In this document: positions 1-64,000 of the stretch, piece after piece
Position numbering within the stretch: position 1 is the first letter of the stretch
Layout of the letters: the number at the start of each line of letters is the position of its first letter
Assembly: GCF_019880635.1 (NCBI RefSeq)
Contig: NZ_JAINVX010000001.1
Span: forward strand, 1,086,501 to 1,150,500
DNA from: Hanstruepera marina
GTDB taxonomy: Bacteria > Bacteroidota > Bacteroidia > Flavobacteriales > Flavobacteriaceae
DNA length: 64,000 nt
Direction of reading: 5' to 3'
Position numbers and translations under genes: made by a program
Notes under the pieces: model-generated
Databases searched by the model: none
What the model was told of the DNA's origin: nothing
The model's input: only the letters and a program-made list of their open reading frames with translations

Positions 1-1
1 T

Positions 2-2050
2 TCAGTAGCCAATGTCGCTTCGAGCGATGTCGAGAAGTCTTTGATCATTAAATCGGGTTTAAATCAAGATGAGATTTTGAATCAAGTTCAGAATGACAAT
101 GATAAAGATTTTTTAAAATTATTACTTAAAGAATTCGATCGCGTAAAGTTAAACCTTGACCCTTATAATTGGGAAGTGATTTTAGGTTGGGATGAAAAGG
201 TCAATAAATACAAAACCCCAATTTATTCTTTCAAAGTAAGGGATAAAGAAATCAAGATAGAAACCCATACGGAGTCCTTGTCTCATACACAGATTCCTAA
301 AGTAGCACTGCCAAAGTACCAAGCTTGGGGTGATGTTTTACGTTGGACATTACAAGAAAATGTACCAGGTGAGTTTCCTTATACTTCAGGATTATATCCG
401 TTTAAACGCACAGGTGAAGATCCAGCCAGAATGTTTGCAGGTGAAGGCGGTCCAGAGCGTACCAATAAACGTTTTCATTACGTAAGTCAAGGTATGCCTG
501 CAAAACGTTTGTCAACGGCTTTTGATAGTGTAACCTTGTACGGCAATGACCCAGATTATCGTCCAGATATCTATGGAAAAATTGGAAATGCAGGCGTATC
601 CATTTGTTGCTTGGATGATGCCAAGAAATTATATTCTGGTTTCAATCTGGCCGATGTCATGACATCTGTGAGTATGACCATTAATGGACCTGCACCCATG
701 TTGCTTGGGTTCTTTATGAATGCAGCCATAGATCAACAATGTGAACTATACATTAAGGAAAATGGTCTGGAAAAAGAGGTGGAGTCTAAAATAGCTGAAA
801 TCTACAAGAATAAAGGTGTTGTTAGACCACAATACCATGGCGACCTACCTGAGGGTAATGATGGTTTAGGGTTAATGTTGTTAGGTGTAACTGGAGACCT
901 AGTGTTACCGGCTGCTATTTATAATGATATAAAAATTAAAACCATTTCTCAAGTTAGAGGAACCGTACAGGCGGATATTTTAAAGGAAGACCAGGCTCAA
1001 AACACCTGTATATTTTCAACGGAATTTGCCTTACGTTTAATGGGTGATGTTCAAGAATATTTCATTGAAAATAATGTGAGAAACTTTTATTCGGTTTCTA
1101 TTTCTGGATATCATATTGCCGAAGCAGGTGCCAATCCTATTTCGCAGTTAGCATTCACTTTGGCAAACGGTTTTACTTATGTGGAGTATTATCTCTCTCG
1201 AGGTATGGATATCAATAAATTTGGCCCAAACTTATCATTCTTTTTCTCAAACGGAATTGATCCAGAATATGCTGTGATTGGACGCGTTGCCAGAAAGATT
1301 TGGGCAAAAGCTTTGAAGCATAAATATGGGGCCAATCCACGCGCCCAAATGTTGAAATATCATATTCAAACGTCTGGACGTAGTTTGCATGCTCAAGAAA
1401 TTGACTTTAATGATATCCGTACAACGCTTCAAGCATTGTATGCCATTTATGATAACTGTAATTCACTTCATACCAATGCTTACGACGAAGCGATTACTAC
1501 ACCAACCGAAGAGAGTGTACGTCGTGCTATGGCTATTCAGTTAATAATCAATAAAGAATTAGGTTTGGCTAAAAACGAAAATCCAATACAAGGGTCGTTT
1601 ATTATTGAAGAATTAACTGATTTGGTTGAAGAAGCTGTTTTAGCCGAGTTTGATAGGATTACAGAACGCGGTGGTGTTTTAGGCGCTATGGAAACCATGT
1701 ATCAGCGTAGTAAAATTCAAGAGGAGAGTTTATACTACGAAACTTTGAAACACAATGGTCAATTCCCCATAATTGGTGTAAATACATTCTTAAGCTCTAA
1801 AGGCTCACCAACAGTTCAGCCTGCAGAAGTTATCCGAGCCACTGAAGAAGAAAAAGAAAATCAAATAAAAACTTTGGAAAATCTTCATAAAGGAAATGAT
1901 ACCAAAGCGCTATTGAAAGACTTACAAATGAAAGCCATAAACAATCAAAATATTTTTGAAGCCTTAATGGATGTTTGCAAAGTGTGCTCTTTGGGTCAGA
2001 TTACAGAAGCCTTATTTGAAGTTGGTGGACAGTATAGAAGAAATATGTAA
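2..2050 (+). CDS. Fused acyl-CoA mutase (IcmF-like / methylmalonyl-CoA mutase family), C-terminal part
   Basis: The frame is open to the left edge, so the gene is partial at its 5' end; a TTG at 41 in the same frame need not be the start. The visible 682 residues hold the TIM-barrel substrate domain of B12-dependent acyl-CoA mutases, with the block [19 protein letters not shown] and later [20 protein letters not shown], and end in GGQYRRNM. In the Flavobacteriia this form is usually a protein of about 1,100 residues carrying the B12-binding and MeaB-like GTPase domains upstream, so some 400 residues probably lie outside the window. It would interconvert branched and linear acyl-CoA (isobutyryl/butyryl or methylmalonyl/succinyl); the substrate cannot be told from what is visible. 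The first 35 or so residues look like translated repeat DNA (see the repeat entry). Confidence 0.9.
18..100 (+). repeat. Two imperfect palindromic units read in frame inside the mutase linker
   Basis: Unit one, at 18-37, is CTTCGAGCGATGTCGAGAAG, a near-palindrome. Unit two has the arm ATTTTGAA at 74-81 and the arm TTCAGAAT at 87-94, which pair with one mismatch across TCAAG and are followed by GACAA. Both resemble short palindromes that occur many times between genes in flavobacterial genomes (from memory, not searched). Here they are translated without a stop, giving a polar linker ahead of the conserved mutase domain. No second copy was found in this window. Confidence 0.45.
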
Positions 2051-2079
2051 ATTGTGTAGCAATCAATTTATTATATTTT

Positions 2080-3033
2080 ATGTATCGATTTTTTTTAGCA
2101 TTACTGCTCATTTTATGTTTTAATTGCAATGCTCATTCCCAGGATGGTAAGATTGTTAATAAAGAAACGTTTGTTATTTCAGATAGCATAATTAATCGTA
2201 TCAGTTCTTTTGATGCTGAATTAGCAGAAGAATTAGACGAACTAAATTTTTACAAGATTACTTATTTGTCTGATGGTTTGCGTATTAAAGGTTTTATAGC
2301 TGAACCTAAAAAAGAGGGTAAATTTCCATGTATTGTATCAAATAGAGGCGGTAACCGAGATTTTGGACAATGGACTGATATAAGTGTTGTTTATTTTTTG
2401 GGTAAAATGGCTAGTTGGGATTATGTGGTTGTTGCAAGCCAATATAGAGGCGTTGATGGCGGTGAAGGCCTAGAAGAGTTTGGCGGTAAGGATGTCAACG
2501 ACGTATTGAATTTAGTAAATACCCTAAAAGAAGTTCCAAAAGCCGATACCAATAGAATTGGTATTCAAGGCGGTAGTAGAGGTGGTATGATGACTTATTT
2601 AGCGCTGAAGGAAAGTTGTGATTTTAAAGCCGCTTCAGTTACTGCAGGGGCCGCCAATGCCTTTAAAAATATTGAAAGCCGGCCAGACATGGAAAAGCAT
2701 GTTTACGCAGAACTTGTTCCCAATTATTGGGAAAATAAAGAAACCGAATTAAAAGCACGTTCTGCCGTATTCTGGGCGGATGAGATTTGTAAAACTACAC
2801 CGCTTTTAATCATGCATGGTAGTGCAGACTGGCGAGTATTGCCTGAAGAGTCTATGGAATTGGTTAAAAAACTTTACAAAGCTAAACACCCAACACGTTT
2901 TATACTGTTTGAAGGCGCCGATCATGGTATTCGTGAATTTCGAAAAGATCTATTTTATGAAATGAAACGCCACTTCGATTATTATGTTCGTGATTTAAAT
3001 GCGTTACCCAATATGGAGCCACATGGCAGATAA
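2080..3033 (+). CDS. Secreted alpha/beta hydrolase, prolyl-oligopeptidase-like
   Basis: A 317-residue protein with an N-terminal signal peptide (hydrophobic residues 3-15, ending near NAHSQ). The fold is that of alpha/beta hydrolases of the S9/dienelactone hydrolase type. The nucleophile elbow GGSRGG lies near residue 166, the acid is probably the Asp of HGSADWRV near 249, and the His is in GADHGI near 282. It probably hydrolyses a peptide or ester in the periplasm or outside the cell; the substrate is unknown. It starts 29 bp after the mutase stop and may be cotranscribed with it. It runs almost into the convergent gene at 3036 with no hairpin terminator between them. Confidence 0.85.
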   Translation: MYRFFLALLLILCFNCNAHSQDGKIVNKETFVISDSIINRISSFDAELAEELDELNFYKITYLSDGLRIKGFIAEPKKEGKFPCIVSNRGGNRDFGQWTDISVVYFLGKMASWDYVVVASQYRGVDGGEGLEEFGGKDVNDVLNLVNTLKEVPKADTNRIGIQGGSRGGMMTYLALKESCDFKAASVTAGAANAFKNIESRPDMEKHVYAELVPNYWENKETELKARSAVFWADEICKTTPLLIMHGSADWRVLPEESMELVKKLYKAKHPTRFILFEGADHGIREFRKDLFYEMKRHFDYYVRDLNALPNMEPHGR

Positions 3034-3035
3034 TT

Positions 3036-3431
3036 TTAAAGTGTAAGCATCCAGCTGCGTTGTAATTTTTTAAACGTTTTTAATTCAGAATTTAATAGTG
3101 GTAAATAGTCTTTGCCATTACTGTTTGCTTTTTCTAATCGCTTAATGTTTTTGTTGAGCAAATGTGTGAGTCGTTGTATTGATGCAATGTGCTTATACTT
3201 TTTATCGGAATGGCGCTCTTGTTCTGCTTTTACAATTTCTGGTGCCAAGGATACCGATTGCTGTACAATATCTCCTGAAAAATAGATGTGACTATTTTCT
3301 GATCCGTCTTCCAATAAAGATGATAAATCTTGATTTAAATACGTAGAAATGCTTCTAGACAATGTAATGATTTCCATAGCCTTTTGATAAATAGGCAGGT
3401 AGTACAGATTTGATGGGATATTAGGTATCAT
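3036..3431 (-). CDS. S23-like four-helix-bundle protein
   Basis: A 131-residue, all-helical, soluble protein without a signal peptide. It begins with a LPIYQKAMEI block and has a central helix FSGDIVQQSVSLAPEIVKAEQ. This order resembles the four-helix-bundle family named after the 23S rRNA intervening-sequence protein (S23), although the usual NIAEG signature is degenerate. The gene at 3994 shares the same opening block and layout, so the two look like diverged paralogues. A promoter box on the minus strand lies at 3452-3459. The function of these proteins is not established; the family assignment rests on reading the pattern only. Confidence 0.65.
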   Translation of the reverse strand: MIPNIPSNLYYLPIYQKAMEIITLSRSISTYLNQDLSSLLEDGSENSHIYFSGDIVQQSVSLAPEIVKAEQERHSDKKYKHIASIQRLTHLLNKNIKRLEKANSNGKDYLPLLNSELKTFKKLQRSWMLTL

Positions 3432-3451
3432 GGTAATAACAGCAATTTCAT

Positions 3452-3459
3452 CAAAATTA
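3452..3459 (-). promoter_or_regulatory. Promoter -7 box (TAATTTTG)
   Basis: On the minus strand this reads TAATTTTG, fitting the Bacteroidota TAnnTTTG consensus. It lies about 20 bp ahead of the start at 3431. Confidence 0.55.
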
Positions 3460-3503
3460 GTGACAAGAAAACATATTATACTTTAGTTATTAATGTAAAA
3501 TTG

Positions 3504-3511
3504 TATATTTG
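3504..3511 (+). promoter_or_regulatory. Promoter -7 box (TATATTTG) for the Lrp-type gene
   Basis: TATATTTG matches TAnnTTTG exactly and lies 39 bp ahead of the ATG at 3550. Together with the box at 3452-3459 it makes a divergent promoter region of about 60 bp. The Lrp-type product could bind there, but no operator was identified. Confidence 0.6.
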
Positions 3512-3549
3512 ATTTAATTATTAAGTTATTTATATACTATTGCTTTAAA

Positions 3550-3993
3550 ATGAGTATTGATTCGCTTAACTGGAAAATTTTAACGTGTTTACAGCAAAAT
3601 GCGCGACTTTCCAATGCAGAAATTGGACGACAAGTAGGTGTCAGTTCACCAGCGGTTTCTGAACGCATAAGAAAAATGGAAGACCTTGGTATTATTCAAG
3701 ATTACCACACAACAGTCTCGCCATTTGAAGCAGGTTATCAATTAAAAGCCTTGATAACCATTAGAGCTTTTATGGGCATGTTAAAACCGTTTTTAGATAA
3801 GGTGAAAACCTATGATGAGGTAATTAATTGCTATCGTATTACAGGCAATGAAAACATTGTTATGGAGGTCGTTTTAAAAAACCAAAAACACTTGGAGGCT
3901 TTTATCGACCAGCTTATTGTTTATGGTGAGACCAAAACACAAATTGTGCTTTCCCATGTTATTAAACATAATCCGGTTAAGCCTTTAAAATAA
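3550..3993 (+). CDS. Lrp/AsnC family transcriptional regulator
   Basis: 147 residues, the usual size for the family. Residues 5-55 form the winged helix-turn-helix with the recognition segment GRQVGVSSPAVSERIRKME. Residues 60-145 form the RAM/AsnC ligand-binding domain, including the loop YRITGNENIVMEV where small effectors such as amino acids bind in relatives. It is a cytoplasmic oligomeric regulator. Its stop directly abuts the stop of the convergent gene at 3994. It sits between two S23-like genes and close to an MFS exporter, so it may regulate these neighbours, as Lrp-type proteins often do; that is an inference. Confidence 0.93.
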   Translation: MSIDSLNWKILTCLQQNARLSNAEIGRQVGVSSPAVSERIRKMEDLGIIQDYHTTVSPFEAGYQLKALITIRAFMGMLKPFLDKVKTYDEVINCYRITGNENIVMEVVLKNQKHLEAFIDQLIVYGETKTQIVLSHVIKHNPVKPLK

Positions 3994-4497
3994 TTAATCC
4001 TCGTCACTTTCGTCATCGTTTGATGGAATATCGTTATCTGGATCATGGTCATCATAGTTTATTCCAGGTGGATTGAATAAGCCCCAACGGTCAATGATAT
4101 AATTCCAGGGATCGAAAGTTTTGACCCATTTAGCAAATAGAATTCTGAATTCTTCCATTTCTGCACGTAAAACATCCAAATATTCTATGTCTTTAAAGCC
4201 ATAATATTCCAACGTGGTTAAATCTGTTAATATTTCTCTGGCAGCTTTTCTAATAATGGTCGCATTTTCCATTTTGATGTCATATAAAGTGTCTTCTTCT
4301 ACTGCTGCTGCGATATTTGAAGGAAGGATTAGCGAATTATCCACCAGATAGTTTATACTGTCGTCTATCATTTTTCCATCTTCTTCAGTTTCAAAGAACA
4401 TCTCTGATTCCATCGTGATTTCAACAATGGAATCAATGAGTGTCCTAATACTTTCAGCTTTTTGGAATATTGGTAGGTTTTCCCAAGGTCTATCCAT
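3994..4497 (-). CDS. S23-like four-helix-bundle protein with acidic tail
   Basis: 167 residues. The N-terminal block ENLPIFQKAESIRTLI, then LPSNIAAAVEEDTLYDIKM followed by a long helix, parallel the S23 family (LPxxQKA, SxxSNIAEG). About the last 20 residues are mostly Asp, Asn, Glu and Pro, giving a strongly acidic end that is absent from the paralogue at 3036. The start codon overlaps the end of the MFS gene by 8 nt, so the two are probably cotranscribed and translationally coupled. It is cytoplasmic with unknown function; it could be an accessory or regulatory partner of the transporter. Confidence 0.7.
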   Translation of the reverse strand: MDRPWENLPIFQKAESIRTLIDSIVEITMESEMFFETEEDGKMIDDSINYLVDNSLILPSNIAAAVEEDTLYDIKMENATIIRKAAREILTDLTTLEYYGFKDIEYLDVLRAEMEEFRILFAKWVKTFDPWNYIIDRWGLFNPPGINYDDHDPDNDIPSNDDESDED

Positions 4498-5707
4498 AAC
4501 TTAATTCATTTTTAGCTTTTAAATATCGTTTTAATATCCATAATAACAAAGCGCAAACCATTCCAAGACCTGTCATAATATACCAGGTATTATCAAAACC
4601 AATAGAGTCTACCAATTGCATACCGGCATTATGGCCAAAAATATGTGCTATGGAAAACGAAATGGTGTAAAGCGCCATGTATTCACCTTGATTGCCTTTT
4701 TTTGCACGTTCCATGGCAAAAGCATTGGAAAACGGAAACGCTATCATTTCTCCTATGGTCATAAATAACATACCTATCAGTAATATTCCTATCCATGATG
4801 TTATGTTGAGTACTAAAAAACTCATGGCTGTTAAAAATGCACCAACCAACATTAATGTGGCTTTCGAGTTTTTGGTATTTTCCAACCATTTTATAAGTGG
4901 CATTTCCAAAAGGAAAATAAACGCACCATTTAATCCTAAAAGCATACCAATTTCTAGTTCAGAAAGCATATGAACATCTTTATAGTATATAGGCATTGTT
5001 GAAAAATATTGCAGGAATATGACTCCAAACAGTGTCATTGATATCAAGAAAATCCAAAACGCCTTGTCTTTATAGGCAGATTGGGGATTTTCATTAATAA
5101 CAGTATCTAAAGGTTTGGCTTTTTTAGGGTGTAACACTCTAATTAACAACAGTGTTGCCAGTATACAAGTGATCCCATCTACCCAAAACAAACCTGAGTA
5201 GCTCATGGAGGTAATAATTAATCCACCCAATGCTGGCCCAGCTGAAAACCCTAGATTTATGGCTAGACGAATAAGTGTTACACTACGTGTTTTATTTTCT
5301 GGTTTACTATAGGCGCTTAATGCTACAAACATAGCTGGACGAAACATATCGGCCACAAGCATTACTAGAAAAATACCCAAACAAATAGAAGCAAAAGTGT
5401 TTAAAAACTGTAAGCCAATAAAAAGTACACCTGTGGTTAAAAGGCTTCTAACCATGACTTTGTAATATCCTATTTTGTCGGTTAGCTTACCTCCAAGCCA
5501 AGATCCTGCAAAAGAACCCAAACCAAAGGCCGTCATAATCCATCCCACATCTTTAGGTTCAAAATGTAAATCTTCAGTTAGGTATAAAGACAAAAATGGA
5601 ATGACCATCGTACCAGCTCTGTTTATAAGAGTTATAAGTGCGAGCCACCATATCTCTTTAGAGAGGCCTTTAAACGTGTTTAAATAGTTAAAGTATAGTT
5701 TTTTCAT
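4490..5707 (-). CDS. MFS family exporter
   Basis: 405 residues with about 12 hydrophobic segments. The loop between helices 2 and 3, GSWLGGKLTDKIGYYKVM, is the MFS motif A (G-x3-D-x2-G). The overall pattern resembles multidrug exporters of the MdtH/YitG type. It is an inner-membrane proton-driven transporter with unknown substrate. No TAnnTTTG box lies in the roughly 25 bp between its ATG and a perfect terminator hairpin at 5733-5760. Its transcription may therefore depend on read-through of that hairpin from a promoter at 5884-5891. The downstream S23-like gene overlaps it. Confidence 0.88.
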   Translation of the reverse strand: MKKLYFNYLNTFKGLSKEIWWLALITLINRAGTMVIPFLSLYLTEDLHFEPKDVGWIMTAFGLGSFAGSWLGGKLTDKIGYYKVMVRSLLTTGVLFIGLQFLNTFASICLGIFLVMLVADMFRPAMFVALSAYSKPENKTRSVTLIRLAINLGFSAGPALGGLIITSMSYSGLFWVDGITCILATLLLIRVLHPKKAKPLDTVINENPQSAYKDKAFWIFLISMTLFGVIFLQYFSTMPIYYKDVHMLSELEIGMLLGLNGAFIFLLEMPLIKWLENTKNSKATLMLVGAFLTAMSFLVLNITSWIGILLIGMLFMTIGEMIAFPFSNAFAMERAKKGNQGEYMALYTISFSIAHIFGHNAGMQLVDSIGFDNTWYIMTGLGMVCALLLWILKRYLKAKNELSYG

Positions 5708-5732
5708 TTTTTGATTGCTAGTTGTAAAAATA

Positions 5733-5760
5733 AAAAGTCCGACGTTTATGTCGGACTTTT
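5733..5760 (-). terminator. Perfect 11-bp hairpin with flanking A/T tracts, 25 bp upstream of the MFS start
   Basis: The arm AAAAGTCCGAC at 5733-5743 and the arm GTCGGACTTTT at 5750-5760 enclose a 6-nt loop. Read on the minus strand it is a good Rho-independent terminator ending in a U tract. Nothing needs terminating on the plus strand here, so it most likely ends a short minus-strand transcript starting near 5880 or acts as an attenuator for the MFS gene. Confidence 0.75.
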
Positions 5761-5788
5761 CTATATTGTTAAATTATATGTTTATATC

Positions 5789-5863
5789 ATCATAATATAT
5801 AGCCAGCCCAACTTCTTTCCCAAGAGGTTTGTCTTTGTGTATATTTAACGATACAGTTGTTCA
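5789..5863 (-). CDS. Possible 24-residue leader peptide
   Basis: On the minus strand, an ATG about 15 nt after the expected transcription start opens a 24-codon frame, MNNCIVKYTQRQTSWERSWA followed by GYIL, that closes about 30 nt before the terminator hairpin. Another frame of the same stretch reads KPLGKEVGLAIYYDDINI without an obvious start, so a gene remnant is an alternative. There is no direct evidence of translation; the entry is kept because of its position between a promoter and a terminator. Confidence 0.25.
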
Positions 5864-5883
5864 TTGTTTTCTAAAATGTTTAC

Positions 5884-5891
5884 CAAAACTA
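5884..5891 (-). promoter_or_regulatory. Promoter -7 box (TAGTTTTG) for the leader upstream of the MFS gene
   Basis: On the minus strand this reads TAGTTTTG, matching TAnnTTTG. A start near 5878 would give a transcript of about 145 nt ending at the hairpin 5733-5760. Confidence 0.5.
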
Positions 5892-5911
5892 GGTAAAAAA
5901 ACTTTAAGTTG

Positions 5912-5919
5912 TATTTTTG
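5912..5919 (+). promoter_or_regulatory. Promoter -7 box (TATTTTTG) for the DUF1684 gene
   Basis: TATTTTTG matches TAnnTTTG and lies 16 bp ahead of the ATG at 5936, leaving a leader of only about 10 nt. Such short leaders recur in this window. Confidence 0.55.
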
Positions 5920-5935
5920 AAGTCAAAAAAATATT

Positions 5936-6541
5936 ATGATGAAAAACATTCTTATACTTTTTCTAGCTATTACTGCTCTTGCCTGCGCTCAAGATAAGCA
6001 ACCCATTTTAGGTGAAACAGATTGGCAAAAGCAAATTAATGCTGATTTTAAAGATGCTACTAAGTCTCCATTAAAAGATAAGGATAGAAAAGATTTTATT
6101 GGGTTAGATTTTTTTAAGTTCGATTCGGTTTATGTTGTATATGCAACATTAAAGAGAACACCTGACGAGAAACCCTTTAAAATGAAGACAACCACAGAAC
6201 GATTGGCCAATTATGTAAAATACGGCACAATTGTTTTTGAATTAAGCGGAAAAGAGCACGAACTTAATATTTATCAAAATCTAGACTTGTTAAAAAAACC
6301 TGGTTATGAAGATTATTTGTTCTTGCCTTTTTTAGACAATACCAATGGAGAGGGTAGTTATTCTGGTGGGCGATATGTTGAAGCTAGAATTCCGGAAGGT
6401 GATATAATTCAAATAGATTTCAATACTGCTTATAATCCTTATTGTGCTTATAATGATAAATACTCTTGTCCTATTGTGCCTAGAGAAAACACGCTGTATA
6501 CACGAATTGAAGCAGGTGTAAAGGCTTTTAAAAAGCACTAA
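5936..6541 (+). CDS. DUF1684 domain lipoprotein
   Basis: 201 residues. The signal peptide ends in a lipobox with Cys17 (ITALAC), so it is probably an envelope lipoprotein. The rest is a DUF1684 domain, recognised by the closing block YNPYCAYNDKYSCPIVPREN, which is nearly invariant in that family, and the preceding GGRYVEARIP. The biochemical role of DUF1684 is unknown. Two ATG codons stand in tandem at 5936 and 5939 and either could be the start. It is monocistronic: the next gene is convergent. Confidence 0.85.
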   Translation: MMKNILILFLAITALACAQDKQPILGETDWQKQINADFKDATKSPLKDKDRKDFIGLDFFKFDSVYVVYATLKRTPDEKPFKMKTTTERLANYVKYGTIVFELSGKEHELNIYQNLDLLKKPGYEDYLFLPFLDNTNGEGSYSGGRYVEARIPEGDIIQIDFNTAYNPYCAYNDKYSCPIVPRENTLYTRIEAGVKAFKKH

Positions 6542-6548
6542 ATATATC

Positions 6549-6914
6549 TTATTTTACTAAAAACATACCAAAGAATACAGCTAGAAAACCAATTGCAAAA
6601 CTGGCAATGGTATAAATAGCAAAGCTTGTGAAATCGCCTGATTTCAACATAACATGATTTTCGTATGCAAACGTTGAAAATGTTGTAAATCCACCACAAA
6701 AACCTGTTGCCAAAATTAATGTTTGACTGGAATTAAGCGTGTCGTTTTTTGCGGCCAACCCAAGAATGATTCCAATAAGTAGACTTCCTATAATATTAGC
6801 TGCGAAGGTACCATATGGTATTCCCGTTTCGGTACTATTCAAGAATTTTCCTAAAATATAGCGAAGAGCGCTACCTACACCACCTCCAATGAAAACTAAA
6901 ATTAAATTCTTCAT
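6549..6914 (-). CDS. crcB: Fluoride ion channel CrcB/FluC
   Basis: 121 residues with four hydrophobic helices, the standard length for Fluc channels. Key motifs are GGGVGSALRY near the start, the Asn-containing PYGTFAANIIGS and GFCGGFTTFSTFAYEN, which carry the pore-lining polar track and the Na+ site of the family. It exports fluoride as a dual-topology dimer in the inner membrane. Its ATG follows the stop of the upstream SRPBCC/GyrI-like gene with no gap, so the two are one operon. No fluoride riboswitch was recognised. Confidence 0.93.
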   Translation of the reverse strand: MKNLILVFIGGGVGSALRYILGKFLNSTETGIPYGTFAANIIGSLLIGIILGLAAKNDTLNSSQTLILATGFCGGFTTFSTFAYENHVMLKSGDFTSFAIYTIASFAIGFLAVFFGMFLVK

Positions 6915-7937
6915 TTATTCTGCTAAAGCAATATATATTTCTGTTACCCAGTCAGCAGGGTTAGGAGTAGATCCAGGGTCAGTTAAATAAACTTCTAACA
7001 TTGGCCCTGATTCAGCAATAATCAGTTGGTAGTTTTCAATATACTCAAAAGTTTTATCCCAAGCTTCTTTTAGGTTTTCGTAATCTCCAGTTAAAGTCGT
7101 TCTAACGGCTTTGAATGGTTCTAATTGCCCAGTTAATATATCGCTTTCAGTAGTTATAACTTGTGCAGTTGTTGGAATACAGCAAGAAAACATTACTGCA
7201 TTGTTTGCTTCATCCCACTTGTGATACATAACAAAAGGAGCTCCAGCCATTGGGATTTTATTTTTCATGGCATAATTACCAACTTTAGGCATCATTTGCT
7301 GCATTTTAGTTTTAAAATCACTCATTTTAGTCGATGTGGTATTGTAAATATAATAACCACCACTATGGTTAGTGACCCCTTGAACATTTATACTGTAAAC
7401 GCTCATTGATGCTACAATAATACTATCAAGCTTTTCTAATCCGCGTTCATAATCAGGACCAATCATATTATCAAAACCACCGTTTATGAGTGCACTAGCT
7501 TTAAAGAAAAAAGGCACATTGTCACTATTCATTTTCCAGGTGACATTTGTTTTTCCATCATTGGTTGGTTCGAGATTCCAAGTTACTTGAGAAGGTTCAA
7601 AATCACCAAATTGTAATTCTTGGGTAATTGTATGGGGAGCATTAGTTTCTAAAGTTTTCATTCTACCTTCACCATGCGAATCAACCCACGAAAATGCACC
7701 GTCAATACCTGCAGTTTTGTCGTTTAATGTTATAACGGTTTCGGGATCATTTTCAACCCAAGAAGACCATGCTTCCCAATTTTTAAAGTCAATAACATTA
7801 TTGTAAATTACAGCAGCTGGCGCATTAATGGTTCGAGATCGTTTTACTTCAAAGGAATTAGGTTGGACAGCAATATAGATTGATATTCCAATAACTAGTA
7901 TTAAAACTATAAATAGAATGTATTTTATGGCTTTCAT
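6915..7937 (-). CDS. SRPBCC domain plus GyrI-like domain membrane-anchored protein
   Basis: 340 residues from ATG 7937. An N-terminal hydrophobic helix (ILFIVLILVIGISIYIAV) anchors it. It is followed by a polyketide-cyclase/START-like (SRPBCC) domain with RSRTINAPAAVIYNNVIDFKN at residues of about 30-175, and by a GyrI-like (AraC effector-binding) domain at about 185-340. This pairing is common in the Bacteroidota; it probably binds a hydrophobic ligand, but no ligand is known. A TTG at 7961 in the same frame lies inside the -7 box, so it cannot be the start. It is cotranscribed with crcB. Confidence 0.85.
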   Translation of the reverse strand: MKAIKYILFIVLILVIGISIYIAVQPNSFEVKRSRTINAPAAVIYNNVIDFKNWEAWSSWVENDPETVITLNDKTAGIDGAFSWVDSHGEGRMKTLETNAPHTITQELQFGDFEPSQVTWNLEPTNDGKTNVTWKMNSDNVPFFFKASALINGGFDNMIGPDYERGLEKLDSIIVASMSVYSINVQGVTNHSGGYYIYNTTSTKMSDFKTKMQQMMPKVGNYAMKNKIPMAGAPFVMYHKWDEANNAVMFSCCIPTTAQVITTESDILTGQLEPFKAVRTTLTGDYENLKEAWDKTFEYIENYQLIIAESGPMLEVYLTDPGSTPNPADWVTEIYIALAE

Positions 7938-7965
7938 CTTTGGTAATTGTAGTTTAACCAAAGAT
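7936..7965. promoter_or_regulatory. Inverted repeat overlapping promoter and start codon
   Basis: The arms ATCTTTGGT (7936-7944) and ACCAAAGAT (7957-7965) are perfect 9-bp complements 12 bp apart. One arm covers the start codon at 7937 and the other the -7 box at 7959-7966. As DNA this looks like a repressor operator. A transcript starting near 7952 would lack one arm, so an RNA hairpin is less likely. Confidence 0.4.
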
Positions 7966-7966
7966 A
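7959..7966 (-). promoter_or_regulatory. Promoter -7 box (TATCTTTG)
   Basis: On the minus strand it reads TATCTTTG, matching TAnnTTTG. The predicted start near 7952 leaves about 15 nt of leader to the ATG at 7937, which fixes the start of the SRPBCC/GyrI-like gene. Confidence 0.6.
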
Positions 7967-8009
7967 GTTAAATTATTAAAGTTATAAGAAAATAATCTTC
8001 GTAAGCGAC

Positions 8010-8195
8010 CTATTGAAACAGCCACTTTATAGTAACAATAAAAAGTATAAACGAAATAAAAGCAATTAGAATCCATAAGCTCCCTTTGTAGTACTTATCA
8101 TGAAGCTTTATGTCTTTACGATAGGCGTAAATAAGTGCAACAATAAATGCAATAGCAAATAAAACACCAAAAACCCATTGCCCCTTTGTAAACAT
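8010..8195 (-). CDS. Small two-helix membrane protein
   Basis: 61 residues with two hydrophobic segments (about 8-25 and 40-59) separated by the basic loop AYRKDIKLHDKYYKGS. There is no recognised domain. Length, composition and a clean ATG start support a real gene, and similar tiny membrane proteins are common in flavobacteria. Its own transcription unit lies between the SRPBCC gene and the divergent pyrophosphohydrolase. Function unknown. Confidence 0.65.
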   Translation of the reverse strand: MFTKGQWVFGVLFAIAFIVALIYAYRKDIKLHDKYYKGSLWILIAFISFILFIVTIKWLFQ

Positions 8196-8267
8196 ATTGT
8201 TAGTTTTATGCGAAATTAACTAAAAAGAACAAGAATTCCGATTTTAAGGAAGCGAAAACAAATTATC

Positions 8268-8654
8268 ATGAAGGAAAAAATTGAAGCTGTAAAAGCATTT
8301 CATACGGCATTTAAAATAGGTCATAGAGAAACCCCTAAAGCCGATTTGGGTTTAGAAAAAAATATGTTACGCTATAAACTCATGCGTGAGGAAAACGAAG
8401 AATATTTAGAAGCAGCTAATGATAATGATTTAGTTGAGGTTGCCGATGCTCTAGGTGATATGCTATATATATTATGTGGCACTATCATAGAACATGGTTT
8501 ACAGTATAAAATTGAAGAAGTTTTTACCGAAATTCAACGTAGTAATATGAGTAAATTGGGCGAAGATGGAGAGCCTATTTATCGAGAAGACGGTAAGGTG
8601 TTAAAGGGTCCAAACTATTTCAAGCCCAATATTGAAGCTATATTGAAACAATAA
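8268..8654 (+). CDS. All-alpha NTP pyrophosphohydrolase (MazG/PRA-PH-like)
   Basis: 128 residues. The metal-binding pattern of the all-alpha NTP-PPase superfamily is clear: REENEEYLEA (ExxE) followed by VADALGDMLYIL (ExxD type), at about residues 44-77. The C-terminal part, RSNMSKLGEDGEPIYREDGK, is typical of the phosphoribosyl-ATP-pyrophosphohydrolase-like family of house-cleaning enzymes. It would hydrolyse (d)NTPs or related nucleotides to monophosphates in the cytoplasm; the substrate is unknown. A bidirectional terminator follows at once. Confidence 0.85.
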   Translation: MKEKIEAVKAFHTAFKIGHRETPKADLGLEKNMLRYKLMREENEEYLEAANDNDLVEVADALGDMLYILCGTIIEHGLQYKIEEVFTEIQRSNMSKLGEDGEPIYREDGKVLKGPNYFKPNIEAILKQ

Positions 8655-8682
8655 AAAAAGCAGCTTGAAGCTGCTTTTTTTA
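8653..8682. terminator. Bidirectional Rho-independent terminator
   Basis: The A-rich arm ending in GCAGC and the arm GCTGC followed by T7 enclose the loop TTGAA. It serves the pyrophosphohydrolase gene from the left and ilvE from the right. Confidence 0.85.
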
Positions 8683-8687
8683 TGGGT

Positions 8688-9755
8688 TTAAACACTTAAC
8701 CTCCAACCGTGTTTATCTTCGGTAAGGTTATGTTGTATATTTAGTAATTCCTGCTTTAATAGGGTAGCATAACTTTCTTCAATATCAGGTAATTCAAAAA
8801 CCTCTTCTGCATGTTCGAAAGCTGAAATAGGGCTAATAACTGCTGCAGTTCCAGTACCGAAAACCTCTTTTAGGGATCCGTTGTTTGCAGCTTCTTTAAC
8901 CTCACTAACGCTTATACGTCTAACTTCAACATTGATGCCTTTGTCTTTTGCTAATTGAATTATACTTTTTCTGGTAATACCATCAAGAATTCTATCATTG
9001 GTAGGAGCTGTAATTAATGTGTTATTAATTCTGAAGAAAATATTCATGGTGCCAGCTTCTTCCAAATATTCATGTGTATTCGCATCTGTCCAAATGATTT
9101 GTTGAAAACCTTTCTTTTGGGCAAGACTAGTTGGGTAAAATTGGGCAGCGTAATTACCAGCAGCTTTTGCAAAACCTACACCACCGTCAGCAGAACGGCT
9201 ATATTTTTCAGCAAATAGCACACGCACTTTACCTGAATAATAAGCTTTGGCAGGCGAACAAATAATCATGAAGCGATATGAGTTTGCAGGAGCGGCAGAA
9301 ATCGCTGGCTCAATGGCTATTATAAAAGGTCTTATATATAAAGAATTGCCAACACCAGGCTTTATCCATGCTTTGTCTAATTTCAGTAATTCGGTTAAGC
9401 CATTTAAGAAATATTGTTTTGGAAATTCTGGCATTGCAAGACGTGCAGCAGATTTATTAATTCGCTCATGGTTATCTTCAGGCCTGAATAGGAAAACATT
9501 TTCTGAATTGTCCTTAAAAGCTTTCATGCCTTCAAATACAGCTTGTCCATAATGGAATACACGTGCAGATGGCTCAATAGTCATGGATTGGTAAGGCATA
9601 ATCTTTGGTTGTTGCCATTCACCATTAACAAAATCACATACAAACATATGGTCGGTAAAGACACGTCCAAAATCTATTTTATCAAAATCTACTTCATTTA
9701 CTCTTGATTTCTCTACTCTAACTATATCGATTTCGTTAATCTTCTGATCTACCAT
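8688..9755 (-). CDS. ilvE: Branched-chain amino acid aminotransferase
   Basis: 355 residues from ATG 9755. It is a PLP fold-type IV transaminase: the lysine of GFAKAAGNYA forms the Schiff base, and EYLEEAGTMNIFF supplies the conserved glutamate of the active site. The protein matches the IlvE type II group in length. It catalyses the last step of Val, Leu and Ile synthesis and the first step of their breakdown. An earlier in-frame ATG at 9797 is rejected because the promoter box at 9778-9785 lies inside that extension. It is monocistronic and ends at the shared terminator. Confidence 0.95.
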   Translation of the reverse strand: MVDQKINEIDIVRVEKSRVNEVDFDKIDFGRVFTDHMFVCDFVNGEWQQPKIMPYQSMTIEPSARVFHYGQAVFEGMKAFKDNSENVFLFRPEDNHERINKSAARLAMPEFPKQYFLNGLTELLKLDKAWIKPGVGNSLYIRPFIIAIEPAISAAPANSYRFMIICSPAKAYYSGKVRVLFAEKYSRSADGGVGFAKAAGNYAAQFYPTSLAQKKGFQQIIWTDANTHEYLEEAGTMNIFFRINNTLITAPTNDRILDGITRKSIIQLAKDKGINVEVRRISVSEVKEAANNGSLKEVFGTGTAAVISPISAFEHAEEVFELPDIEESYATLLKQELLNIQHNLTEDKHGWRLSV

Positions 9756-9777
9756 TTTTTTCTGTTTTTTTGTGCTG

Positions 9778-9785
9778 CAAAAATA
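9778..9785 (-). promoter_or_regulatory. Promoter -7 box (TATTTTTG) for ilvE
   Basis: On the minus strand it reads TATTTTTG. The start near 9771 leaves a leader of about 15 nt before the ATG at 9755 and decides the ilvE start. Confidence 0.6.
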
Positions 9786-9832
9786 CTTAATTTCCACCTT
9801 TTAAAAAACATAATAATTACTTAAAAAAAGCG

Positions 9833-9840
9833 TATATTTG
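9833..9840 (+). promoter_or_regulatory. Promoter -7 box (TATATTTG) for the DUF4920-haem-mnmD chain
   Basis: TATATTTG matches TAnnTTTG, 29 bp ahead of the ATG at 9870. No further promoter box was seen before the next two genes. Confidence 0.6.
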
Positions 9841-9869
9841 AGGTTGAATTTTTATATTAATAATTACTT

Positions 9870-10382
9870 ATGAAAAATATTTTCTCTTTACTATTACTAG
9901 CTTTTATTATTGTTTCATGTAAGAATAATGAGCAGAAAACAGAATTGGAAACTGTTGAAGTTGAAACTCCAGAAATTGCTTATGCCTCTTTTGGAGATAA
10001 AATTGAGGCAGATAATGCAGTTGATGCATCTGTAATGGCTGAGAAGTTTAAAGCCATGCAAGTAGGTGACAGCGTATCCTCAAAGATGGTAGCTAAAGTT
10101 GATGAGGTTTGTCAAGCTAAAGGATGTTGGATGCGATTGGATTTAGGTAATGACGAACAAGTAATGGTTAAATTTAAAGATTACGGGTTTTTTATGCCAA
10201 AAAATATTGCAGGTAAAGAGGTTATTATAAATGGGAAAGCTTTTGTAGAAGAAACACCTGTTGAAGAATTACGTCACTTTGCTGAAGATGCTGGAAAATC
10301 GGAAGAAGAAATAGCCGCAATTACTGAACCAAAAAGAACCTATTCATTTTTGGCTGATGGTGTGCTTTTAATTGAAGAATAG
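9870..10382 (+). CDS. DUF4920 domain lipoprotein
   Basis: 170 residues with a lipobox Cys17 (FIIVSC). The domain has the DUF4920 hallmarks AKVDEVCQAKGCWMRLDL, with a paired Cys motif, and KDYGFFMPKNIAGKEV. The CxxxGCW segment could bind a metal or haem-like ligand, but this is not established for the family. It is a periplasmic or outer-membrane-attached lipoprotein. Its stop codon overlaps the GTG start of a c-type haem lipoprotein, suggesting that the two work together, perhaps in redox or metal handling. Confidence 0.88.
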   Translation: MKNIFSLLLLAFIIVSCKNNEQKTELETVEVETPEIAYASFGDKIEADNAVDASVMAEKFKAMQVGDSVSSKMVAKVDEVCQAKGCWMRLDLGNDEQVMVKFKDYGFFMPKNIAGKEVIINGKAFVEETPVEELRHFAEDAGKSEEEIAAITEPKRTYSFLADGVLLIEE

Positions 10383-10822
10383 TGAAGTATTTAGTTTTAG
10401 TATTAAGTATATGTATTCTTTTTAGTTGTAAACAAAACGAGGAAACTCAAGAAGTAACTGCTAAACAGGAAAAGATTGTTTATGATATGTATGAGCCATC
10501 TGAAATGGCCAATCTCATGAATCAGATGTATGCACATAACCTAAAAGTCAAGAATGATATTTTGGCTGGAAATGTCCCTACAGAATTTCCGTTAGATTTT
10601 TTAAAGATCCATTCAGCAGAGATGTCTGAATTTAAAGAGCGAAATACTGTATTTCAAAGCTTTTCAGAGTTGTTTATTGAAGCAGAGAAAGACATTTATA
10701 ATACAGAATCTACCGTTCCATTAGAAGACCGTTTCAATACAACAGTCAATCTTTGTATATCTTGTCACCAAACCGAATGTACAGGACCAATACCTAGAAT
10801 AAAAAAGCTGTTGATTAAATAG
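10382..10822 (+). CDS. Small monohaem c-type cytochrome lipoprotein
   Basis: 146 residues from a GTG that overlaps the upstream TAG by one base (TAGTG). The lipobox is LFSC, Cys16. The C-terminal part carries a single haem c attachment site, CISCH (about residues 125-129), followed by QTECTGPIPRI. The middle is helical, as in small cytochrome c-like domains, with Met residues that could be the second iron ligand. It is probably an envelope electron carrier or sensor. No clear family name. Translational coupling to the DUF4920 gene is likely. Confidence 0.75.
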   Translation: MKYLVLVLSICILFSCKQNEETQEVTAKQEKIVYDMYEPSEMANLMNQMYAHNLKVKNDILAGNVPTEFPLDFLKIHSAEMSEFKERNTVFQSFSELFIEAEKDIYNTESTVPLEDRFNTTVNLCISCHQTECTGPIPRIKKLLIK

Positions 10823-10823
10823 T

Positions 10824-11510
10824 TTGAAACGCCAAATTATCACTACTGCAGATGGTTCAAAAACCATACAAATAGAAGATTGGAATGAGCAGTATCATTC
10901 AATTCATGGTGCCTTACAAGAGGCACAACATGTTTTTATAAAACACGGTCTCGAATATTTTATAGACCTTTTCAGAGATATAAAAATACCATCTATTTCA
11001 ATATTAGAGATAGGGTTTGGAACAGGTTTAAATGCCTTTCTTACTTTACTGGAAGCCGAAAAAATGGAAACTCCAATTGATTATGTAGGTGTGGAGGCTT
11101 ATCCAGTTTCAGTTTCTGAAATCCAAGCGCTTAACTATCCTGAATTATTAGAAAATGAGCGATTTGTCAATAGGTTTAAAGGTTTGCATTCATGTAGTTG
11201 GGAAGAAGAGCATACTATTTCACCACATTTTAATTTAACCAAAAGAAAGCAGGAGTTTCAAGGTTTAAATGATCAGAATCGTTTTGATATTATTTATTTT
11301 GATGCTTTTGGAGCCCGAGTTCAACCTGAATTATGGACAGAAACCATTTTTAAAATAATGTTTGATGCTTTAAGGAAAGATGGCGTTTTAGTTACTTATT
11401 CGGCCAAAGGAAGCGTAAGACGTGCCATGCAGGCTGTTGGTTTTACTGTTGAGCGGTTGGAAGGTCCTCCGGGTAAACGCGAAATGTTACGCGCTTGTAA
11501 AGAAGCGTAA
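10824..11510 (+). CDS. mnmD: tRNA 5-methylaminomethyl-2-thiouridine methyltransferase MnmD
   Basis: 228 residues from a TTG one base after the preceding stop. SAM-binding motif I is ILEIGFGTGLNAFL, and the MnmC-type signature FDIIYFDAFGARVQPELW is followed by TYSAKGSVRRAMQAVGF. It is the stand-alone methyltransferase half of MnmC (DUF752), which makes mnm5 at the wobble uridine of tRNAs. The start block RQIITTADGSKTI is typical. The last codons overlap an inverted repeat (11483-11514). Confidence 0.92.
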   Translation: MKRQIITTADGSKTIQIEDWNEQYHSIHGALQEAQHVFIKHGLEYFIDLFRDIKIPSISILEIGFGTGLNAFLTLLEAEKMETPIDYVGVEAYPVSVSEIQALNYPELLENERFVNRFKGLHSCSWEEEHTISPHFNLTKRKQEFQGLNDQNRFDIIYFDAFGARVQPELWTETIFKIMFDALRKDGVLVTYSAKGSVRRAMQAVGFTVERLEGPPGKREMLRACKEA

Positions 11511-11565
11511 CATTCGGAGAGCGTTGTGAGCCCAATGTTTATAAGTAGAAAAGCGTAACATTCGG
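11483..11565 (+). repeat. Inverted and direct repeats at the mnmD 3' end
   Basis: AATGTTACGC at 11483-11492 (coding) and GCGTAACATT at 11505-11514 (covering the stop codon) are perfect 10-bp complements with a 12-nt loop. The 15-mer AAGCGTAACATTCGG at 11503-11517 recurs exactly at 11551-11565. A partial arm CCCAATGTT lies between the copies at about 11531-11539. The hairpin has no T tract, so it is not a standard terminator. It looks like a short interspersed repeat family or an mRNA 3'-end stabiliser. Confidence 0.6.
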
Positions 11566-11688
11566 CAAGCAGAGCGAGTCAAATGCATCATGCTACGAAG
11601 CATTGTTAACTTTCGTTAAATCTGTTAAAGCTACATTAAACTATGGCTTTTTGCGCCATGCATTTCTTATCTTTATTAAAAATTGAAT

Positions 11689-12591
11689 ATGAAAGTTTTA
11701 ATTACAGGAGCAACAGGCTTAATAGGTAAGTCTATTGTGCAGCAATGTCATGCGCTAGGTTACTCTGTACATTTTTTAACCACTTCAAAAAGTAAAATAG
11801 AAAATAATTCTAATTATCAAGGTTTTTTTTGGGATCCTAAAATTGGAGAGATTGATGCTAAATGTTTAGAAGGTGTTACCGCTATTATTAATTTGGCAGG
11901 TAGTACAATCGCCCAACGGTGGACAGAAGCTAATAAGAATAAAATTTTAGAGAGTAGAATTAATAGTTTAAAAATATTACACAGTTTATTAAGCGAACAG
12001 AAACATTCTATTAGTCATATTATTTCTGCCAGTGCCATTGGCATATACCCCAGTTCTGATACTAATTTTTATGAAGAAGACTTTTCTGATGTTTCTGAAA
12101 CCTTTCTAGGAGAAGTTGTTGTAAAATGGGAATTAGAGGCAGATACGTTTAAAGAGTTGGGATTAACAGTTTCAAAAATACGAATAGGTTTAGTTTTAGA
12201 TGATAAGGAAGGTGCTTTGCCTCAAATTGCTAGACCAGTTAAATTAGGGCTTGGAGCGGCTTTTGGAAATGGCAATCAATGGCAATCGTGGATTCATAAA
12301 ACAGATTTAGCAGCCATATTTTTATACGTTATCAATCATAATTTGCCAGGTGTATTTAATGGCGTAGCACCTAATCCTGTAACCAATTCAGAACTAACCA
12401 AATCAGTGGCTCGAACCCTTAAAAGACCTTTATTACTTCCTAATATTCCTCAATTTATTATGAAATTAGTATTAGGTGATATGCATATCTTGTTGTTTGA
12501 AAGTCAGCGTGTAAGCAGTAAAAAAATTGAGAATAAAGGTTTTCAATTTACCTATGCCAATTTAAAGTCAAGTTTAGCCAATCTGTTATAA
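11689..12591 (+). CDS. TIGR01777 family epimerase (YfcH-like)
   Basis: 300 residues from ATG 11689; a TTG at 11683 is in frame but less likely. The Rossmann start VLITGATGLIGKSIV binds NAD(P). AGSTIAQRWTEANKNKI and SASAIGIYPS are characteristic of this extended-SDR family. The C-terminal DUF1731 segment (GDMHILLFESQRVSSKKI) closes the protein. It is a cytoplasmic oxidoreductase or epimerase of unknown substrate. About 100 bp of the gap upstream holds the mnmD repeats. It shares a strong terminator with the convergent YceI gene. Confidence 0.9.
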   Translation: MKVLITGATGLIGKSIVQQCHALGYSVHFLTTSKSKIENNSNYQGFFWDPKIGEIDAKCLEGVTAIINLAGSTIAQRWTEANKNKILESRINSLKILHSLLSEQKHSISHIISASAIGIYPSSDTNFYEEDFSDVSETFLGEVVVKWELEADTFKELGLTVSKIRIGLVLDDKEGALPQIARPVKLGLGAAFGNGNQWQSWIHKTDLAAIFLYVINHNLPGVFNGVAPNPVTNSELTKSVARTLKRPLLLPNIPQFIMKLVLGDMHILLFESQRVSSKKIENKGFQFTYANLKSSLANLL

Positions 12592-12594
12592 AAA

Positions 12595-12628
12595 AATAAA
12601 GCCGCCGTAAATTTACGGCGGCTTTATT
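12595..12628. terminator. Bidirectional terminator, perfect palindrome
   Basis: The arms GCCGCCGTAAA and TTTACGGCGGC are fully complementary with no unpaired centre, and are flanked by AATAAA and TTTATT, which extend the pairing. It ends both the epimerase gene and yceI. Confidence 0.9.
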
Positions 12629-12647
12629 TTCAAATTTTGCTCTTTTA

Positions 12648-13304
12648 TTACGCTTTTTTTGCCGTAACTGAAATTTGTAGTTCAATATCGTCGTTAATGA
12701 ACTTATCACCTAAATCATCAAAGAATGATTTTGATTTAAACTTAACGTTCCATTTAGAACGATCTATAGTAAACGTTTCACTGGTAATTGTAACCGTATC
12801 GCCATTTTCAGTTACATTGACAGGAATAGTAATGTTGTTTTCAACATCTTTCATTTTTAGATTTCCAGAAAGCATTGCTTTGCCATCCTGCATTTCAAAG
12901 GCTGTTACTTCGAAAGCTGAAGATGGATATTGCTCTACATGAAAGAAATCATCACTTTTTAGATGACCTGTTAATTTAGCATTACTTTCTTCTTCAGCAG
13001 GAATGTCTGTAACTGTTATTGAACCCATATCAATTAAGAATGAGCCACTCTCAATAGCAGTGTCGTTCATGGTAAACACACCATTTTCAATAGCAATAGT
13101 TCCTGTATGGGTTCCTGTTGGTTTAAATCCTTTCCACATAATAGTAGAGTTCCCAGCATCTACCAAGTATTTTGTAGAAACAGCAGTGGTTTCAGCAGTT
13201 TCTTCAGCTGTAGTAGTCTCGGCTTCTTTAGCTTTATCCTTACAGTTTGTAAGTGCAAGGGCTAATATTGTTATTCCAGCAAATTTTAAAAATGTTTTAG
13301 TCAT
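12648..13304 (-). CDS. YceI family lipoprotein
   Basis: 218 residues. The lipobox is LALTNC (Cys21), followed by a Thr/Glu-rich linker (to about residue 45). A YceI beta-barrel domain follows, starting at TKYLVDAGNSTIMWKGFKPTG and ending at FKSKSFFDDLGDKFINDDIE. YceI proteins bind isoprenoid or fatty-acid-like lipids in a lipocalin-like barrel in the periplasm; the ligand here is unknown. It has its own promoter at 13331-13338 and is monocistronic. Confidence 0.93.
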   Translation of the reverse strand: MTKTFLKFAGITILALALTNCKDKAKEAETTTAEETAETTAVSTKYLVDAGNSTIMWKGFKPTGTHTGTIAIENGVFTMNDTAIESGSFLIDMGSITVTDIPAEEESNAKLTGHLKSDDFFHVEQYPSSAFEVTAFEMQDGKAMLSGNLKMKDVENNITIPVNVTENGDTVTITSETFTIDRSKWNVKFKSKSFFDDLGDKFINDDIELQISVTAKKA

Positions 13305-13330
13305 AATAATTTTCTTTTAGTGTTATGACA

Positions 13331-13338
13331 CAAAAATA
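13331..13338 (-). promoter_or_regulatory. Promoter -7 box (TATTTTTG) for yceI
   Basis: On the minus strand it reads TATTTTTG, 26 bp ahead of the ATG at 13304. Confidence 0.6.
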
Positions 13339-13386
13339 CGCATTAGTAGTCTAGATATTTCTAAAAAAAAACTTAAAAATTTTGAG

Positions 13387-13425
13387 TGACATTTTGACAT
13401 TTTAATAATAATGGCAGTACTTTTG
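13387..13425 (+). promoter_or_regulatory. grpE-dnaJ promoter region
   Basis: The -7 box TACTTTTG lies at 13418-13425 with a TTTG -33-like element at 13393-13396. The octamer TGACATTT is repeated directly at 13387-13394 and 13396-13403, overlapping the -33 position, which would suit a regulator site. No CIRCE element was seen. Confidence 0.5.
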
Positions 13426-13463
13426 CTCGTCCATACTAGTATTGTATAAAAAGGAAGTTACTC

Positions 13464-13991
13464 ATGAGTAAAAAAGATAAAAAAGAAACTATTTCTGAAG
13501 ATCAAGTTCTTGAAAACCAAACGGTAGAACAGGAAGGTGAATCTGTAGAAGAGCAGCTTGAAGAAGCTTTACAGCAAGAGAAAGATAAATTTTTAAGGTT
13601 GTTTGCAGAATTTGAAAATTATAAACGACGTACGGCAAAAGAACGTATAGAGTTGTTTAAAACCGCAAATGAAGATGTTATGCAAGCTTTATTGCCCATT
13701 TTAGATGATTTTGACAGGGCATATTTAGAAATATCAAAAACTGATGAAAAGGATTTGCTTAAAGGTGTAGAACTTATTAAAAATAAATTAAGAAATACTT
13801 TAAATCAAAAAGGATTGGAAGCTATTGAATTGCAGGAGGGAGATACTTTTGATGCCGATATTCATGAAGCGGTTACACAAATTCCGGCTCCTAACGAAGA
13901 TTTAAAAGGTAAAATAATTGATGTAATTGAAAAGGGCTACAAACTAGGTGATAAAACTATTCGATTTCCTAAAGTAGTTATAGGACAATAA
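13464..13991 (+). CDS. grpE: Nucleotide exchange factor GrpE
   Basis: 175 residues, slightly shorter than E. coli GrpE. An acidic N-terminal part leads into the long coiled coil (about residues 25-75) with KFLRLFAEFENYKRRTAKER, then the four-helix and beta-wing region ending GYKLGDKTIRFPKVVIG. It releases ADP from DnaK. It lies 3 bp ahead of dnaJ, forming the usual grpE-dnaJ operon; dnaK is elsewhere. Confidence 0.96.
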   Translation: MSKKDKKETISEDQVLENQTVEQEGESVEEQLEEALQQEKDKFLRLFAEFENYKRRTAKERIELFKTANEDVMQALLPILDDFDRAYLEISKTDEKDLLKGVELIKNKLRNTLNQKGLEAIELQEGDTFDADIHEAVTQIPAPNEDLKGKIIDVIEKGYKLGDKTIRFPKVVIGQ

Positions 13992-13994
13992 GAC

Positions 13995-15122
13995 ATGGCA
14001 AAACGAGATTATTACGACATATTAGGAGTAACCAAAAGTGCTTCAGATTCAGAAATAAAGAAAGCTTACCGTAAAATGGCTTTAAAGTATCATCCAGATA
14101 AAAACCCAGATGATAAAGAAGCCGAAGCTAAATTTAAGGAAGCTGCAGAGGCTTACGAAGTATTGAGTAATGCTGATAAAAAAGCACGTTACGACCAATT
14201 TGGGCATCAAGCTTTTGAAGGTGCTGGAGGTTTTGGAGGTGGCGGCATGAATATGGACGATATATTCAGTCAGTTTGGAGATATATTTGGTGGTGCTTTT
14301 GGCGGTGGCGGATTCTCCGGCTTTGGCGGTGGCTTTGGTGGCGGCGGACAACGTCGTGTAAAAGGGAGCAACCTGCGTATTCGTGTTAAATTAACACTAG
14401 AAGATATAGCCAATGGTGTTGAGAAAAAGGTAAAAGTAAGACGTAAAGTTCAAGCGCCAGGAACAACATACAAGACATGTAGTACTTGTAATGGAACGGG
14501 CCAGGTTACACGAGTAACCAATACCATATTGGGCCGTATGCAAACGGCATCTACGTGTAATGTTTGTGGTGGAGCAGGACAGACTATAGATAAAAAACCT
14601 AGTGATGCCGATGCACAGGGTTTAATTATAAAAGAGGAAACTGTTTCTATTAAAATACCGGCTGGTGTTGTGGATGGTATGCAATTGAAAGTTTCTGGTA
14701 AGGGAAATGAAGCACCAGGAAATGGTATTTCTGGAGATTTGTTAGTTGCTATTGAGGAAGAAAATCATCCAACATTGCAACGTGAAGGCGATAATTTACA
14801 TTATGATTTGTATGTTAGCTTGCCTGATGCTGTATTGGGGACTTCAAAGGAAATTGATACCGTTACAGGAAAAGTTCGTATTAAAATTGAACCAGGTGTT
14901 CAATCTGGTAAAATACTGCGTTTACGAGGTAAAGGTATTCCATCTATAAATGGTTATGGTAAAGGTGATCTACTAGTACATGTTAATGTTTGGACACCCA
15001 AAACATTAAATAAGCAGCAAAAAGACTTTTTTGAAAGCATGCGAAATGATGAACATTTTGAGCCTAAACCAGAAATTGGTGATAAATCGTTTTTTGAGAA
15101 GGTAAAAGATATGTTTTCATAG
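13995..15122 (+). CDS. dnaJ: Chaperone DnaJ with a two-motif zinc region
   Basis: 375 residues. The J domain (1-70) has HPD in [11 protein letters not shown] Gly/Phe-rich linker (about 75-120) follows, then the substrate-binding beta domains. The Cys-rich region has only two CxxCxGxG-type motifs, CSTCNGTG (about residue 160) and CNVCGGAG (about 188), instead of the four in E. coli DnaJ, so only one zinc centre can form. I believe this reduced form is usual in the Flavobacteriia. It is a co-chaperone of DnaK, cotranscribed with grpE and followed by a terminator. Confidence 0.95.
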
Positions 15123-15147
15123 TTAGTCAATTACTTGAACCCTATAT

Positions 15148-15176
15148 AAATCCGCTTGTTCAGCGGATTTTTTTTA
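15148..15176 (+). terminator. Terminator of grpE-dnaJ
   Basis: The arms AAATCCGCT (15148-15156) and AGCGGATTT (15162-15170) are complementary across TGTTC and are followed by a T tract. Confidence 0.85.
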
Positions 15177-15228
15177 ATATTTAATGAAGTTATTTATCGA
15201 CTTTTATTAATAGTTACAGAAAAAACAC

Positions 15229-15236
15229 TATATTTG
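15229..15236 (+). promoter_or_regulatory. Promoter -7 box (TATATTTG) of the candidate small RNA
   Basis: TATATTTG matches TAnnTTTG. The predicted start falls at about 15243, exactly at the first base of an 18-bp palindrome. No convincing -33 element is seen. Confidence 0.5.
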
Positions 15237-15242
15237 ATTTAT

Positions 15243-15328
15243 CACTATTCTAGAATAGTGGTAATTTTTCTTTTTCATAGCAATTTTTTCCCATCCTTGA
15301 ATTCATTTTTAAGGATGGGTTTTGTTTT
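15243..15328 (+). ncRNA. Candidate small RNA, two hairpins
   Basis: The stretch begins with the perfect palindrome CACTATTCTAGAATAGTG (15243-15260). After a U-rich linker comes a terminator hairpin: CCCATCCTT (15290-15298), a 12-nt loop, AAGGATGGG (15311-15319) and a T-rich tail. With the promoter box just upstream this would give an independent transcript of about 85 nt with structures at both ends. A plus-strand reading frame over the same bases (15156-15380) has a hydrophobic, AT-driven translation and crosses three hairpins, so it is not called. The alternative is a leader of the ABC gene at 15419 with an attenuator. Confidence 0.45.
15290..15328 (+). terminator. Terminator hairpin upstream of the ABC transporter
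   Basis: A perfect 9-bp stem, CCCATCCTT with AAGGATGGG, and a T-rich tail about 90 bp ahead of the ABC ATPase start. It ends the candidate small RNA or attenuates the ABC operon. Confidence 0.75.
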
Positions 15329-15418
15329 TATTAAAACGTATTTAGGGCTTATTATTTTTAATTTACTCTACTACATTTAATATCTTTACCCAATGCAACA
15401 ATTAATAGCAATTCAAGA

Positions 15419-16345
15419 ATGGGTTACTTATTAGAAGTACACGATGTTTCTAAAAAATTTGGCGATTTTACAGCATTAAATAAAGTCTCTATTGCAGTTC
15501 CTAAAGGCAGTGTTTTTGGGTTGTTAGGTCCAAATGGAGCCGGGAAAACAACTTTAATTAGAATAATAAATCAGATAACCATGCCAGATCAGGGTGGTGT
15601 AATTCTGGATTCTGAAGCTTTACAACCTAAACATATAAAAGATATTGGTTATTTACCTGAAGAACGGGGGTTATACAAATCTATGAAAGTAGGAGAGCAA
15701 GCCCTTTATTTGGCTCAGCTTAAGGGTTTGAGTAAACAGGAGGCCAAAAAACGCTTGAAATATTGGTTTGAACGTCTGGAAATAGGAGATTGGTGGAATA
15801 AAAAAATTCAAGAACTCTCTAAAGGAATGGCGCAAAAAATTCAGTTTGTTGTTACCGTTTTGCATGAACCTAAACTGTTAATATTTGATGAGCCTTTTTC
15901 AGGATTCGATCCTATAAATGCCAATATCATTAAAGATGAAATAATCAGGCTCAAAAATAATGGAGCAACAGTAATATTCTCAACGCATCGAATGGAGTCT
16001 GTTGAGGAACTGTGTGACCATATAGCTTTAATTCACCAATCAAATAAAATTCTTGATGGTAAATTAATAGATATTAAAAAAGCATTTAAAACAAATACCT
16101 TTGAGATTGGTATTAACCCTTTTCAAGAAAATGGTTTCGAAAATGAACTCATATCTAGATTTAAAACGTCAAAAGCTAATTACAAGTCTATAGGAGATGA
16201 ATTAAAGTATAATGTCAAACTATCTGATTCTGATTCGGCAAACGATTTATTAAACTTTTTAATGACAAAAGGAGATGTATGTCATTTTGTTGAACAAGTG
16301 CCAAGTGCCAATGATATTTTTATTCAATCTGTAAAGAGTAATTAA
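15419..16345 (+). CDS. ABC transporter ATP-binding protein (NatA-like)
   Basis: 308 residues. Walker A is GPNGAGKTT, the signature is LSKGMAQKIQF and Walker B is LLIFDEPFSGFDP, with switch His in STHRMESVEELC. The C-terminal 80 residues form the DUF4162-type extension seen in sodium or drug exporters of the NatA group. It powers the ABC-2 permease that starts 2 bp downstream. The substrate is unknown. The start ATG follows a region holding a candidate small RNA. Confidence 0.92.
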   Translation: MGYLLEVHDVSKKFGDFTALNKVSIAVPKGSVFGLLGPNGAGKTTLIRIINQITMPDQGGVILDSEALQPKHIKDIGYLPEERGLYKSMKVGEQALYLAQLKGLSKQEAKKRLKYWFERLEIGDWWNKKIQELSKGMAQKIQFVVTVLHEPKLLIFDEPFSGFDPINANIIKDEIIRLKNNGATVIFSTHRMESVEELCDHIALIHQSNKILDGKLIDIKKAFKTNTFEIGINPFQENGFENELISRFKTSKANYKSIGDELKYNVKLSDSDSANDLLNFLMTKGDVCHFVEQVPSANDIFIQSVKSN

Positions 16346-16347
16346 GC

Positions 16348-17661
16348 ATGAATCATTTACCACTAATTATAAAGCGCGAGTATATAACTAAAGTTAAGAA
16401 CAAGTCTTTTATTGTCATGACAATTTTAAGCCCTGTAATTATGATAGCTTTAGTTGCAGTTGTGGCATATTTGTCTCAAATTAATAATAATGCTAAACGG
16501 GAAGTTTCGGTTTTAGATGATTCTGGATTAATACAATCTGTACTAGAAAATACAGATAATATTACGTATTCATTCTTGTCTAATATGTCGCTTGAGGAAG
16601 CAAAAACACTAGTTGAGGAGCAAGAAAATTATGGTTTATTGTATATAGACAATAGCACAGATGTTGATACCTTGGCTAATCATATTAAGTTTTACTCCGT
16701 AGATTCACCTTCGCTTACTTTCATAGGAAGTTTGGAAGATAAATTAGGTAACTATTTAACCGACTTAAAATTGGAGCGATTAAATGTTAATATTGAACAG
16801 ATAAGAGCGTCAAGAGTACGTGTAGATATTGCTCAAGAAAGTTTTGTTGGTGAAAAAACATCAAAAACAGATAGTATAGTAAAGCTTGTTTTTGGTGGTG
16901 CAGCTGGATATTTACTGTTTATGTTCATAATTATTTATGGTAATATGATTATGAGAAGTGTTATAGAAGAAAAGACCAGTCGTATCATTGAGGTTATTAT
17001 ATCTTCTGTAAAACCTGTACAATTAATGCTAGGCAAAATAATAGGGACATCGTTGGCAGGTATTACACAATTTATTGTTTGGATTATTTTAGGTGGTATA
17101 CTTATGCTAATAGTGTCGAGCGTTTTTGGTATAGATTTAATGCAATCACAATTAACACAACAAGAGTTAATTAATCAATCCACTAATACTGGAGTCATCG
17201 CTTTTGAGGTGCAGCAGGTTTTGGTAGCATTCTCTAATTTACCTATTTTAAACTTAATTTTAGCATTCATTTTCTTTTTTATTGGTGGGTACTTGTTGTA
17301 CAGTTCGCTGTATGCAGCTATTGGAGCTGCTGTTGATAACGAAACAGATACCCAGCAATTTATGCTGCCTATTTTAATGCCGTTAATTTTAGCAGTTTAT
17401 ATTGGTATCTTTACGGTAATAGAAGACCCTCATGGCATGGTGTCTACCTTGTTTTCACATATTCCTTTTACATCTCCTGTGGTTATGCTTATGCGAATTC
17501 CATTTGGTGTTCCAATTTGGGAGCAATTATTATCTTTAGGAATATTAATTGGAACTTTTGTTTTTACAGTTTGGGTTGCAGCAAAAATCTATCGTGTAGG
17601 AATATTAATGTATGGTAAAAAACCAAGCTATAAAGAACTCATTAAATGGATTAAATATTAA
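16348..17661 (+). CDS. ABC-2 type permease (NatB-like)
   Basis: 437 residues. One N-terminal helix (about 22-42) is followed by a periplasmic domain of about 140 residues and a block of five or six helices (about 180-425). This is the ABC2_membrane_3/NatB layout. IEEKTSRIIEVIISSVKP is the cytoplasmic coupling segment typical of the family. It works with the ATPase just upstream as an inner-membrane exporter. The mechanosensitive channel gene begins 4 bp after its stop. Confidence 0.9.
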   Translation: MNHLPLIIKREYITKVKNKSFIVMTILSPVIMIALVAVVAYLSQINNNAKREVSVLDDSGLIQSVLENTDNITYSFLSNMSLEEAKTLVEEQENYGLLYIDNSTDVDTLANHIKFYSVDSPSLTFIGSLEDKLGNYLTDLKLERLNVNIEQIRASRVRVDIAQESFVGEKTSKTDSIVKLVFGGAAGYLLFMFIIIYGNMIMRSVIEEKTSRIIEVIISSVKPVQLMLGKIIGTSLAGITQFIVWIILGGILMLIVSSVFGIDLMQSQLTQQELINQSTNTGVIAFEVQQVLVAFSNLPILNLILAFIFFFIGGYLLYSSLYAAIGAAVDNETDTQQFMLPILMPLILAVYIGIFTVIEDPHGMVSTLFSHIPFTSPVVMLMRIPFGVPIWEQLLSLGILIGTFVFTVWVAAKIYRVGILMYGKKPSYKELIKWIKY

Positions 17662-17665
17662 GTTT

Positions 17666-18556
17666 ATGAGACAGAATCAATTAGAAGAAATTGAAGAAAT
17701 TGTAAAAGAGAGTAGTATTTGGGAATCATTTGTGGATTTTCTAGGAACGGTTTTGTATGTAAATGAAGATAAAACCATTAAAATAACTATAGGGTTAGTT
17801 TTATTGGTAATTGTAATTTACTTAATTACGACAGTTGTTTTAAATATTATTAAAAGACTGTTTTCAAGACGTTTGCCTAAAGATGATAGAGCCAAGTTTC
17901 AAACCGTTTTTTCTTTTGCACGATGGGTGGTGTACATTGTGGTTTTACTTATTGTTTTTGATTCTGTTGGTATTAATGTAACTGCCATTTTTGCGGCTTC
18001 GGCAGCATTGTTGATTGGTGTTGGTTTAGCATTGCAAACCCTTTTTCAGGATATTATTTCAGGCGTTTTTATTTTAATAGACCAGAGCTTACATGTTGGC
18101 GATATTATTGAAATAGATGGTATGGTTGGGAGAGTAGATGAAATTAAACTACGTACGACGCGTGCTGTAACGATTGATAACAAGGTGCTAGTCATTCCTA
18201 ATCACTTATACCTGACCAATAGTCTTTATAATTGGACACAAAACGGTATAACAACACGTGAAAGTGTTGAGGTTGGGGTGGCTTACGGAAGTGATGTGCA
18301 ACTTGTAAAAAAATTGCTTATTCAGGCTGCAAACGCTCAACCCGAAACTTTAGACCACGATGCAACCATAGTATTGTTTACAGACTTTGGAGATAGCTCA
18401 TTAAACTTTAAAGTAATATTTACCATAAATAATAGTTTTAAAGCACAATTTCCCAAGAGTAATATCCGTTTTGAAATAGATAAATTATTTAGAGAAAACA
18501 ATGTTTCAATCCCGTTTCCACAGCGCGATATACACATTATTGAAAAACCTAGCTAG
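17666..18556 (+). CDS. Small-conductance mechanosensitive channel, MscS family
   Basis: 296 residues from ATG 17666. A longer frame from 17612 would overlap the permease by 50 bp and is not preferred. Three membrane helices are followed by the MscS pore helix and beta domain: AASAALLIGVGLALQTLFQD, then GDIIEIDGMVGRVDEI and PNHLYLTNSLYNWT, which are diagnostic. It opens on membrane tension to release solutes during hypo-osmotic shock. It is probably the last or middle gene of the ABC operon; the DUF6268 gene follows after about 50 bp. Confidence 0.93.
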   Translation: MRQNQLEEIEEIVKESSIWESFVDFLGTVLYVNEDKTIKITIGLVLLVIVIYLITTVVLNIIKRLFSRRLPKDDRAKFQTVFSFARWVVYIVVLLIVFDSVGINVTAIFAASAALLIGVGLALQTLFQDIISGVFILIDQSLHVGDIIEIDGMVGRVDEIKLRTTRAVTIDNKVLVIPNHLYLTNSLYNWTQNGITTRESVEVGVAYGSDVQLVKKLLIQAANAQPETLDHDATIVLFTDFGDSSLNFKVIFTINNSFKAQFPKSNIRFEIDKLFRENNVSIPFPQRDIHIIEKPS

Positions 18557-18609
18557 CAATAACAATTATTAAGTTAATTAAGCAAAAAAAGAATACTCAA
18601 ATATTTAAA

Positions 18610-19473
18610 GTGATAATATTAGTCACTTTAATGTTGGTATCAAATAATACCATAGCGCAGCTTACAGATATTGCTCGATTAGAATATTCATTTATCCCAC
18701 AAAGTCAGTCTGAAGATCAATATACACGTTTACGAGCCTTATTCAACTATCCTATAGAATTAAAAAAAGATACCTATTTTGTATTGGGAGCAGAATATAA
18801 TAGGGTGTTGTTAAAACTTGAAGAACCCTATCCTTTTGAAACTCAAAACATCGATAACTTTCATGTTATCGATGTTTCAATTGCTTATACATTTAAACCT
18901 AGTAATAATTGGCGTTATGGCGTTAAATTTTACCCAAGAATAGCTTCAACTCTTACACAACAAATTACTAAAAACGATTTTTTTTTAAACGGAGGAATAT
19001 ACGCTATTAAGGACAGGACAAAGGATAAGAACGTGAAAAAACCTTACCGATTAGTTCTTGGTTTAACCTATAACTCAACTACAGGTGTGCCATTTCCGTT
19101 ACCCTATGTTAGTTATTTTAGAAGGCTTAATGAAAAATGGAGTTATATGTTGGGAATTCCTAAAACCAATATCAGATTGAATTTAAACGAAAAAAACCTT
19201 TTACAAGCTTTTGTAGCTTTAGATGGTTTTTATGCCCATATTCAAGATGCGATTATAATTGATAATAAAAGAGCAGATCACATTTCATTATCTGTAGTTG
19301 TTGGCGGACTAGGTTATGAATATAGCTTTACAGATTACCTAGCAACTTATGTTTATGCTGGTTATACCTTTAGATTAAATAACGTTTTAAGAGACGTAAA
19401 TCGAGATGAAATTTATAAATTAGACAACATAAATGCACCTTATTTAAGAACCGGATTAAAATTTAAAATATAA
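18610..19473 (+). CDS. DUF6268 outer-membrane beta-barrel-like protein
   Basis: 287 residues from GTG 18610. No ATG or TTG exists upstream in frame after the previous stop, although codons for a basic stretch (KQKKNTQIFK) precede it, so an unusual ATT start near 18577 is possible. The signal peptide ends at NTIAQ. The mature protein is rich in alternating aromatic and polar strands, as in outer-membrane barrels, and matches my recollection of DUF6268 (Bacteroidota). Function unknown. It ends 1 bp before the response regulator gene. Confidence 0.75.
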   Translation: MIILVTLMLVSNNTIAQLTDIARLEYSFIPQSQSEDQYTRLRALFNYPIELKKDTYFVLGAEYNRVLLKLEEPYPFETQNIDNFHVIDVSIAYTFKPSNNWRYGVKFYPRIASTLTQQITKNDFFLNGGIYAIKDRTKDKNVKKPYRLVLGLTYNSTTGVPFPLPYVSYFRRLNEKWSYMLGIPKTNIRLNLNEKNLLQAFVALDGFYAHIQDAIIIDNKRADHISLSVVVGGLGYEYSFTDYLATYVYAGYTFRLNNVLRDVNRDEIYKLDNINAPYLRTGLKFKI

Positions 19474-19474
19474 T

Positions 19475-20638
19475 ATGGCCAAAATATTAGTGATTGAAGA
19501 TGAGGCGGCAATACGCCGTGTATTAGTGAAAATTTTATCAGAAGAAAATGATAGTTATCAAGTTGATGAAGCCGAAGATGGCTTGTCGGGTATCGAAAAA
19601 ATAAAGAAAGGCGATTTCGACTTAATTTTATGCGATATTAAAATGCCAAAAATGGATGGTGTTGAAGTTTTGGAAGCTGTTAAGAAAATAAAGCCTGAAA
19701 TACCAATAGTTATGATTTCTGGTCATGGCGATTTAGATACTGCTGTTAATACGATGCGTTTGGGTGCGTTTGACTACATATCAAAACCACCAGATTTAAA
19801 CCGTTTACTTAATACCGTTCGTATTGCATTGGATAGAAAAGAATTGGTCGTAGAAAATAAAATGCTCAAAAAGAAAGTGAGCAAAAACTACGAGATGATT
19901 GGTGAAAGTGAAGCTATTTCCCATATCAAGGATATGATTGATAAAGTAGCATTAACAGATGCTCGTGTGCTGATAACTGGACCAAATGGAACAGGAAAAG
20001 AACTAGTTGCGCATTGGCTGCATCAAAAAAGCGAACGCTCTAAAGGACCATTGATTGAGGTTAACTGTGCTGCAATTCCAGCAGAGCTTATTGAAAGTGA
20101 ATTATTCGGTCATGTAAAAGGAGCTTTTACAAGTGCGGTTAAAGATCGTGCTGGTAAGTTTGAAGCGGCTAATGGAGGTACTATATTTTTAGATGAAATA
20201 GGAGACATGAGCCTATCTGCTCAAGCTAAAGTATTACGAGCGTTACAAGAAAATAAAATCCAACGCGTAGGTAACGATAAAGACATAAAAGTTGATGTTC
20301 GTGTGGTTGCTGCAACTAATAAAAATTTAAAAAAGGAAATAGAAGAAGGGCGCTTTCGTGAAGATTTGTACCACAGGTTAGCAGTTATTCTTATCAAGGT
20401 ACCTGCATTAAATGATAGACGCGATGATATTCCTTTATTAATAGAACATTTTGCCGATAAGATTTCTAAAGAGCAAGGCACAGCTAAAAAATCATTTTCC
20501 AATAAAGCTGTTAAGCTCCTCCAAGAATATGATTGGACAGGAAATATTCGTGAGCTTCGTAACGTAGTTGAACGTTTAATTATACTAGGAGAAAAAGAAG
20601 TCAGCGAAAACGATGTTAAGATGTTTGCTTCAAAGTAA
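19475..20638 (+). CDS. Sigma-54 type response regulator without a DNA-binding domain
   Basis: 387 residues. A receiver domain (1-120), with phospho-acceptor Asp in LCDIKMPKMDG, is followed by an AAA+ sigma-54 interaction domain (about 140-385) with Walker A TGPNGTGKE, the GAFTSA loop that contacts sigma-54, and Walker B FLDEIGD. It ends in RELRNVVERLI and the segment SENDVKMFASK. The Fis-type helix-turn-helix normally found at the C-terminus is absent. No partner kinase gene is adjacent. It may act without specific DNA binding or through another protein. A clear terminator follows. Confidence 0.92.
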   Translation: MAKILVIEDEAAIRRVLVKILSEENDSYQVDEAEDGLSGIEKIKKGDFDLILCDIKMPKMDGVEVLEAVKKIKPEIPIVMISGHGDLDTAVNTMRLGAFDYISKPPDLNRLLNTVRIALDRKELVVENKMLKKKVSKNYEMIGESEAISHIKDMIDKVALTDARVLITGPNGTGKELVAHWLHQKSERSKGPLIEVNCAAIPAELIESELFGHVKGAFTSAVKDRAGKFEAANGGTIFLDEIGDMSLSAQAKVLRALQENKIQRVGNDKDIKVDVRVVAATNKNLKKEIEEGRFREDLYHRLAVILIKVPALNDRRDDIPLLIEHFADKISKEQGTAKKSFSNKAVKLLQEYDWTGNIRELRNVVERLIILGEKEVSENDVKMFASK

Positions 20639-20666
20639 GTAAAAAAAACACGAAAGAACATAAAAG

Positions 20667-20691
20667 AGCACCGCATAAACGGTGCTTTTTT
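20667..20691 (+). terminator. Terminator after the response regulator
   Basis: The arms AGCACCG (20667-20673) and CGGTGCT (20680-20686) are followed by a T tract. Confidence 0.85.
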
Positions 20692-20773
20692 GTGATTAAT
20701 AGTGTCTGTTGAATGTTGACCAATTCAATCATTAGGAATTAGTATATTTATAATTCTAATAAAAATTCACTTT

Positions 20774-21652
20774 ATGAAGGAAATTAATATTGAATCGTTT
20801 CAAGTCAAACAAACCATAAAATTATCTGAAATACCAACAACATTTGATTTACAAGCCAATAAGAAGAAAATTGAGCATGCTCTGGAAGACGTTTGTGAAG
20901 ATTTAGCAGAAATACAAAATACTATGTATGCCCATGGGAAATATGCAGCATTAATTTGTATTCAAGGTATGGACACGGCTGGTAAAGATAGTTTAATTCG
21001 TGAGGTTTTTAAAGAACTCAATGCTAGAGGCGTTGTGGTGCACAGTTTTAAGGTTCCAACTGAACTGGAATTGAATCACGATTATTTATGGAGACATTAT
21101 ATAGCCCTACCTGCTCGAGGCAAGTTTGGGGTGTTTAATCGCACACATTATGAAAACGTTTTGGTTACTCGTGTGCATCCACAATATATTCTAGGGGAAA
21201 AACTGCCAGATGTACGTTCGCTAGACGATGTAAATGAAGCTTTTTGGGAAAAACGTTTTGAGCAAATTAACAATTTTGAAAAACACATTGCCGAAAACGG
21301 TACTATAATATTTAAGTTTTTTCTACATCTGTCTAAAGATGAACAAAAACATAGGTTATTGCGTCGCTTAGCTAAACCAAACAAAAACTGGAAGTTCTCT
21401 CCTGGTGATTTAGATGAACGAAAACTTTGGGACGACTATCAGTTTTGTTACGAAGAAGCTATTAATAAAACATCTAAACCACATGCGCCATGGTATGCTA
21501 TTCCTGCTGACGATAAGCCAACAGCTAGATATCTTGTAGCCCGCGTTTTACATGACACTTTAAAGCGTTATACAGATATAGTGCCACCTGAACTCGAGCC
21601 AGATGTTAAGGCAAACATAGATTTGTATAAAAAGCAACTTGAAAACGAATAG
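20774..21652 (+). CDS. Polyphosphate kinase 2 family protein (polyphosphate:nucleotide phosphotransferase)
   Basis: 292 residues. Walker A is GMDTAGKDSLI (about residue 64), with the PPK2 signature FNRTHYENVLVTRVHP and a lid region with KFFLHLSKDEQKHRLLRR. It fits the TIGR03709 group, which moves phosphate between polyphosphate and nucleotides (AMP/ADP to ADP/ATP, or the reverse) in the cytoplasm. It is monocistronic. A near-consensus promoter (TATATTTA) lies about 25 bp upstream. Confidence 0.92.
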   Translation: MKEINIESFQVKQTIKLSEIPTTFDLQANKKKIEHALEDVCEDLAEIQNTMYAHGKYAALICIQGMDTAGKDSLIREVFKELNARGVVVHSFKVPTELELNHDYLWRHYIALPARGKFGVFNRTHYENVLVTRVHPQYILGEKLPDVRSLDDVNEAFWEKRFEQINNFEKHIAENGTIIFKFFLHLSKDEQKHRLLRRLAKPNKNWKFSPGDLDERKLWDDYQFCYEEAINKTSKPHAPWYAIPADDKPTARYLVARVLHDTLKRYTDIVPPELEPDVKANIDLYKKQLENE

Positions 21653-21735
21653 CATTTTCAGTTAATCGATTTTATACTTTTTTTCACTTTTAGACCAGAA
21701 TTAATATAGTATCTTACCATTTCAAATTTTTTCAA

Positions 21736-23139
21736 ATGCATAAACTTATTTTCATATTAGGATTTTTATGTTCTACGATGTTAACTGCACAAACCGATGC
21801 TGAAACTTTACGAACAATTTATACCACATCACTCACCAATGGTAAGAGCTATGAGTGGCTTGATTATTTGTCAAATCAAATTGGAGGCCGTTTGTCTGGC
21901 TCACTAAATGCTGAAAAAGCTGTACAATACACAAAAGAAGAACTCGAAAAGTTGGGGTTGGATAAAGTTTGGTTACAACCTGTTATGGTTCCGAAATGGG
22001 TGAGAGGTACTAAAGAGTATGCATTTATTGAATCTGGATTAGGACAAACAACAACAGTTAATATTTGTGCCTTAGGGGGATCAATAGCAACACCTTTTGG
22101 CGGTGTAAAGGCTCCAGTAATTGAGGTTAAGGATTTTGAAGAATTAAAAGCTTTGGGTCGTTTAAATGTTGCAGGCAAAATAGTATTTTTTAATCGCCCT
22201 ATGCAACCCGATTTAATTCAAACTTTTGAAGCTTATGGTGGTTGTGTTAATCAACGCTATGCAGGTGCCATGGAAGCTGGAAAATTAGGAGCAGTTGGTG
22301 TTATTGTGCGTTCTATGAATTTACGTTTGGACGATTTACCGCATACAGGAAGTATGAGCTATGGTGACCTTCCAAACGAACAACGTATACCATCTGCAGC
22401 CATAAGTACAAACGATGCCGAAAAATTAAGTGGTATGTTGGCATTAGATAAAAATGTAAAGTTCTTTTTCAGTCAAACCTGCCAACAGATGAAGGAAGTT
22501 CAATCCTATAATGTTATTGGGGAAATTACCGGTAGCGAGTTTCCAAATGAGTATATTATTGTTGGAGGTCATTTAGATTCTTGGGATTTAGGCGATGGTT
22601 CTCACGATGATGGTGCTGGATGTGTACAATCTATGGATGTACTGCGTTTATTAAAAGAAAGCGGTATTAAGCCCAAACGTAGTATTCGCGTGGTATTATT
22701 TATGAATGAGGAAAACGGTTTGCGTGGTGCCACCAAATATGCCGAAGTAGCCAAACAAAAGGATGAAAGCCATATTTTCTCATTAGAAAGTGATGCTGGC
22801 GGATTTACACCAAGAGGATTTAGTTTTGATTGTAGCGATGCTGTGTTTAATAAAATTGAAAGTTGGAGAAGCTTGTTTAAGCCGTATTTAATTCACTATT
22901 TTGAAAAGGGAGGTAGTGGTGCCGATGTAGGACCATTAAAAACAGAAACTAATGTTTGTGCAGGTTTACGTCCAGATTCGCAACGTTATTTTGACCATCA
23001 TCATGCTGCTAACGATACTTTTGATGCCGTTAATAAACGCGAACTAGAATTAGGTGCAGCAACCATGACCAGTTTGGTATATTTAATTGATAAATATGGT
23101 ATTTCTCCAATTTCAAATAGTGAAGAATTAAAAGATTGA
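21736..23139 (+). CDS. Secreted M28 family metallopeptidase
   Basis: 467 residues with a signal peptide (cleavage near MLTAQT). The M28 catalytic core has GGHLDSWDLGDGSHDDGAG (about 276-294), with the first zinc His and bridging Asp, and NEENGLRGA (about 322), with the catalytic Glu pair. A protease-associated (PA) domain is inserted at about 130-240. The layout matches carboxypeptidase Q/aminopeptidase enzymes. It releases amino acids from extracellular or periplasmic peptides. Four bases separate it from a T9SS type A gene, and further genes follow in a tight chain. Confidence 0.92.
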   Translation: MHKLIFILGFLCSTMLTAQTDAETLRTIYTTSLTNGKSYEWLDYLSNQIGGRLSGSLNAEKAVQYTKEELEKLGLDKVWLQPVMVPKWVRGTKEYAFIESGLGQTTTVNICALGGSIATPFGGVKAPVIEVKDFEELKALGRLNVAGKIVFFNRPMQPDLIQTFEAYGGCVNQRYAGAMEAGKLGAVGVIVRSMNLRLDDLPHTGSMSYGDLPNEQRIPSAAISTNDAEKLSGMLALDKNVKFFFSQTCQQMKEVQSYNVIGEITGSEFPNEYIIVGGHLDSWDLGDGSHDDGAGCVQSMDVLRLLKESGIKPKRSIRVVLFMNEENGLRGATKYAEVAKQKDESHIFSLESDAGGFTPRGFSFDCSDAVFNKIESWRSLFKPYLIHYFEKGGSGADVGPLKTETNVCAGLRPDSQRYFDHHHAANDTFDAVNKRELELGAATMTSLVYLIDKYGISPISNSEELKD

Positions 23140-23143
23140 TAAC

Positions 23144-23845
23144 ATGAAAAGAATAATACTCCTAGTTTTTGTTTTCCTTTCTTTTTATAGTTTTTCTCAA
23201 AACCCAGAACTTGATGATAATACGTGGTATCTACAAAATGTAGTTATTGATTGTGATGATCATTTGGCTCCAGTAAATGAAGAAATTTCTGAAGTTACAT
23301 TAGATTTTTTTATTGCACCTTTTGACTTTCATTCCAATATGTGCAATAGTCTTACTGCTGATATTGAATTTAATGATGCAAATTCAACTTTTATGCTTTC
23401 TAATATATTTCAAACTTTTGCGACATGCGGTTTAGCGGAAAATAGTATTTATGAACAAATGTATTTTAATTTATATTCCAGTAATCAAGCTAATCCATTA
23501 ACGTATAACATTTCTACAAATTCTGATTCTAGTACTCTCGTTGTAACAGCTTCAAATGGCGATCAAGCTATTTATGGTAGTGCCAGGCTTCATGCTAAAG
23601 AGTTTCGTATGGCAGATTTAAAAACCTATCCCAACCCTATTATTGATGAACTTTTTATAGAAAATCAAAATAATGATAATTTAAATATTAGCGTTTATAA
23701 CATTAATGGTCAATTAATACATTCTGAATCTGTTAGCCATGAGCAATCGGTAATTAATGTTTCAGAATTAAAATCAGGTATTTACTTTTTTGTTTTTGAA
23801 GGAGGTAATTTTAAGAAAGAGATTCGAAAAATAATAAAACAATGA
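23144..23845 (+). CDS. T9SS type A sorting domain protein
   Basis: 233 residues. The signal peptide ends YSFSQ. The middle (about 20-150) starts DDNTWYLQNVVIDCDDH and resembles the META/lipocalin-like small beta domains often found in flavobacterial secreted proteins. The C-terminal 75 residues are a T9SS type A sorting domain: TYPNPIIDELFI, then VYNINGQLIHSESV and LKSGIYFFVF. The protein is exported to the cell surface by T9SS. Its stop overlaps the start of the next gene (ATGA). Function of the cargo domain unknown. Confidence 0.85.
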   Translation: MKRIILLVFVFLSFYSFSQNPELDDNTWYLQNVVIDCDDHLAPVNEEISEVTLDFFIAPFDFHSNMCNSLTADIEFNDANSTFMLSNIFQTFATCGLAENSIYEQMYFNLYSSNQANPLTYNISTNSDSSTLVVTASNGDQAIYGSARLHAKEFRMADLKTYPNPIIDELFIENQNNDNLNISVYNINGQLIHSESVSHEQSVINVSELKSGIYFFVFEGGNFKKEIRKIIKQ

Positions 23846-24417
23846 TGCAAAAAACTCACCTAACACTTCTGATTTTTATTTTCGGGATTATGTTGTCATT
23901 TTCTCAAGATAAATTACCGTATTACGAAATTCCCGATGCACCAGAAAATTATACGGCTGGTACAGTGGCAGCACGAGCTGTTGATGGATTAGGATTTCGG
24001 TATTATTGGGCAACAGAAGGCTTAAGACAAGCCGATTTGGATTTTAAACCCAATGCCAATGCACGTTCATCTATGGAAACGGTAGAGCATATTTACAATT
24101 TGTCAAAAATAATTGTGAATTCAACATTAAAAAAGGACAATAACGAAAACGATGATGAGGCAGGATTAAGTTTCAATGATATGCGCAAAGCAACTCTTGT
24201 CAATTTAAAAACAGCCGCTGATATTTTAAGAAATAGCGAAGACATCAGCCAATATAAATTAATTTTTGGTGAACGTGAGTTTCCCTTTTGGAACCAAATA
24301 AATGGTCCAATTGAAGATGCTGTTTGGCATTGTGGACAAATTGTACTTTTAAGACGATCATCTGGGAATCCGTTTAACTCTAAAGTGAGTGTTTTTAATG
24401 GTAAATTAAGAGAGTAA
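23842..24417 (+). CDS. Secreted DinB-like four-helix protein
   Basis: 191 residues with signal peptide ending MLSFSQ. The helices carry VEHIYNLSK and a later AVWHCGQIVLLRR, matching the spaced His residues of the DinB/YfiT metal-binding bundle. It appears to be an exported member of that fold; the family role (thiol-dependent transferases in other bacteria) need not apply. It overlaps both its neighbours: 4 nt with the T9SS protein and 1 nt with the VOC gene. Confidence 0.75.
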   Translation: MMQKTHLTLLIFIFGIMLSFSQDKLPYYEIPDAPENYTAGTVAARAVDGLGFRYYWATEGLRQADLDFKPNANARSSMETVEHIYNLSKIIVNSTLKKDNNENDDEAGLSFNDMRKATLVNLKTAADILRNSEDISQYKLIFGEREFPFWNQINGPIEDAVWHCGQIVLLRRSSGNPFNSKVSVFNGKLRE

Positions 24418-24797
24418 TGGAAAAAGCACATTTACATCAAATACACCCTGTTTTACCTGTTCAAAATGTTTTGGCAGCCTTGTTTTTTTATGTTAATAAA
24501 CTAGGTTTTGAAATAGCTTTTGCAGACGATCCTAAAAACCCTACCTATGCTGGAGTGCGCAGAGATGATATTGAAATTCATTTACAGTGGCACGATGCCA
24601 AAGAGTGGGAGTCTGGAGTAGACAGACCCATGTTGCGGATAGTTACCCAAAATATTGAGAGTTTATTTAACGAATATAAATCTAAAGATGTGTTTCACGA
24701 AAGTACCGCAGTAAAGGAAACACCTTGGCAGACTAAAGAATTTGCATTTTATGATTTATATAAAAACGGATTAACTTTTTATAAGGATGTCAATTAA
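24417..24797 (+). CDS. VOC (glyoxalase/bleomycin-resistance) family protein
   Basis: 126 residues forming the two beta-alpha-beta-beta-beta units of the vicinal oxygen chelate fold: HPVLPVQNVLAALFFYVNKL at the start, then IEIHLQWH, and FAFYDLYKNGLTFY at the end. The bleomycin-resistance/dioxygenase superfamily is clear, but the substrate cannot be assigned. It is cytoplasmic, with no signal peptide. Last gene of the M28 cluster; its ATG overlaps the preceding stop by one base. Confidence 0.88.
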   Translation: MEKAHLHQIHPVLPVQNVLAALFFYVNKLGFEIAFADDPKNPTYAGVRRDDIEIHLQWHDAKEWESGVDRPMLRIVTQNIESLFNEYKSKDVFHESTAVKETPWQTKEFAFYDLYKNGLTFYKDVN

Positions 24798-24810
24798 AAT
24801 TTAGAGGAAG

Positions 24811-24933
24811 TTACTGTGCTTGTTTTTCTTCTTTTTCCTCGCGTTTCATTTCTAGATATTTTGTAATAAGCCTAATACCTAATCTTGCGAAAAGAATAAT
24901 AGCAAAAGCCATAACTATACTAAAACCGTCCAT
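24811..24933 (-). CDS. Small membrane protein, 40 residues
   Basis: ATG at 24933. The N-terminal half, FSIVMAFAIILFARLGIRLI, is one membrane helix. The rest, TKYLEMKREEKEEKQAQ, is a highly charged helix. A well-placed promoter box (TATCTTTG on the minus strand, 24951-24958) with a TTG element about 21 bp upstream of it supports expression. The layout recalls single-span regulators of membrane complexes, but no family is recognised. Confidence 0.6.
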   Translation of the reverse strand: MDGFSIVMAFAIILFARLGIRLITKYLEMKREEKEEKQAQ

Positions 24934-24950
24934 AACAATTATTTATGGTA

Positions 24951-24958
24951 CAAAGATA
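24951..24958 (-). promoter_or_regulatory. Promoter -7 box (TATCTTTG) for the 40-residue membrane protein
   Basis: On the minus strand it reads TATCTTTG with TTG about 21 nt further upstream; 17 bp separate it from the ATG at 24933. Confidence 0.6.
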
Positions 24959-25044
24959 CTTTGTTTAACGGCTAAACAATAATTTTTAAAATGGTTTAAC
25001 TAATAATTATGACAAATATAATTCTGTTTCTTTCAGATTTAATT

Positions 25045-25863
25045 TCATTCGCTGCTTATGTTTAACGCTTTGTCAATTCGACTTAAATTATTGTTGATTT
25101 TTAGTTTTAAGCCTTCGCATTGAATATTGGCAATTCTGGAATAGGTTAGTATAGTTACTAAATAATCTTCAAAATCCTCATTGTTAAAAATGGTTTTATA
25201 CTCTAATATTTTATTCGATCGATTGACACTTTCTACATTTTGGATAGATTTATTTAAGTTAAATTTTTCGGTTAAATGTGTTAAAGATAACATAGCATTA
25301 AAACTATTTCTAAGTTGAATGTTTTTAACCAAAAAGGGCTGGTAAGTACTAAAGTAATATTCCAATAAAACGGTTTCCATTTCGGTTACCTGGTCTATGT
25401 CGCTTGTCCAATTGGATAGCGATATTCTTAAATCATTATCTTTTATAAGATGTAACTTACCCGAGTTTATGATATCATTGGTAACACCACTTGTAGCATT
25501 GAATGTTGGGAAAATTGTGGTTGTGCCAATATAGGTTTCAATACTATCAACAGAATAGTTTTGTAGGTTTTGATTGTTATCTAAAATATCCAATAATTGA
25601 TTGGAGGAATGGATAATTTTTTCTCTAATGAATATCTTATCGTTTAATTGGTTTAAGTTATCAATATATTCCTTTTTCAACGATTTCAGTATTTGTGATT
25701 CTTGAGTTCGTTCAACTCTATTTTGGTTCCATGTATTTATTTGAAGTGCAATTAAAATACCTATAACAACCAATAAAATCTCACCAATGGCATACTTGAT
25801 ATATCTTCCAAGCTTATTCTGGGCTATGGTTTTCATACGTATTCTGTTGAAAAGCTTAATCAT
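25045..25863 (-). CDS. DUF6090 family membrane-anchored protein
   Basis: 272 residues. The N-terminus has the basic start MIKLFNRIRMKTIAQNKLGR, then a membrane helix (GEILLVVIGILIALQINTWN), which is the hallmark of DUF6090 in the Bacteroidota. The rest is a periplasmic, mainly helical domain. Function unknown. It is the last gene of a leftward run that begins near 33.7 kb and follows the TerB-like gene by 3 bp. Confidence 0.85.
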   Translation of the reverse strand: MIKLFNRIRMKTIAQNKLGRYIKYAIGEILLVVIGILIALQINTWNQNRVERTQESQILKSLKKEYIDNLNQLNDKIFIREKIIHSSNQLLDILDNNQNLQNYSVDSIETYIGTTTIFPTFNATSGVTNDIINSGKLHLIKDNDLRISLSNWTSDIDQVTEMETVLLEYYFSTYQPFLVKNIQLRNSFNAMLSLTHLTEKFNLNKSIQNVESVNRSNKILEYKTIFNNEDFEDYLVTILTYSRIANIQCEGLKLKINNNLSRIDKALNISSE

Positions 25864-25866
25864 GTT

Positions 25867-26202
25867 TTAATACAAAATATTGTCCATAATTCTATCTAGA
25901 TTACGTTCCATTATTTTAAAATCACAATCAGTAAAAAACACTTCATACATTTCCCGTCTTAACTCACCAAGTTCCATTGTTGTAAACTCGTGTAGATGGA
26001 CATTGTCTTCAATTTTTTCGAGACGTTGGTCATCATTGTCATTACTAAACTCTCTATAGATTTTTTCAAAAGTAGTTGGATTAACTTTAGATTTAATAAG
26101 GCTGATTTCTTCTTCGCTTTCCGAAGAATCAGCATTGGCACACATGAGCAAAATGTAAACTTGTAATTCAGTCTTGCTTAACTTGTTTTGTTCTCTATTC
26201 AT
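25867..26202 (-). CDS. Small acidic helical protein, possibly TerB-like
   Basis: 111 residues, no signal peptide. LSKTELQVYILLMCANADSS followed by ESEEEISLIKSKV resembles the start of TerB/DjlA-like helical domains, where an Asp/Ser-rich loop follows a long helix. The assignment is weak. It is tightly linked to the DUF6090 gene, so the two may act together at the inner membrane. Confidence 0.55.
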   Translation of the reverse strand: MNREQNKLSKTELQVYILLMCANADSSESEEEISLIKSKVNPTTFEKIYREFSNDNDDQRLEKIEDNVHLHEFTTMELGELRREMYEVFFTDCDFKIMERNLDRIMDNILY

Positions 26203-26230
26203 AATTCAGGGTAATTTTATTTTAAAAATT

Positions 26231-27421
26231 TTACAGATAACTTAACCACCATTTGTCCTTATTGTTTGCTTTATATTTCATAAACATATTACAGAAAGGA
26301 TACAGGATTACTACAACGAGAATCCATACCACATAGGTAACCCATAAATCAAAACCTTTATTGGCAAGATAGCCACTCATAAACCTAGAAGGTGTCATAA
26401 TTAATTCTCTCCAATCTTCTCCTAATATGGTAAGTCCAATTAAGCCCACTAAATGAATGACATATAGATGTATGATATAATAGAAAAAAGGAACGCGTCC
26501 TATAACCACTAAAACATGGGTAATAGCATTTTTTACAGATTCTATACTGTATAAAAACAGCATTGATGGACCTAAAGTCATTAAAGTGTACAAGAGTGAT
26601 GGCGGATATTTAGTCGTGTTCATGAACGATAAAAAGGTGTATGTGCTATCTTTTTGAACAATCCAAGGTACTAAATCTCCATATACATTTATATAGCGTA
26701 GAACTATAAATAACGCTATTGAACCAAAACCAAGTATTAATAGCCATTTTTTTCTGATAGCCACATTAAAGTCTTTTTTGTAAAAGTATCCAAAACAGTA
26801 ACCCAAAATCATAATTCCTAGCCAAGGTAGAATAGGATAGGCAACAAACATTAAAGTCTGTCCGCCATTAAACACCACAAAATTTTGTTGATGTATGAAA
26901 TACCATAAAATAGAAAGCGATTCGTTGCCTTGCATGGTTATTCCATCTAATAAATTGTGTCCAAACAAAATTATTAATCCTAAAACTAATAGAGCCTTTT
27001 TTGGTAGGTAAATTAAACCTGCTAATAGTATCATACAAGCACCTATGGCCCAAATAACTTGAAAAATATGGAGACTTAAATTAATGTCAAAAGTCCATGC
27101 AAAATTAACTATGGTTAATTCTGTAAAAACTAACCATAATCCACGAGTAAACAAAAATTTTGACAAGGCTTTTTTTGATGTTTTTTTAGAACCATATAAA
27201 AAAGCAGATGTTCCAGCCAAGAATACAAATACAGGGGCACAGAAATGTGTAATCCATCGTGTAAAAAACAAACTGGGAGTCGTTGTGTCCATATTGGTAG
27301 GGTCTAAAAATAAATATCCCGTATTTGTGTAATCCCTAACATGATCCAAAGCCATGATTATCATTACCAAGCCTCTTAAAATATCAATGGATTGAATTCT
27401 GGTTGATTTAACTAATGTCAT
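26231..27421 (-). CDS. DUF1624 / heparan-alpha-glucosaminide N-acetyltransferase-like membrane protein
   Basis: 396 residues with about ten hydrophobic helices. The start RIQSIDILRGLVMIIMALDH is diagnostic of the DUF1624/YeiB acyltransferase-like superfamily, where Asp and His of that block are conserved. Later PFFYYIIHLYVIHL is also typical. It probably transfers acyl groups to a sugar or lipid across the inner membrane. The MBOAT/SGNH pair two genes upstream would fit a common acyl-modification theme. Confidence 0.85.
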   Translation of the reverse strand: MTLVKSTRIQSIDILRGLVMIIMALDHVRDYTNTGYLFLDPTNMDTTTPSLFFTRWITHFCAPVFVFLAGTSAFLYGSKKTSKKALSKFLFTRGLWLVFTELTIVNFAWTFDINLSLHIFQVIWAIGACMILLAGLIYLPKKALLVLGLIILFGHNLLDGITMQGNESLSILWYFIHQQNFVVFNGGQTLMFVAYPILPWLGIMILGYCFGYFYKKDFNVAIRKKWLLILGFGSIALFIVLRYINVYGDLVPWIVQKDSTYTFLSFMNTTKYPPSLLYTLMTLGPSMLFLYSIESVKNAITHVLVVIGRVPFFYYIIHLYVIHLVGLIGLTILGEDWRELIMTPSRFMSGYLANKGFDLWVTYVVWILVVVILYPFCNMFMKYKANNKDKWWLSYL

Positions 27422-27431
27422 TTCTTTAAAT

Positions 27432-29168
27432 TTAATTAATGAAGAAAACTTTTTTTATTTTACCCTTTTCGATATGGTAGATTGCGGTAGCTTCTAGGAG
27501 GTTGTCACCAAATTGAACACGTTCTTCATCAATGACTATATTACCTTGAACAATTCTGTTTTCTAATTCACAATGTAAGTTTGGAGTATTTTCAAACATG
27601 GAAGCATACCCTGTTCGCATAGCATCTTTTCCTTTAAATAATAATTTATCAGGGAAATTATAAACTTCAACATCGTCTGCATATGGTTCTAAAAAGGCAT
27701 CTATGTTCCTTGAATTATAGGCATTTAACTGTCTTTGAGCTAATGCTTCTGGAGAGTTTTCAATAATTGAATTTACTTTTAAAACGTGTCCTTTATTGAT
27801 TATCTGGCTTATGCTAGTTAAGTTGTTTAAGTCATCAATAGGGTTTTTATCTAATAGTATGAGGTTTGCTTGTTTACCTACACTTACTGAACCAATATTG
27901 TTTTCTTGTCCTAGTACTTTTGCTCCATTTATCGTAGATGCCTCTATAATTTGCCAGTTAGTCATGCCACTTTTTTTCATAGCCATAATTTCTGCTAAAT
28001 ATGACGACGCATGTAGTGTGCCAATATTACCCGCATCAGTTCCTGTTGCAATGGTTACATCTGCATCAACTAATGTTTTTAAATTGGTCATCATGGTAGA
28101 GTTGATACTTTCAGTTCGAGTTTTAGATTGTTGTGAATTAGCCATGGTTTTATAACCATCAACCAATTGCTTATTGTCAATATGAGATAAATCCATCAAA
28201 GTACCCAATTGATAAGGATTCGATTCCAATAATTCATGATTGTCAAAATCATAATTTTGAGCAAATGTTTTAATATACCTGTCATGTACAATAAGTGTCG
28301 GGCAAAGTATGGTGTTGTTGCGCTTCAATAGATTTGCGAAATCAGAAGTGATAATCTCATCGTCAATACTATGAACCAAAAAATCGGCACCATTTTCAAC
28401 TGCCAATTGCGCAGTAATACGCTGTGTAGCATGAACAGCTACTTTTAAATTATTTTTATGCGATTCTTCAATTATAGCTTTAATAATTGGCAGATTTTTT
28501 CTAGCACTGCTTTCATTGTCAAGACCATCCAGACCAACTATGTACCAGATTTTGATAAAGTCAGGATTATATTGTAATTGGTTTTGAACCATTTTAATAC
28601 CATCATTAATTGTTTTTACCAAACTAAAGGGCTCGTCTTTATTAAGATTGCTATAAACTTCAGGTTCGTAAGTTGTTAATAATGGGCCTGTCATATAAAT
28701 ATTAGGAGCGAGTGAGTCATTTTTTAATTGCTGCCGCTTTTCTAGCATATTATATGTCGATCCGACATCAATTACAGATGTGATACCATTTTTTACATAA
28801 TGTTTTGAGTGGACTTTCATATTGTTTTTAGCAAGTTCAATTTCTTTGTCGTAAGGCATGTCACCCCTTAAATCAATAGCATCTGGGCGTGAGTATAGTC
28901 CACCATTTTGAAAGAAATGAACATGGGCATCAACAAGTCCTGGCGCTAAAAATTTGTTCGCTCCATCAATCACAGTGGCATTTTCTGGAATAATTGCTTT
29001 TTTATGAGATTGTATGTTTGAAATTTTTCCATTGGTAATTTCAACAGTTTGATCTGCAATCAATTTTTTATTGTCAACATCAATAATGGTGACGTTTGTT
29101 ATATAGGTTTGTGAAAAACCAATGGTAATTACAAAAATTAGGACTAAACTTAAAAGATATTTTTTCAT
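27432..29168 (-). CDS. Secreted amidohydrolase fused to an NTF2-like (SnoaL) domain
   Basis: 578 residues from ATG 29168 (MKKYLLSLV, signal peptide ending GFSQ). A TTG/ATG extension to 29207 would overlap the MBOAT gene and is not preferred. Residues of about 20-440 are a metal-dependent amidohydrolase: PGLVDAHVHFF has the HxH metal ligands, AVHATQRITAQLAVENGADF carries another His, and GTDAGN the catalytic Asp. Residues of about 455-575 are a SnoaL/NTF2-like domain (AYNSRNIDAFLEPYADDVEV). The fusion may bring a second ligand pocket; the substrate is unknown. Confidence 0.85.
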   Translation of the reverse strand: MKKYLLSLVLIFVITIGFSQTYITNVTIIDVDNKKLIADQTVEITNGKISNIQSHKKAIIPENATVIDGANKFLAPGLVDAHVHFFQNGGLYSRPDAIDLRGDMPYDKEIELAKNNMKVHSKHYVKNGITSVIDVGSTYNMLEKRQQLKNDSLAPNIYMTGPLLTTYEPEVYSNLNKDEPFSLVKTINDGIKMVQNQLQYNPDFIKIWYIVGLDGLDNESSARKNLPIIKAIIEESHKNNLKVAVHATQRITAQLAVENGADFLVHSIDDEIITSDFANLLKRNNTILCPTLIVHDRYIKTFAQNYDFDNHELLESNPYQLGTLMDLSHIDNKQLVDGYKTMANSQQSKTRTESINSTMMTNLKTLVDADVTIATGTDAGNIGTLHASSYLAEIMAMKKSGMTNWQIIEASTINGAKVLGQENNIGSVSVGKQANLILLDKNPIDDLNNLTSISQIINKGHVLKVNSIIENSPEALAQRQLNAYNSRNIDAFLEPYADDVEVYNFPDKLLFKGKDAMRTGYASMFENTPNLHCELENRIVQGNIVIDEERVQFGDNLLEATAIYHIEKGKIKKVFFIN

Positions 29169-29178
29169 AGCACAATAC

Positions 29179-30594
29179 TTAAAATTGAAAATAAATAAAC
29201 TGTTCACCGCTACCTTGCGATATTATTATTAAGAATAACATGAATGCCCAAAATACACCCAAAACAACTGGGTTGGTTTTTAAAGATACAGCTTTCATAG
29301 ATGTATTCCGCATAAGCCAATGACAGATAAATAATATTCCAACAACTAGGCTTACTTTTAAAACATCAAATGAACCTAATATTTTTTCGCCATCTGTTTG
29401 CATGTAAAACATGGATTTAATCATGCTCCAAGCTGTATCAAATTCACGTGCCCTAAAAAACACCCAAGTAATATTTACACAGGAAAATGTAATGAAGGCC
29501 AAGAAAATGCCATTCCATTTGGTTATTTTAAAGGGTAAGTATTGTTTTTGAAGTTTTTCGAGTATGAGATAGGTTCCATGCAGGCCACCCCAAACCATAA
29601 AGGTCCAAGCAGCACCATGCCATAGTCCTCCTAACAACATGGTTAGCATAAGCGCGACATACATTCTGGTAATGCCATGGCGATTCCCTCCTAAAGGAAT
29701 ATATAGATAGTCTTTTAGCCAACTGGATAAAGAAATATGCCAGCGACTCCATAAATCAGAAAAACCCAATGAAGCATAAGGATATCTAAAATTATCTGGT
29801 AATATTATACCAAGCATAAGAGCGATCCCTATGGCACAAGTTGAGTATCCGGCAAAGTCAAAGAATATTTGCCCTGAAAATGCCAGAGTTCCTATCCAAG
29901 CATCAACGCCATGTAACAATTTATCTGAACCAAAAACAGTATCAGATGTGTTGGATAGTAAGGTGTCTGCCATAACTACTTTTTGAAATAAGCCAATGGT
30001 TAATAAAAAGATGCCCCAAAAAAACTGATTGGCAGTAGCTTTCTTCTCTTCATAAAATTGTGTTATTAAATCTTTTGCTCTAACAATTGGTCCAGCTACT
30101 AATTGCGGGAAGAAAGTAACATATAAGGCAAAATCTAAAAAGGTTCTTGCTGGTTCAATTTTACGTTTATACATATCAATAGTATAAGACATGGTTTGAA
30201 AGGTATAAAACGAAATTCCCATTGGTAAAATAATATCCATAGGCAAGGCTTCAAAATCAAAACCTATTGCATTAACTACAGTTGTAAAGTTTTCCAATAG
30301 AAAATTACCATATTTAAAGAATGCCAAAAAGCCAAGGTTTACGAACATACTTAACAGCAACCACATTTTTCGTTTTCTTTGGTTGTTTTCAATTGCTAAT
30401 TTTTTACCAGCAGTCCAATCGACAACGGTTGAAATCCAAAGTAATATTACTAATGGAGGATTCCACAGCCCATAAAATATATAACTGGCCAGAAGAAGCA
30501 TACGCTTTTTATTGGTCCAGTTTAAAAATTTAGAATAATAAAGCAGTAAAACTATAACTAGGAATACTACAAAACTTAAGGAATTAAATAGCAT
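29179..30594 (-). CDS. MBOAT family O-acyltransferase (AlgI-like)
   Basis: 471 residues with about eleven membrane helices. GISFYTFQTMSYTIDMYK and SRWHISLSSWLKDYLYIPLG are AlgI/DltB signatures. The catalytic His lies in LGGLWHGAAW (about residue 325). It carries acetyl or other acyl groups across the inner membrane to a periplasmic glycan. The partner with an SGNH-like fold starts 2 bp upstream. No polysaccharide synthesis genes are nearby, so the acceptor is unknown. Confidence 0.93.
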   Translation of the reverse strand: MLFNSLSFVVFLVIVLLLYYSKFLNWTNKKRMLLLASYIFYGLWNPPLVILLWISTVVDWTAGKKLAIENNQRKRKMWLLLSMFVNLGFLAFFKYGNFLLENFTTVVNAIGFDFEALPMDIILPMGISFYTFQTMSYTIDMYKRKIEPARTFLDFALYVTFFPQLVAGPIVRAKDLITQFYEEKKATANQFFWGIFLLTIGLFQKVVMADTLLSNTSDTVFGSDKLLHGVDAWIGTLAFSGQIFFDFAGYSTCAIGIALMLGIILPDNFRYPYASLGFSDLWSRWHISLSSWLKDYLYIPLGGNRHGITRMYVALMLTMLLGGLWHGAAWTFMVWGGLHGTYLILEKLQKQYLPFKITKWNGIFLAFITFSCVNITWVFFRAREFDTAWSMIKSMFYMQTDGEKILGSFDVLKVSLVVGILFICHWLMRNTSMKAVSLKTNPVVLGVFWAFMLFLIIISQGSGEQFIYFQF

Positions 30595-30596
30595 AT

Positions 30597-31640
30597 CTAG
30601 TTAGTTTTAGGATTAAAAGGGATAGCCTTGTCGGCCATCATAATTTTTGCAATTTCAGTTGTAAAAAAATCAGCATCTTCACCTGATAAGTGAGACCATT
30701 CAGGGCAGTCTAAATCTTTAAGTTGCAAGTAGTCTTCAAAATGATAGCCTTTTGCTCCAGATTGTTTTAACAGCTCATCCCAAAACTCATCTCTACAATA
30801 AAAATTCTCTTCCTTTTTACGATAGTACCCAGTTGAAGGGCATCTTAAAAGGACAAGATTTCCTCCGCGTTCTTGAAATATTTTGGCATCTTTTGTAAAT
30901 AGTTTCATTACGCTGTCTTTGCTCATTTCCCTTGGTGGTGTTTCAGGAGTACTTTTAAAACTCCAAACATTTTTTATGAGCCTTGCAAAGGAGGTGTCTG
31001 TGACTGTTTTTTCCGTCATTCGCAAGTTTCTGTCAAGAGAAATATCTGCAAAGTTTGGAAAAGGAGGAAAGTCGTTACCTTCAATGCGATTGCCAAATTG
31101 AATACCTTCTAAAAGAAATTGTAATTTAATAGCATCTACACCATCAGCATCGCTAATAAAAGCTAAATTTTGTTGAAGTGGAATTGATAAAAGATGGTTA
31201 ATACGCTGCGCATAAGTTTGATCATGATAATATTCAACTTTATCATTAGCACTTCTATAGGCTCGTTTTTCAGTTGTAGTTGAAGAAAAGAACAAACCTG
31301 GGGTAACACCAACTATAATGGTTCCCACAAAATTTGTGTTGTTAACCAAATCATCAAAGACTGGTAAGGGAGTGGCTCCTGGATAGGCTAATTGTATGGG
31401 CTTTATCCCCGTTTCTTGCATCCAAATGTCTAATTGAATATCAAAATGAATTCGCGATGAACCAATTAGTATGACGTCAGAATTTGATGCTTTTTCAGCA
31501 CGATTTCTTTGCACAGCAAATAAAGCTTCGTCGTTATCTACATCTGGATAGTAGCCTTGGGAACGCCAATACAATTCCCAAGCTATAGTTCCAAATAAGC
31601 ATATAGCTATTGCTATTGTTAGTGATAGTTTTAAATTCAT
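30597..31640 (-). CDS. SGNH-hydrolase-like partner of the MBOAT acyltransferase
   Basis: 347 residues. One N-terminal membrane helix (LTIAIAICLFGTIAWELYW) is followed by a periplasmic domain with the SGNH-like block VILIGSSRIHFD (Ser nucleophile at GSSR) and a closing PEWSHLSGEDADFF, where Asp/His of the triad would sit. This resembles AlgJ/AlgX/DltD-type acyl-transfer partners. It probably moves the acyl group from the MBOAT protein to the glycan. It is weakly similar to known families, so the role rests mainly on the 2-bp gap to the MBOAT gene. Confidence 0.78.
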   Translation of the reverse strand: MNLKLSLTIAIAICLFGTIAWELYWRSQGYYPDVDNDEALFAVQRNRAEKASNSDVILIGSSRIHFDIQLDIWMQETGIKPIQLAYPGATPLPVFDDLVNNTNFVGTIIVGVTPGLFFSSTTTEKRAYRSANDKVEYYHDQTYAQRINHLLSIPLQQNLAFISDADGVDAIKLQFLLEGIQFGNRIEGNDFPPFPNFADISLDRNLRMTEKTVTDTSFARLIKNVWSFKSTPETPPREMSKDSVMKLFTKDAKIFQERGGNLVLLRCPSTGYYRKKEENFYCRDEFWDELLKQSGAKGYHFEDYLQLKDLDCPEWSHLSGEDADFFTTEIAKIMMADKAIPFNPKTN

Positions 31641-31672
31641 ATTTCGGTTGGTTTAGTTGATTAAGGTTATGG

Positions 31673-32731
31673 TTAAAATGAACCATTATTCACATCCTTA
31701 ATAAATTTAATTAGTCCTTTAAAATAAGTTTTTTGATCATCGTATTGCGCTAAATGGCTGCCATTCGGACATAATAAAAATCTACCATTGGGTAACTCGT
31801 CAGACATCCACTCCATGTATTTAGGATCCATAGTGTCATAAGCTCCTGCAATAACCAATGTAGGGGAGTTGATTGTCTTTAATCTATCGGAAACATCCCA
31901 ATTTTTTAATGTCGCATTTCCCGCCATACCAAATTCACTTGGTCCTTGCATGTATAGATAAATATCATGGTTAAGATGTTGAAATAATAAATTAACCGAT
32001 TTTGGCCATTTTTCTATTGGCATACGAAGGGTGTGCTCAACATAATAATGTTTCATCAATAGTTCAGCATATCTTGGGTTTGTATAATCTTCGTTGGCTT
32101 CAAATTCCAATACCTCTTTTAATACTTCTGGCGGCATCTGTGGGCCAAGCACTTCGGCTGCATATTTGCTATATTCTGGAGCACTAGACATCATGTTTGA
32201 GATGATTAATCCTTTTAGGTTGTCTTGATATTTTAAAGCATATTCCATAGCAAGAATACCACCCCATGATTGTCCCAATAAATAGAAATTGTCCTTGTTT
32301 AGGTTGAGTGCTTTTCTAACCTGTTCCACCTCTTCTACATAATGTTCAGTTGTCCAAAGTGTTGAATCATTAGGCTTGTCGCTATAATAAGAGTCTAACT
32401 GATCGTAATATATGTATTCAATGCCTGCATTGGGTAAGTAACCATCGAAGCAATCAAATTCTTCATGTGTTCCCCCAGGTCCGCCGTGAAGGAGTAAAAC
32501 GCGCATTTTCGGGTTGTTACCAACACGTTTGGTATACACGTTAAAAGTCCCAATTTCAGTTTTTATGGGTATCATATTAATACCTCCTGTGAATTGGTCT
32601 TCACTATTTGAATAATCTAGATAGTTACTTGCTTTATCTTCTACAGGAGTAGATTCGTCTTGTTTTACTTTATTATTGCAGCTAACTATTATAGTGCAAA
32701 TGATTAGCAGTAATTTTATTGCAATTTTCAT
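31673..32731 (-). CDS. Alpha/beta hydrolase lipoprotein, proline iminopeptidase-like
   Basis: 352 residues. The lipobox is TIIVSC (Cys18). The hydrolase has the oxyanion block LLHGGPGGTHEEFD, the nucleophile GQSWGG, an Asp in GAYDTMDPKYM and the closing His in NGSHLAQYD, as in proline iminopeptidase/tricorn-interacting factor F1. It is lipid-anchored in the envelope, probably cleaving N-terminal residues from small peptides. It lies inside the long leftward run, 32 bp ahead of the SGNH gene. Confidence 0.88.
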   Translation of the reverse strand: MKIAIKLLLIICTIIVSCNNKVKQDESTPVEDKASNYLDYSNSEDQFTGGINMIPIKTEIGTFNVYTKRVGNNPKMRVLLLHGGPGGTHEEFDCFDGYLPNAGIEYIYYDQLDSYYSDKPNDSTLWTTEHYVEEVEQVRKALNLNKDNFYLLGQSWGGILAMEYALKYQDNLKGLIISNMMSSAPEYSKYAAEVLGPQMPPEVLKEVLEFEANEDYTNPRYAELLMKHYYVEHTLRMPIEKWPKSVNLLFQHLNHDIYLYMQGPSEFGMAGNATLKNWDVSDRLKTINSPTLVIAGAYDTMDPKYMEWMSDELPNGRFLLCPNGSHLAQYDDQKTYFKGLIKFIKDVNNGSF

Positions 32732-32777
32732 CTGTTAATATTTATTGTTTTTCCAGAGTTCGTGATTAAAAAAAGAA

Positions 32778-33656
32778 TTAATTTGAAGCATCTGCTAGTT
32801 GCCTTGTATCAGCATATTGTTGGAACCCCGTAATTTTGCCATTCTCTAATGTCCAATGATGTGCCACTTGGGCATCAATGCTTTTTCCAGTTGCTTTATT
32901 TGTTCCATTGTAGCGCAAAGTCGCTAATACTTGATTTTCAGACATTTCATGAAGCTTAATGTTAACTAACTTGAATCCGTCCCATTCGTTAACCACTCGG
33001 CCAAAAACACCTTCAACAATTTCGTTTGCTCCTTTGTATGGGTTTTTATCTGCATAAGGGTTTCCTTCTGCTTCATACCAAACTATGTCAGGACTAAATG
33101 TGGCAACCACTCCTTCAACATCCCCTTTTGCAAAAGCGTCATAAGCTGTACTTATAATAGCTAGGTTATTGGGATCAGATACAAAGCCTAATTGTTGCAT
33201 GAAGACCATGTTGTCCATAAAGTCTTGCTCTTGAGCTATTTTCCCATCTTTCATTTTTACAAGTGTAGTACCTTCAATATCTACTGTTTTGTTTGTTGGT
33301 GGAATACCAAAAAAATCGCCAGTATGTTTTCCTGTAAAATGCCAGTGCTTAACCAATTTGTCGCCTTGACCAAAAATATCCTTTATGGTAAAATTTGGAT
33401 TAGAAAAGCCAGTGATGAAATTAGAATAGTAACCTTTAAAATTGTCTATCCCAACTACATTTTCTGGGCTAGTAACAAGTGTAATGTTTTCATCAAAATA
33501 GGTGTTGTTAATTTTATCTAACTCACCTTTATTAATAATGTCATCCCAAACTGAAGAATACATTTCTATATCTTTTTGTGTTTGTTGATTGAGATTGTTA
33601 CACGATAAAATCAGCAACATGCATACTAGTGCTAGAATGTTAATAGAATTTTTCAT
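32778..33656 (-). CDS. Lipoprotein with two NTF2-like (SnoaL) domains
   Basis: 292 residues. The lipobox is LILSC (Cys19). Residues of about 30-150 (EMYSSVWDDIINKGELDKIN and FTGKHTGDFFGIPPTNK) are a SnoaL/ester-cyclase-like domain. Residues of about 160-290 (AYDAFAKGDVEGVVATFSPD and GNPYADKNPYKG) are a second, divergent one. NTF2-like folds bind small hydrophobic compounds. It is related in fold to the C-terminal domain of the amidohydrolase four genes further along the same run, which suggests a shared ligand. A 57-codon frame overlaps its start. Confidence 0.82.
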   Translation of the reverse strand: MKNSINILALVCMLLILSCNNLNQQTQKDIEMYSSVWDDIINKGELDKINNTYFDENITLVTSPENVVGIDNFKGYYSNFITGFSNPNFTIKDIFGQGDKLVKHWHFTGKHTGDFFGIPPTNKTVDIEGTTLVKMKDGKIAQEQDFMDNMVFMQQLGFVSDPNNLAIISTAYDAFAKGDVEGVVATFSPDIVWYEAEGNPYADKNPYKGANEIVEGVFGRVVNEWDGFKLVNIKLHEMSENQVLATLRYNGTNKATGKSIDAQVAHHWTLENGKITGFQQYADTRQLADASN

Positions 33657-33826
33657 AATGTATAGTGATTTAATTGGTTAGAAATACTTATTTTTTGGGA
33701 AGGGTAAGCACACGAAAAGTTGTCCCAATTATTTATTGAGATAGATATGGTAGGATAATTTTTGAGCTTTAGGGAGTGGAACATTGAGTCTTTAAACTCA
33801 ATGAAGTTAGTTGGTTTAAATGTCAT
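33653..33826 (-). CDS. Possible 57-residue ORF overlapping the NTF2 gene start
   Basis: ATG at 33826; stop TGA overlaps the next ATG (ATGA). The peptide begins MTFKPTNFIEFKD and ends NQLNHYTL, with mixed polar composition and no hydrophobic segment. The ATGA junction is typical of coupled genes, but no family is recognised and the promoter is only near-consensus (TATATTTA). It could equally be a decayed N-terminal fragment of a regulator. Confidence 0.3.
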   Translation of the reverse strand: MTFKPTNFIEFKDSMFHSLKLKNYPTISISINNWDNFSCAYPSQKISISNQLNHYTL

Positions 33827-33905
33827 AAGTCTTTATTAAAGCTATTAAAAAGACTTTAGGGAATTATAAATATAACAAAAAAACACGAACTTGTTGTGTG
33901 TAAAA

Positions 33906-33939
33906 CAAAAAGCGCGATTAATAAAATCGCACTTTTTTC
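33906..33939 (-). terminator. Terminator of lysA
   Basis: An A-rich arm with GCGATT pairs with AATCGC plus a T tract with one mismatch. It stands directly after the lysA stop on the minus strand. Confidence 0.7.
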
Positions 33940-35144
33940 TAAATATCTAAAACAATTTGATGTTTAAGTATATCATCAAAAGTTTCGCGTTCACGGATTA
34001 GATGTGCTTTTTTATCATGCCATAAAATTTCGGCTGGTCTATACCTGGAATTATAATTTGAAGCCATAGAAAAACAGTAGGCACCTGCATTTTTAAAAGC
34101 TAAAATGTCACCTTCAGTAATTTCGGCAATACGCCTATTATTTGCAAATGTATCTGTTTCACAAATATAGCCTACAACGGAGTAAAATCTTTCACGACCT
34201 TCAGGATTTGAGATATTTACAATTTCATGTTGAGAACCATAGAGCATAGGTCTAATAAGATGATTAAATCCCGAATCTATTTGAGCAAATACAGTAGATG
34301 TTGTTTGTTTTACAACATTTACTTTAGTTAAAAAATAACCGGCTTCGCTGACTAAAAATTTACCTGGCTCAAATGCAAGGGTTAATTCTTTGCCATATTC
34401 TTTACAAAACTCATTAAAGCGCTTCGTCAATTTTTTGCCAAACTCTTCAATATTAGTTTCAATGTCACCTTCTTTGTAAGGTACTTTAAAACCTGAACCG
34501 AAATCTATAAACTCTAAATCGGTAAAGTTTTTGGCTGTTTCAAATAAAATCTCACTGGCATATAAAAACACATCAATATCTAAGATATCGCTACCTGTAT
34601 GCATATGAATCCCATTAATGGTCATATTGGTATTTTCTACAATTCGTAAAATATGAGGTATTTGATGGATGGAAATGCCAAACTTGCTATCAATATGTCC
34701 TACTGATATATTGGTGTTTCCACCAGCCATAACATGAGGATTGATTCTAATGCAGACAGGCACCTTTGGGTGTCTGGTGCCAAATTGTTCTAAAATAGAT
34801 AAATTGTCAATGTTTATTTGAACTCCTAATTTTGAAGCCATTTCAATTTCTTCAAGAGATACACCATTAGGTGTATAGATAATATCTTTAGGGTCAAAAC
34901 CAGCGGTTAATCCTAATTTCACTTCTTGGATGGAAACAGTGTCCAATCCGGAACCCAAAGAATTCATTAATTTTAAAACAGATAAATTAGATAAAGCCTT
35001 AACGGCATAGTTTATCTTTACCTGTTTCACCTTATTAAAAGCCTGTTTTAATCGTTTGTATTGAGATACAATTTTTTCAGAATTATAAACATAAATAGGA
35101 CTTCCATGGTCCTCGGCAATTTGTAATAAGGTTTTTGAATTCAT
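33939..35144 (-). CDS. lysA: Diaminopimelate decarboxylase
   Basis: 401 residues, a PLP fold-type III decarboxylase. NYAVKALSN carries the Schiff-base Lys (about residue 48). GGGN-type phosphate contacts and the family block INGIHMHTGSDI follow, and the C-terminal CETDTFANNR and AGAYCFSMASNYN complete the site. It makes L-lysine from meso-diaminopimelate. It has its own promoter (35165-35172) and terminator. Confidence 0.95.
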   Translation of the reverse strand: MNSKTLLQIAEDHGSPIYVYNSEKIVSQYKRLKQAFNKVKQVKINYAVKALSNLSVLKLMNSLGSGLDTVSIQEVKLGLTAGFDPKDIIYTPNGVSLEEIEMASKLGVQINIDNLSILEQFGTRHPKVPVCIRINPHVMAGGNTNISVGHIDSKFGISIHQIPHILRIVENTNMTINGIHMHTGSDILDIDVFLYASEILFETAKNFTDLEFIDFGSGFKVPYKEGDIETNIEEFGKKLTKRFNEFCKEYGKELTLAFEPGKFLVSEAGYFLTKVNVVKQTTSTVFAQIDSGFNHLIRPMLYGSQHEIVNISNPEGRERFYSVVGYICETDTFANNRRIAEITEGDILAFKNAGAYCFSMASNYNSRYRPAEILWHDKKAHLIRERETFDDILKHQIVLDI

Positions 35145-35164
35145 TTTTTTTAATTTAAGTCCTG

Positions 35165-35172
35165 CAAAGCTA
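35165..35172 (-). promoter_or_regulatory. Promoter -7 box (TAGCTTTG) for lysA
   Basis: On the minus strand it reads TAGCTTTG, 20 bp ahead of the ATG at 35144. It forms a divergent region with the sucC promoter. Confidence 0.6.
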
Positions 35173-35287
35173 AAAAGTATTTCGGGATAGCTAATAGAAT
35201 CTATAGGTATTTATATCAAATTTCAGTCAATTAAAAAGGACAGGAATACTTCCTTTAAAATTTATTGGTTAAATGTTATAGGATGTT

Positions 35288-35295
35288 TACTTTTG
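35288..35295 (+). promoter_or_regulatory. Promoter -7 box (TACTTTTG) for sucC
   Basis: TACTTTTG matches TAnnTTTG and is 24 bp ahead of the sucC ATG. Confidence 0.6.
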
Positions 35296-35319
35296 TGGCA
35301 CTATAAATTTTACACATAA

Positions 35320-36510
35320 ATGAATTTACACGAATATCAAGGAAAGGAAATTTTAAGCAGTTTTGGCGTTCGCATTCAGCGTGGTATTGTTGCTCAAAAT
35401 GCTCAAGAAGCTGTAAAAGCTGCAAAACAATTAACAGATGAAACTGGAACAAGTTGGCACGTAATAAAAGCTCAAGTACATGCTGGTGGCCGTGGCAAAG
35501 GTGGTGGTGTTAAATTGGCAAAAAATTTAGAGGAAGTAGAGCAAATTGCTGGTCAAATAATAGGAATGAACCTTGTAACACCTCAAACTTCAGCTGAAGG
35601 TAAGCGTGTTCACCAAGTGTTGATTGCAGAAGATGTGTATTACCCTGGAGAAAGTGAAACAAGCGAATTTTACATGTCTGTTTTATTAAACCGCGGTACA
35701 GGACGTAATATGATTATGTATTCTACTGAAGGTGGTATGGACATTGAAACTGTTGCTGAAGAGACACCGCATTTAATTTTTACTGAAGAAGTTGATCCAG
35801 CAGTTGGATTGATGCCTTTTCAAGCTAGACGTGTAGCCTTTAACCTAGGTTTATCAGGTGTGGCTTTTAAAGAAATGACAAAATTCGTTACAGCATTATA
35901 TACAGCTTATGTAAAATCAGATTCATCATTATTTGAAATTAATCCGGTTTTAAAAACGAGCGACAATAAAATAATGGCTGTTGATGCTAAAGTTACCATA
36001 GATGACAATGCCTTATACAGACATAAAGATTATGCTGAATTACGTGATTTGCGTGAGGAAAATCCAGTTGAGGTTGAAGCCAAAGAAGTCGGACTTAATT
36101 ATGTGGATTTAGATGGTAATGTAGGTTGTATGGTAAACGGAGCAGGTTTGGCTATGGCAACTATGGATTTAATTAAGCAAGCAGGTGGTGAGCCAGCAAA
36201 CTTTTTGGATGTTGGTGGTACTGCAGATGCGGCTAGAGTAGAAGCTGCCTTTAACTTAATTTTAAAGGATCCGAATGTAAAAGCTATTTTGATTAATATT
36301 TTTGGCGGTATTGTACGTTGCGACCGTGTGGCTCAAGGTGTAATTGATGCTTATAAAAACATGGGTAATATTAATGTTCCTATCATTGTACGTTTACAAG
36401 GAACCAATGCTGATGTTGCCAAAGAATTAATTGATAACTCTGGATTAGATGTTATGAGTGCAACAGAATTCCAAGAGGCAGCAGATAAAGTACAGCAAGT
36501 ATTAGCTTAA
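35320..36510 (+). CDS. sucC: Succinate-CoA ligase (ADP-forming) subunit beta
   Basis: 396 residues, normal length. The ATP-grasp start MNLHEYQGKEILSSFGV and the CoA-ligase block GCMVNGAGLAMATMDLIK, then FLDVGGTADAARVEAAF and NIFGGIVRCDRVAQG are diagnostic. It catalyses succinyl-CoA + ADP + Pi to succinate + CoA + ATP in the TCA cycle with SucD, which is not adjacent here. It ends in a terminator shared with the convergent DUF1456 gene. Confidence 0.97.
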   Translation: MNLHEYQGKEILSSFGVRIQRGIVAQNAQEAVKAAKQLTDETGTSWHVIKAQVHAGGRGKGGGVKLAKNLEEVEQIAGQIIGMNLVTPQTSAEGKRVHQVLIAEDVYYPGESETSEFYMSVLLNRGTGRNMIMYSTEGGMDIETVAEETPHLIFTEEVDPAVGLMPFQARRVAFNLGLSGVAFKEMTKFVTALYTAYVKSDSSLFEINPVLKTSDNKIMAVDAKVTIDDNALYRHKDYAELRDLREENPVEVEAKEVGLNYVDLDGNVGCMVNGAGLAMATMDLIKQAGGEPANFLDVGGTADAARVEAAFNLILKDPNVKAILINIFGGIVRCDRVAQGVIDAYKNMGNINVPIIVRLQGTNADVAKELIDNSGLDVMSATEFQEAADKVQQVLA

Positions 36511-36531
36511 AAATAATTGAGTTTTAAATTT

Positions 36532-36563
36532 AAAAAGAGCAGCATTTATTTGTTGCTCTTTTT
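36532..36563. terminator. Bidirectional terminator between sucC and the DUF1456 gene
   Basis: The arms AAAAAGAGCA (36532-36541) and TGCTCTTTTT (36554-36563) pair perfectly. It overlaps the 3' end of the DUF1456 gene, whose stop lies in the loop. Confidence 0.85.
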
Positions 36564-36821
36564 TTGTTGATTACTGTTATTGTTTTTATTGGGTTTATTC
36601 TTTGGTTTAGGACCTCTTAAATGTATGACGAGCCCATTCAAAAAATTGCGTAATATTTGGTCACCACATTCTTTGTATTTAGGGTGATCTTCTTTTCTGA
36701 AAAAAGCACCAAGCTCACTTTTGGAAATTCTAAAGTCAACAAGTTCTAAAATCTTTACAATTTCATCATCTCTTAACTGCAGAGCGACTCTTAATTTTTT
36801 AAAAATATCATTATTTGTCAT
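36546..36821 (-). CDS. Single-repeat DUF1456 (YehS-like) protein
   Basis: 91 residues. NNDIFKKLRVALQLRDDEIV and the later LGAFFRKEDHPKYKECGDQI with LRNFLNGLVIHLRG match the C-terminal repeat of E. coli YehS. YehS has two such repeats in about 155 residues; here there is one, plus a basic Lys/Asn-rich tail (PKPKNKPNKNNNSNQQKK). Function of the family is unknown; the basic tail could bind nucleic acid. Cytoplasmic. Confidence 0.85.
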   Translation of the reverse strand: MTNNDIFKKLRVALQLRDDEIVKILELVDFRISKSELGAFFRKEDHPKYKECGDQILRNFLNGLVIHLRGPKPKNKPNKNNNSNQQKKSNK

Positions 36822-37047
36822 TAGTTACTTTTAAATATGATTTGTTTGGTGCTTTAATAAATTATCGATGAAATGCAAAAACGTATTAAAAAGCTGTTTT
36901 TCAGTCAATTGAAAAGAGCTCTTAGAGTAAATGAATGAAATTACCGATAAAAAGCATTAAATTTTTCGACAAGTTACAATTTATAGCGGATTATTTAAAG
37001 GTCTATCTCCGTATCTTTATAACAGTAATAATTAATCTATTCCTCAC

Positions 37048-37449
37048 ATGATAAACAGGGTTGAAAAATTAAGCCTCCTATCTGAAATGATTTCGTTTGC
37101 AAAAACGGAAAGCAATTTAAAGCCTATTGAATATAATTTTCTTTTAGCGATAGCGAAACAGCTTGATATTTCACGAGAAGATTTTGATTATTTAATAGAC
37201 CATCCCATAAATTATATTCATTTAGAATCGCATAGTGAACGTATTGTACAGTTCCATAGGTTGGTTTTATTAATGAACATAGATAATGAACACACACCTA
37301 AAGAAGTAGCAAAACTTCATAATTACGGATTGCGAATGGGATTGAGTCAGGAATCCATTAGAAAGGTTTTGTATTTAATGGAGAGTTTTCCAAACAAGAT
37401 AGTTCCGCCAGATGTGTTAATAGACATCTTTAAGGTACAATATAATTAA
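37048..37449 (+). CDS. Helical protein, possibly TerB-like
   Basis: 133 residues, no signal peptide, all helical. [22 protein letters not shown] followed by [11 protein letters not shown] resembles the TerB-like fold with a short acid loop, and the same pattern is seen in flavobacterial genes next to uvrB. It overlaps the convergent uvrB 3' end by 4 nt. A role in DNA repair is not supported by the sequence. Confidence 0.65.
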
Positions 37450-39449
37450 ACCTTAAGTTTCTCTAGCTTTTGCTGATAAGCTTTAATCTCATCTCTAAAT
37501 TTTGCAGCTTCTAAAAAGTCAAGAGCTTTTGCGGCAACTTCCATGAGTTTGCGCTTTTCTCGAATTTTCTGTTCTAGTTGACTTTTAGTTAGGTATTCGC
37601 TTTCTGGTTCAGCAGCTTTTTGAGCTTCTAATTCGAAGCTGTAGGTACTAACCGAATTCTTGGCTAATGCATTATCTAAACTTTTATTAAGGGCTTTAGG
37701 CTTTATATTGTTTTCTGTGTTATAGGCTATTTGTTTCTGTCTTCTGTACTCGGTTTCATCAATTGTTTTTTGCATGCTATTGGTAACCTTATCAGCGTAC
37801 ATAATGGCTTTACCATTTAAGTTTCTCGCTGCACGTCCAACAGTTTGGGTAAGCGATCGTGCAGAACGTAAAAATCCTTCTTTATCAGCATCTAAAATAG
37901 CAACTAATGATACTTCAGGTAAATCTAAACCTTCACGGAGTAAGTTTACACCGACTAGGACATCAAATAAACCTTTACGTAAGTCTTGCATAATTTCTAC
38001 GCGTTCAAGAGTATCAACATCACTATGGATGTACCTCACTCGAATTTGAATGCGTGTTAAATACTTTGTCAATTCTTCAGCCATGCGTTTGGTAAGCGTA
38101 GTTACCAGAGTGCGCTCGTCTTTTTCAACACGCAGCTGAATTTCTTCAATTAAATCATCTATCTGGTTTAAACTCGGTCTGACTTCTATTTCGGGATCCA
38201 ATAATCCAGTTGGACGAATGACTTGCTCAACATATACACCATCGGTCTTTTGCAGTTCATAATCAGCTGGAGTAGCACTCACATAAATAACCTGATTTTG
38301 TAAGGCCTCAAATTCTTCAAATTTTAAAGGCCTGTTATCCATGGCAGCAGGAAGCCTGAATCCATATTCAACAAGGTTTTCCTTACGGCTTCTATCACCT
38401 CCATACATAGCGTGAACCTGTGAAATGGTAACGTGACTTTCATCTACTACCATTAAATAATCATCAGGAAAATAATCCAATAAACAGAATGGTCGCGTTC
38501 CTGGCTGTCTTCCATCTAGGTAACGTGAGTAGTTTTCAATACCAGAACAATACCCTAATTCGCGAATCATTTCTAAATCAAACTCTGTACGTTCCTTAAG
38601 CCGCTTGGCTTCCAAATGTTTGCCAATATCTTTAAAATAATCGTATTGTTTTACCAAATCATCCTGAATGTCTTTAATAGCGTTTTGAAGTACTTCAGGG
38701 GAAGTTACAAACATATTGGCCGGATAGATATTAAGTCTATCATACTTTTCTAAAACTTCATTCGTCTGAACATTGAAAGCCTCAATGTCTTCAATTTCAT
38801 CACCAAAAAAATGAATACGAAACGCGTGATCATCATAACTTGGAAAAACATCAACCGTATCGCCTTTTATTCTGAAGTTACCATGATTAAATTCAGCTTC
38901 GGTTCTTGAATATAGACTTTGTACCAATTGATGTAATAGCTTTGTTCGAGAAATAACCTGATCGCGTTCTAATGATATTACGTTCTTTTGAAATTCAACT
39001 GGGTTACCAATACCATATAAACATGACACAGAAGCTACGACCAACACGTCTCGACGACCCGAAAGTAATGATGACGTTGTGCTTAAACGCATTTTTTCAA
39101 TTTCTTCGTTTATAGAAAGGTCTTTTTCAATGTAAACTCCAGAAACTGGAATGTAAGCCTCAGGCTGGTAATAGTCGTAATAGGATACAAAATATTCGAC
39201 AGCATTATCCGGAAAAAACTGTTTGAATTCTGAATACAATTGTGCGGCCAATGTTTTATTATGTGCCAAAACTAAAGTTGGCTTTTGAACATTTTGAATA
39301 ACATTGGCCACTGTAAATGTTTTACCAGAACCCGTAACACCTAATAGGGTTTGATATTTTTCGTTGGAAGAAATACCATCAACCAACTGTGAAATAGCTT
39401 GTGGCTGGTCTCCAGTGGGTTTGAAATCAGATTGAATTTTGAATCGCAT
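37446..39449 (-). CDS. uvrB: UvrABC system protein B
   Basis: 667 residues, the normal length. Walker [17 protein letters not shown] (about residue 38), the beta-hairpin motif [12 protein letters not shown] that probes damaged DNA, helicase motifs ([23 protein letters not shown]) and the UVR domain ([14 protein letters not shown]) at the C-terminus are all present. It verifies lesions in nucleotide excision repair with UvrA and recruits UvrC. The 3' end overlaps the TerB-like gene by 4 nt. The upstream T9SS gene lies 18 bp away in the same direction. Confidence 0.97.
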
Positions 39450-39467
39450 ATTACAAATCTAGTAGAA

Positions 39468-41807
39468 TTAACGTACGAGTGCAAAATGCCCTCGAAATTC
39501 TTTACCATTAGGTAGAATGGCCAAATACCAATAATCTGCACTGGTCAGGTTCTGCCCATTTAGTTGGCCGTCCCAACCGTAATCATTGCCATCAATTTCC
39601 TTTAATAACTTTCCGTAGCGGTCAAAAATAAGCACACGCATTCCTGCATTTTTTTGGCTGACACCTAGTGGTTGCCAAGTATCGTTATCTCCATCTCCGT
39701 TTGGTGTAAAGAATTTAGGGAATCCTAAAATAGCAGTTTCTTCGGTAACAATACCGCAACCATTTTTATCTCTAACGTAAACGGTGTAAAAACCAGGAGG
39801 TAGAAAAGTAAAGCTATTGTTTTCTTGATACCTAACACCATCTAATGCGTACTCATAGTCACCTTCACCCTCTACTGTTATTGTTATTGAATTGTTATAA
39901 GAAGCTTCTTCAACAGCTATGTTTGTAATTATAGCTAGATTGGAAGCCTCAACCACGATAGATCGAGAGGTACTGCAACCTGACGGATGCATTACTGTTA
40001 CGGAATAGTTTCCCACCTCATTAATTGCAATTCGGGAGTTATTGATGTTTAGGCTAGTGCCATTTCTAAACCATTCATACGTAAAACTATTAGGGTTACC
40101 ATTTGTTACACCAGCATTTAAGTTTATGGTACTCGGGGAACTATTTAGACAGTAGAACAGGCTTTCATCGGGTTCTAATTCAGGTATAGGATTCACAACT
40201 AAATCAATGGTACTATAGGCGTAGCAGTTTCCATTATTGGTTATTTGAACCCATAAGGTTTGCTGATTTGGATTTGAGTTTTCAAACGATCCTGAAATTG
40301 GGTTTGCCTGATTAATTAAATCAGTTTCAGATTCATATAATGTAATACTTGATCCTGTTGGAACATTATTTTGAGATTGGATAAAACTACTTATTTCAGA
40401 AACATAGAATGTTATGTAACCATCGTTGTTATCGTCACAGGTTTCAAAATCGGGTAACGTAACCGAATTGTTTGAAATGTCTAATAGGACTTCTGCTATA
40501 GAGAAACAACCATTCCGGTTTTCAACTCTAGCAAAAACAGTTTGCAAAATGCTTGTATTAGAATAAGAATTAGAATTTGGAATTGGGTTATTGTTTTGAT
40601 TGGCATCAGTCAACAACTCAAAAAAGTTGACAACATTTAACGTGTTGTCTCCTAATGTTATGTCATTTACAGTGTCGAATAAATTATAGGTGGTGTAACC
40701 GTCCAAGTCTATATCGCAATTGATAAGTGTTGTATTTGAAACTGTTGGATCAGGTGAATACTCTATAACGACTTCACCATAAAACGTGCAATTTATGCCA
40801 TTGTATAGCTCTAAACTGTAAGTGCCTGGTGCACTCACTTGTAATGTCGGGTTTGTTTCACCTATTAGTTCAACTCCATCTTTAAACCATGTATAGGTTG
40901 CATTGGCAGAGCCAGGAACACTGCTGGTTAACGTATAAATATCGTTTTCGCAAAGCGCATTGTCGTTGGCAATTAATCTATTAGGTCCTAAATCTGTGGA
41001 TAATTGAAAACTACCAGCCTCTAAAAATACAGCAGAATCATAACGGTAGTTAATATGGTCTGCAATCACCAATTTTACATGATACGTAACATTGGGTAAA
41101 ACATTTGCAACGGCTCGTAATACTTTTGTTTGTCCATTAAAATTAATGGGAGCATTGGTATCATTCCAACTGCCAAAATAACTTTCGTTAATAGGGTCGC
41201 ATCCACTATTTCCAGGTATCCCAGAATGCACTGTAGTGACTTTAATAGGTGTTGTTGTGTCTGGAACTAACGCAATATTTTCATACTCTTGCTGATTGGT
41301 TGGCCGAATGAGAAATCCAAATAAATCAGAATATTGGCAGGTATTGCTATTACCTTCTTGATATTCCTCTGAAGCAAATACATACCTAAAACTTATTTGT
41401 GAAGCATAGTTAGACAGAAAATCGAATTCTATAATGGTTGCATTTAGTGTTTCCGATTCTTGAAGAACACGCTCTAAATCTTCGTCGCCAATCCAACCTG
41501 GTGCATCATCATCACTTAACGAGTCGTTTGGACCTTCAACATTTTGTGAGCGACCCGTACTTAAAACCAAACCATTTGCAAAAGGGAAATTAGAACCCGA
41601 AGCATCAAAATATCCATAACTTTCATCATTACCATTAAAGTCTCCGCCAACTACATTTGTGACTACAACATCTGTAATACAATCACTTCCTATTAAAATA
41701 TCTTCAATAAGCTGTTGTGGTGTATAGCTTTGGGCATCTACTTGGACATTTTGAGACCAAGCAAAAACTGTAGTAAAACAAGTTAGTAGTAATAGAGCTT
41801 TCTTCAT
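39468..41807 (-). CDS. T9SS type B surface protein, choice-of-anchor L domain
   Basis: 779 residues. The signal peptide ends FAWSQ. Residues of about 25-270 are a choice-of-anchor L domain (QLIEDILIGSDCITDV, then FANGLVLSTGR and FRYVFASEEYQEG). An Ig/PKD-like segment follows, then two copies of the approximately 95-residue Cys module (about 359-552), then a CTD linker (EYALDGVRYQENNSFTF). The C-terminus is the gliding-motility-associated type B sorting domain: PKFFTPNGDGDNDTWQP and FDRYGKLLKEIDGNDYGWDG. It is exported through T9SS to the surface. It shares layout with the 1,621-residue protein. A promoter box lies just upstream. Confidence 0.92.
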   Translation of the reverse strand: MKKALLLLTCFTTVFAWSQNVQVDAQSYTPQQLIEDILIGSDCITDVVVTNVVGGDFNGNDESYGYFDASGSNFPFANGLVLSTGRSQNVEGPNDSLSDDDAPGWIGDEDLERVLQESETLNATIIEFDFLSNYASQISFRYVFASEEYQEGNSNTCQYSDLFGFLIRPTNQQEYENIALVPDTTTPIKVTTVHSGIPGNSGCDPINESYFGSWNDTNAPINFNGQTKVLRAVANVLPNVTYHVKLVIADHINYRYDSAVFLEAGSFQLSTDLGPNRLIANDNALCENDIYTLTSSVPGSANATYTWFKDGVELIGETNPTLQVSAPGTYSLELYNGINCTFYGEVVIEYSPDPTVSNTTLINCDIDLDGYTTYNLFDTVNDITLGDNTLNVVNFFELLTDANQNNNPIPNSNSYSNTSILQTVFARVENRNGCFSIAEVLLDISNNSVTLPDFETCDDNNDGYITFYVSEISSFIQSQNNVPTGSSITLYESETDLINQANPISGSFENSNPNQQTLWVQITNNGNCYAYSTIDLVVNPIPELEPDESLFYCLNSSPSTINLNAGVTNGNPNSFTYEWFRNGTSLNINNSRIAINEVGNYSVTVMHPSGCSTSRSIVVEASNLAIITNIAVEEASYNNSITITVEGEGDYEYALDGVRYQENNSFTFLPPGFYTVYVRDKNGCGIVTEETAILGFPKFFTPNGDGDNDTWQPLGVSQKNAGMRVLIFDRYGKLLKEIDGNDYGWDGQLNGQNLTSADYWYLAILPNGKEFRGHFALVR

Positions 41808-41824
41808 GCAATACTATTGGAGTG

Positions 41825-41832
41825 CAAAGATA
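41825..41832 (-). promoter_or_regulatory. Promoter -7 box (TATCTTTG) for the 779-residue T9SS gene
   Basis: On the minus strand it reads TATCTTTG, 17 bp ahead of the ATG at 41807, so this gene has its own promoter. Confidence 0.6.
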
Positions 41833-41906
41833 AGGATAATACTATTTTATAAAATTTAAAATGTGGTTAATGTCTATGAGATTCTAAAATTGAACTTTTA
41901 ATTGAT

Positions 41907-42401
41907 TCAATCTTCTAAAAGATTTTTACCACTATAACTCATATAACTAACATCTTTAACAGTTCCTGCATACGAAGTTGACCAGATTATTAATTTGTTA
42001 TGTAATTCAGGATTTTCAATTAACATTTTTTCTGGTAGATTGGTTACAATATATATGCGTTTGTAAAGGCTTAATTCAATGTGTATTTCATAATTCGTTT
42101 TTCCTTTGTAATAATCTAAAGGATCGATATAACTAATTGAATCTTTGTTAACTAGTTTACCTAAATTGTATAAACTTATATAATCAAGAGTCTTATAATC
42201 TATTCTGAAAGAATAATTATCACTTTGAAATCTCTTATCATCACTTTTTGTGTCGAAATACGCTTTATAGCCTAATACATCGTGCCTGAAATTCTTATTA
42301 TTAATGAAAATGTAAATTTCATCAAATGCCGTTTTATAATTTTGTGCGTTTGAATCAACATTAATAATTAATAATAGTAGAAATATTATTGTACTTCTCA
42401 T
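41907..42401 (-). CDS. Exported protein of unknown function
   Basis: 164 residues with signal peptide (MRSTIIFLLLLIINVDSNAQ). No family recognised. The mature part is charged and rich in Tyr/Ile/Lys and has no T9SS sorting domain, no Cys module and no membrane helix. It stands alone between two T9SS type B genes, with about 80-100 bp on each side and no clear promoter box. Codon and residue use is AT-biased (many Lys, Ile, Asn, Tyr), unlike its neighbours' Thr/Asn/Asp-rich composition. Confidence 0.7.
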   Translation of the reverse strand: MRSTIIFLLLLIINVDSNAQNYKTAFDEIYIFINNKNFRHDVLGYKAYFDTKSDDKRFQSDNYSFRIDYKTLDYISLYNLGKLVNKDSISYIDPLDYYKGKTNYEIHIELSLYKRIYIVTNLPEKMLIENPELHNKLIIWSTSYAGTVKDVSYMSYSGKNLLED

Positions 42402-42483
42402 TTGTTTTACAAGTTGAACTTCTAAAATAGCAATTTAATTTTAAATATAAATTAGTGAGTAGAATTTAATCTTTCAACAGTAT

Positions 42484-45400
42484 TTAACGCTTTAACGTAA
42501 AATGTCGCCTGACTTCAAATTGTTTGTCTCCTTTTTTAACATTGGCGACAAACCAATAGTCGTTGGTTGGCATGGGTCTTCCGTTATATGAGCCATCCCA
42601 ACCTTGCGATGTATGCCTTAAGGTTTTGATAAGCTTACCATAACGGTCGTAAATATATACTATGGTTCCTACTAATTGATCTACTCCTGTAATGTGCCAG
42701 GTATCGTTTTGCCCATCGTTATTAGGTGTAAAAAATAAAGGCGCATCAATTATTACAATGTCTTTTATTGCCGATGCGCATCCGTTTAAATCGTAAACTT
42801 CAATAGTATGAGGACCTAAAGTCACATTATAAAACGTGTTTGATTCTTGAGGTGGTCCACCATCTAGAATATAAACATAGTTGCCAATACCACTAATGGT
42901 AACGGTTATATTATTAGGATCTGAAAAATCTATGGTTTCTGTGAATTCTATGGTAGCCTGTTCTGATTCAATGACGTTAAAAGTTGCTGTTGTGGTACAA
43001 CCATAAGCTGAAGTAACCGTAACCGAATAAGTACCTATTTGCGTGATTTCAATTTCAGGTGTTGTCTGGTTATTTGACCATAAATAGGAATCTGTGTCAA
43101 ATCCTGTTTCAGCAGAAACCACTAATGGTAAATTGTCTAGACAAACGGTTTGATCGGGTATGACTACCTCTGGTTTACGCTGAATCAAAGTTATGAAACT
43201 TGTTGTTGTAAAACAGCCTGTTGCATTGTTTTCTAAGCGCGCATAAATGGTTTGCTCATGAAACGCTTCGTAGTTTAAATCTATAATTGGATTGACACTA
43301 TCTGTTGCTTCTTCAAGTAATTCAAAATAAGAAACGGTATAATTATTAGTGTTTAATCCGCCTAAGACAAAAGGTGTTTGTTGCGATAGATTGAAAATTA
43401 ACAAGGCGTCATAATCATCATCACAGGCTTCCATGTTAGGCGCATTTCCAGCTGAAGGTAATGGATTAACTATTAAATTGAATGATGCAGTAGTAAAGCA
43501 ACCCGTTAGCGTGTTTTCGGCTCTAACAAAAATAGTATCACTATTTGATGTATAATTGTAGGTGCTATTTAATGGGTTTTGAGCGTTATCGGCATCAGAC
43601 TGTGAGCTGTAGAAGTTTATGTCTACATTTGTTTGGTTTCCAATTAATGCTTCAATAGTATTATCTAGTTCAAAACTATCAGAATCATTATCACAAGCTT
43701 CAAAATTTCCTATGGCATTAATGGTAGGAGGTAAGTTAACTATTAATTCTAAAGGTAAAGCAACATAACAGTTGGAAACTGTATTGGTAACACGAATATA
43801 AACGGTTTGTGGATTTGATGTGTTGTTATAATTGTTTGGATTCTGAATTGGGTTTGAATTGGCTTCTAAATCGTCTAAAGATTCATGGTAGCTAACTACA
43901 ATATCGTTTTGACGCACATCTAGTACCTCAATTTCTGATACTGTTAAATCAAAACCAACCGAACCATCATAATCAGTATCGCATTGCTCCATAGCCGATG
44001 CTTGGTTAACAAGCGGCACTTGAATGACGTTGAGTCCAAATTCTGCTATACCATGACAGTAGGTGCCATTTTCAACACGTGCATAAATTTGTTGTGGATT
44101 GGTTTGATTGGTAAAGTTTAATGGTATTTCGTTTTCTCCATTTTCGGCATCGTCTAGTGAGATGTAAAACGTAATGTTTAAGTTATCCGGACTACCTTGA
44201 GCCATGTCTTGTTCAATTCGCGATAAATCAAATTCTTCTTGACCGTCGTTACTAATATCATCACATAGAAACATATCTAATGGTGCATTGAAAACAGGAA
44301 TAGAGCCAACTTCAATAACAAATGAGTCTATTCCATAACAGTCTATATCACTTATATTTTCTACTCTGCAAAAAATAGTTTGCGGATTTGAAGTGTTTTG
44401 ATAGTTACTGTTTTTATCAATGCTATTTGTGCGATTGGCAGCATCGGTTTGTGTTTCAAAGTATAATACGCGTTTTCCACCCTGGCCATTTAAAATTTCG
44501 TTATCCTTATCAGAAAATAAGAAATCGGCAACTTGATTGCCATCGGTTTCGCAATTTCTAAAATTGGTAATAGTTGAAAATTCAGGTAAGGTATTGACGA
44601 TAATTTCAAATGATTCAATAGAAAAGCAACCTGTGGAGTCATTTTCTATTCTCGTATAAATGGTTTGTGTATTTGCTGAATATGTAGTTGTATTGATTAT
44701 AGCATTTAAGCTATTTTCGGCATCGGTAATTGATGTGTGAAACGATATGTTTAATCCAGAAGTATTGGTAACCATTTCTGATATTTTATTTTCTAGATTT
44801 ACCATAGTAAAAGCATCTTGATCATCATCACAAACTATAATATCTGTAGCTCGAGTAGTTGTTGGTGCTGGTAATACTTCGATTTCCAATGCTTCCACAT
44901 CATAACAGTTAGTAGCTGTATTTGTAACCCGAACATAAAGCGTTAAAGGATTTGTTGTATTGGTGTGAAATGGAGGCAATGGATTCACATCATCCAAAGC
45001 ATCATTTTCATTGAGATAATAACTGACATTGGCATTAGGTATTCCAGTGCTTACAGAGCTATCAAAAACACTTAATTCAATTGAAGTAAAGGTGTCATCA
45101 TCTGTATCACAATAAGTAATAGGGCTTAATGGTTGAATTATAGTAGCCTCATTAATAATCAAACTTATTTCTGAATCATAAATACAATCAGGATTTTGTA
45201 TTGAAATAAATAGTTGATGTGGCGAATTGGTTACCTCATATGGTATGGTTTGGTCAATGACATTTGTGTTGTTGTCACGATCATCTTCAGTTTCATAAAA
45301 ATATACAGTTACATCATTCAATCCGTTGATAATGGTGTTGGCAATATTTTCTAAATTGAATTCAACAATACCGTCATTAGACTCGTCATCGCATCTTGAA

Positions 45401-47349
45401 AAGTTTCTAATGTTAGTCGCTGTATCTAAAATATTAGTGTGAAGTACAATACTGGCGATTGAAGCACACCCTGTTACATTATCAACAACTCTAATGTAAA
45501 CGGTTTGAACATTTGGTGTTGTATTTGTATAGTTTTGGAAGTTTCCTATGGGATTATTTCCCGTTTCAGCATCTGTATAGGTTTCATGAAATGATGTGGA
45601 AATATTGGTTAAACCTTGTAAAACATCATCAATAACAGCTGATAGGTCAAAAACTTCAAAACCATCATTATCTTGTTCACAGGCGTTAATGGTTTGTGTT
45701 TCGTCATTAATATCTGGCGCATCAAGTACAGATATGGTTAATGTTGTTGTATTGATACATCCGGTTAGAATATCAGTAACACTAACGTAAAGCAATTCTG
45801 TTTGTGTTGTATTAACGTATGGGGTTGGCACTGGATTTGTGCCAGAATCGGCATCACCTTGAGTATAGTGGTAATTAACCGTGTAGTTGCTATTTCCGTT
45901 TGTGATTTCTGAATCTCTTACGGTTAAGTCTATTGTTGTTATGCCATCTGAAACGGTATCGTCACAAACCTCCAAGCGAGTTGGGGGTGTAATTGTTGGC
46001 GATGGATTGACTACTAAATTAAACGTAGAAAATGCTAAGCAACCGTTGTCAATATCTTCAACTCTTACATAAATGGTTTGAGGATTTGTGGAATTTTGAA
46101 TAGGTGATGTAATAGACGATGTGTCATTTTGGGCATCTGTTTGGTTTAAATGGTAGCTAATATTATAGTTTCCAGATGGTACTGCAGCTAAAACATCAGG
46201 ATCCGTTACAGATAAATCAAATGTTTCAATACCATCATTGCTACTATCATCGCAGATTTCATAATCAGGTATACTACCTGCTGATTGTTCGGAATTTAGA
46301 GTTATGTTAATGGTGTCGGTAATCTCACAAGTCGTATTGTTTATAGGAATAGAAACATTAACCGTATAGGTTCCTGAATTATTTACAGTTAGTGTAGGGT
46401 TATTTTCACCATTTATAATACTACCATTGTTAAACCATTCATAAGTAGCTAACGGGTTTTGAGTGTCACCGTTAAGTGTAATACTATTAGCACAGGTTGT
46501 AACATCAGGACCTAAATTGACAGAAGCATTAAAGCTATTTCCTTCAATAAAAACTGCAGAATCAAAGTTTTCATCGGTTTGATCGGCAATAACGAGTTTT
46601 ATATGGTACTGTACATTAGGCTGAATGTTTGCACTAGCTGTTAAAACTGTTGTTCTGCCGTTAAAGTTTGTGTCACCTAAATTATAGCCTTCAAAATACT
46701 GTTCGTTTTCTGCGTTACAAAATCCTACAATTTCTTCATGAATTGTATTGGTATTAACAGGAATGTTTGTGCCTGGAATTACGGCTATATTAACATAAGG
46801 GTCTTGTGTACCAGCTTCTTTTATTAAAAAGGCAAATCCATCGGAATATTCGCATGGATAGTTTGCATAATATTCTTCTGAAGCTAAAATATAATTGAAT
46901 TGTACTTGGTTGGATACAGATACAAAATCAAATTCTATTGATGTTGCATTTAGTGTATTACTAATACCTAATGCCGTTTCTAAATCAGGATCGGTTAACC
47001 AATTTGTTTCCCCATCATTTAAGGTGTTGGCATTTGTAGTGTTACCAGCAGCGTTTGCGCTACCTGTTGATAGCATTATTCCATTTTCAAAAGGAAAAGC
47101 AGAGGACGAACGTTCAAAATATCCATAACTGGCAATTTGATTAATACTGCCATTACTATTTGAAGTAATATTAGAAACTTCAACACAACCTAGAACTAGA
47201 TTATCTTCAATAAGTTGTTGAGCAGAGATGTTGCTATCTATTGTGATTTGCTGTGCTTGTATGTTAGTTTTAAAACAGAATAGGGCAACTAATAAATAGA
47301 AAGCAGTGGCGTAGGTAAAGGGATAGTTTACTTTTTCAAATTTTAACAA
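42484..47349 (-). CDS. Giant T9SS type B surface protein with eleven Cys modules
   Basis: 1,621 residues from a TTG start, with no ATG upstream in frame. Signal peptide ends NIQAQ. Residues of about 30-280 are a choice-of-anchor L domain (QLIEDNLVLGCVEV, VQFNYILASEEYYAN). An Ig/PKD-like segment (NGDTQNPLATYEWFNNGS) follows. Residues of about 360-1,400 are eleven tandem copies of a module of about 95 residues that opens CDD-x-(S/N)DG and has YYxSxxDA and NPQTIYVRVEN-like blocks. The end is the type B sorting domain (FFTPNNDGQNDTWHIT and ending RRHFTLKR). It is probably a long fibre-like surface protein, perhaps an adhesin. Confidence 0.92.
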   Translation of the reverse strand: MLKFEKVNYPFTYATAFYLLVALFCFKTNIQAQQITIDSNISAQQLIEDNLVLGCVEVSNITSNSNGSINQIASYGYFERSSSAFPFENGIMLSTGSANAAGNTTNANTLNDGETNWLTDPDLETALGISNTLNATSIEFDFVSVSNQVQFNYILASEEYYANYPCEYSDGFAFLIKEAGTQDPYVNIAVIPGTNIPVNTNTIHEEIVGFCNAENEQYFEGYNLGDTNFNGRTTVLTASANIQPNVQYHIKLVIADQTDENFDSAVFIEGNSFNASVNLGPDVTTCANSITLNGDTQNPLATYEWFNNGSIINGENNPTLTVNNSGTYTVNVSIPINNTTCEITDTINITLNSEQSAGSIPDYEICDDSSNDGIETFDLSVTDPDVLAAVPSGNYNISYHLNQTDAQNDTSSITSPIQNSTNPQTIYVRVEDIDNGCLAFSTFNLVVNPSPTITPPTRLEVCDDTVSDGITTIDLTVRDSEITNGNSNYTVNYHYTQGDADSGTNPVPTPYVNTTQTELLYVSVTDILTGCINTTTLTISVLDAPDINDETQTINACEQDNDGFEVFDLSAVIDDVLQGLTNISTSFHETYTDAETGNNPIGNFQNYTNTTPNVQTVYIRVVDNVTGCASIASIVLHTNILDTATNIRNFSRCDDESNDGIVEFNLENIANTIINGLNDVTVYFYETEDDRDNNTNVIDQTIPYEVTNSPHQLFISIQNPDCIYDSEISLIINEATIIQPLSPITYCDTDDDTFTSIELSVFDSSVSTGIPNANVSYYLNENDALDDVNPLPPFHTNTTNPLTLYVRVTNTATNCYDVEALEIEVLPAPTTTRATDIIVCDDDQDAFTMVNLENKISEMVTNTSGLNISFHTSITDAENSLNAIINTTTYSANTQTIYTRIENDSTGCFSIESFEIIVNTLPEFSTITNFRNCETDGNQVADFLFSDKDNEILNGQGGKRVLYFETQTDAANRTNSIDKNSNYQNTSNPQTIFCRVENISDIDCYGIDSFVIEVGSIPVFNAPLDMFLCDDISNDGQEEFDLSRIEQDMAQGSPDNLNITFYISLDDAENGENEIPLNFTNQTNPQQIYARVENGTYCHGIAEFGLNVIQVPLVNQASAMEQCDTDYDGSVGFDLTVSEIEVLDVRQNDIVVSYHESLDDLEANSNPIQNPNNYNNTSNPQTVYIRVTNTVSNCYVALPLELIVNLPPTINAIGNFEACDNDSDSFELDNTIEALIGNQTNVDINFYSSQSDADNAQNPLNSTYNYTSNSDTIFVRAENTLTGCFTTASFNLIVNPLPSAGNAPNMEACDDDYDALLIFNLSQQTPFVLGGLNTNNYTVSYFELLEEATDSVNPIIDLNYEAFHEQTIYARLENNATGCFTTTSFITLIQRKPEVVIPDQTVCLDNLPLVVSAETGFDTDSYLWSNNQTTPEIEITQIGTYSVTVTSAYGCTTTATFNVIESEQATIEFTETIDFSDPNNITVTISGIGNYVYILDGGPPQESNTFYNVTLGPHTIEVYDLNGCASAIKDIVIIDAPLFFTPNNDGQNDTWHITGVDQLVGTIVYIYDRYGKLIKTLRHTSQGWDGSYNGRPMPTNDYWFVANVKKGDKQFEVRRHFTLKR
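43130..46270 (-). repeat. Eleven tandem coding repeats of about 285 bp
   Basis: The protein-level modules of the 1,621-residue protein start at Cys-Asp-Asp blocks spaced about 95 residues apart. At DNA level the copies have diverged, so they are old duplications and not a recent expansion; no long exact repeat was noticed. Confidence 0.85.
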
Positions 47350-47438
47350 AGTCCTTATTTTAAGATTTGGGACTGAAAAATAAAGTTATAATGGATAAAA
47401 CGCAAAAAACATCGATAAAATACATAATATTTTAACAT

Positions 47439-49280
47439 TTAATAGTTTACATAAACCCAACCTGTCCAAGTTTTGTAGTTATTGTCGTTTGGGTACAAGA
47501 CATAAAAGTAAGTACCTACAGGTACCAATTTATCTAAATTGTTAATACCTCTATTTGTGCGGCCATACCATTTTAAGTTGTTGTTACCTTCAAAAATTAA
47601 GGTGCCGAACCTATTATAAATTAAGAGTTTATGATTTTCAAAAATGTCATATAAGCCTTGAATATTGAACCAATCGTTAAAACCATCGTCATTAGGCGTA
47701 AAAACTTCTGGAATATAAGGTGGGCAATTTTCCACGGTTAGGTCAAAAATATAATTATCAAAACATATCGTATTTTCTACTCGAATAAATACAGATTGTG
47801 GATTAGATCTATTGTCATACATTTCTGGAATACTAATAGCGTTATTTTGATTAAGCAAATCGTCATAAGATTCATAAAAAACCACATCATCAATAGAGTT
47901 GTATTCTATATGTTCCAATTGTTCAGTTAAATCAAATTCAGCTGTATCAAACCTCACATCACAAGCTAACAGCGGTTGTAACATAACTATTGGAGGTTCA
48001 GGAATAAGCTCCATATCCTGGTAAGTAGAATTGTTTAACTCATTTAACTCAATAACAATTCCGTTTCGAGTTCCATCGTCATCTACTGCTAGTTCTAAAA
48101 TAAAATTATCTGAAATGCTTTCAGGAATTGTAATACTAATACTTTGTGTTTCAGATCCATCAATAGGAATTGTATTTAATGTTTCAGATTGAGCAACTAG
48201 CTCATTGTTTGCGTAAAAAGCAATAGGCGTAAGAGCAGGTAAAACTTCAGTGCAATTAACATTGTAAACTGTATAGTCGCACAAAATATCCCTACTGGCA
48301 CATTCTAACGTGAAATCGTCTAATTGTACTGTGGCATCTGGTAGTTGACTGTTTAAAACAGTAATGATGTTATTGATTATAATTAAGTCGGCACGCAGAA
48401 TACCAAATTCGTCAAAATCTCCTGTTGTTAATTTTATTTCTACAGATGTGTCACCAATTTCGATATTGTTTTCAATATTATAAACATCTAAATCGGCATT
48501 GTAAAAGGTGGAACTATTTGTAAAGGAATTGGTTCCGTTAAAGGCGTTGTTTCCTAAATTTAATGGCGGATTAGAAATTAAGTTGCCATTTATTAAGAGG
48601 GATTCACCAAAGTCTAAAATAGCATCGCCTTCCCAAGCTAAAAAACCAATTTTGGCTCCAGTATTATCTAAAACATTAACATTGTCGAGCGATATAATTA
48701 ACTCTTGGACATTTCGATTAATGATGTCTAAACCTTGAAACAGATTTATTTGGTTTATAGGTAAATTGGTGTCTTCATAAATTATATAAATACTCCAACC
48801 TCCAAAATTTGTGCGGTTTTCGCAATAGCCTTCATTATTGTTTAATGTTTCAGAAATATCTAGGTCAGAGAATGTATATGTGCCATTACCCGTACTTAAA
48901 ATATAGTCAGTAATATCGGCATAGCACGAGAAATAATTAAGTAAACCCCAAGTTGCATCGTTGTAGTCTACAGTATAAATATTGTCTGCAACAAACTCAG
49001 TATTATTAAGTGTTATGGTATCATCGCCAGTACCCGAGCCTGCCCAATACAAGTATGCTGCAATAATTGTTCTATTACTAGCTAAATTTAAATCGGCACT
49101 GGATTCTGGTAAGATTTCACAAAAACTTCTATCGATATTGTTTTCGAATTGGTTAAGTGTATTGCCAATTGCCAAATAATCATAACGACCATTAAATTGC
49201 TGGAATAACTCTATTTCTTGGCAAAACGCTGTGTTGGATAAAACAACACATAAAACTATATAGATAACCTTACGATACAT
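47439..49280 (-). CDS. T9SS type B surface protein with diverged sorting domain
   Basis: 613 residues. Signal peptide ends TAFCQ. The N-terminal 260 residues (ASNRTIIAAYLYWAGSGTGD, then NYFSCYADITDYILSTGNG) resemble the exported DUF3344-like beta domain. A CARDB-like segment (about 320-430) and a single Cys module (about 438-515) follow. The end carries PEVFTPNDDGFNDWFNIQG and YNRFGTLIFEGN, so the sorting domain is type B, but it finishes TWTGWVYVNY and not HFTLKR as in its neighbours. It follows the 795-residue gene by 39 bp. Confidence 0.88.
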   Translation of the reverse strand: MYRKVIYIVLCVVLSNTAFCQEIELFQQFNGRYDYLAIGNTLNQFENNIDRSFCEILPESSADLNLASNRTIIAAYLYWAGSGTGDDTITLNNTEFVADNIYTVDYNDATWGLLNYFSCYADITDYILSTGNGTYTFSDLDISETLNNNEGYCENRTNFGGWSIYIIYEDTNLPINQINLFQGLDIINRNVQELIISLDNVNVLDNTGAKIGFLAWEGDAILDFGESLLINGNLISNPPLNLGNNAFNGTNSFTNSSTFYNADLDVYNIENNIEIGDTSVEIKLTTGDFDEFGILRADLIIINNIITVLNSQLPDATVQLDDFTLECASRDILCDYTVYNVNCTEVLPALTPIAFYANNELVAQSETLNTIPIDGSETQSISITIPESISDNFILELAVDDDGTRNGIVIELNELNNSTYQDMELIPEPPIVMLQPLLACDVRFDTAEFDLTEQLEHIEYNSIDDVVFYESYDDLLNQNNAISIPEMYDNRSNPQSVFIRVENTICFDNYIFDLTVENCPPYIPEVFTPNDDGFNDWFNIQGLYDIFENHKLLIYNRFGTLIFEGNNNLKWYGRTNRGINNLDKLVPVGTYFYVLYPNDNNYKTWTGWVYVNY

Positions 49281-49319
49281 TCAATAGAAGTTGTTGTATT
49301 AAATGTACGACATAAAAAC

Positions 49320-51707
49320 TTAACGTTTTAAGGTAAAGTGATCGCGATATGCTCTTCCATCTTCAAGAATTACTGAAAACCAGTAATCATCTGTTGGCAT
49401 GCGACTACCATTAAATGTTCCATCCCAACCTTGACTTGCAGGAGAAAGCGACTTTAACAGTTTACCATATCGATCAAAAATATATATTTTAGAATTAGGC
49501 TGAAACTGACCCGATATACCTTGTACTTGCCAATAATCGTTCTCGCCATCACCATTTGGTGTAAATATTTTAGGAAAACCAATGATTGAAAATGAGCCTT
49601 GGGCAATACCGCAGCCATTTTTATCCTGCACATAAGCTATGTGAATTCCCGGTTCTAGATCGGAAAAACTATTATTGTCTTGATAAGGTCCGTCACTATC
49701 ATCTACGGCATACTCATAATCTCCTATCCCTGAAGCATTTATTGTGGCTGAATTTCCACTTACAGGTATTGAGTTAATAGTAGCTATTCCTGAAGTGCTA
49801 ACAGTTACAACTCTTTCTGCAAAACAGCCATCAGGATTTTGAGGTGTAATAGTATTAATAGGTGTTATTCTTACAGTATATACACCTTGGGACTGAACTT
49901 CAATTTGATAAGTAGTTTCATTACTATCAAGCCACAAATAATTATAGTTGGATACACTATCCTCTAAAGAGCCCGCATCAATAAATATAGATGCATCAGG
50001 GTCATTTATACAGAAGAAAGCCGAATCGGTTTCTTCAATAATTGGACGTTCTGCAACCTGTAACTCCAATTCACTAATACTGTAGCAATCTCCTCTTATG
50101 CTATTTTGTAGTCGTACATAAATTATTTGAGGATTAGCTGTATTCGTGTAGGTGTTTACATTAATAATAGGATTAAAAAAGTTTTCAGCATCTGTGAAAT
50201 CTTCATAGAATGAAATTGCGATGGTATCATCGTCAATTATATCTTGGGGAATAGCAGAAATTAAATCAAATTCAGCTGTCCCATTAGCAACTTCACAACT
50301 CACTAAAGGCTCTAGATTAAGTTCTTCAGGTTGCTCCGAGATTATTAGGGTTCTATATACCGTTTGAATTTCACCTTCAGTATCAATTGAAATAGTTACC
50401 AAAAACTCACCAGTAGTGGTAAATATATGTGTAGGATTTAAATCGGTTGAGGTATTATTGCCTCCAGATGCAGGATCGCCAAAATCCCAATGAATACTAT
50501 CAATTATTGTTGAAGTATTTATGGTAAATTCAGTAGTATCTCCATAGCATGTGTTTCTAAATACATTGGTTGCAAAAAAATAGGATTGGATAAAAGGCGG
50601 TAAGCCAAAATGGCTACTATTACCACCAAGGTAAACGCCTTCAAACTCAAAATTAGAATCAGCACCACGCTCGTTAGGATTGGCAATAACAGATAAATAT
50701 TGGCCACCTTCTATGGCAATGTATAGTCTACCATCCAGTGCTTGTTGAACAGCTCCTAATTCTTCACCCACTTCACCAATAATTATATCTGAATTTATAA
50801 TGGCAGCCTGACTGTTTAATGTTAAATCGTATTGATGCACTTTTGATGTTTCAGAAGCTCTATCAATTTCAGTGACATATAACAAATTACTGTCTGGAGA
50901 GAACTCACATCCATATGGTCCAATATTATTTGAATTGTAGTTTGAAATTGTTATCGGATTGGATAAAACTCCAGTTGTAGCATCAAAATCAAAAATTTGC
51001 GTTTCACTCAAATCATAAGAGACAACACTTGCAATTTTTTCTCTATTAGGTGAAGCTTTTAAATAACCAATTGTATTATTGATGTCTCCAGTATGGGTTG
51101 AACCTACTGCAGAAACTACTGGTGTTGTACTTACTCCGGAGTCAGAAACAAGATAGGCTATATACTCGTTACTCATCCAACGGTGACTGATTACCCATAT
51201 GCTCCTTCCGTCTGAACTTTCAATAGCAGTGATTTTTTCTGTTGTTGGGTTAGCAAGCAAAACATTTTTATTGTTCGTTACGCCGCCTAAACCACCATCT
51301 AAAGTCATATTTACTTCAGAGTAACGCAATCCTCCAGCACCACCTCGGTCGTCCACCGTGAAGATGTAAAAAATATTGTCATCATCTGGTTTCGGTACGA
51401 TTAAAGCAGATTGGGTGCTGGATTTATCACCTTGTAATCCTGTTCCATTTAGCATGACAGCATTATTTTTATTCCAGACTGTAATGCCATCAGAATAGAA
51501 CAATAAATTTCCCAGTCTATCAGAAATGCTGGAACATCCTTCGGGAGTGTCAATTAAGGAACCATCAAAAGGGATAGGATATCCAAAGTTAAAGTTTAAT
51601 CCTGCTCGTACACCAAAAGCCCAATTAGCAGCCTGATTTTGGGCTGTTAGTGTTGCACTTGTTATAACTATAAATGCGATTAGTATATGTTTTAATCTTG
51701 TAGCCAA
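49320..51707 (-). CDS. T9SS type B surface protein with beta-propeller-like N-terminal half
   Basis: 795 residues from TTG 51707, which stands 4 bases after the upstream gene's stop. Signal peptide ends TLTAQ. Residues of about 25-370 (NWAFGVRAGLNFNFG, GNLLFYSDGITVWNKNN, QSALIVPKPDDDNIFYIF, then YGCEFSPDSNLLYVTE) form a propeller-like domain shared with the 1,101-residue gene at 54170. A PKD domain (about 385-455: IHWDFGDPASGG, PTHIFTTTGEF) and one Cys module follow. The end is a sorting domain PKIFTPNGDGENDYWQVQG. Confidence 0.88.
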   Translation of the reverse strand: MATRLKHILIAFIVITSATLTAQNQAANWAFGVRAGLNFNFGYPIPFDGSLIDTPEGCSSISDRLGNLLFYSDGITVWNKNNAVMLNGTGLQGDKSSTQSALIVPKPDDDNIFYIFTVDDRGGAGGLRYSEVNMTLDGGLGGVTNNKNVLLANPTTEKITAIESSDGRSIWVISHRWMSNEYIAYLVSDSGVSTTPVVSAVGSTHTGDINNTIGYLKASPNREKIASVVSYDLSETQIFDFDATTGVLSNPITISNYNSNNIGPYGCEFSPDSNLLYVTEIDRASETSKVHQYDLTLNSQAAIINSDIIIGEVGEELGAVQQALDGRLYIAIEGGQYLSVIANPNERGADSNFEFEGVYLGGNSSHFGLPPFIQSYFFATNVFRNTCYGDTTEFTINTSTIIDSIHWDFGDPASGGNNTSTDLNPTHIFTTTGEFLVTISIDTEGEIQTVYRTLIISEQPEELNLEPLVSCEVANGTAEFDLISAIPQDIIDDDTIAISFYEDFTDAENFFNPIINVNTYTNTANPQIIYVRLQNSIRGDCYSISELELQVAERPIIEETDSAFFCINDPDASIFIDAGSLEDSVSNYNYLWLDSNETTYQIEVQSQGVYTVRITPINTITPQNPDGCFAERVVTVSTSGIATINSIPVSGNSATINASGIGDYEYAVDDSDGPYQDNNSFSDLEPGIHIAYVQDKNGCGIAQGSFSIIGFPKIFTPNGDGENDYWQVQGISGQFQPNSKIYIFDRYGKLLKSLSPASQGWDGTFNGSRMPTDDYWFSVILEDGRAYRDHFTLKR

Positions 51708-51711
51708 AAAA

Positions 51712-54165
51712 TTATCGTTTTAGGGTGAAATGGTCTTTAACAACACGTCCATCCTGTAGGGTAGCCGCAAACCAATAGTCGCTAACGGGTAATGGTGTTC
51801 CGTTAATAGTGCCATCCCATCCAGGACCTAATGGGTTTATTTGTGTTAGTAATTTACCGTATCTATCAAAAATTAATATTTTAGAATTGGGGTGGAAAAT
51901 ATTTGAATTCCCTTTTATGTTCCAAAGGTCATTGTCGCCATCTCCATTAGGCGTAAATACTTTTGGGAAACCAATAACTGAAACTGAATAATCTATAATT
52001 CCGCAATTATTTTTTACATCTCTTATACTTAACGTGTAAATACCAGGACTAATATTGTTAAAACTATTTTCAGATTGATAAGGATATGCCAAACCAAACT
52101 CATTATAAAGCGCATATTCGTAATCGCCTTCACCAGACGTTATTACGGTTATAGAATTATTATCTGTTGCATCAACAACTTCCACCGATTCAATTGTTGC
52201 AATGTTAGAGGGTTCAACAGTTATGGTCCTTATAACGCTACAATTTGTAGTATTATTTGTTACTTGAACGCTATAAGTGCCAACCTCATTAACATTAATA
52301 GCATATGTAGTTTCATTTGTAGACCATAGATATGAATAGCTAGAAGGCGAAGTAATTTCACCAGAATCAATTGTTATCGTATTAGGATAAGTATTTAAAC
52401 AATAAAATAAGGTTTCTTCTGTATCAATATCAGGTAGGTTAAATACAAACAACTCAATTTCTGCAATGCCATAGCATTCATCAACATTTTCTACACGTGC
52501 AAAAATAACTTGTTGGTTAGGTATTGTATTGGTAAACAAAGGCGAAAGTGCATTGGTTTCTAATAGGGCATCATCTATAGTAGCATAATATGCTATAGTT
52601 GACCCAATTGGAGTACCATTTAGAATGTCAGCATTTGCTTGATTTAAATCGAATTGAAATAAACCATCTTCGGTTCCGTCAGTATCACACTCTATAATTT
52701 GAGTATTGTTAACTGTAGTACTACTAATTTGTAATTCTAATTCTGAAATACTAAAACAATCTGTATTGTCATCAACAACCCGAACATAAATTGTTTGAGG
52801 ATTCGATACACTTGTATACGAACTACTATTTGAAATAACATTAATGTCGTTTTGGGCGTCATTAAAACTCGTGTAGAACAGTGTTGATCTACCTGCAGTA
52901 TTTCCAGTAAGTGTGCCGTTTGAATTTGTGAGATTAAAAATGGAAGATGCTGTGTAGCTGCATTGAACTTGCACAGCATTAAACGCTTCGGGTGTTTCTA
53001 AAACGATGAGGTTTAATGTTCTAATACTAAAACAATTTACGTTTGCAGCATTTTCAATTCTAATGAAAACTTCTTCTAAATAAGGTGTTGTGTTGTGGTA
53101 ATAGTTTGGAAGCGGATCAAGATTAAATTCAGCATTTGAATACGACTCATGATACGTAATATTTAAGTCATCTGGATTTTGACCAACCAATATTTCTTCA
53201 TTTTTTGACTCAAGATCAAAAATAACTTGACCATTTGAATTGTCACCGTCGTTATAGTCATCACACAAAATATAATCTGATGGTGTAGGGTAGTTGGCCC
53301 CATCACCAACTATAAGGTTAAAGGGTATGATTTCAAAACAGCCTGTGTCATCATCAGTTATTTTAGCGTAAACTTCCTGTGGATTTGAAATGTTGGTGTA
53401 TAACCCTGTTATTTGATTGCTACCTATACTAGCATCAGTTTCTGATTCGTAGTAAGTAACTGAAACATTGGTTTGAGAACCGATAATCAAATCTGTATTT
53501 ACACTTAAATCAAAAGTAGTCATGAAATCATCAAAAGGAAATACGGCATCACATTCTGATAAATTTAATTCTAAAGATGAGGATGACTCATTTGTAGGAG
53601 GGCTTGCAAATTCTGCAGTACCTGTCCACTCCAAATTAAATGGGCTATTTCCAATTGGTCTATCAATAACAATAAAATAGGTATCTCCCGCAACAACATC
53701 AAGCCAGCTAACAAAGCTATTGCCATCAGGTCCAGGCCCTTCAGAAGTATCGGTTTCTGCACCGTTCATCCCTGTTAGATTCCAATGTAAACCAGCACCA
53801 AGAGGATTTGTTGTTGAACAACGAATAGCTGGGCTTAAATTGCCGCAATCTGGGTTTGGCCCAAAGACAAAAAAATCGTAGTCTTCATTTAGGTCAGTAC
53901 TTTGAGGTGTTAATGTGAATCCCAAAGTTCCGTCGGTTACAACGGTAACTTTTAACCACAAACTATTATGTTCTACACTACTACAGGTGTTTAAACCAAT
54001 GAATTCTTGAGTTCCAATGCCATTGACATCTAAATTAATATTTGAATCACCACATACTGTAATGGCATTAACACAATCTGTAGGTTGTTGAGCAACAAGA
54101 CAAAATTGGCTTAAGCAAAATGCGAAAGCCAAAATTAAATTTTGCCGTGTTACATGTAGTTTCAA
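51712..54165 (-). CDS. T9SS type B surface protein, four Cys modules
   Basis: 817 residues from TTG 54165, 4 bases after the preceding stop (at 54170). Signal peptide ends CLVAQQ. The N-terminal 190 residues (ADCVNAITVCGDSNIN-like block, then VVTDGTLGFTLTPQSTD and NEDYDFFVFGPNPDCG) form a pre-peptidase-like beta domain different from the other five. Four Cys modules (about 200-587), an Ig-like segment and the sorting domain PKVFTPNGDGDNDLWNIKG follow. The C-terminal 250 residues are close to those of the 1,101-residue neighbour. Confidence 0.9.
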   Translation of the reverse strand: MKLHVTRQNLILAFAFCLSQFCLVAQQPTDCVNAITVCGDSNINLDVNGIGTQEFIGLNTCSSVEHNSLWLKVTVVTDGTLGFTLTPQSTDLNEDYDFFVFGPNPDCGNLSPAIRCSTTNPLGAGLHWNLTGMNGAETDTSEGPGPDGNSFVSWLDVVAGDTYFIVIDRPIGNSPFNLEWTGTAEFASPPTNESSSSLELNLSECDAVFPFDDFMTTFDLSVNTDLIIGSQTNVSVTYYESETDASIGSNQITGLYTNISNPQEVYAKITDDDTGCFEIIPFNLIVGDGANYPTPSDYILCDDYNDGDNSNGQVIFDLESKNEEILVGQNPDDLNITYHESYSNAEFNLDPLPNYYHNTTPYLEEVFIRIENAANVNCFSIRTLNLIVLETPEAFNAVQVQCSYTASSIFNLTNSNGTLTGNTAGRSTLFYTSFNDAQNDINVISNSSSYTSVSNPQTIYVRVVDDNTDCFSISELELQISSTTVNNTQIIECDTDGTEDGLFQFDLNQANADILNGTPIGSTIAYYATIDDALLETNALSPLFTNTIPNQQVIFARVENVDECYGIAEIELFVFNLPDIDTEETLFYCLNTYPNTITIDSGEITSPSSYSYLWSTNETTYAINVNEVGTYSVQVTNNTTNCSVIRTITVEPSNIATIESVEVVDATDNNSITVITSGEGDYEYALYNEFGLAYPYQSENSFNNISPGIYTLSIRDVKNNCGIIDYSVSVIGFPKVFTPNGDGDNDLWNIKGNSNIFHPNSKILIFDRYGKLLTQINPLGPGWDGTINGTPLPVSDYWFAATLQDGRVVKDHFTLKR

Positions 54166-54169
54166 TTTG

Positions 54170-57100
54170 TTATCGTTTTAATGTGAAATGACTTCTGTAA
54201 AGTCGACCATCTTGAAGTTGAACCGTAAACCAGTAATCCGATACAGGCATTTGTTGACCATTAAACGTACCATCCCAACCATCACCAAGAGGATTTAGCT
54301 GTTTAAGTAATTTACCATATCGATCAAAAATTAAAATTTTTGTATTCGGTTGGAATTGCTGTGAAACACCTCTAACTTGCCAGGTATCATTATCACCATC
54401 TCCGTTTGGTGTGAAAAATTTAGGAAAACCAATTACAGAAACAATATCATCTACAATACCACAATTGTTTTTCACATCGCGTACACTTACTGTATATAAA
54501 CCAGGGAATACATTTTCAAAATAATTTGACGATTGATATGTGGCATACAGATGTCCATCTTGATCGTACAAAGCGTATTCATATTCACCTTCACCAGAAA
54601 CTATAACTGTAATGGTATTATTATCTGTAGCGTCAACAACTTCAATAGATTCAAATGTTGCAATATTGGAAGGTTCAATAGTGATGGATCTCGATTTGGT
54701 ACAACCGTGAATGTTCATAGCTGTTACCGTGTAAACACCAACTGCATTAATATCAATTTCATACGTTGTTTGCCCAGAAGACCAAGTATAGGTGTAATTA
54801 TTAGGCGAATCACCTACAATACCAGCATCAATTGAAATTGTATCAGGAAACGTGTTTAAACAATATAATAGTGTTTCGTCATCTTCTAATTGCGGCAATG
54901 GATTTATTGTTAACACGACTTCACCAATACCAAAACAAGCATTGTTATTCTCAACTCGAGAATAAATAGTTTGGTTATAGGGGTTTGTGTTGGTGTAGGG
55001 CGATGCTAATTCGTTTTGTTCCAGTAAAGCATCATTATAAGTTTCGTAGTATGTTACGGGGAATGTTATACCATTATCAGCTTGAATAGCTGCGGTAAAC
55101 TGGTCTAAATCAAACGTATTTATACCATCTTCAGAATCTAGTTCATCACAGACTTCTGGAGCTTGATAATCGTTGATTTGCGTTGTGCTTACCTCCAAAC
55201 TTAATTCGGCAATACTGTGGCATAATGTGGTGTCATCTATTACACGTGCAAATACAATTTGTGGATTAGCCGTATTAAAATAGGCATTGGCATTTACTGG
55301 ACTATTACTAGATTGAGCATCAGGGAAGGACTCGTAAAATTCTATAAATACGCCTGTTGCGTTGCCTGTAAGCGCGTCAAATGCTTCATTTAAGTTAAAC
55401 ACAGTAAAGCCATCAACTGTACCATCTTCATCACATTGTATTAATGAGGCATCAAAAGATGGTGGAATAGGATTAATAATGGCATCAAATGAGGTGGTGT
55501 CAAAACATTCGTCGTTATCTACATTTTCTACACGTACAAAAATCTCTTCTTGAAAAGGTGTTTGATTATAATATATCGATGGTAAAGCATTATCGCCAGT
55601 ATCGGCATCACCTTGAGATGAATGATAACTAACATTATATTCTAATGGATTTTGACCATTTAAAATATCATCATCAAAATCCTGTAAGTTTATGTTTATC
55701 TGTCCATTGGTGTTATCGCCATCTGCATCGTCATCACATAGTTCAAAAGTCGATACAGGATTTGCCAAAGGTGTATTGAAAACTTCTATGTCAAAAGTTA
55801 TGGTATCATAACAGTCTTCATTTCCATCATTGTGAATTCTAGCATATACCGTAGCAGGATTGGTGGTATTGGTATAAAGACCCGTTATTTCGTTTTCGTT
55901 ATTATCAGCATCAATTTGCGATTCAAAATAATGTACGCTATAAATGGTAGGATCTTGAGTGTCTAAAATTCCTGTATCTTGCTGGGTTAAATCAAAATTC
56001 CAAGAGCCGTCGTTATCATCGTCACAGATATTAAAATTCCCTACAGGATTGGCCACTGGAATGTCAAAATATGTTACAATAGCTTCACCTTCTAAATACT
56101 CACAGTCTCCATTATTTAAGTCTATTGTTAGTTCGTAGGTTCCAGCTTGCGTAATATCTAAATCGAAATCGGTTTCTGGCAATACAGTTCCATCAAAAGT
56201 CCATTCATAGGTAGCACCCGGAATATCATCGGCTGTTAAGGTATAGGTATCTCCAGTACACAATGGTAAGAATGTGGTATCCTGGCCGTTACGAATAATA
56301 TCAATTTTTTCAGTAAAAAATGAAGCGATAAAAGGTGGTAAGCCTTGCATGGAGTTAGCGCTTAATGCTACTGAATTGTTATCATAATTACAGGCAGCTC
56401 CTAATGCATTTGGATTATTAATAGTACTTAAAAACGGAGACCCAATATCATAAGTTTGGGCCATGGACCTATAAATTCTACCATCTGGACCTAATTGTAA
56501 AGCACTTCTGTATGCATTTCTTTGGTCAACTATAAATGCTGAAGCACTTATATCAGCTGCAGCTAAATTGTATTGGACTAAAATAGAAAAATGAGTATTA
56601 GGATCATGATCTTGTCCGTTTGCAAAAAAATCATTTGAGGCCGTAACATAGAGTACTTGGCTATCAGGTGAAAATTCCGCGCCATAGGGTTCGTTATTGT
56701 TAGTAGTAGGTACGGTTAAACGTTGCCTATTACTGGCAAAACCGGTGGTAACATCAAAATCAAACAGATATAACCCATTATCGGTATTGGCACAGGCTAA
56801 TTTGGTGCCATCAGGTGATAGCTTAAGATAGCCACGCGCATCGGTAATACCAATTCTGTCAAAATTAGATTTTACTGCTGTGGTGTTTATACCCGCATCT
56901 GTAACTTCAAAAGCGTGAAAGGTATCTAATGTAGAAATGGATGTGCCATTAAAGTCTGATAAACCAATAACCCATATAGCACCCGTTTCACAGTCCTTTA
57001 AAACGGCAGCAATTTTTTCAGCAGATTGCGAGAGTAGATTTTGATTTTTTAAGGTTACTTCGCCACGCCCCATATCCCTAGACATATCAACAACAGAATA

Positions 57101-57475
57101 TTTCATTCCGGTTCCAGTTGAATTTGCACCTACCGTAAAAATGTAATAAATATCAGGGTTGTTAGGTCGCGGGACCACAATAGCCGATTGGGTACTAGAA
57201 TCGTCACCTAATAACCCCGAACCATTACGCATAACCGTATGCACATTGGTGTAAACAGTAGTGCCATTTGTGTAGAACAATAAATTACCATTGTTATCTG
57301 AAATAGACGAGCAACCTTCTCGGGTGTTTAGTTGGCCGTCACTTAAAGGAATAATATTGTTGTTATTATCGAATCTAATTCCAGCATTTTCACCAAAATA
57401 CCAGTTGGCTGCTTGACGCTGACTATAGGTGCTGACAAAGCACAGGAAAAGTATATAATAGAGTGTTTTTTTCAT
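54170..57475 (-). CDS. T9SS type B surface protein with propeller-like domain and four Cys modules
   Basis: 1,101 residues from ATG 57475 (MKKTLYYILFLCFVSTYSQ is the signal peptide; a TTG at 57487 is less likely). Residues of about 20-390 match the propeller-like half of the 795-residue protein (NWYFGENAGIRFDNNN, GNLLFYTNGTTVYTN, QSAIVVPRPNNPDIYYIF). An Ig-like segment, four Cys modules (about 483-870), another Ig-like segment and the sorting domain PKFFTPNGDGDNDTWQVRG follow. First gene of the coupled T9SS run; a promoter box and an inverted repeat lie directly upstream. Confidence 0.92.
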   Translation of the reverse strand: MKKTLYYILFLCFVSTYSQRQAANWYFGENAGIRFDNNNNIIPLSDGQLNTREGCSSISDNNGNLLFYTNGTTVYTNVHTVMRNGSGLLGDDSSTQSAIVVPRPNNPDIYYIFTVGANSTGTGMKYSVVDMSRDMGRGEVTLKNQNLLSQSAEKIAAVLKDCETGAIWVIGLSDFNGTSISTLDTFHAFEVTDAGINTTAVKSNFDRIGITDARGYLKLSPDGTKLACANTDNGLYLFDFDVTTGFASNRQRLTVPTTNNNEPYGAEFSPDSQVLYVTASNDFFANGQDHDPNTHFSILVQYNLAAADISASAFIVDQRNAYRSALQLGPDGRIYRSMAQTYDIGSPFLSTINNPNALGAACNYDNNSVALSANSMQGLPPFIASFFTEKIDIIRNGQDTTFLPLCTGDTYTLTADDIPGATYEWTFDGTVLPETDFDLDITQAGTYELTIDLNNGDCEYLEGEAIVTYFDIPVANPVGNFNICDDDNDGSWNFDLTQQDTGILDTQDPTIYSVHYFESQIDADNNENEITGLYTNTTNPATVYARIHNDGNEDCYDTITFDIEVFNTPLANPVSTFELCDDDADGDNTNGQININLQDFDDDILNGQNPLEYNVSYHSSQGDADTGDNALPSIYYNQTPFQEEIFVRVENVDNDECFDTTSFDAIINPIPPSFDASLIQCDEDGTVDGFTVFNLNEAFDALTGNATGVFIEFYESFPDAQSSNSPVNANAYFNTANPQIVFARVIDDTTLCHSIAELSLEVSTTQINDYQAPEVCDELDSEDGINTFDLDQFTAAIQADNGITFPVTYYETYNDALLEQNELASPYTNTNPYNQTIYSRVENNNACFGIGEVVLTINPLPQLEDDETLLYCLNTFPDTISIDAGIVGDSPNNYTYTWSSGQTTYEIDINAVGVYTVTAMNIHGCTKSRSITIEPSNIATFESIEVVDATDNNTITVIVSGEGEYEYALYDQDGHLYATYQSSNYFENVFPGLYTVSVRDVKNNCGIVDDIVSVIGFPKFFTPNGDGDNDTWQVRGVSQQFQPNTKILIFDRYGKLLKQLNPLGDGWDGTFNGQQMPVSDYWFTVQLQDGRLYRSHFTLKR

Positions 57476-57476
57476 T

Positions 57477-57498
57477 TTTGATAGCAATAACTATCAAA
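57477..57498. promoter_or_regulatory. Inverted repeat upstream of the T9SS run
   Basis: The arms TTTGATAG (57477-57484) and CTATCAAA (57491-57498) are perfect complements 6 bp apart. It spans the predicted transcription start and part of the -7 box, so a repressor could bind here. It stops just 2 bp before the start codon at 57475. Confidence 0.4.
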
Positions 57499-57502
57499 TA
57501 TA
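57495..57502 (-). promoter_or_regulatory. Promoter -7 box (TATATTTG) of the T9SS run
   Basis: On the minus strand it reads TATATTTG, 20 bp ahead of the ATG at 57475 and directly abutting the stop of the ABC permease gene. Confidence 0.55.
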
Positions 57503-58327
57503 TTACAAATCTCGCTTTTTTAATAATCTAAACGATAAAAAGATGAATAAAGCTGTCCAAGCCAATACGATAATAATCTCAGAAGCATGCACACCATAAT
57601 CATAAGCTAAATCGCCATTGTCTGGAAATTTTGTAATCATAATACGTTGAAAAGGCTGGTCTATAAGCTTGTACATAGATTTTAGTGGGAAAAAGTTTTG
57701 AATTTTTTCGGCTATTTCCATGTCGGCCTTCCAAGAAATTAATCCGAAAACTATCCACTCCACAATATAGAGTATAAACAAAAATCCTAAAGCAAATGCA
57801 GAACGTTTTAAAAGCATACCAAAAAACAAACACAAGCTAAAGAAGCCGACTAATTTTACAAAATAGGCTAACAAGAACTCGGTTTCCCTAAAAATGATAT
57901 TAACTTCAGTATAGCTAGAATAATACAATCCAATAAAGAACGAGGCTAAACTTATAAGTACAGTTGCCAATAGGGAGAAAAATATAATAGTATAAAATTT
58001 AGAAAGTATAAACTCCTTTTTGCTCAAGCCATCTATTAAGTTTTGCTTAATGGTTTTATTGCTATACTCATTGCCAATCATACTAACTACAACTATGGCA
58101 AAGAAGAATTTAAAATACGATGCAAAAAATGTAGTTATATGCCAAATTATTGGAAAATTGAAGATGCCCAATTCACCCAATTCCAAAGTAAAGAAACCAA
58201 AGAAATTAATTTTTATGGACGATAGAATTAAAACTGTAAATGGTAAAATAAACGAAATAAAGATTAGTACTTTACTCGTTCTGTTTAACAATAGTTTTTG
58301 TAATTCTAATTTAAGAAGTCGTAACAT
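57503..58327 (-). CDS. ABC transporter permease (ABC-2 type)
   Basis: 274 residues with six hydrophobic helices. EYSNKTIKQNLIDGLSKKEF is the cytoplasmic coupling segment typical of ABC-2/bacitracin-type permeases. It pairs with the ATPase gene 18 bp upstream. The substrate is unknown. Its stop lies 1 base from the promoter of the T9SS run, so it may be unrelated to it. Confidence 0.88.
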   Translation of the reverse strand: MLRLLKLELQKLLLNRTSKVLIFISFILPFTVLILSSIKINFFGFFTLELGELGIFNFPIIWHITTFFASYFKFFFAIVVVSMIGNEYSNKTIKQNLIDGLSKKEFILSKFYTIIFFSLLATVLISLASFFIGLYYSSYTEVNIIFRETEFLLAYFVKLVGFFSLCLFFGMLLKRSAFALGFLFILYIVEWIVFGLISWKADMEIAEKIQNFFPLKSMYKLIDQPFQRIMITKFPDNGDLAYDYGVHASEIIIVLAWTALFIFLSFRLLKKRDL

Positions 58328-58345
58328 GCGATTGGTTTTGATTGA

Positions 58346-59242
58346 TTAGTTGTTGTCTGTAAGTTGTAAAAATTGTTCTTCTAAACTTTCTTTACGTTTT
58401 ACCAAATGGGTTAGTGTAATGCCGTTTTCAAACATGAGTTGATTAACTGACTTAGCATCCATGGGTTCATCTAAAAATGCTGTAATTAAACCGTCTTCAA
58501 CTTTAATTTTACCAAACATTTTTTTGGCTTCTAAAAACTGAACTAATTTATCTGTATCATCCGCCTTGAGCTCTAGGTAGCCATGGCTGGATATCATTTC
58601 GTCAACTCGACCAGAGTATAGTTTTTCTCCCTTTCGCAGGACAACAACATGCGAGCATACTTTTTCAACTTCATCCAATAAATGCGAGGCCAATAAAATA
58701 GTTGTGCCATTACTTGCAATTTCTTTGATGAGCGAACGAATTTGATGGATTCCTTGAGGGTCTAAACCATTGGTAGGCTCATCAAGAATTAAAATTTCAG
58801 GATCGTTAAGCAATGCCGAAGCAATGGCCAAACGTTGTTTCATACCTAAAGAATAGGTTTGAAATTTACTATCCTTTCTATCTAAAAGCCCAACAACTTC
58901 AAGTTTTTCGTCAATCTTGGAATAATCAACACCTTTAATTCTACAAACCAGTTTAAGATTTTGGTAAGCACTCATGTATGGATAAAAATTAGGCCGCTCA
59001 ATAATGGCGCCTACTTTTTTTAAGGCGTCATGTGTTGTTGTGTTGCCATCGAACCAATGAAAATCTCCAGCGGTTTTATTTACAACATTTAAAACAACAC
59101 CTAATGTTGTAGATTTACCACTACCGTTTGGACCGAGAATACCATAAACATTGCCTTTGTTTATAGTAAAACTCAAGTCTTTTACAGCTGTTAGGTAACC
59201 AAATTTTTTAGTAAGATTATTAATGGTTAGGATTGTATCCAA
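58346..59242 (-). CDS. ABC transporter ATP-binding protein (bacitracin/lantibiotic export type)
   Basis: 298 residues. Walker A GPNGSGKSTT, signature YSLGMKQRLAIA, Walker B ILILDEPTNGLDP and switch SHLLDEVEKVC are complete. The N-terminal LTKKFGYLTAVKDLSFTI is typical of the BcrA group. It energises the permease gene just downstream. A short inverted repeat (59259-59277) lies 17 bp upstream. Confidence 0.92.
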   Translation of the reverse strand: MDTILTINNLTKKFGYLTAVKDLSFTINKGNVYGILGPNGSGKSTTLGVVLNVVNKTAGDFHWFDGNTTTHDALKKVGAIIERPNFYPYMSAYQNLKLVCRIKGVDYSKIDEKLEVVGLLDRKDSKFQTYSLGMKQRLAIASALLNDPEILILDEPTNGLDPQGIHQIRSLIKEIASNGTTILLASHLLDEVEKVCSHVVVLRKGEKLYSGRVDEMISSHGYLELKADDTDKLVQFLEAKKMFGKIKVEDGLITAFLDEPMDAKSVNQLMFENGITLTHLVKRKESLEEQFLQLTDNN

Positions 59243-59258
59243 GATATTTTATTTTTAA

Positions 59259-59277
59259 TGTGAAAATCAATTTCACA
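59259..59277. promoter_or_regulatory. Inverted repeat upstream of the ABC operon
   Basis: The arms TGTGAAA (59259-59265) and TTTCACA (59271-59277) pair perfectly with a 5-bp spacer, a form common for dimeric regulators. The spacing between TGTGA and TCACA is 9 bp, so it does not fit the CRP site (6 bp). Confidence 0.4.
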
Positions 59278-59330
59278 AAGGTTGGTAATGTAAATATGAC
59301 GACTGATTCAATTTTTTGTTACATAAAAAT

Positions 59331-59362
59331 AAAAAAGCATTCTCTAAACAGAATGCTTTTTT
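59331..59362 (-). terminator. Terminator after the pRiA4b-ORF3-like gene
   Basis: Two 13-nt arms, A6GCATTCT and AGAATGCT6, pair perfectly around a 6-nt loop. Confidence 0.9.
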
Positions 59363-59377
59363 AACTTTTATTAGGAA

Positions 59378-59893
59378 TTAATTCCAGTTTTCATCAAAAT
59401 CGAGATTATCGTAATCTTCAATGTCTAAATCGTCTTCGTAATCGTTAAAGTCATCTAGATTTTCAGCTTCAAAAGATTTTTCAGGGGCTTCATCTGGAAC
59501 TTGCCCATGAACAAACATAAGGTTAGGGTAATCTGTTCCTTCTGCCTCTTCAACTATTTCAGCCAGTTCAACATAAAAGGTCCACATGCTTAAAAAATCG
59601 TAGACATATATCAGTTTGGTTTGGTCTTCATGGACTAAATCTTTTAGGGTAGTGTTTCCCATGAGTTTAGTTTTGTTAATACCATCACTCATATCGAAAA
59701 GTGAAATTTCTTCACCTTGATTCCATTCATCGTCACTTATATAAAAGCTAGCCATTTCAGAGCCGTCAAAACCAAAGGATTGTGTTATGGTATTGTGTAA
59801 GTCTTCAAATGAATCTGATTCACGAATTTCTATATCGCGAAAAATATCATCTTCACTATCATTATCCAATACAATTCTAAATCTGTAAATCAT
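59378..59893 (-). CDS. pRiA4b ORF-3-like protein (IS1096 passenger TnpR-type domain)
   Basis: 171 residues. IYRFRIVLDNDSEDDIFRDI followed by SFEDLHNTITQSFGFDGSEM and DEWNQGEEISLFD match the pRiA4b ORF-3-like fold, with YVYDFLSMWTFYVELAEI later on. The C-terminal 35 residues are acidic. Despite the family name there is no transposase or inverted repeat here, so it is a chromosomal gene of unknown function. It has its own promoter (59911-59918) and terminator. Confidence 0.85.
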   Translation of the reverse strand: MIYRFRIVLDNDSEDDIFRDIEIRESDSFEDLHNTITQSFGFDGSEMASFYISDDEWNQGEEISLFDMSDGINKTKLMGNTTLKDLVHEDQTKLIYVYDFLSMWTFYVELAEIVEEAEGTDYPNLMFVHGQVPDEAPEKSFEAENLDDFNDYEDDLDIEDYDNLDFDENWN

Positions 59894-59910
59894 GGTGTTA
59901 TTTTATTTTG

Positions 59911-59918
59911 CAAATGTA
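59911..59918 (-). promoter_or_regulatory. Promoter -7 box (TACATTTG)
   Basis: On the minus strand it reads TACATTTG, 17 bp ahead of the ATG at 59893. Confidence 0.6.
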
Positions 59919-59930
59919 CTTTATTTTAGG

Positions 59931-60947
59931 TTATTTGCTGTAACGATGCAAGGTAAATGTCATAGCGCTCAATAAGAAAAATGCACCTATTTGATGTGTT
60001 ACCCCAAGCCAAACAGGAACGCCGTACATTATGGTTAGTACACCCAATAAAAATTGTACACCCACCAAAAGGAGCAATGCATTTAACCCCTTAAGTTGCA
60101 TCTTGTCTGGTGTCATCATTTTTCCTTTGTACCATATTAGTAAAATAAAAATTACTACTACGTATGCTAATGTTCTGTGTATAAATTGTACGCCACTTTT
60201 ACCTTCAAAAAAATTTTTTATAACAGGCACTTGTTCGGTATATACGGTTTCGTGGATCAATTTTCCTTCACTCATAAATGGCCAATGATTATGAATGAAT
60301 CCGGCATCTAATCCTGCTACAAATGCACCATATATAATTTGGATTAGGAGTACAGCCAATCCTAACCGTATTAAGTTTCTGAATTTTACTTGAATGGTTT
60401 TTTTAATGGGAAACATTAAATCCAAAGCGACCCAAAATGTGTAAGCAAACGTTATAAAAGCCGTGGTTAAATGTGCCGCTAGTCTGTAATGACTGACGTC
60501 TGGATTGTCTACCAATCCGCTTTTCACCATGTACCAACCTAAAAAACCTTGAAAACCTCCCATTATTAGTAGTACAATAGATTTTTGTATTGTAGGTTTG
60601 GTAAGCTGTTTGGTGATTAAAAAATATAGGAAAGGAAGGAAAAATACTAACCCAATAAAACGACCAATAACACGATGTAACCACTCCCAGAAATAAATAT
60701 CTTTAAAGTCCTGCAAAGTAAAGTGGTTGTTAAGCTTTTGGTATTCTGGATATTGTTTGTACAAATCGAAAGCCTCCTGCCATTCTACTTCATTCATTGG
60801 TGGAATGGTACCAGAAATTAACTTGTAATTGGAAATAGATAATCCTGAATGTGTAAGCCTTGTAATACCGCCTACAACCACCATGATAAAAATTAAAATA
60901 CATCCGGTTAATAACCAGTAAATAACCTTTTTGTTATCCTTTTTCAT
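59931..60947 (-). CDS. ctaA: Haem A synthase (COX15/CtaA)
   Basis: 338 residues with eight hydrophobic helices in two related halves. The His residues for haem binding are in LHRVIGR, SHYRLAAHL, IHRTLAY and THQIGAFF, and the start VGGITRLTHSGLSISNYKLI is typical of the type found in Bacteroidota and alphaproteobacteria. It oxidises haem O to haem A for cytochrome c oxidase in the inner membrane. It follows the GNAT gene by 10 bp. Confidence 0.94.
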   Translation of the reverse strand: MKKDNKKVIYWLLTGCILIFIMVVVGGITRLTHSGLSISNYKLISGTIPPMNEVEWQEAFDLYKQYPEYQKLNNHFTLQDFKDIYFWEWLHRVIGRFIGLVFFLPFLYFLITKQLTKPTIQKSIVLLIMGGFQGFLGWYMVKSGLVDNPDVSHYRLAAHLTTAFITFAYTFWVALDLMFPIKKTIQVKFRNLIRLGLAVLLIQIIYGAFVAGLDAGFIHNHWPFMSEGKLIHETVYTEQVPVIKNFFEGKSGVQFIHRTLAYVVVIFILLIWYKGKMMTPDKMQLKGLNALLLLVGVQFLLGVLTIMYGVPVWLGVTHQIGAFFLLSAMTFTLHRYSK

Positions 60948-60957
60948 TTTTTATTAA

Positions 60958-61407
60958 TTAGAATATTTTTTTAAAGCATAGACTGTTTTCCATGTTTCTA
61001 TATTGTCCATAGTTTGGAATATCCAAATAGCTATTCTTGTGATAAAAGTTAACAGCCTCAATTTGACGCTTCCCTGTTTCTAGTATTGCAGATTGAAACC
61101 CTAGTTCTTTTGCCCAAGTTTCTAGTTCGCTAAGAATTTTTCCAGCAATTCCGGATTGCCTCATGTCCGGTTTTGTAAACATGCGTTTTACTTCAACACT
61201 ATATTTGTCAAATTTCTTAAATGCACCACAGCCAACAGGAACTCTATTATTGTAGGCTACAATGGTGTGTTTTAAAACATCTATTTTGTTAAACTGATTG
61301 TAAAAATAATGCTCATCGCCATCAGTAACTTTTAAATAGGAATCCAAAGCTTTAACTAGTTCTATAAAGTCTGTGTTTTCGGAATTTGTTCTAACAAGCT
61401 TTATCAT
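60958..61407 (-). CDS. GNAT family N-acetyltransferase
   Basis: 149 residues. The acetyl-CoA-binding motif is RMFTKPDMRQSGIAGKIL (about residues 74-91), followed by ELGFQSAILETGKRQIEA. The fold is clear; the acceptor is unknown. Its start abuts the cca stop with no gap, so it is expressed with cca and probably with ctaA. Confidence 0.88.
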   Translation of the reverse strand: MIKLVRTNSENTDFIELVKALDSYLKVTDGDEHYFYNQFNKIDVLKHTIVAYNNRVPVGCGAFKKFDKYSVEVKRMFTKPDMRQSGIAGKILSELETWAKELGFQSAILETGKRQIEAVNFYHKNSYLDIPNYGQYRNMENSLCFKKIF

Positions 61408-62826
61408 TTAACGAGCTGTTTTTAAACCTAATCGTTCACCTTCTTTAAGCATGAGTTGGTACGCAGCATCATAATCGTTTGGTATATCGCCTTCTAATAT
61501 AGCCTCTTTTATGCTGTCTTTTATTATACCAATTTCTCGAGATGGTTTTAAGTTGAAGGCTTTCATAATTTCCTCACCACTAATTGGAGGTTGGAAATTT
61601 CTGATATGATCACGTTCTTCAACCTCAACAATTTTTTCTCTTACAATTTTAAAATTGTTGTGGTATTTTTTAAACTTTTTAGGATTTTTTGTAGTTATGT
61701 CGGCTTCACATAATGTCATGAGATCGTCAACATATTCACCAGCATCAAAAATTAAACGTCTCACCGCAGAATCGGTTACAATATCATTGGCCAACACAAT
61801 TGGTCTCGAACTCATAAATACCATTTTCTGAACAAATTTCATTTTATCATTCAATGGCATTTTTAATCTTTTGAACAAACGATAAACCATTTTTGAGCCT
61901 TCAAATTCATGAGCATGAAATGTCCAACCTACTTTTTTATCAAAACGCTTTGTAGGTGCCTTGCCAATATCATGAAGTAAGGCAGCCCAGCGTAACCATA
62001 GGTTATCTGTATTTTGCGAAATATTATCAACCACTTCAAGCGTGTGGTAGAAATTATCTTTATGACGCTGACCTTCAATTTCATCAATGCCTTTTAGGGC
62101 GGTTAATTCTGGAAGTATATATTTTAATAAACCTGTTTTTTCCAATAATAAAAAACCTATTGAAGGTTTATTGGATTCCAAAATCTTATTCAGTTCTACA
62201 ACAATACGCTCTTTGGTAATAATTTTAATACGTTCGTTATTTCGGGTAATGGCGTGTAACGATTCGTCTTCAATTTTAAATCGTAATTGTGTAGCGAATC
62301 TTATGGCACGCATCATACGCAATGGGTCGTCGCTATAAGTAATATCAGGGTTTAGTGGTGTGCGAATAATATTATCTTCTAAATCCTGAATACCGTTAAA
62401 GGGGTCTAGTAAATCTCCATAGTTAGAAGTGTTTAAACTCAAGGCTAAAGCATTGATGGTGAAATCTCTTCGGTTTTGGTCATCTTCTAGTGTGCCATTT
62501 TCTACAATAGGGTTGCGGCTATTTTCATTGTAGGATTCTTTACGGGCTCCTACAAATTCTATTTCAATATCATCAGTACGCAACATAGCTGTACCATAGG
62601 TTTTGAAAACCTGAACTTTAGGTTTGTTGGGTAACTTTTCGGCAACCTTCTTGGCCAATTGTATACCACTACCAACGGCAACAATATCGATATCTTTATG
62701 CGAGCCTCTATCAAGAATAAAATCTCTTACAAATCCTCCAATAACATAGGCGTCAACCTGTAATTCTTGAGCAGATTTAGAAATTATATCAAATACTGAA
62801 TGTTGTAAGGCGTTTTTGTAGTTCAT
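61408..62826 (-). CDS. cca: CCA-adding/tRNA nucleotidyltransferase family protein with HD domain
   Basis: 472 residues. The polymerase head has [20 protein letters not shown] (Gly-Gly and Asp-x-Asp motifs) and [11 protein letters not shown]; the neck region [14 protein letters not shown] follows, and an HD phosphohydrolase domain ([13 protein letters not shown]) stands at about residues 275-380. It adds or repairs the CCA end of tRNA in the cytoplasm; the HD domain may act as a 2',3'-cyclic phosphatase as in E. coli. First gene of the cca-GNAT-ctaA group. Confidence 0.93.
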
Positions 62827-62880
62827 AAGTGTTAATTACAATCTTCAAATTTCTTTATAAATAGGTTTGAAATATGAGAT

Positions 62881-63441
62881 TTACTCACGAATAACAGTTA
62901 TACTACCATCATGCTCAACTTTTAGTATGGATGATGGTTTGGCTTCTGTTTTTTCGTCTGGCAAATTTACAACATAGTCAACACCTTTTAAAATGTCAGG
63001 ATGTATTTCTTTAAACGATTTTGGGGTTGGTTTGCCACTAATATTTGCCGAGGTTGAAACAATGGGTTTGTTAAATGTTTGTAATAGCTTATTACAGAAT
63101 TCATGATTTACTACGCGAATAGCCAAAGTATTATCTGGTGCTATCAAGTTTTGGGCAATTCCAACGGGATTATTATATATAATTGATGTGGGTTTGGTGG
63201 TGTTTTTTAAAATTTCAATAACCCTATCAGGAATATGTTTAACATAAGATTTTAGCATGTTTAAATCCTTGACCAAACAAATTAAGGCTTTGCTTTCTTC
63301 TCGTTTCTTTAAGGCATAAATTTTTGAAACAGCTTTTGGGTTGGTGGCATCACAGCCAATTCCCCAAACGGTGTCTGTAGGGTAGAGTATAAGTCCAGAA
63401 TGGACAAGCGTATCATTCGCTTTTTTTAATTCGGAATCCAT
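62881..63441 (-). CDS. L-threonylcarbamoyladenylate synthase (TsaC/Sua5/YciO family)
   Basis: 186 residues, the short TsaC-like form. YPTDTVWGIGCDATNPKAVS near the start and STSANISGKPTPKS later are family signatures. It makes threonylcarbamoyl-AMP for tRNA t6A synthesis; the YciO subfamily cannot be excluded. It follows the partial methyltransferase by 18 bp. Confidence 0.92.
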   Translation of the reverse strand: MDSELKKANDTLVHSGLILYPTDTVWGIGCDATNPKAVSKIYALKKREESKALICLVKDLNMLKSYVKHIPDRVIEILKNTTKPTSIIYNNPVGIAQNLIAPDNTLAIRVVNHEFCNKLLQTFNKPIVSTSANISGKPTPKSFKEIHPDILKGVDYVVNLPDEKTEAKPSSILKVEHDGSITVIRE

Positions 63442-63459
63442 GATCTAAACAAAAAATCA

Positions 63460-64000
63460 TTATGATTTTGAAGCCACAGTGGCAAATTGTAAGAACCTCA
63501 TGTCGAGTCCTTTAAATAGTCTTGGTATGTTGTAAAGGTAAGGCCTTAAGGATTTACCTTTATTAATGCCTACATGTGTGATTATTTTAAACCCTAAATC
63601 TTCATACATTTTTCTAATGGATTTTTTGGTAAAAAACCGTAAGTGGGTTTTATCTAAAACGCCTTCTTCTTTATACGCAAAGTTCTCTTCAAAATACATT
63701 TCCTTAAAAACTTCATAATACCTAATATTAGGAATAGAGCTTATTACCACACCCGTGTCCGTAAGTTTAGTTTTAATAATCTCTAATACTTTATAGGGAT
63801 CTTGCATGTGCTCTAATACGTCATTAAAATAAACAGTATCAAAATAATTGTCCGGAAGATCATTAAAAAACTTTTCACATGGACCTATAAACACCTTGTC
63901 CAGAACCTCTTTTGCCTTTTCACCTGCAGATGGTGTTAACTCAATACCCCAAACTTCAGCATTGTTTTTAGTTTTCATTGCTAAACCAAACGCACCTTGT
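63460..64000 (-). CDS. SAM-dependent class I methyltransferase, partial
   Basis: The frame is open to the right edge of the window: before the Met at 63978 it continues with QGAFGLA, the end of a SAM motif I (usually GCGxGxFG), so the N-terminus lies outside. Visible features are EVWGIELTPSAGEKA, DTVYFNDVLEHMQDPYKVLE and VISSIPNIRYYEVFKEMYFE, typical of methyltransferase type 11/12 proteins linked to glycan or lipid synthesis. The substrate is unknown. Confidence 0.85.
   Translation of the reverse strand, partial: QGAFGLAMKTKNNAEVWGIELTPSAGEKAKEVLDKVFIGPCEKFFNDLPDNYFDTVYFNDVLEHMQDPYKVLEIIKTKLTDTGVVISSIPNIRYYEVFKEMYFEENFAYKEEGVLDKTHLRFFTKKSIRKMYEDLGFKIITHVGINKGKSLRPYLYNIPRLFKGLDMRFLQFATVASKS

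Follow-up and report, generated by a model that had tools for sequence, protein, structure and literature searches.

A six-gene cluster of type B T9SS surface proteins sharing one module in Hanstruepera marina, and its candidate remote PorP/SprF-type carrier

The gene cluster and its shared module

We analysed a stretch of 64,000 nucleotides of the Hanstruepera marina genome (hereafter the window; contig NZ_JAINVX010000001.1, positions 1,086,501 to 1,150,500), which contains a cluster of six genes on the minus strand, here termed A to F (Table 1). A preliminary description had read them as six type B T9SS proteins with 2, 11, 1, 1, 4 and 4 copies of one module of about 95 residues (23 in all), and both the open reading frames and our profile search agreed with that count. 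All six reading frames of the array exist, but protein F starts at 57487, and the start first given for it (57475) is an internal ATG. Hydrophobic N-termini were evident by eye in the translations. The cut-offs of TIGR04131 and PF13585 were exceeded by all of them, with TIGR04131 scores ranging from 39.8 bits in C to 121 bits (cut-off 35; 105 bits in A). The linker and sorting regions had been called near-identical; however, the C-terminal ~235 amino acids of A, B, D, E and F share 38–66% identity, thus they are related rather than near-identical, while the tail of C forms a separate class.

Table 1. Features of the cluster, its flanks and the orphan carrier gene (coordinates refer to the window, except for the carrier).
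Feature	Position	Strand	Description
uvrB	37446..39449	-	downstream neighbour; TIGR00631 1011.5 bits
Protein A	39468..41807	-	779 aa; choice-of-anchor L head, 2 modules, class-1 type B tail (..HFALVR)
Protein A modules	40182-40721	-	2 copies, profile search
ORF between A and B	41907..42401	-	164 aa; no known family; outside the module set
Protein B	42484..47349	-	1621 aa; choice-of-anchor L head, 11 modules, class-1 tail (..HFTLKR)
Protein B modules	43171-46254	-	11 copies, profile search
Protein C	47439..49280	-	613 aa; unnamed head, 1 module, other type B tail (..GWVYVNY)
Protein C module	47721-47966	-	1 copy, profile search
Protein D	49320..51707	-	795 aa; propeller-like head, PKD-like domain, 1 module, class-1 tail
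Protein D module	50043-50297	-	1 copy, profile search
Protein E	51712..54165	-	817 aa; unnamed head, 4 modules, class-1 tail
Protein E modules	52432-53553	-	4 copies, profile search
Protein F	54170..57487	-	1105 aa; propeller-like head, 4 modules, class-1 tail
Protein F tail, last 235 aa	54173-54877	-	class-1
Protein F modules	54893-56026	-	4 copies, profile search
ABC-2 permease	57503..58327	-	directly upstream of cluster; PF12679 50.3 bits
ABC transporter ATPase	58346..59242	-	adjoins permease; below the cut-off of all 25 listed NCBIfam models
Orphan carrier	G000:C8:223374-224372		PF11751 230.2 bits; TIGR03519 182.7 bits (cut-off 90.55)

The choice-of-anchor L heads of A and B were recovered with NF038133 (157 and 156 bits, respectively; cut-off 27); this term, alone or together with 'T9SS type B sorting', was not found in the literature searched. 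The propeller-like heads are a tentative assignment for D and F that draws on a head model of low confidence (pLDDT 54); its Foldseek matches, 50 of which were listed, had E-values of 1.2e-5 or better, and we take essentially all of them to be propeller-containing proteins. The PKD-like domain of D was assigned by PF18911 (28.7 bits; cut-off 27). The two other proposed heads found no backing: the 'pre-peptidase-like' head of E had no support from Pfam, NCBIfam or PDB-sequence searches (best PDB match E 0.046, not convincing), and the 'DUF3344-like' head of C had no DUF3344 match in Pfam at E up to 1 and nothing convincing among PDB sequences (best E 0.77).

The module profile was seeded with eight modules of B and iterated for four more rounds; it recovered 23 domains in the six cluster proteins in round one and 23 in each later round, and after iteration every domain had an E-value of at most 1.2e-21, far beyond chance, in a profile that itself includes these modules. 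We searched the module against Pfam-A and NCBIfam (E up to 1), where only matches below the cut-offs overlapped it, and against PDB sequences, where no match was convincing, so that the module stays without a name, as the preliminary description had left it. It is common, being present in 106 of the 120 sampled genomes of the family, and neither Pfam nor NCBIfam has a model for it. The AlphaFold2 model is a confident small domain (pLDDT 93) with a predicted fold that is loosely immunoglobulin-like; comparison with known structures gave a best Foldseek E of 0.033 and a best VIA Z of 5.5 over 78 residues. GhpA is the grappling hook protein of Aureispira, a surface protein of a bacterium of the same phylum. 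Several of its domains were among the best structural matches of the module (VIA Z 5.2–5.5, 12–16% identity), but a Z of 5.5 lies in the range of common arrangements and the module profile matched no GhpA chain among PDB sequences at E up to 10, thus we rejected a kinship with GhpA. A calcium loop was also discarded, as a crude D-x-D-x-D-G-type pattern occurred in 10 of the 23 modules, which is too few.

Conservation of the cluster and of module number

In relatives, the cluster typically neighbours an ABC transporter or uvrB. Where a B-class gene was part of the fetched locus (50 cases), 39 loci also contained a homologue of the ABC-2 permease and 33 contained uvrB, several of the fetched stretches ending short of the latter. 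An identity of the two adjoining ABC genes with GldA and GldF was not supported, since the ATPase, at 171.5 bits, stayed under the GldA cut-off (402.6) and NCBIfam gave no match for the permease. We counted modules in complete proteins, window included, after a head search without length filter; proteins cut at an end and the A-like protein of genome G069 (2 modules) were excluded. Exactly 11 modules were present in 50 out of 53 B homologues, 2 modules in all 28 proteins of the A head class, 4 in all 13 of the E class and 1 in 25 out of 27 of the C class, while the propeller-headed proteins varied (1, 2, 4, 6 or 9 modules). The preliminary description of a mix-and-match locus therefore applies in that different heads stand on a shared module, but not in a dynamic sense, because head classes mostly keep their module number. 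As judged from these sequence comparisons, the cluster is old and is not a shuffling locus.

The presence of one module behind different heads would also suit a recently shuffled mix-and-match locus for antigen variation. We regard this as very improbable, because the head-module pairing mostly holds across many genera, as does the copy number, and the modules of B were orthologous by position (482 out of 495). The meaning of the number 11 is a closer question. The modules of B share a mean codon-aligned DNA identity of only 48% (maximum 59%), and we are evenly divided on whether the number is no functional ruler at all, the divergence having become too great for recombination to alter it; against this reading, one B-class protein had 9 modules (G017), a paralogue in G013 had 17 (split over two loci and joined by hand for the count) and propeller-headed proteins had from 1 to 9, so such other numbers are reachable.

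A PorP/SprF-type carrier outside the cluster

The preliminary description had also noted that a PorP/SprF partner gene was absent. None lies inside the window, but the H. marina genome has six PorP/SprF matches, five of them beside a type B gene and one an orphan at C8 (type B neighbours were taken from 18 CHU_C matches, two of which were below the cut-off and not treated as type B). A cluster with an adjacent PorP/SprF gene in relatives, the case that was to refute the proposal, did not appear in the fetched loci, neither in 19 of these plus positions 33–62 kb of the window nor in 40 more. Four open reading frames tested beside the C8 carrier matched NifU, VWA, histidine-kinase and DUF1304 families.

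In many relatives, we found the C8 orthologue next to single genes whose tails belong to the window's class and which often have the module. The type B neighbours of C8 orthologues belonged to this class in 28 out of 28 cases (7 in a set of 30 loci and 21 in a set of 60 loci), whereas those of paralogous carriers did so in 2 out of 29 (Fisher p 3e-14, treating the genomes as unrelated though they are linked by descent). In the 60-locus set, 31 loci had no type B neighbour and 8 end at a contig edge. One locus fetched as a paralogue (L181 in G006, 223 bits) is an orthologue by the later bit cut-off; with it the orthologue figures become 7/31 for neighbours and 84/91 for the C-x-C tail treated below, and the 2 out of 29 are unaffected, since L181 has neither a type B neighbour nor a C-x-C. 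The carrier of G146, which lies beside a module gene, was left out of the class count. Across 120 family genomes, module and carrier orthologue occurred together in 98, the module alone in 8, the carrier alone in 2 and neither in 12 (p 9e-10, with descent ignored). The carrier had no type B neighbour in H. marina or in four genus mates (1.5-kb flanks), and the same held for all 80 named loci; these came mainly from the Zobellia/Maribacter clade, were the best 80 of 561 confirmed loci in a contig scan and included none labelled F. johnsoniae. The pairing in H. marina thus rests on other relatives. Together with the tail classes, the association suggests that five adhesins (A, B, D, E and F) may share one remote carrier.

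A possible coupling to the gliding track

The C8 carrier itself ends in a C-x-C tail (HCNCP). This tail was present in 84 out of 90 carrier orthologues of the family samples and in all 79 named orthologues drawn from the best 80 of the 561 loci; it was absent from 6 of the 90, as well as from G006 (L181) and G146. Because 22 of the 34 loci retrieved as paralogues had it too, the tail is a sign of possible coupling to the track and is not peculiar to the C8 system. The H. marina genome encodes GldK, with cysteines 281 and 337, and GldJ (950.7 bits). SprF is joined through its C-x-C to GldK on the gliding track (PMC12635249). In F. johnsoniae, the orphan shuttle Fjoh_1677 handles three type B substrates that are likewise orphans; when SprB was given the tail of one of these, it moved along the track in 3% of cells (PMC12618676). 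Fjoh_1677 is unmentioned in PMC12635249, and the string 'disulf' is absent from the main text of PMC12618676. On this basis, the carrier may couple the cluster proteins to the gliding track.

The locus resembles SprB/SprF of F. johnsoniae in its type B tails, a PorP/SprF-family carrier with a C-x-C and the presence of GldK and GldJ, but the carrier gene lies at a great distance from the cluster, and its product apparently has several substrates. SprB is above 6000 amino acids long; the cluster proteins are much shorter (613–1621 aa), and their movement is predicted at most. The locus is also like the Fjoh_1677 set (PMC12618676) in its arrangement, with several orphan substrates and one orphan SprF-like shuttle; here, however, the six orphan substrates are clustered and have a common module. 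In the PorP-PorE-PG1035 complex of Porphyromonas gingivalis, a type B protein is bound to a PorP-family barrel (PMC9143113), unlike which we found no OmpA match among the four open reading frames tested beside the C8 carrier.

We consider it fairly probable, with appreciable room for other explanations, that the six proteins are a set of adhesins, five of which are taken in trans by one remote, C-x-C track-coupled carrier. This reading builds on the computed domain content, the conserved cluster, the mostly constant module numbers, the class-specific association of tails with the carrier that relatives show, the C-x-C tail and the presence of gldK and gldJ. Each putative adhesin would consist of a variable N-terminal head, a stalk of immunoglobulin-like modules with predicted disulfides and a mostly fixed number, and a C-terminal export signal of ~235 residues. 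Proteins A, B, D, E and F would cross the outer membrane of H. marina, after which a single dedicated carrier of the PorP/SprF type would take them up in trans. The C-x-C tail of this carrier probably bonds to GldK of the gliding track; with the carrier so bonded, the heads would be presented on the moving track and could be dragged by it. Protein C, with its different tail, probably uses a different carrier.

The same carrier might instead hold the proteins fixed in the outer membrane as static surface adhesins or biofilm proteins, with no movement along the track. This is possible but clearly less probable: foci with the Fjoh_1123 tail were mostly static in F. johnsoniae, and the type B protein Fjoh_3952 was static (PMC12618676), but the twin-cysteine tail is kept in most carrier orthologues (the 84 out of 90 above), and two carriers of the H. 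marina genome that lie beside OmpA-family genes, an arrangement linked with static anchoring (PMC12618676), are without C-x-C. Published crosstalk between type B tails and shuttles for Fjoh_3952 (PMC12618676) would allow any available carrier to handle each protein with no dedicated partner, as would the eight genomes with modules and without a carrier orthologue; among these, four have a completeness of 90% or more (G062, 91, its carrier match of 189 bits being borderline; G081, 99; G118, 99; G126, 95). The class-specific neighbours of the orthologues compared with those of the paralogues, and the co-occurrence of module and carrier, argue against such an exchange, which we find improbable. 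The preferred reading of a dedicated, track-coupled carrier has a wider form, in which many flavobacteria would have a second gliding-adhesin kit beside SprB: one carrier in trans, coupled by a disulfide, would place a conserved set of differing adhesin heads on the moving track, and the 11-module stalk, of conserved length, would be a spacer that sets the reach of one head from the cell. We propose this only tentatively.

A 2025 paper described how orphan type B substrates are exported in the case of three proteins of F. johnsoniae (PMC12618676). From the family-wide association found here, we predict that an entire class of surface proteins, named by its tail, has a single dedicated carrier. 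Among bacterial arrays, the 11-module stalk is a long one, and its copy number has stayed constant across some 40 genera. Our analysis joins two findings of 2025, the shared shuttle (PMC12618676) and the disulfide coupling to the track (PMC12635249), and the question that results is whether many different heads may be placed on the gliding track via a single C-x-C carrier.

The repeated module and its distribution

Translation and profile searches recovered the six open reading frames A-F on one strand with 2, 11, 1, 1, 4 and 4 modules, as the preliminary description had it, and a profile seeded with eight modules of B returned 23 copies in the first and every later round. In the 23-row alignment the second cysteine is invariant, the first stands at its column in 22 rows, and exactly two cysteines were present in 21 rows (three in the other 2). 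All six proteins passed TIGR04131 and PF13585. No Pfam or NCBIfam model over its cut-off covered the module in these proteins; PF06832 (BiPBP_C) was just over cut-off in a linker stretch of A (28.1 bits; cut-off 26.8).

The single module predicted from this alignment reached a pLDDT of 93.0 and a pTM of 0.82. Foldseek against the PDB gave no match at E <=0.001 (best E 0.033), and a second structural comparison found Ig-like and GhpA domains (Z <=5.5). Based on the cysteine pattern, the predicted model and the structural matches, the module is probably a small, disulfide-stapled Ig/PKD-like sandwich.

Three genome samples, each counting H. marina itself, were searched for the module, as the preliminary description had proposed for flavobacterial genomes. 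It was detected in 106 of 120 genomes from the family, 37 of 60 relatives, and 22 of 148 genomes from the phylum, of which 15 belong to the window's family. The H. marina genome contains 37 modules, and the 14 beyond the window belong to three further type B proteins and two proteins without a PF13585 match. We also noted a genome (G060) with 249 first-look module candidates and, on contig C47, a 5164-aa open frame with modules, as well as a Maribacter litopenaei protein with a long tandem array of 207-base units, which themselves resemble the linker domain weakly.

Coordinates of the features discussed in the text (G000, H. marina; G148, Maribacter litopenaei)
Feature	Coordinates	Strand	Locus
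Proteins A-F	window 39468-57487	minus	
164-aa protein	window 41907-42401		
C8 carrier (PorP/SprF family)	G000:C8:223374-224372		
Module protein without PF13585 type B tail	G000:C4:997969-1000320		L042
Module protein without PF13585 type B tail	G000:C5:461294-462799		L043
Tandem type B gene and carrier units	G000:C10:3216-4247; C10:12545-13576		L040
M. litopenaei repeat protein	G148:C1:2333156-2338069		L294

Cluster conservation and the 11-module array of B

The clusters of relatives present similarly ordered head (N-terminal) classes, some of them absent, and are adjoined by an ABC ATPase/permease pair and uvrB. Among 50 loci with a head best matching B, one of them with an A-like gene and many ending early at a fetch or contig limit, the ABC permease was found in 39, uvrB in 33, at least one of these in 46 and both in 26. 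The 164-aa protein, which has no family, is inserted between A and B in the window, and no homologue was labelled in the relatives' cluster loci.

Homologues picked by the head of B alone were found in 77 of the 120 family genomes. The best 49 matches comprised 46 open frames of 1606-1664 aa, a 504-aa fragment near a contig end, and frames of 2189 and 1445 aa. Of 53 B-class proteins that were complete and had five or more modules, 50 (from 45 genomes) had exactly 11 by sequence count, the others having 17 (G013), 9 (G017) and 7 (G070); G255 holds an additional 11-module case. Across 45 proteins of 11 modules from other genera, the best match of 482 of 495 modules was their positional counterpart in B of the window (chance, 1 in 11). 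The nine modules of G017 align to B positions 1-9, while the seven of G070 show no positional order. Same-position modules are closer between genera (50% mean protein identity) than modules within B are to one another (33%). The array is therefore older than the genera compared.

Module number is also kept in other head classes: the A class had 2 modules in 28/28 proteins, the E class 4 in 13/13 and the C class 1 in 25/27; propeller-headed proteins had 1, 2, 4, 6 or 9. The 11-module stalk is unusually constant. A ruler function is a possibility rather than a result, because low DNA similarity between the modules of B (48% codon-aligned identity) may alone have frozen their number.

A candidate carrier outside the window

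In the H. marina genome, 16 type B tails exceed the cut-off of PF13585. There are six PorP/SprF matches, five adjoined by a type B gene and the sixth, the C8 carrier, without one. Nine orphan tails form one similarity class ending in HF[TAS]L[KV]R, namely A, B, D, E, F and four proteins of contig C4 (334k, 624k, 685k and 1043k); carrier-linked tails are distinct. The tails of C and of the C4:286k protein are closest to one another, C4:286k and C4:524k being nearest to C, and C is probably served by another carrier. The tandem units of L040 have identical 235-aa tails, and their carriers share length, ends and a C-x-C tail, possibly through recent duplication or an assembly effect. The proteins at the right end of C4 (L038) and the left end of C10 (L040) have a repeat stretch in common, which makes it probable that the two contigs are linked through a surface gene rich in repeats.

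Orthologues of the C8 carrier were separated from paralogues by identity in one comparison (>=42% vs <=38%) and by score among family genomes (>=218 vs <=189 bits). With tails classed by best BLAST match to H. marina tails, several from short contig-end pieces, the window's class was found in 7/7 genomes with a type B neighbour from 30 orthologue loci and in 21/21 such loci out of 60 further ones (G117 matched weakly, at 47 bits, and G095 has a gap of ~1.6 kb between carrier and neighbour). For another 31 of the 60 the stretch retrieved held no type B neighbour, and the remaining 8 stop <=130 bases upstream. Assembly breaks lie ~160 bases or less upstream of the carrier gene in L329, L330, L335, L336, L346, L349, L350, L355, L359 and L371, as would follow from the presence of a repetitive module gene at that place. 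The 34 loci retrieved as paralogous carriers include 29 with a type B neighbour, which is of the window's class in 2; these 2 come from a single genome outside the family. In the 80 named loci, the best of 561 in a contig scan and rich in Zobellia and Maribacter, the flanks held neither a type B gene nor a module gene. A pairing that may be separate was seen in L172 (G038, from a different family of the order), where a type B gene with 7 modules lies immediately upstream of a divergent PorP/SprF gene that lacks C-x-C.

Taking >=200 bits as carrier presence, 98 of the 120 family genomes had both module and orthologue, 8 the module only, 2 the carrier only and 12 neither (Fisher p 9e-10, ignoring shared descent). 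Four of the module-only genomes are 66-84% complete and four 91-99% (G062, G081, G118, G126).

Predicted coupling to the gliding track

One study of Flavobacterium johnsoniae showed that an orphan shuttle, Fjoh_1677, is common to three orphan type B substrates, the arrangement proposed here for the C8 carrier; SprB with the Fjoh_1123 tail moved along the track in 3% of cells, most foci being static, and carriers beside OmpA-family genes were proposed for static anchoring (PMC12618676). Two H. marina carriers (C4:524k and C4:1613k) lack C-x-C and adjoin OmpA-family genes; at the C8 carrier, no OmpA model was matched by the four neighbouring ORFs that were tested. A second study showed that the periplasmic C-x-C of SprF bonds to GldK Cys343, which its authors call invariant in GldK/PorK (PMC12635249). 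The C8 carrier, ending in ..RYHCNCPAVN, shares C-x-C with SprF. This motif was found within the last 30 residues in 84/90 orthologues and in 79/79 carriers of the 80 named loci, one of which lacked an ORF of the required size; it was also present in 22/34 loci fetched as paralogous carriers, and absent from the carriers of G006 and G146. GldK of H. marina has cysteines at 19, 281 and 337, the last, by spacing rather than alignment, the putative counterpart of Cys343, and its GldJ passes the equivalog model. Together with the neighbour and co-occurrence data, these findings suggest that one carrier serves five of the six window proteins in trans and that it is probably track-coupled.

The cluster of predicted adhesins in the window is real and conserved, rich in domains and of a known kind. 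It has an uncatalogued module and a stalk of such constancy, and the C8 carrier is an evidence-backed prediction for the missing PorP/SprF partner.
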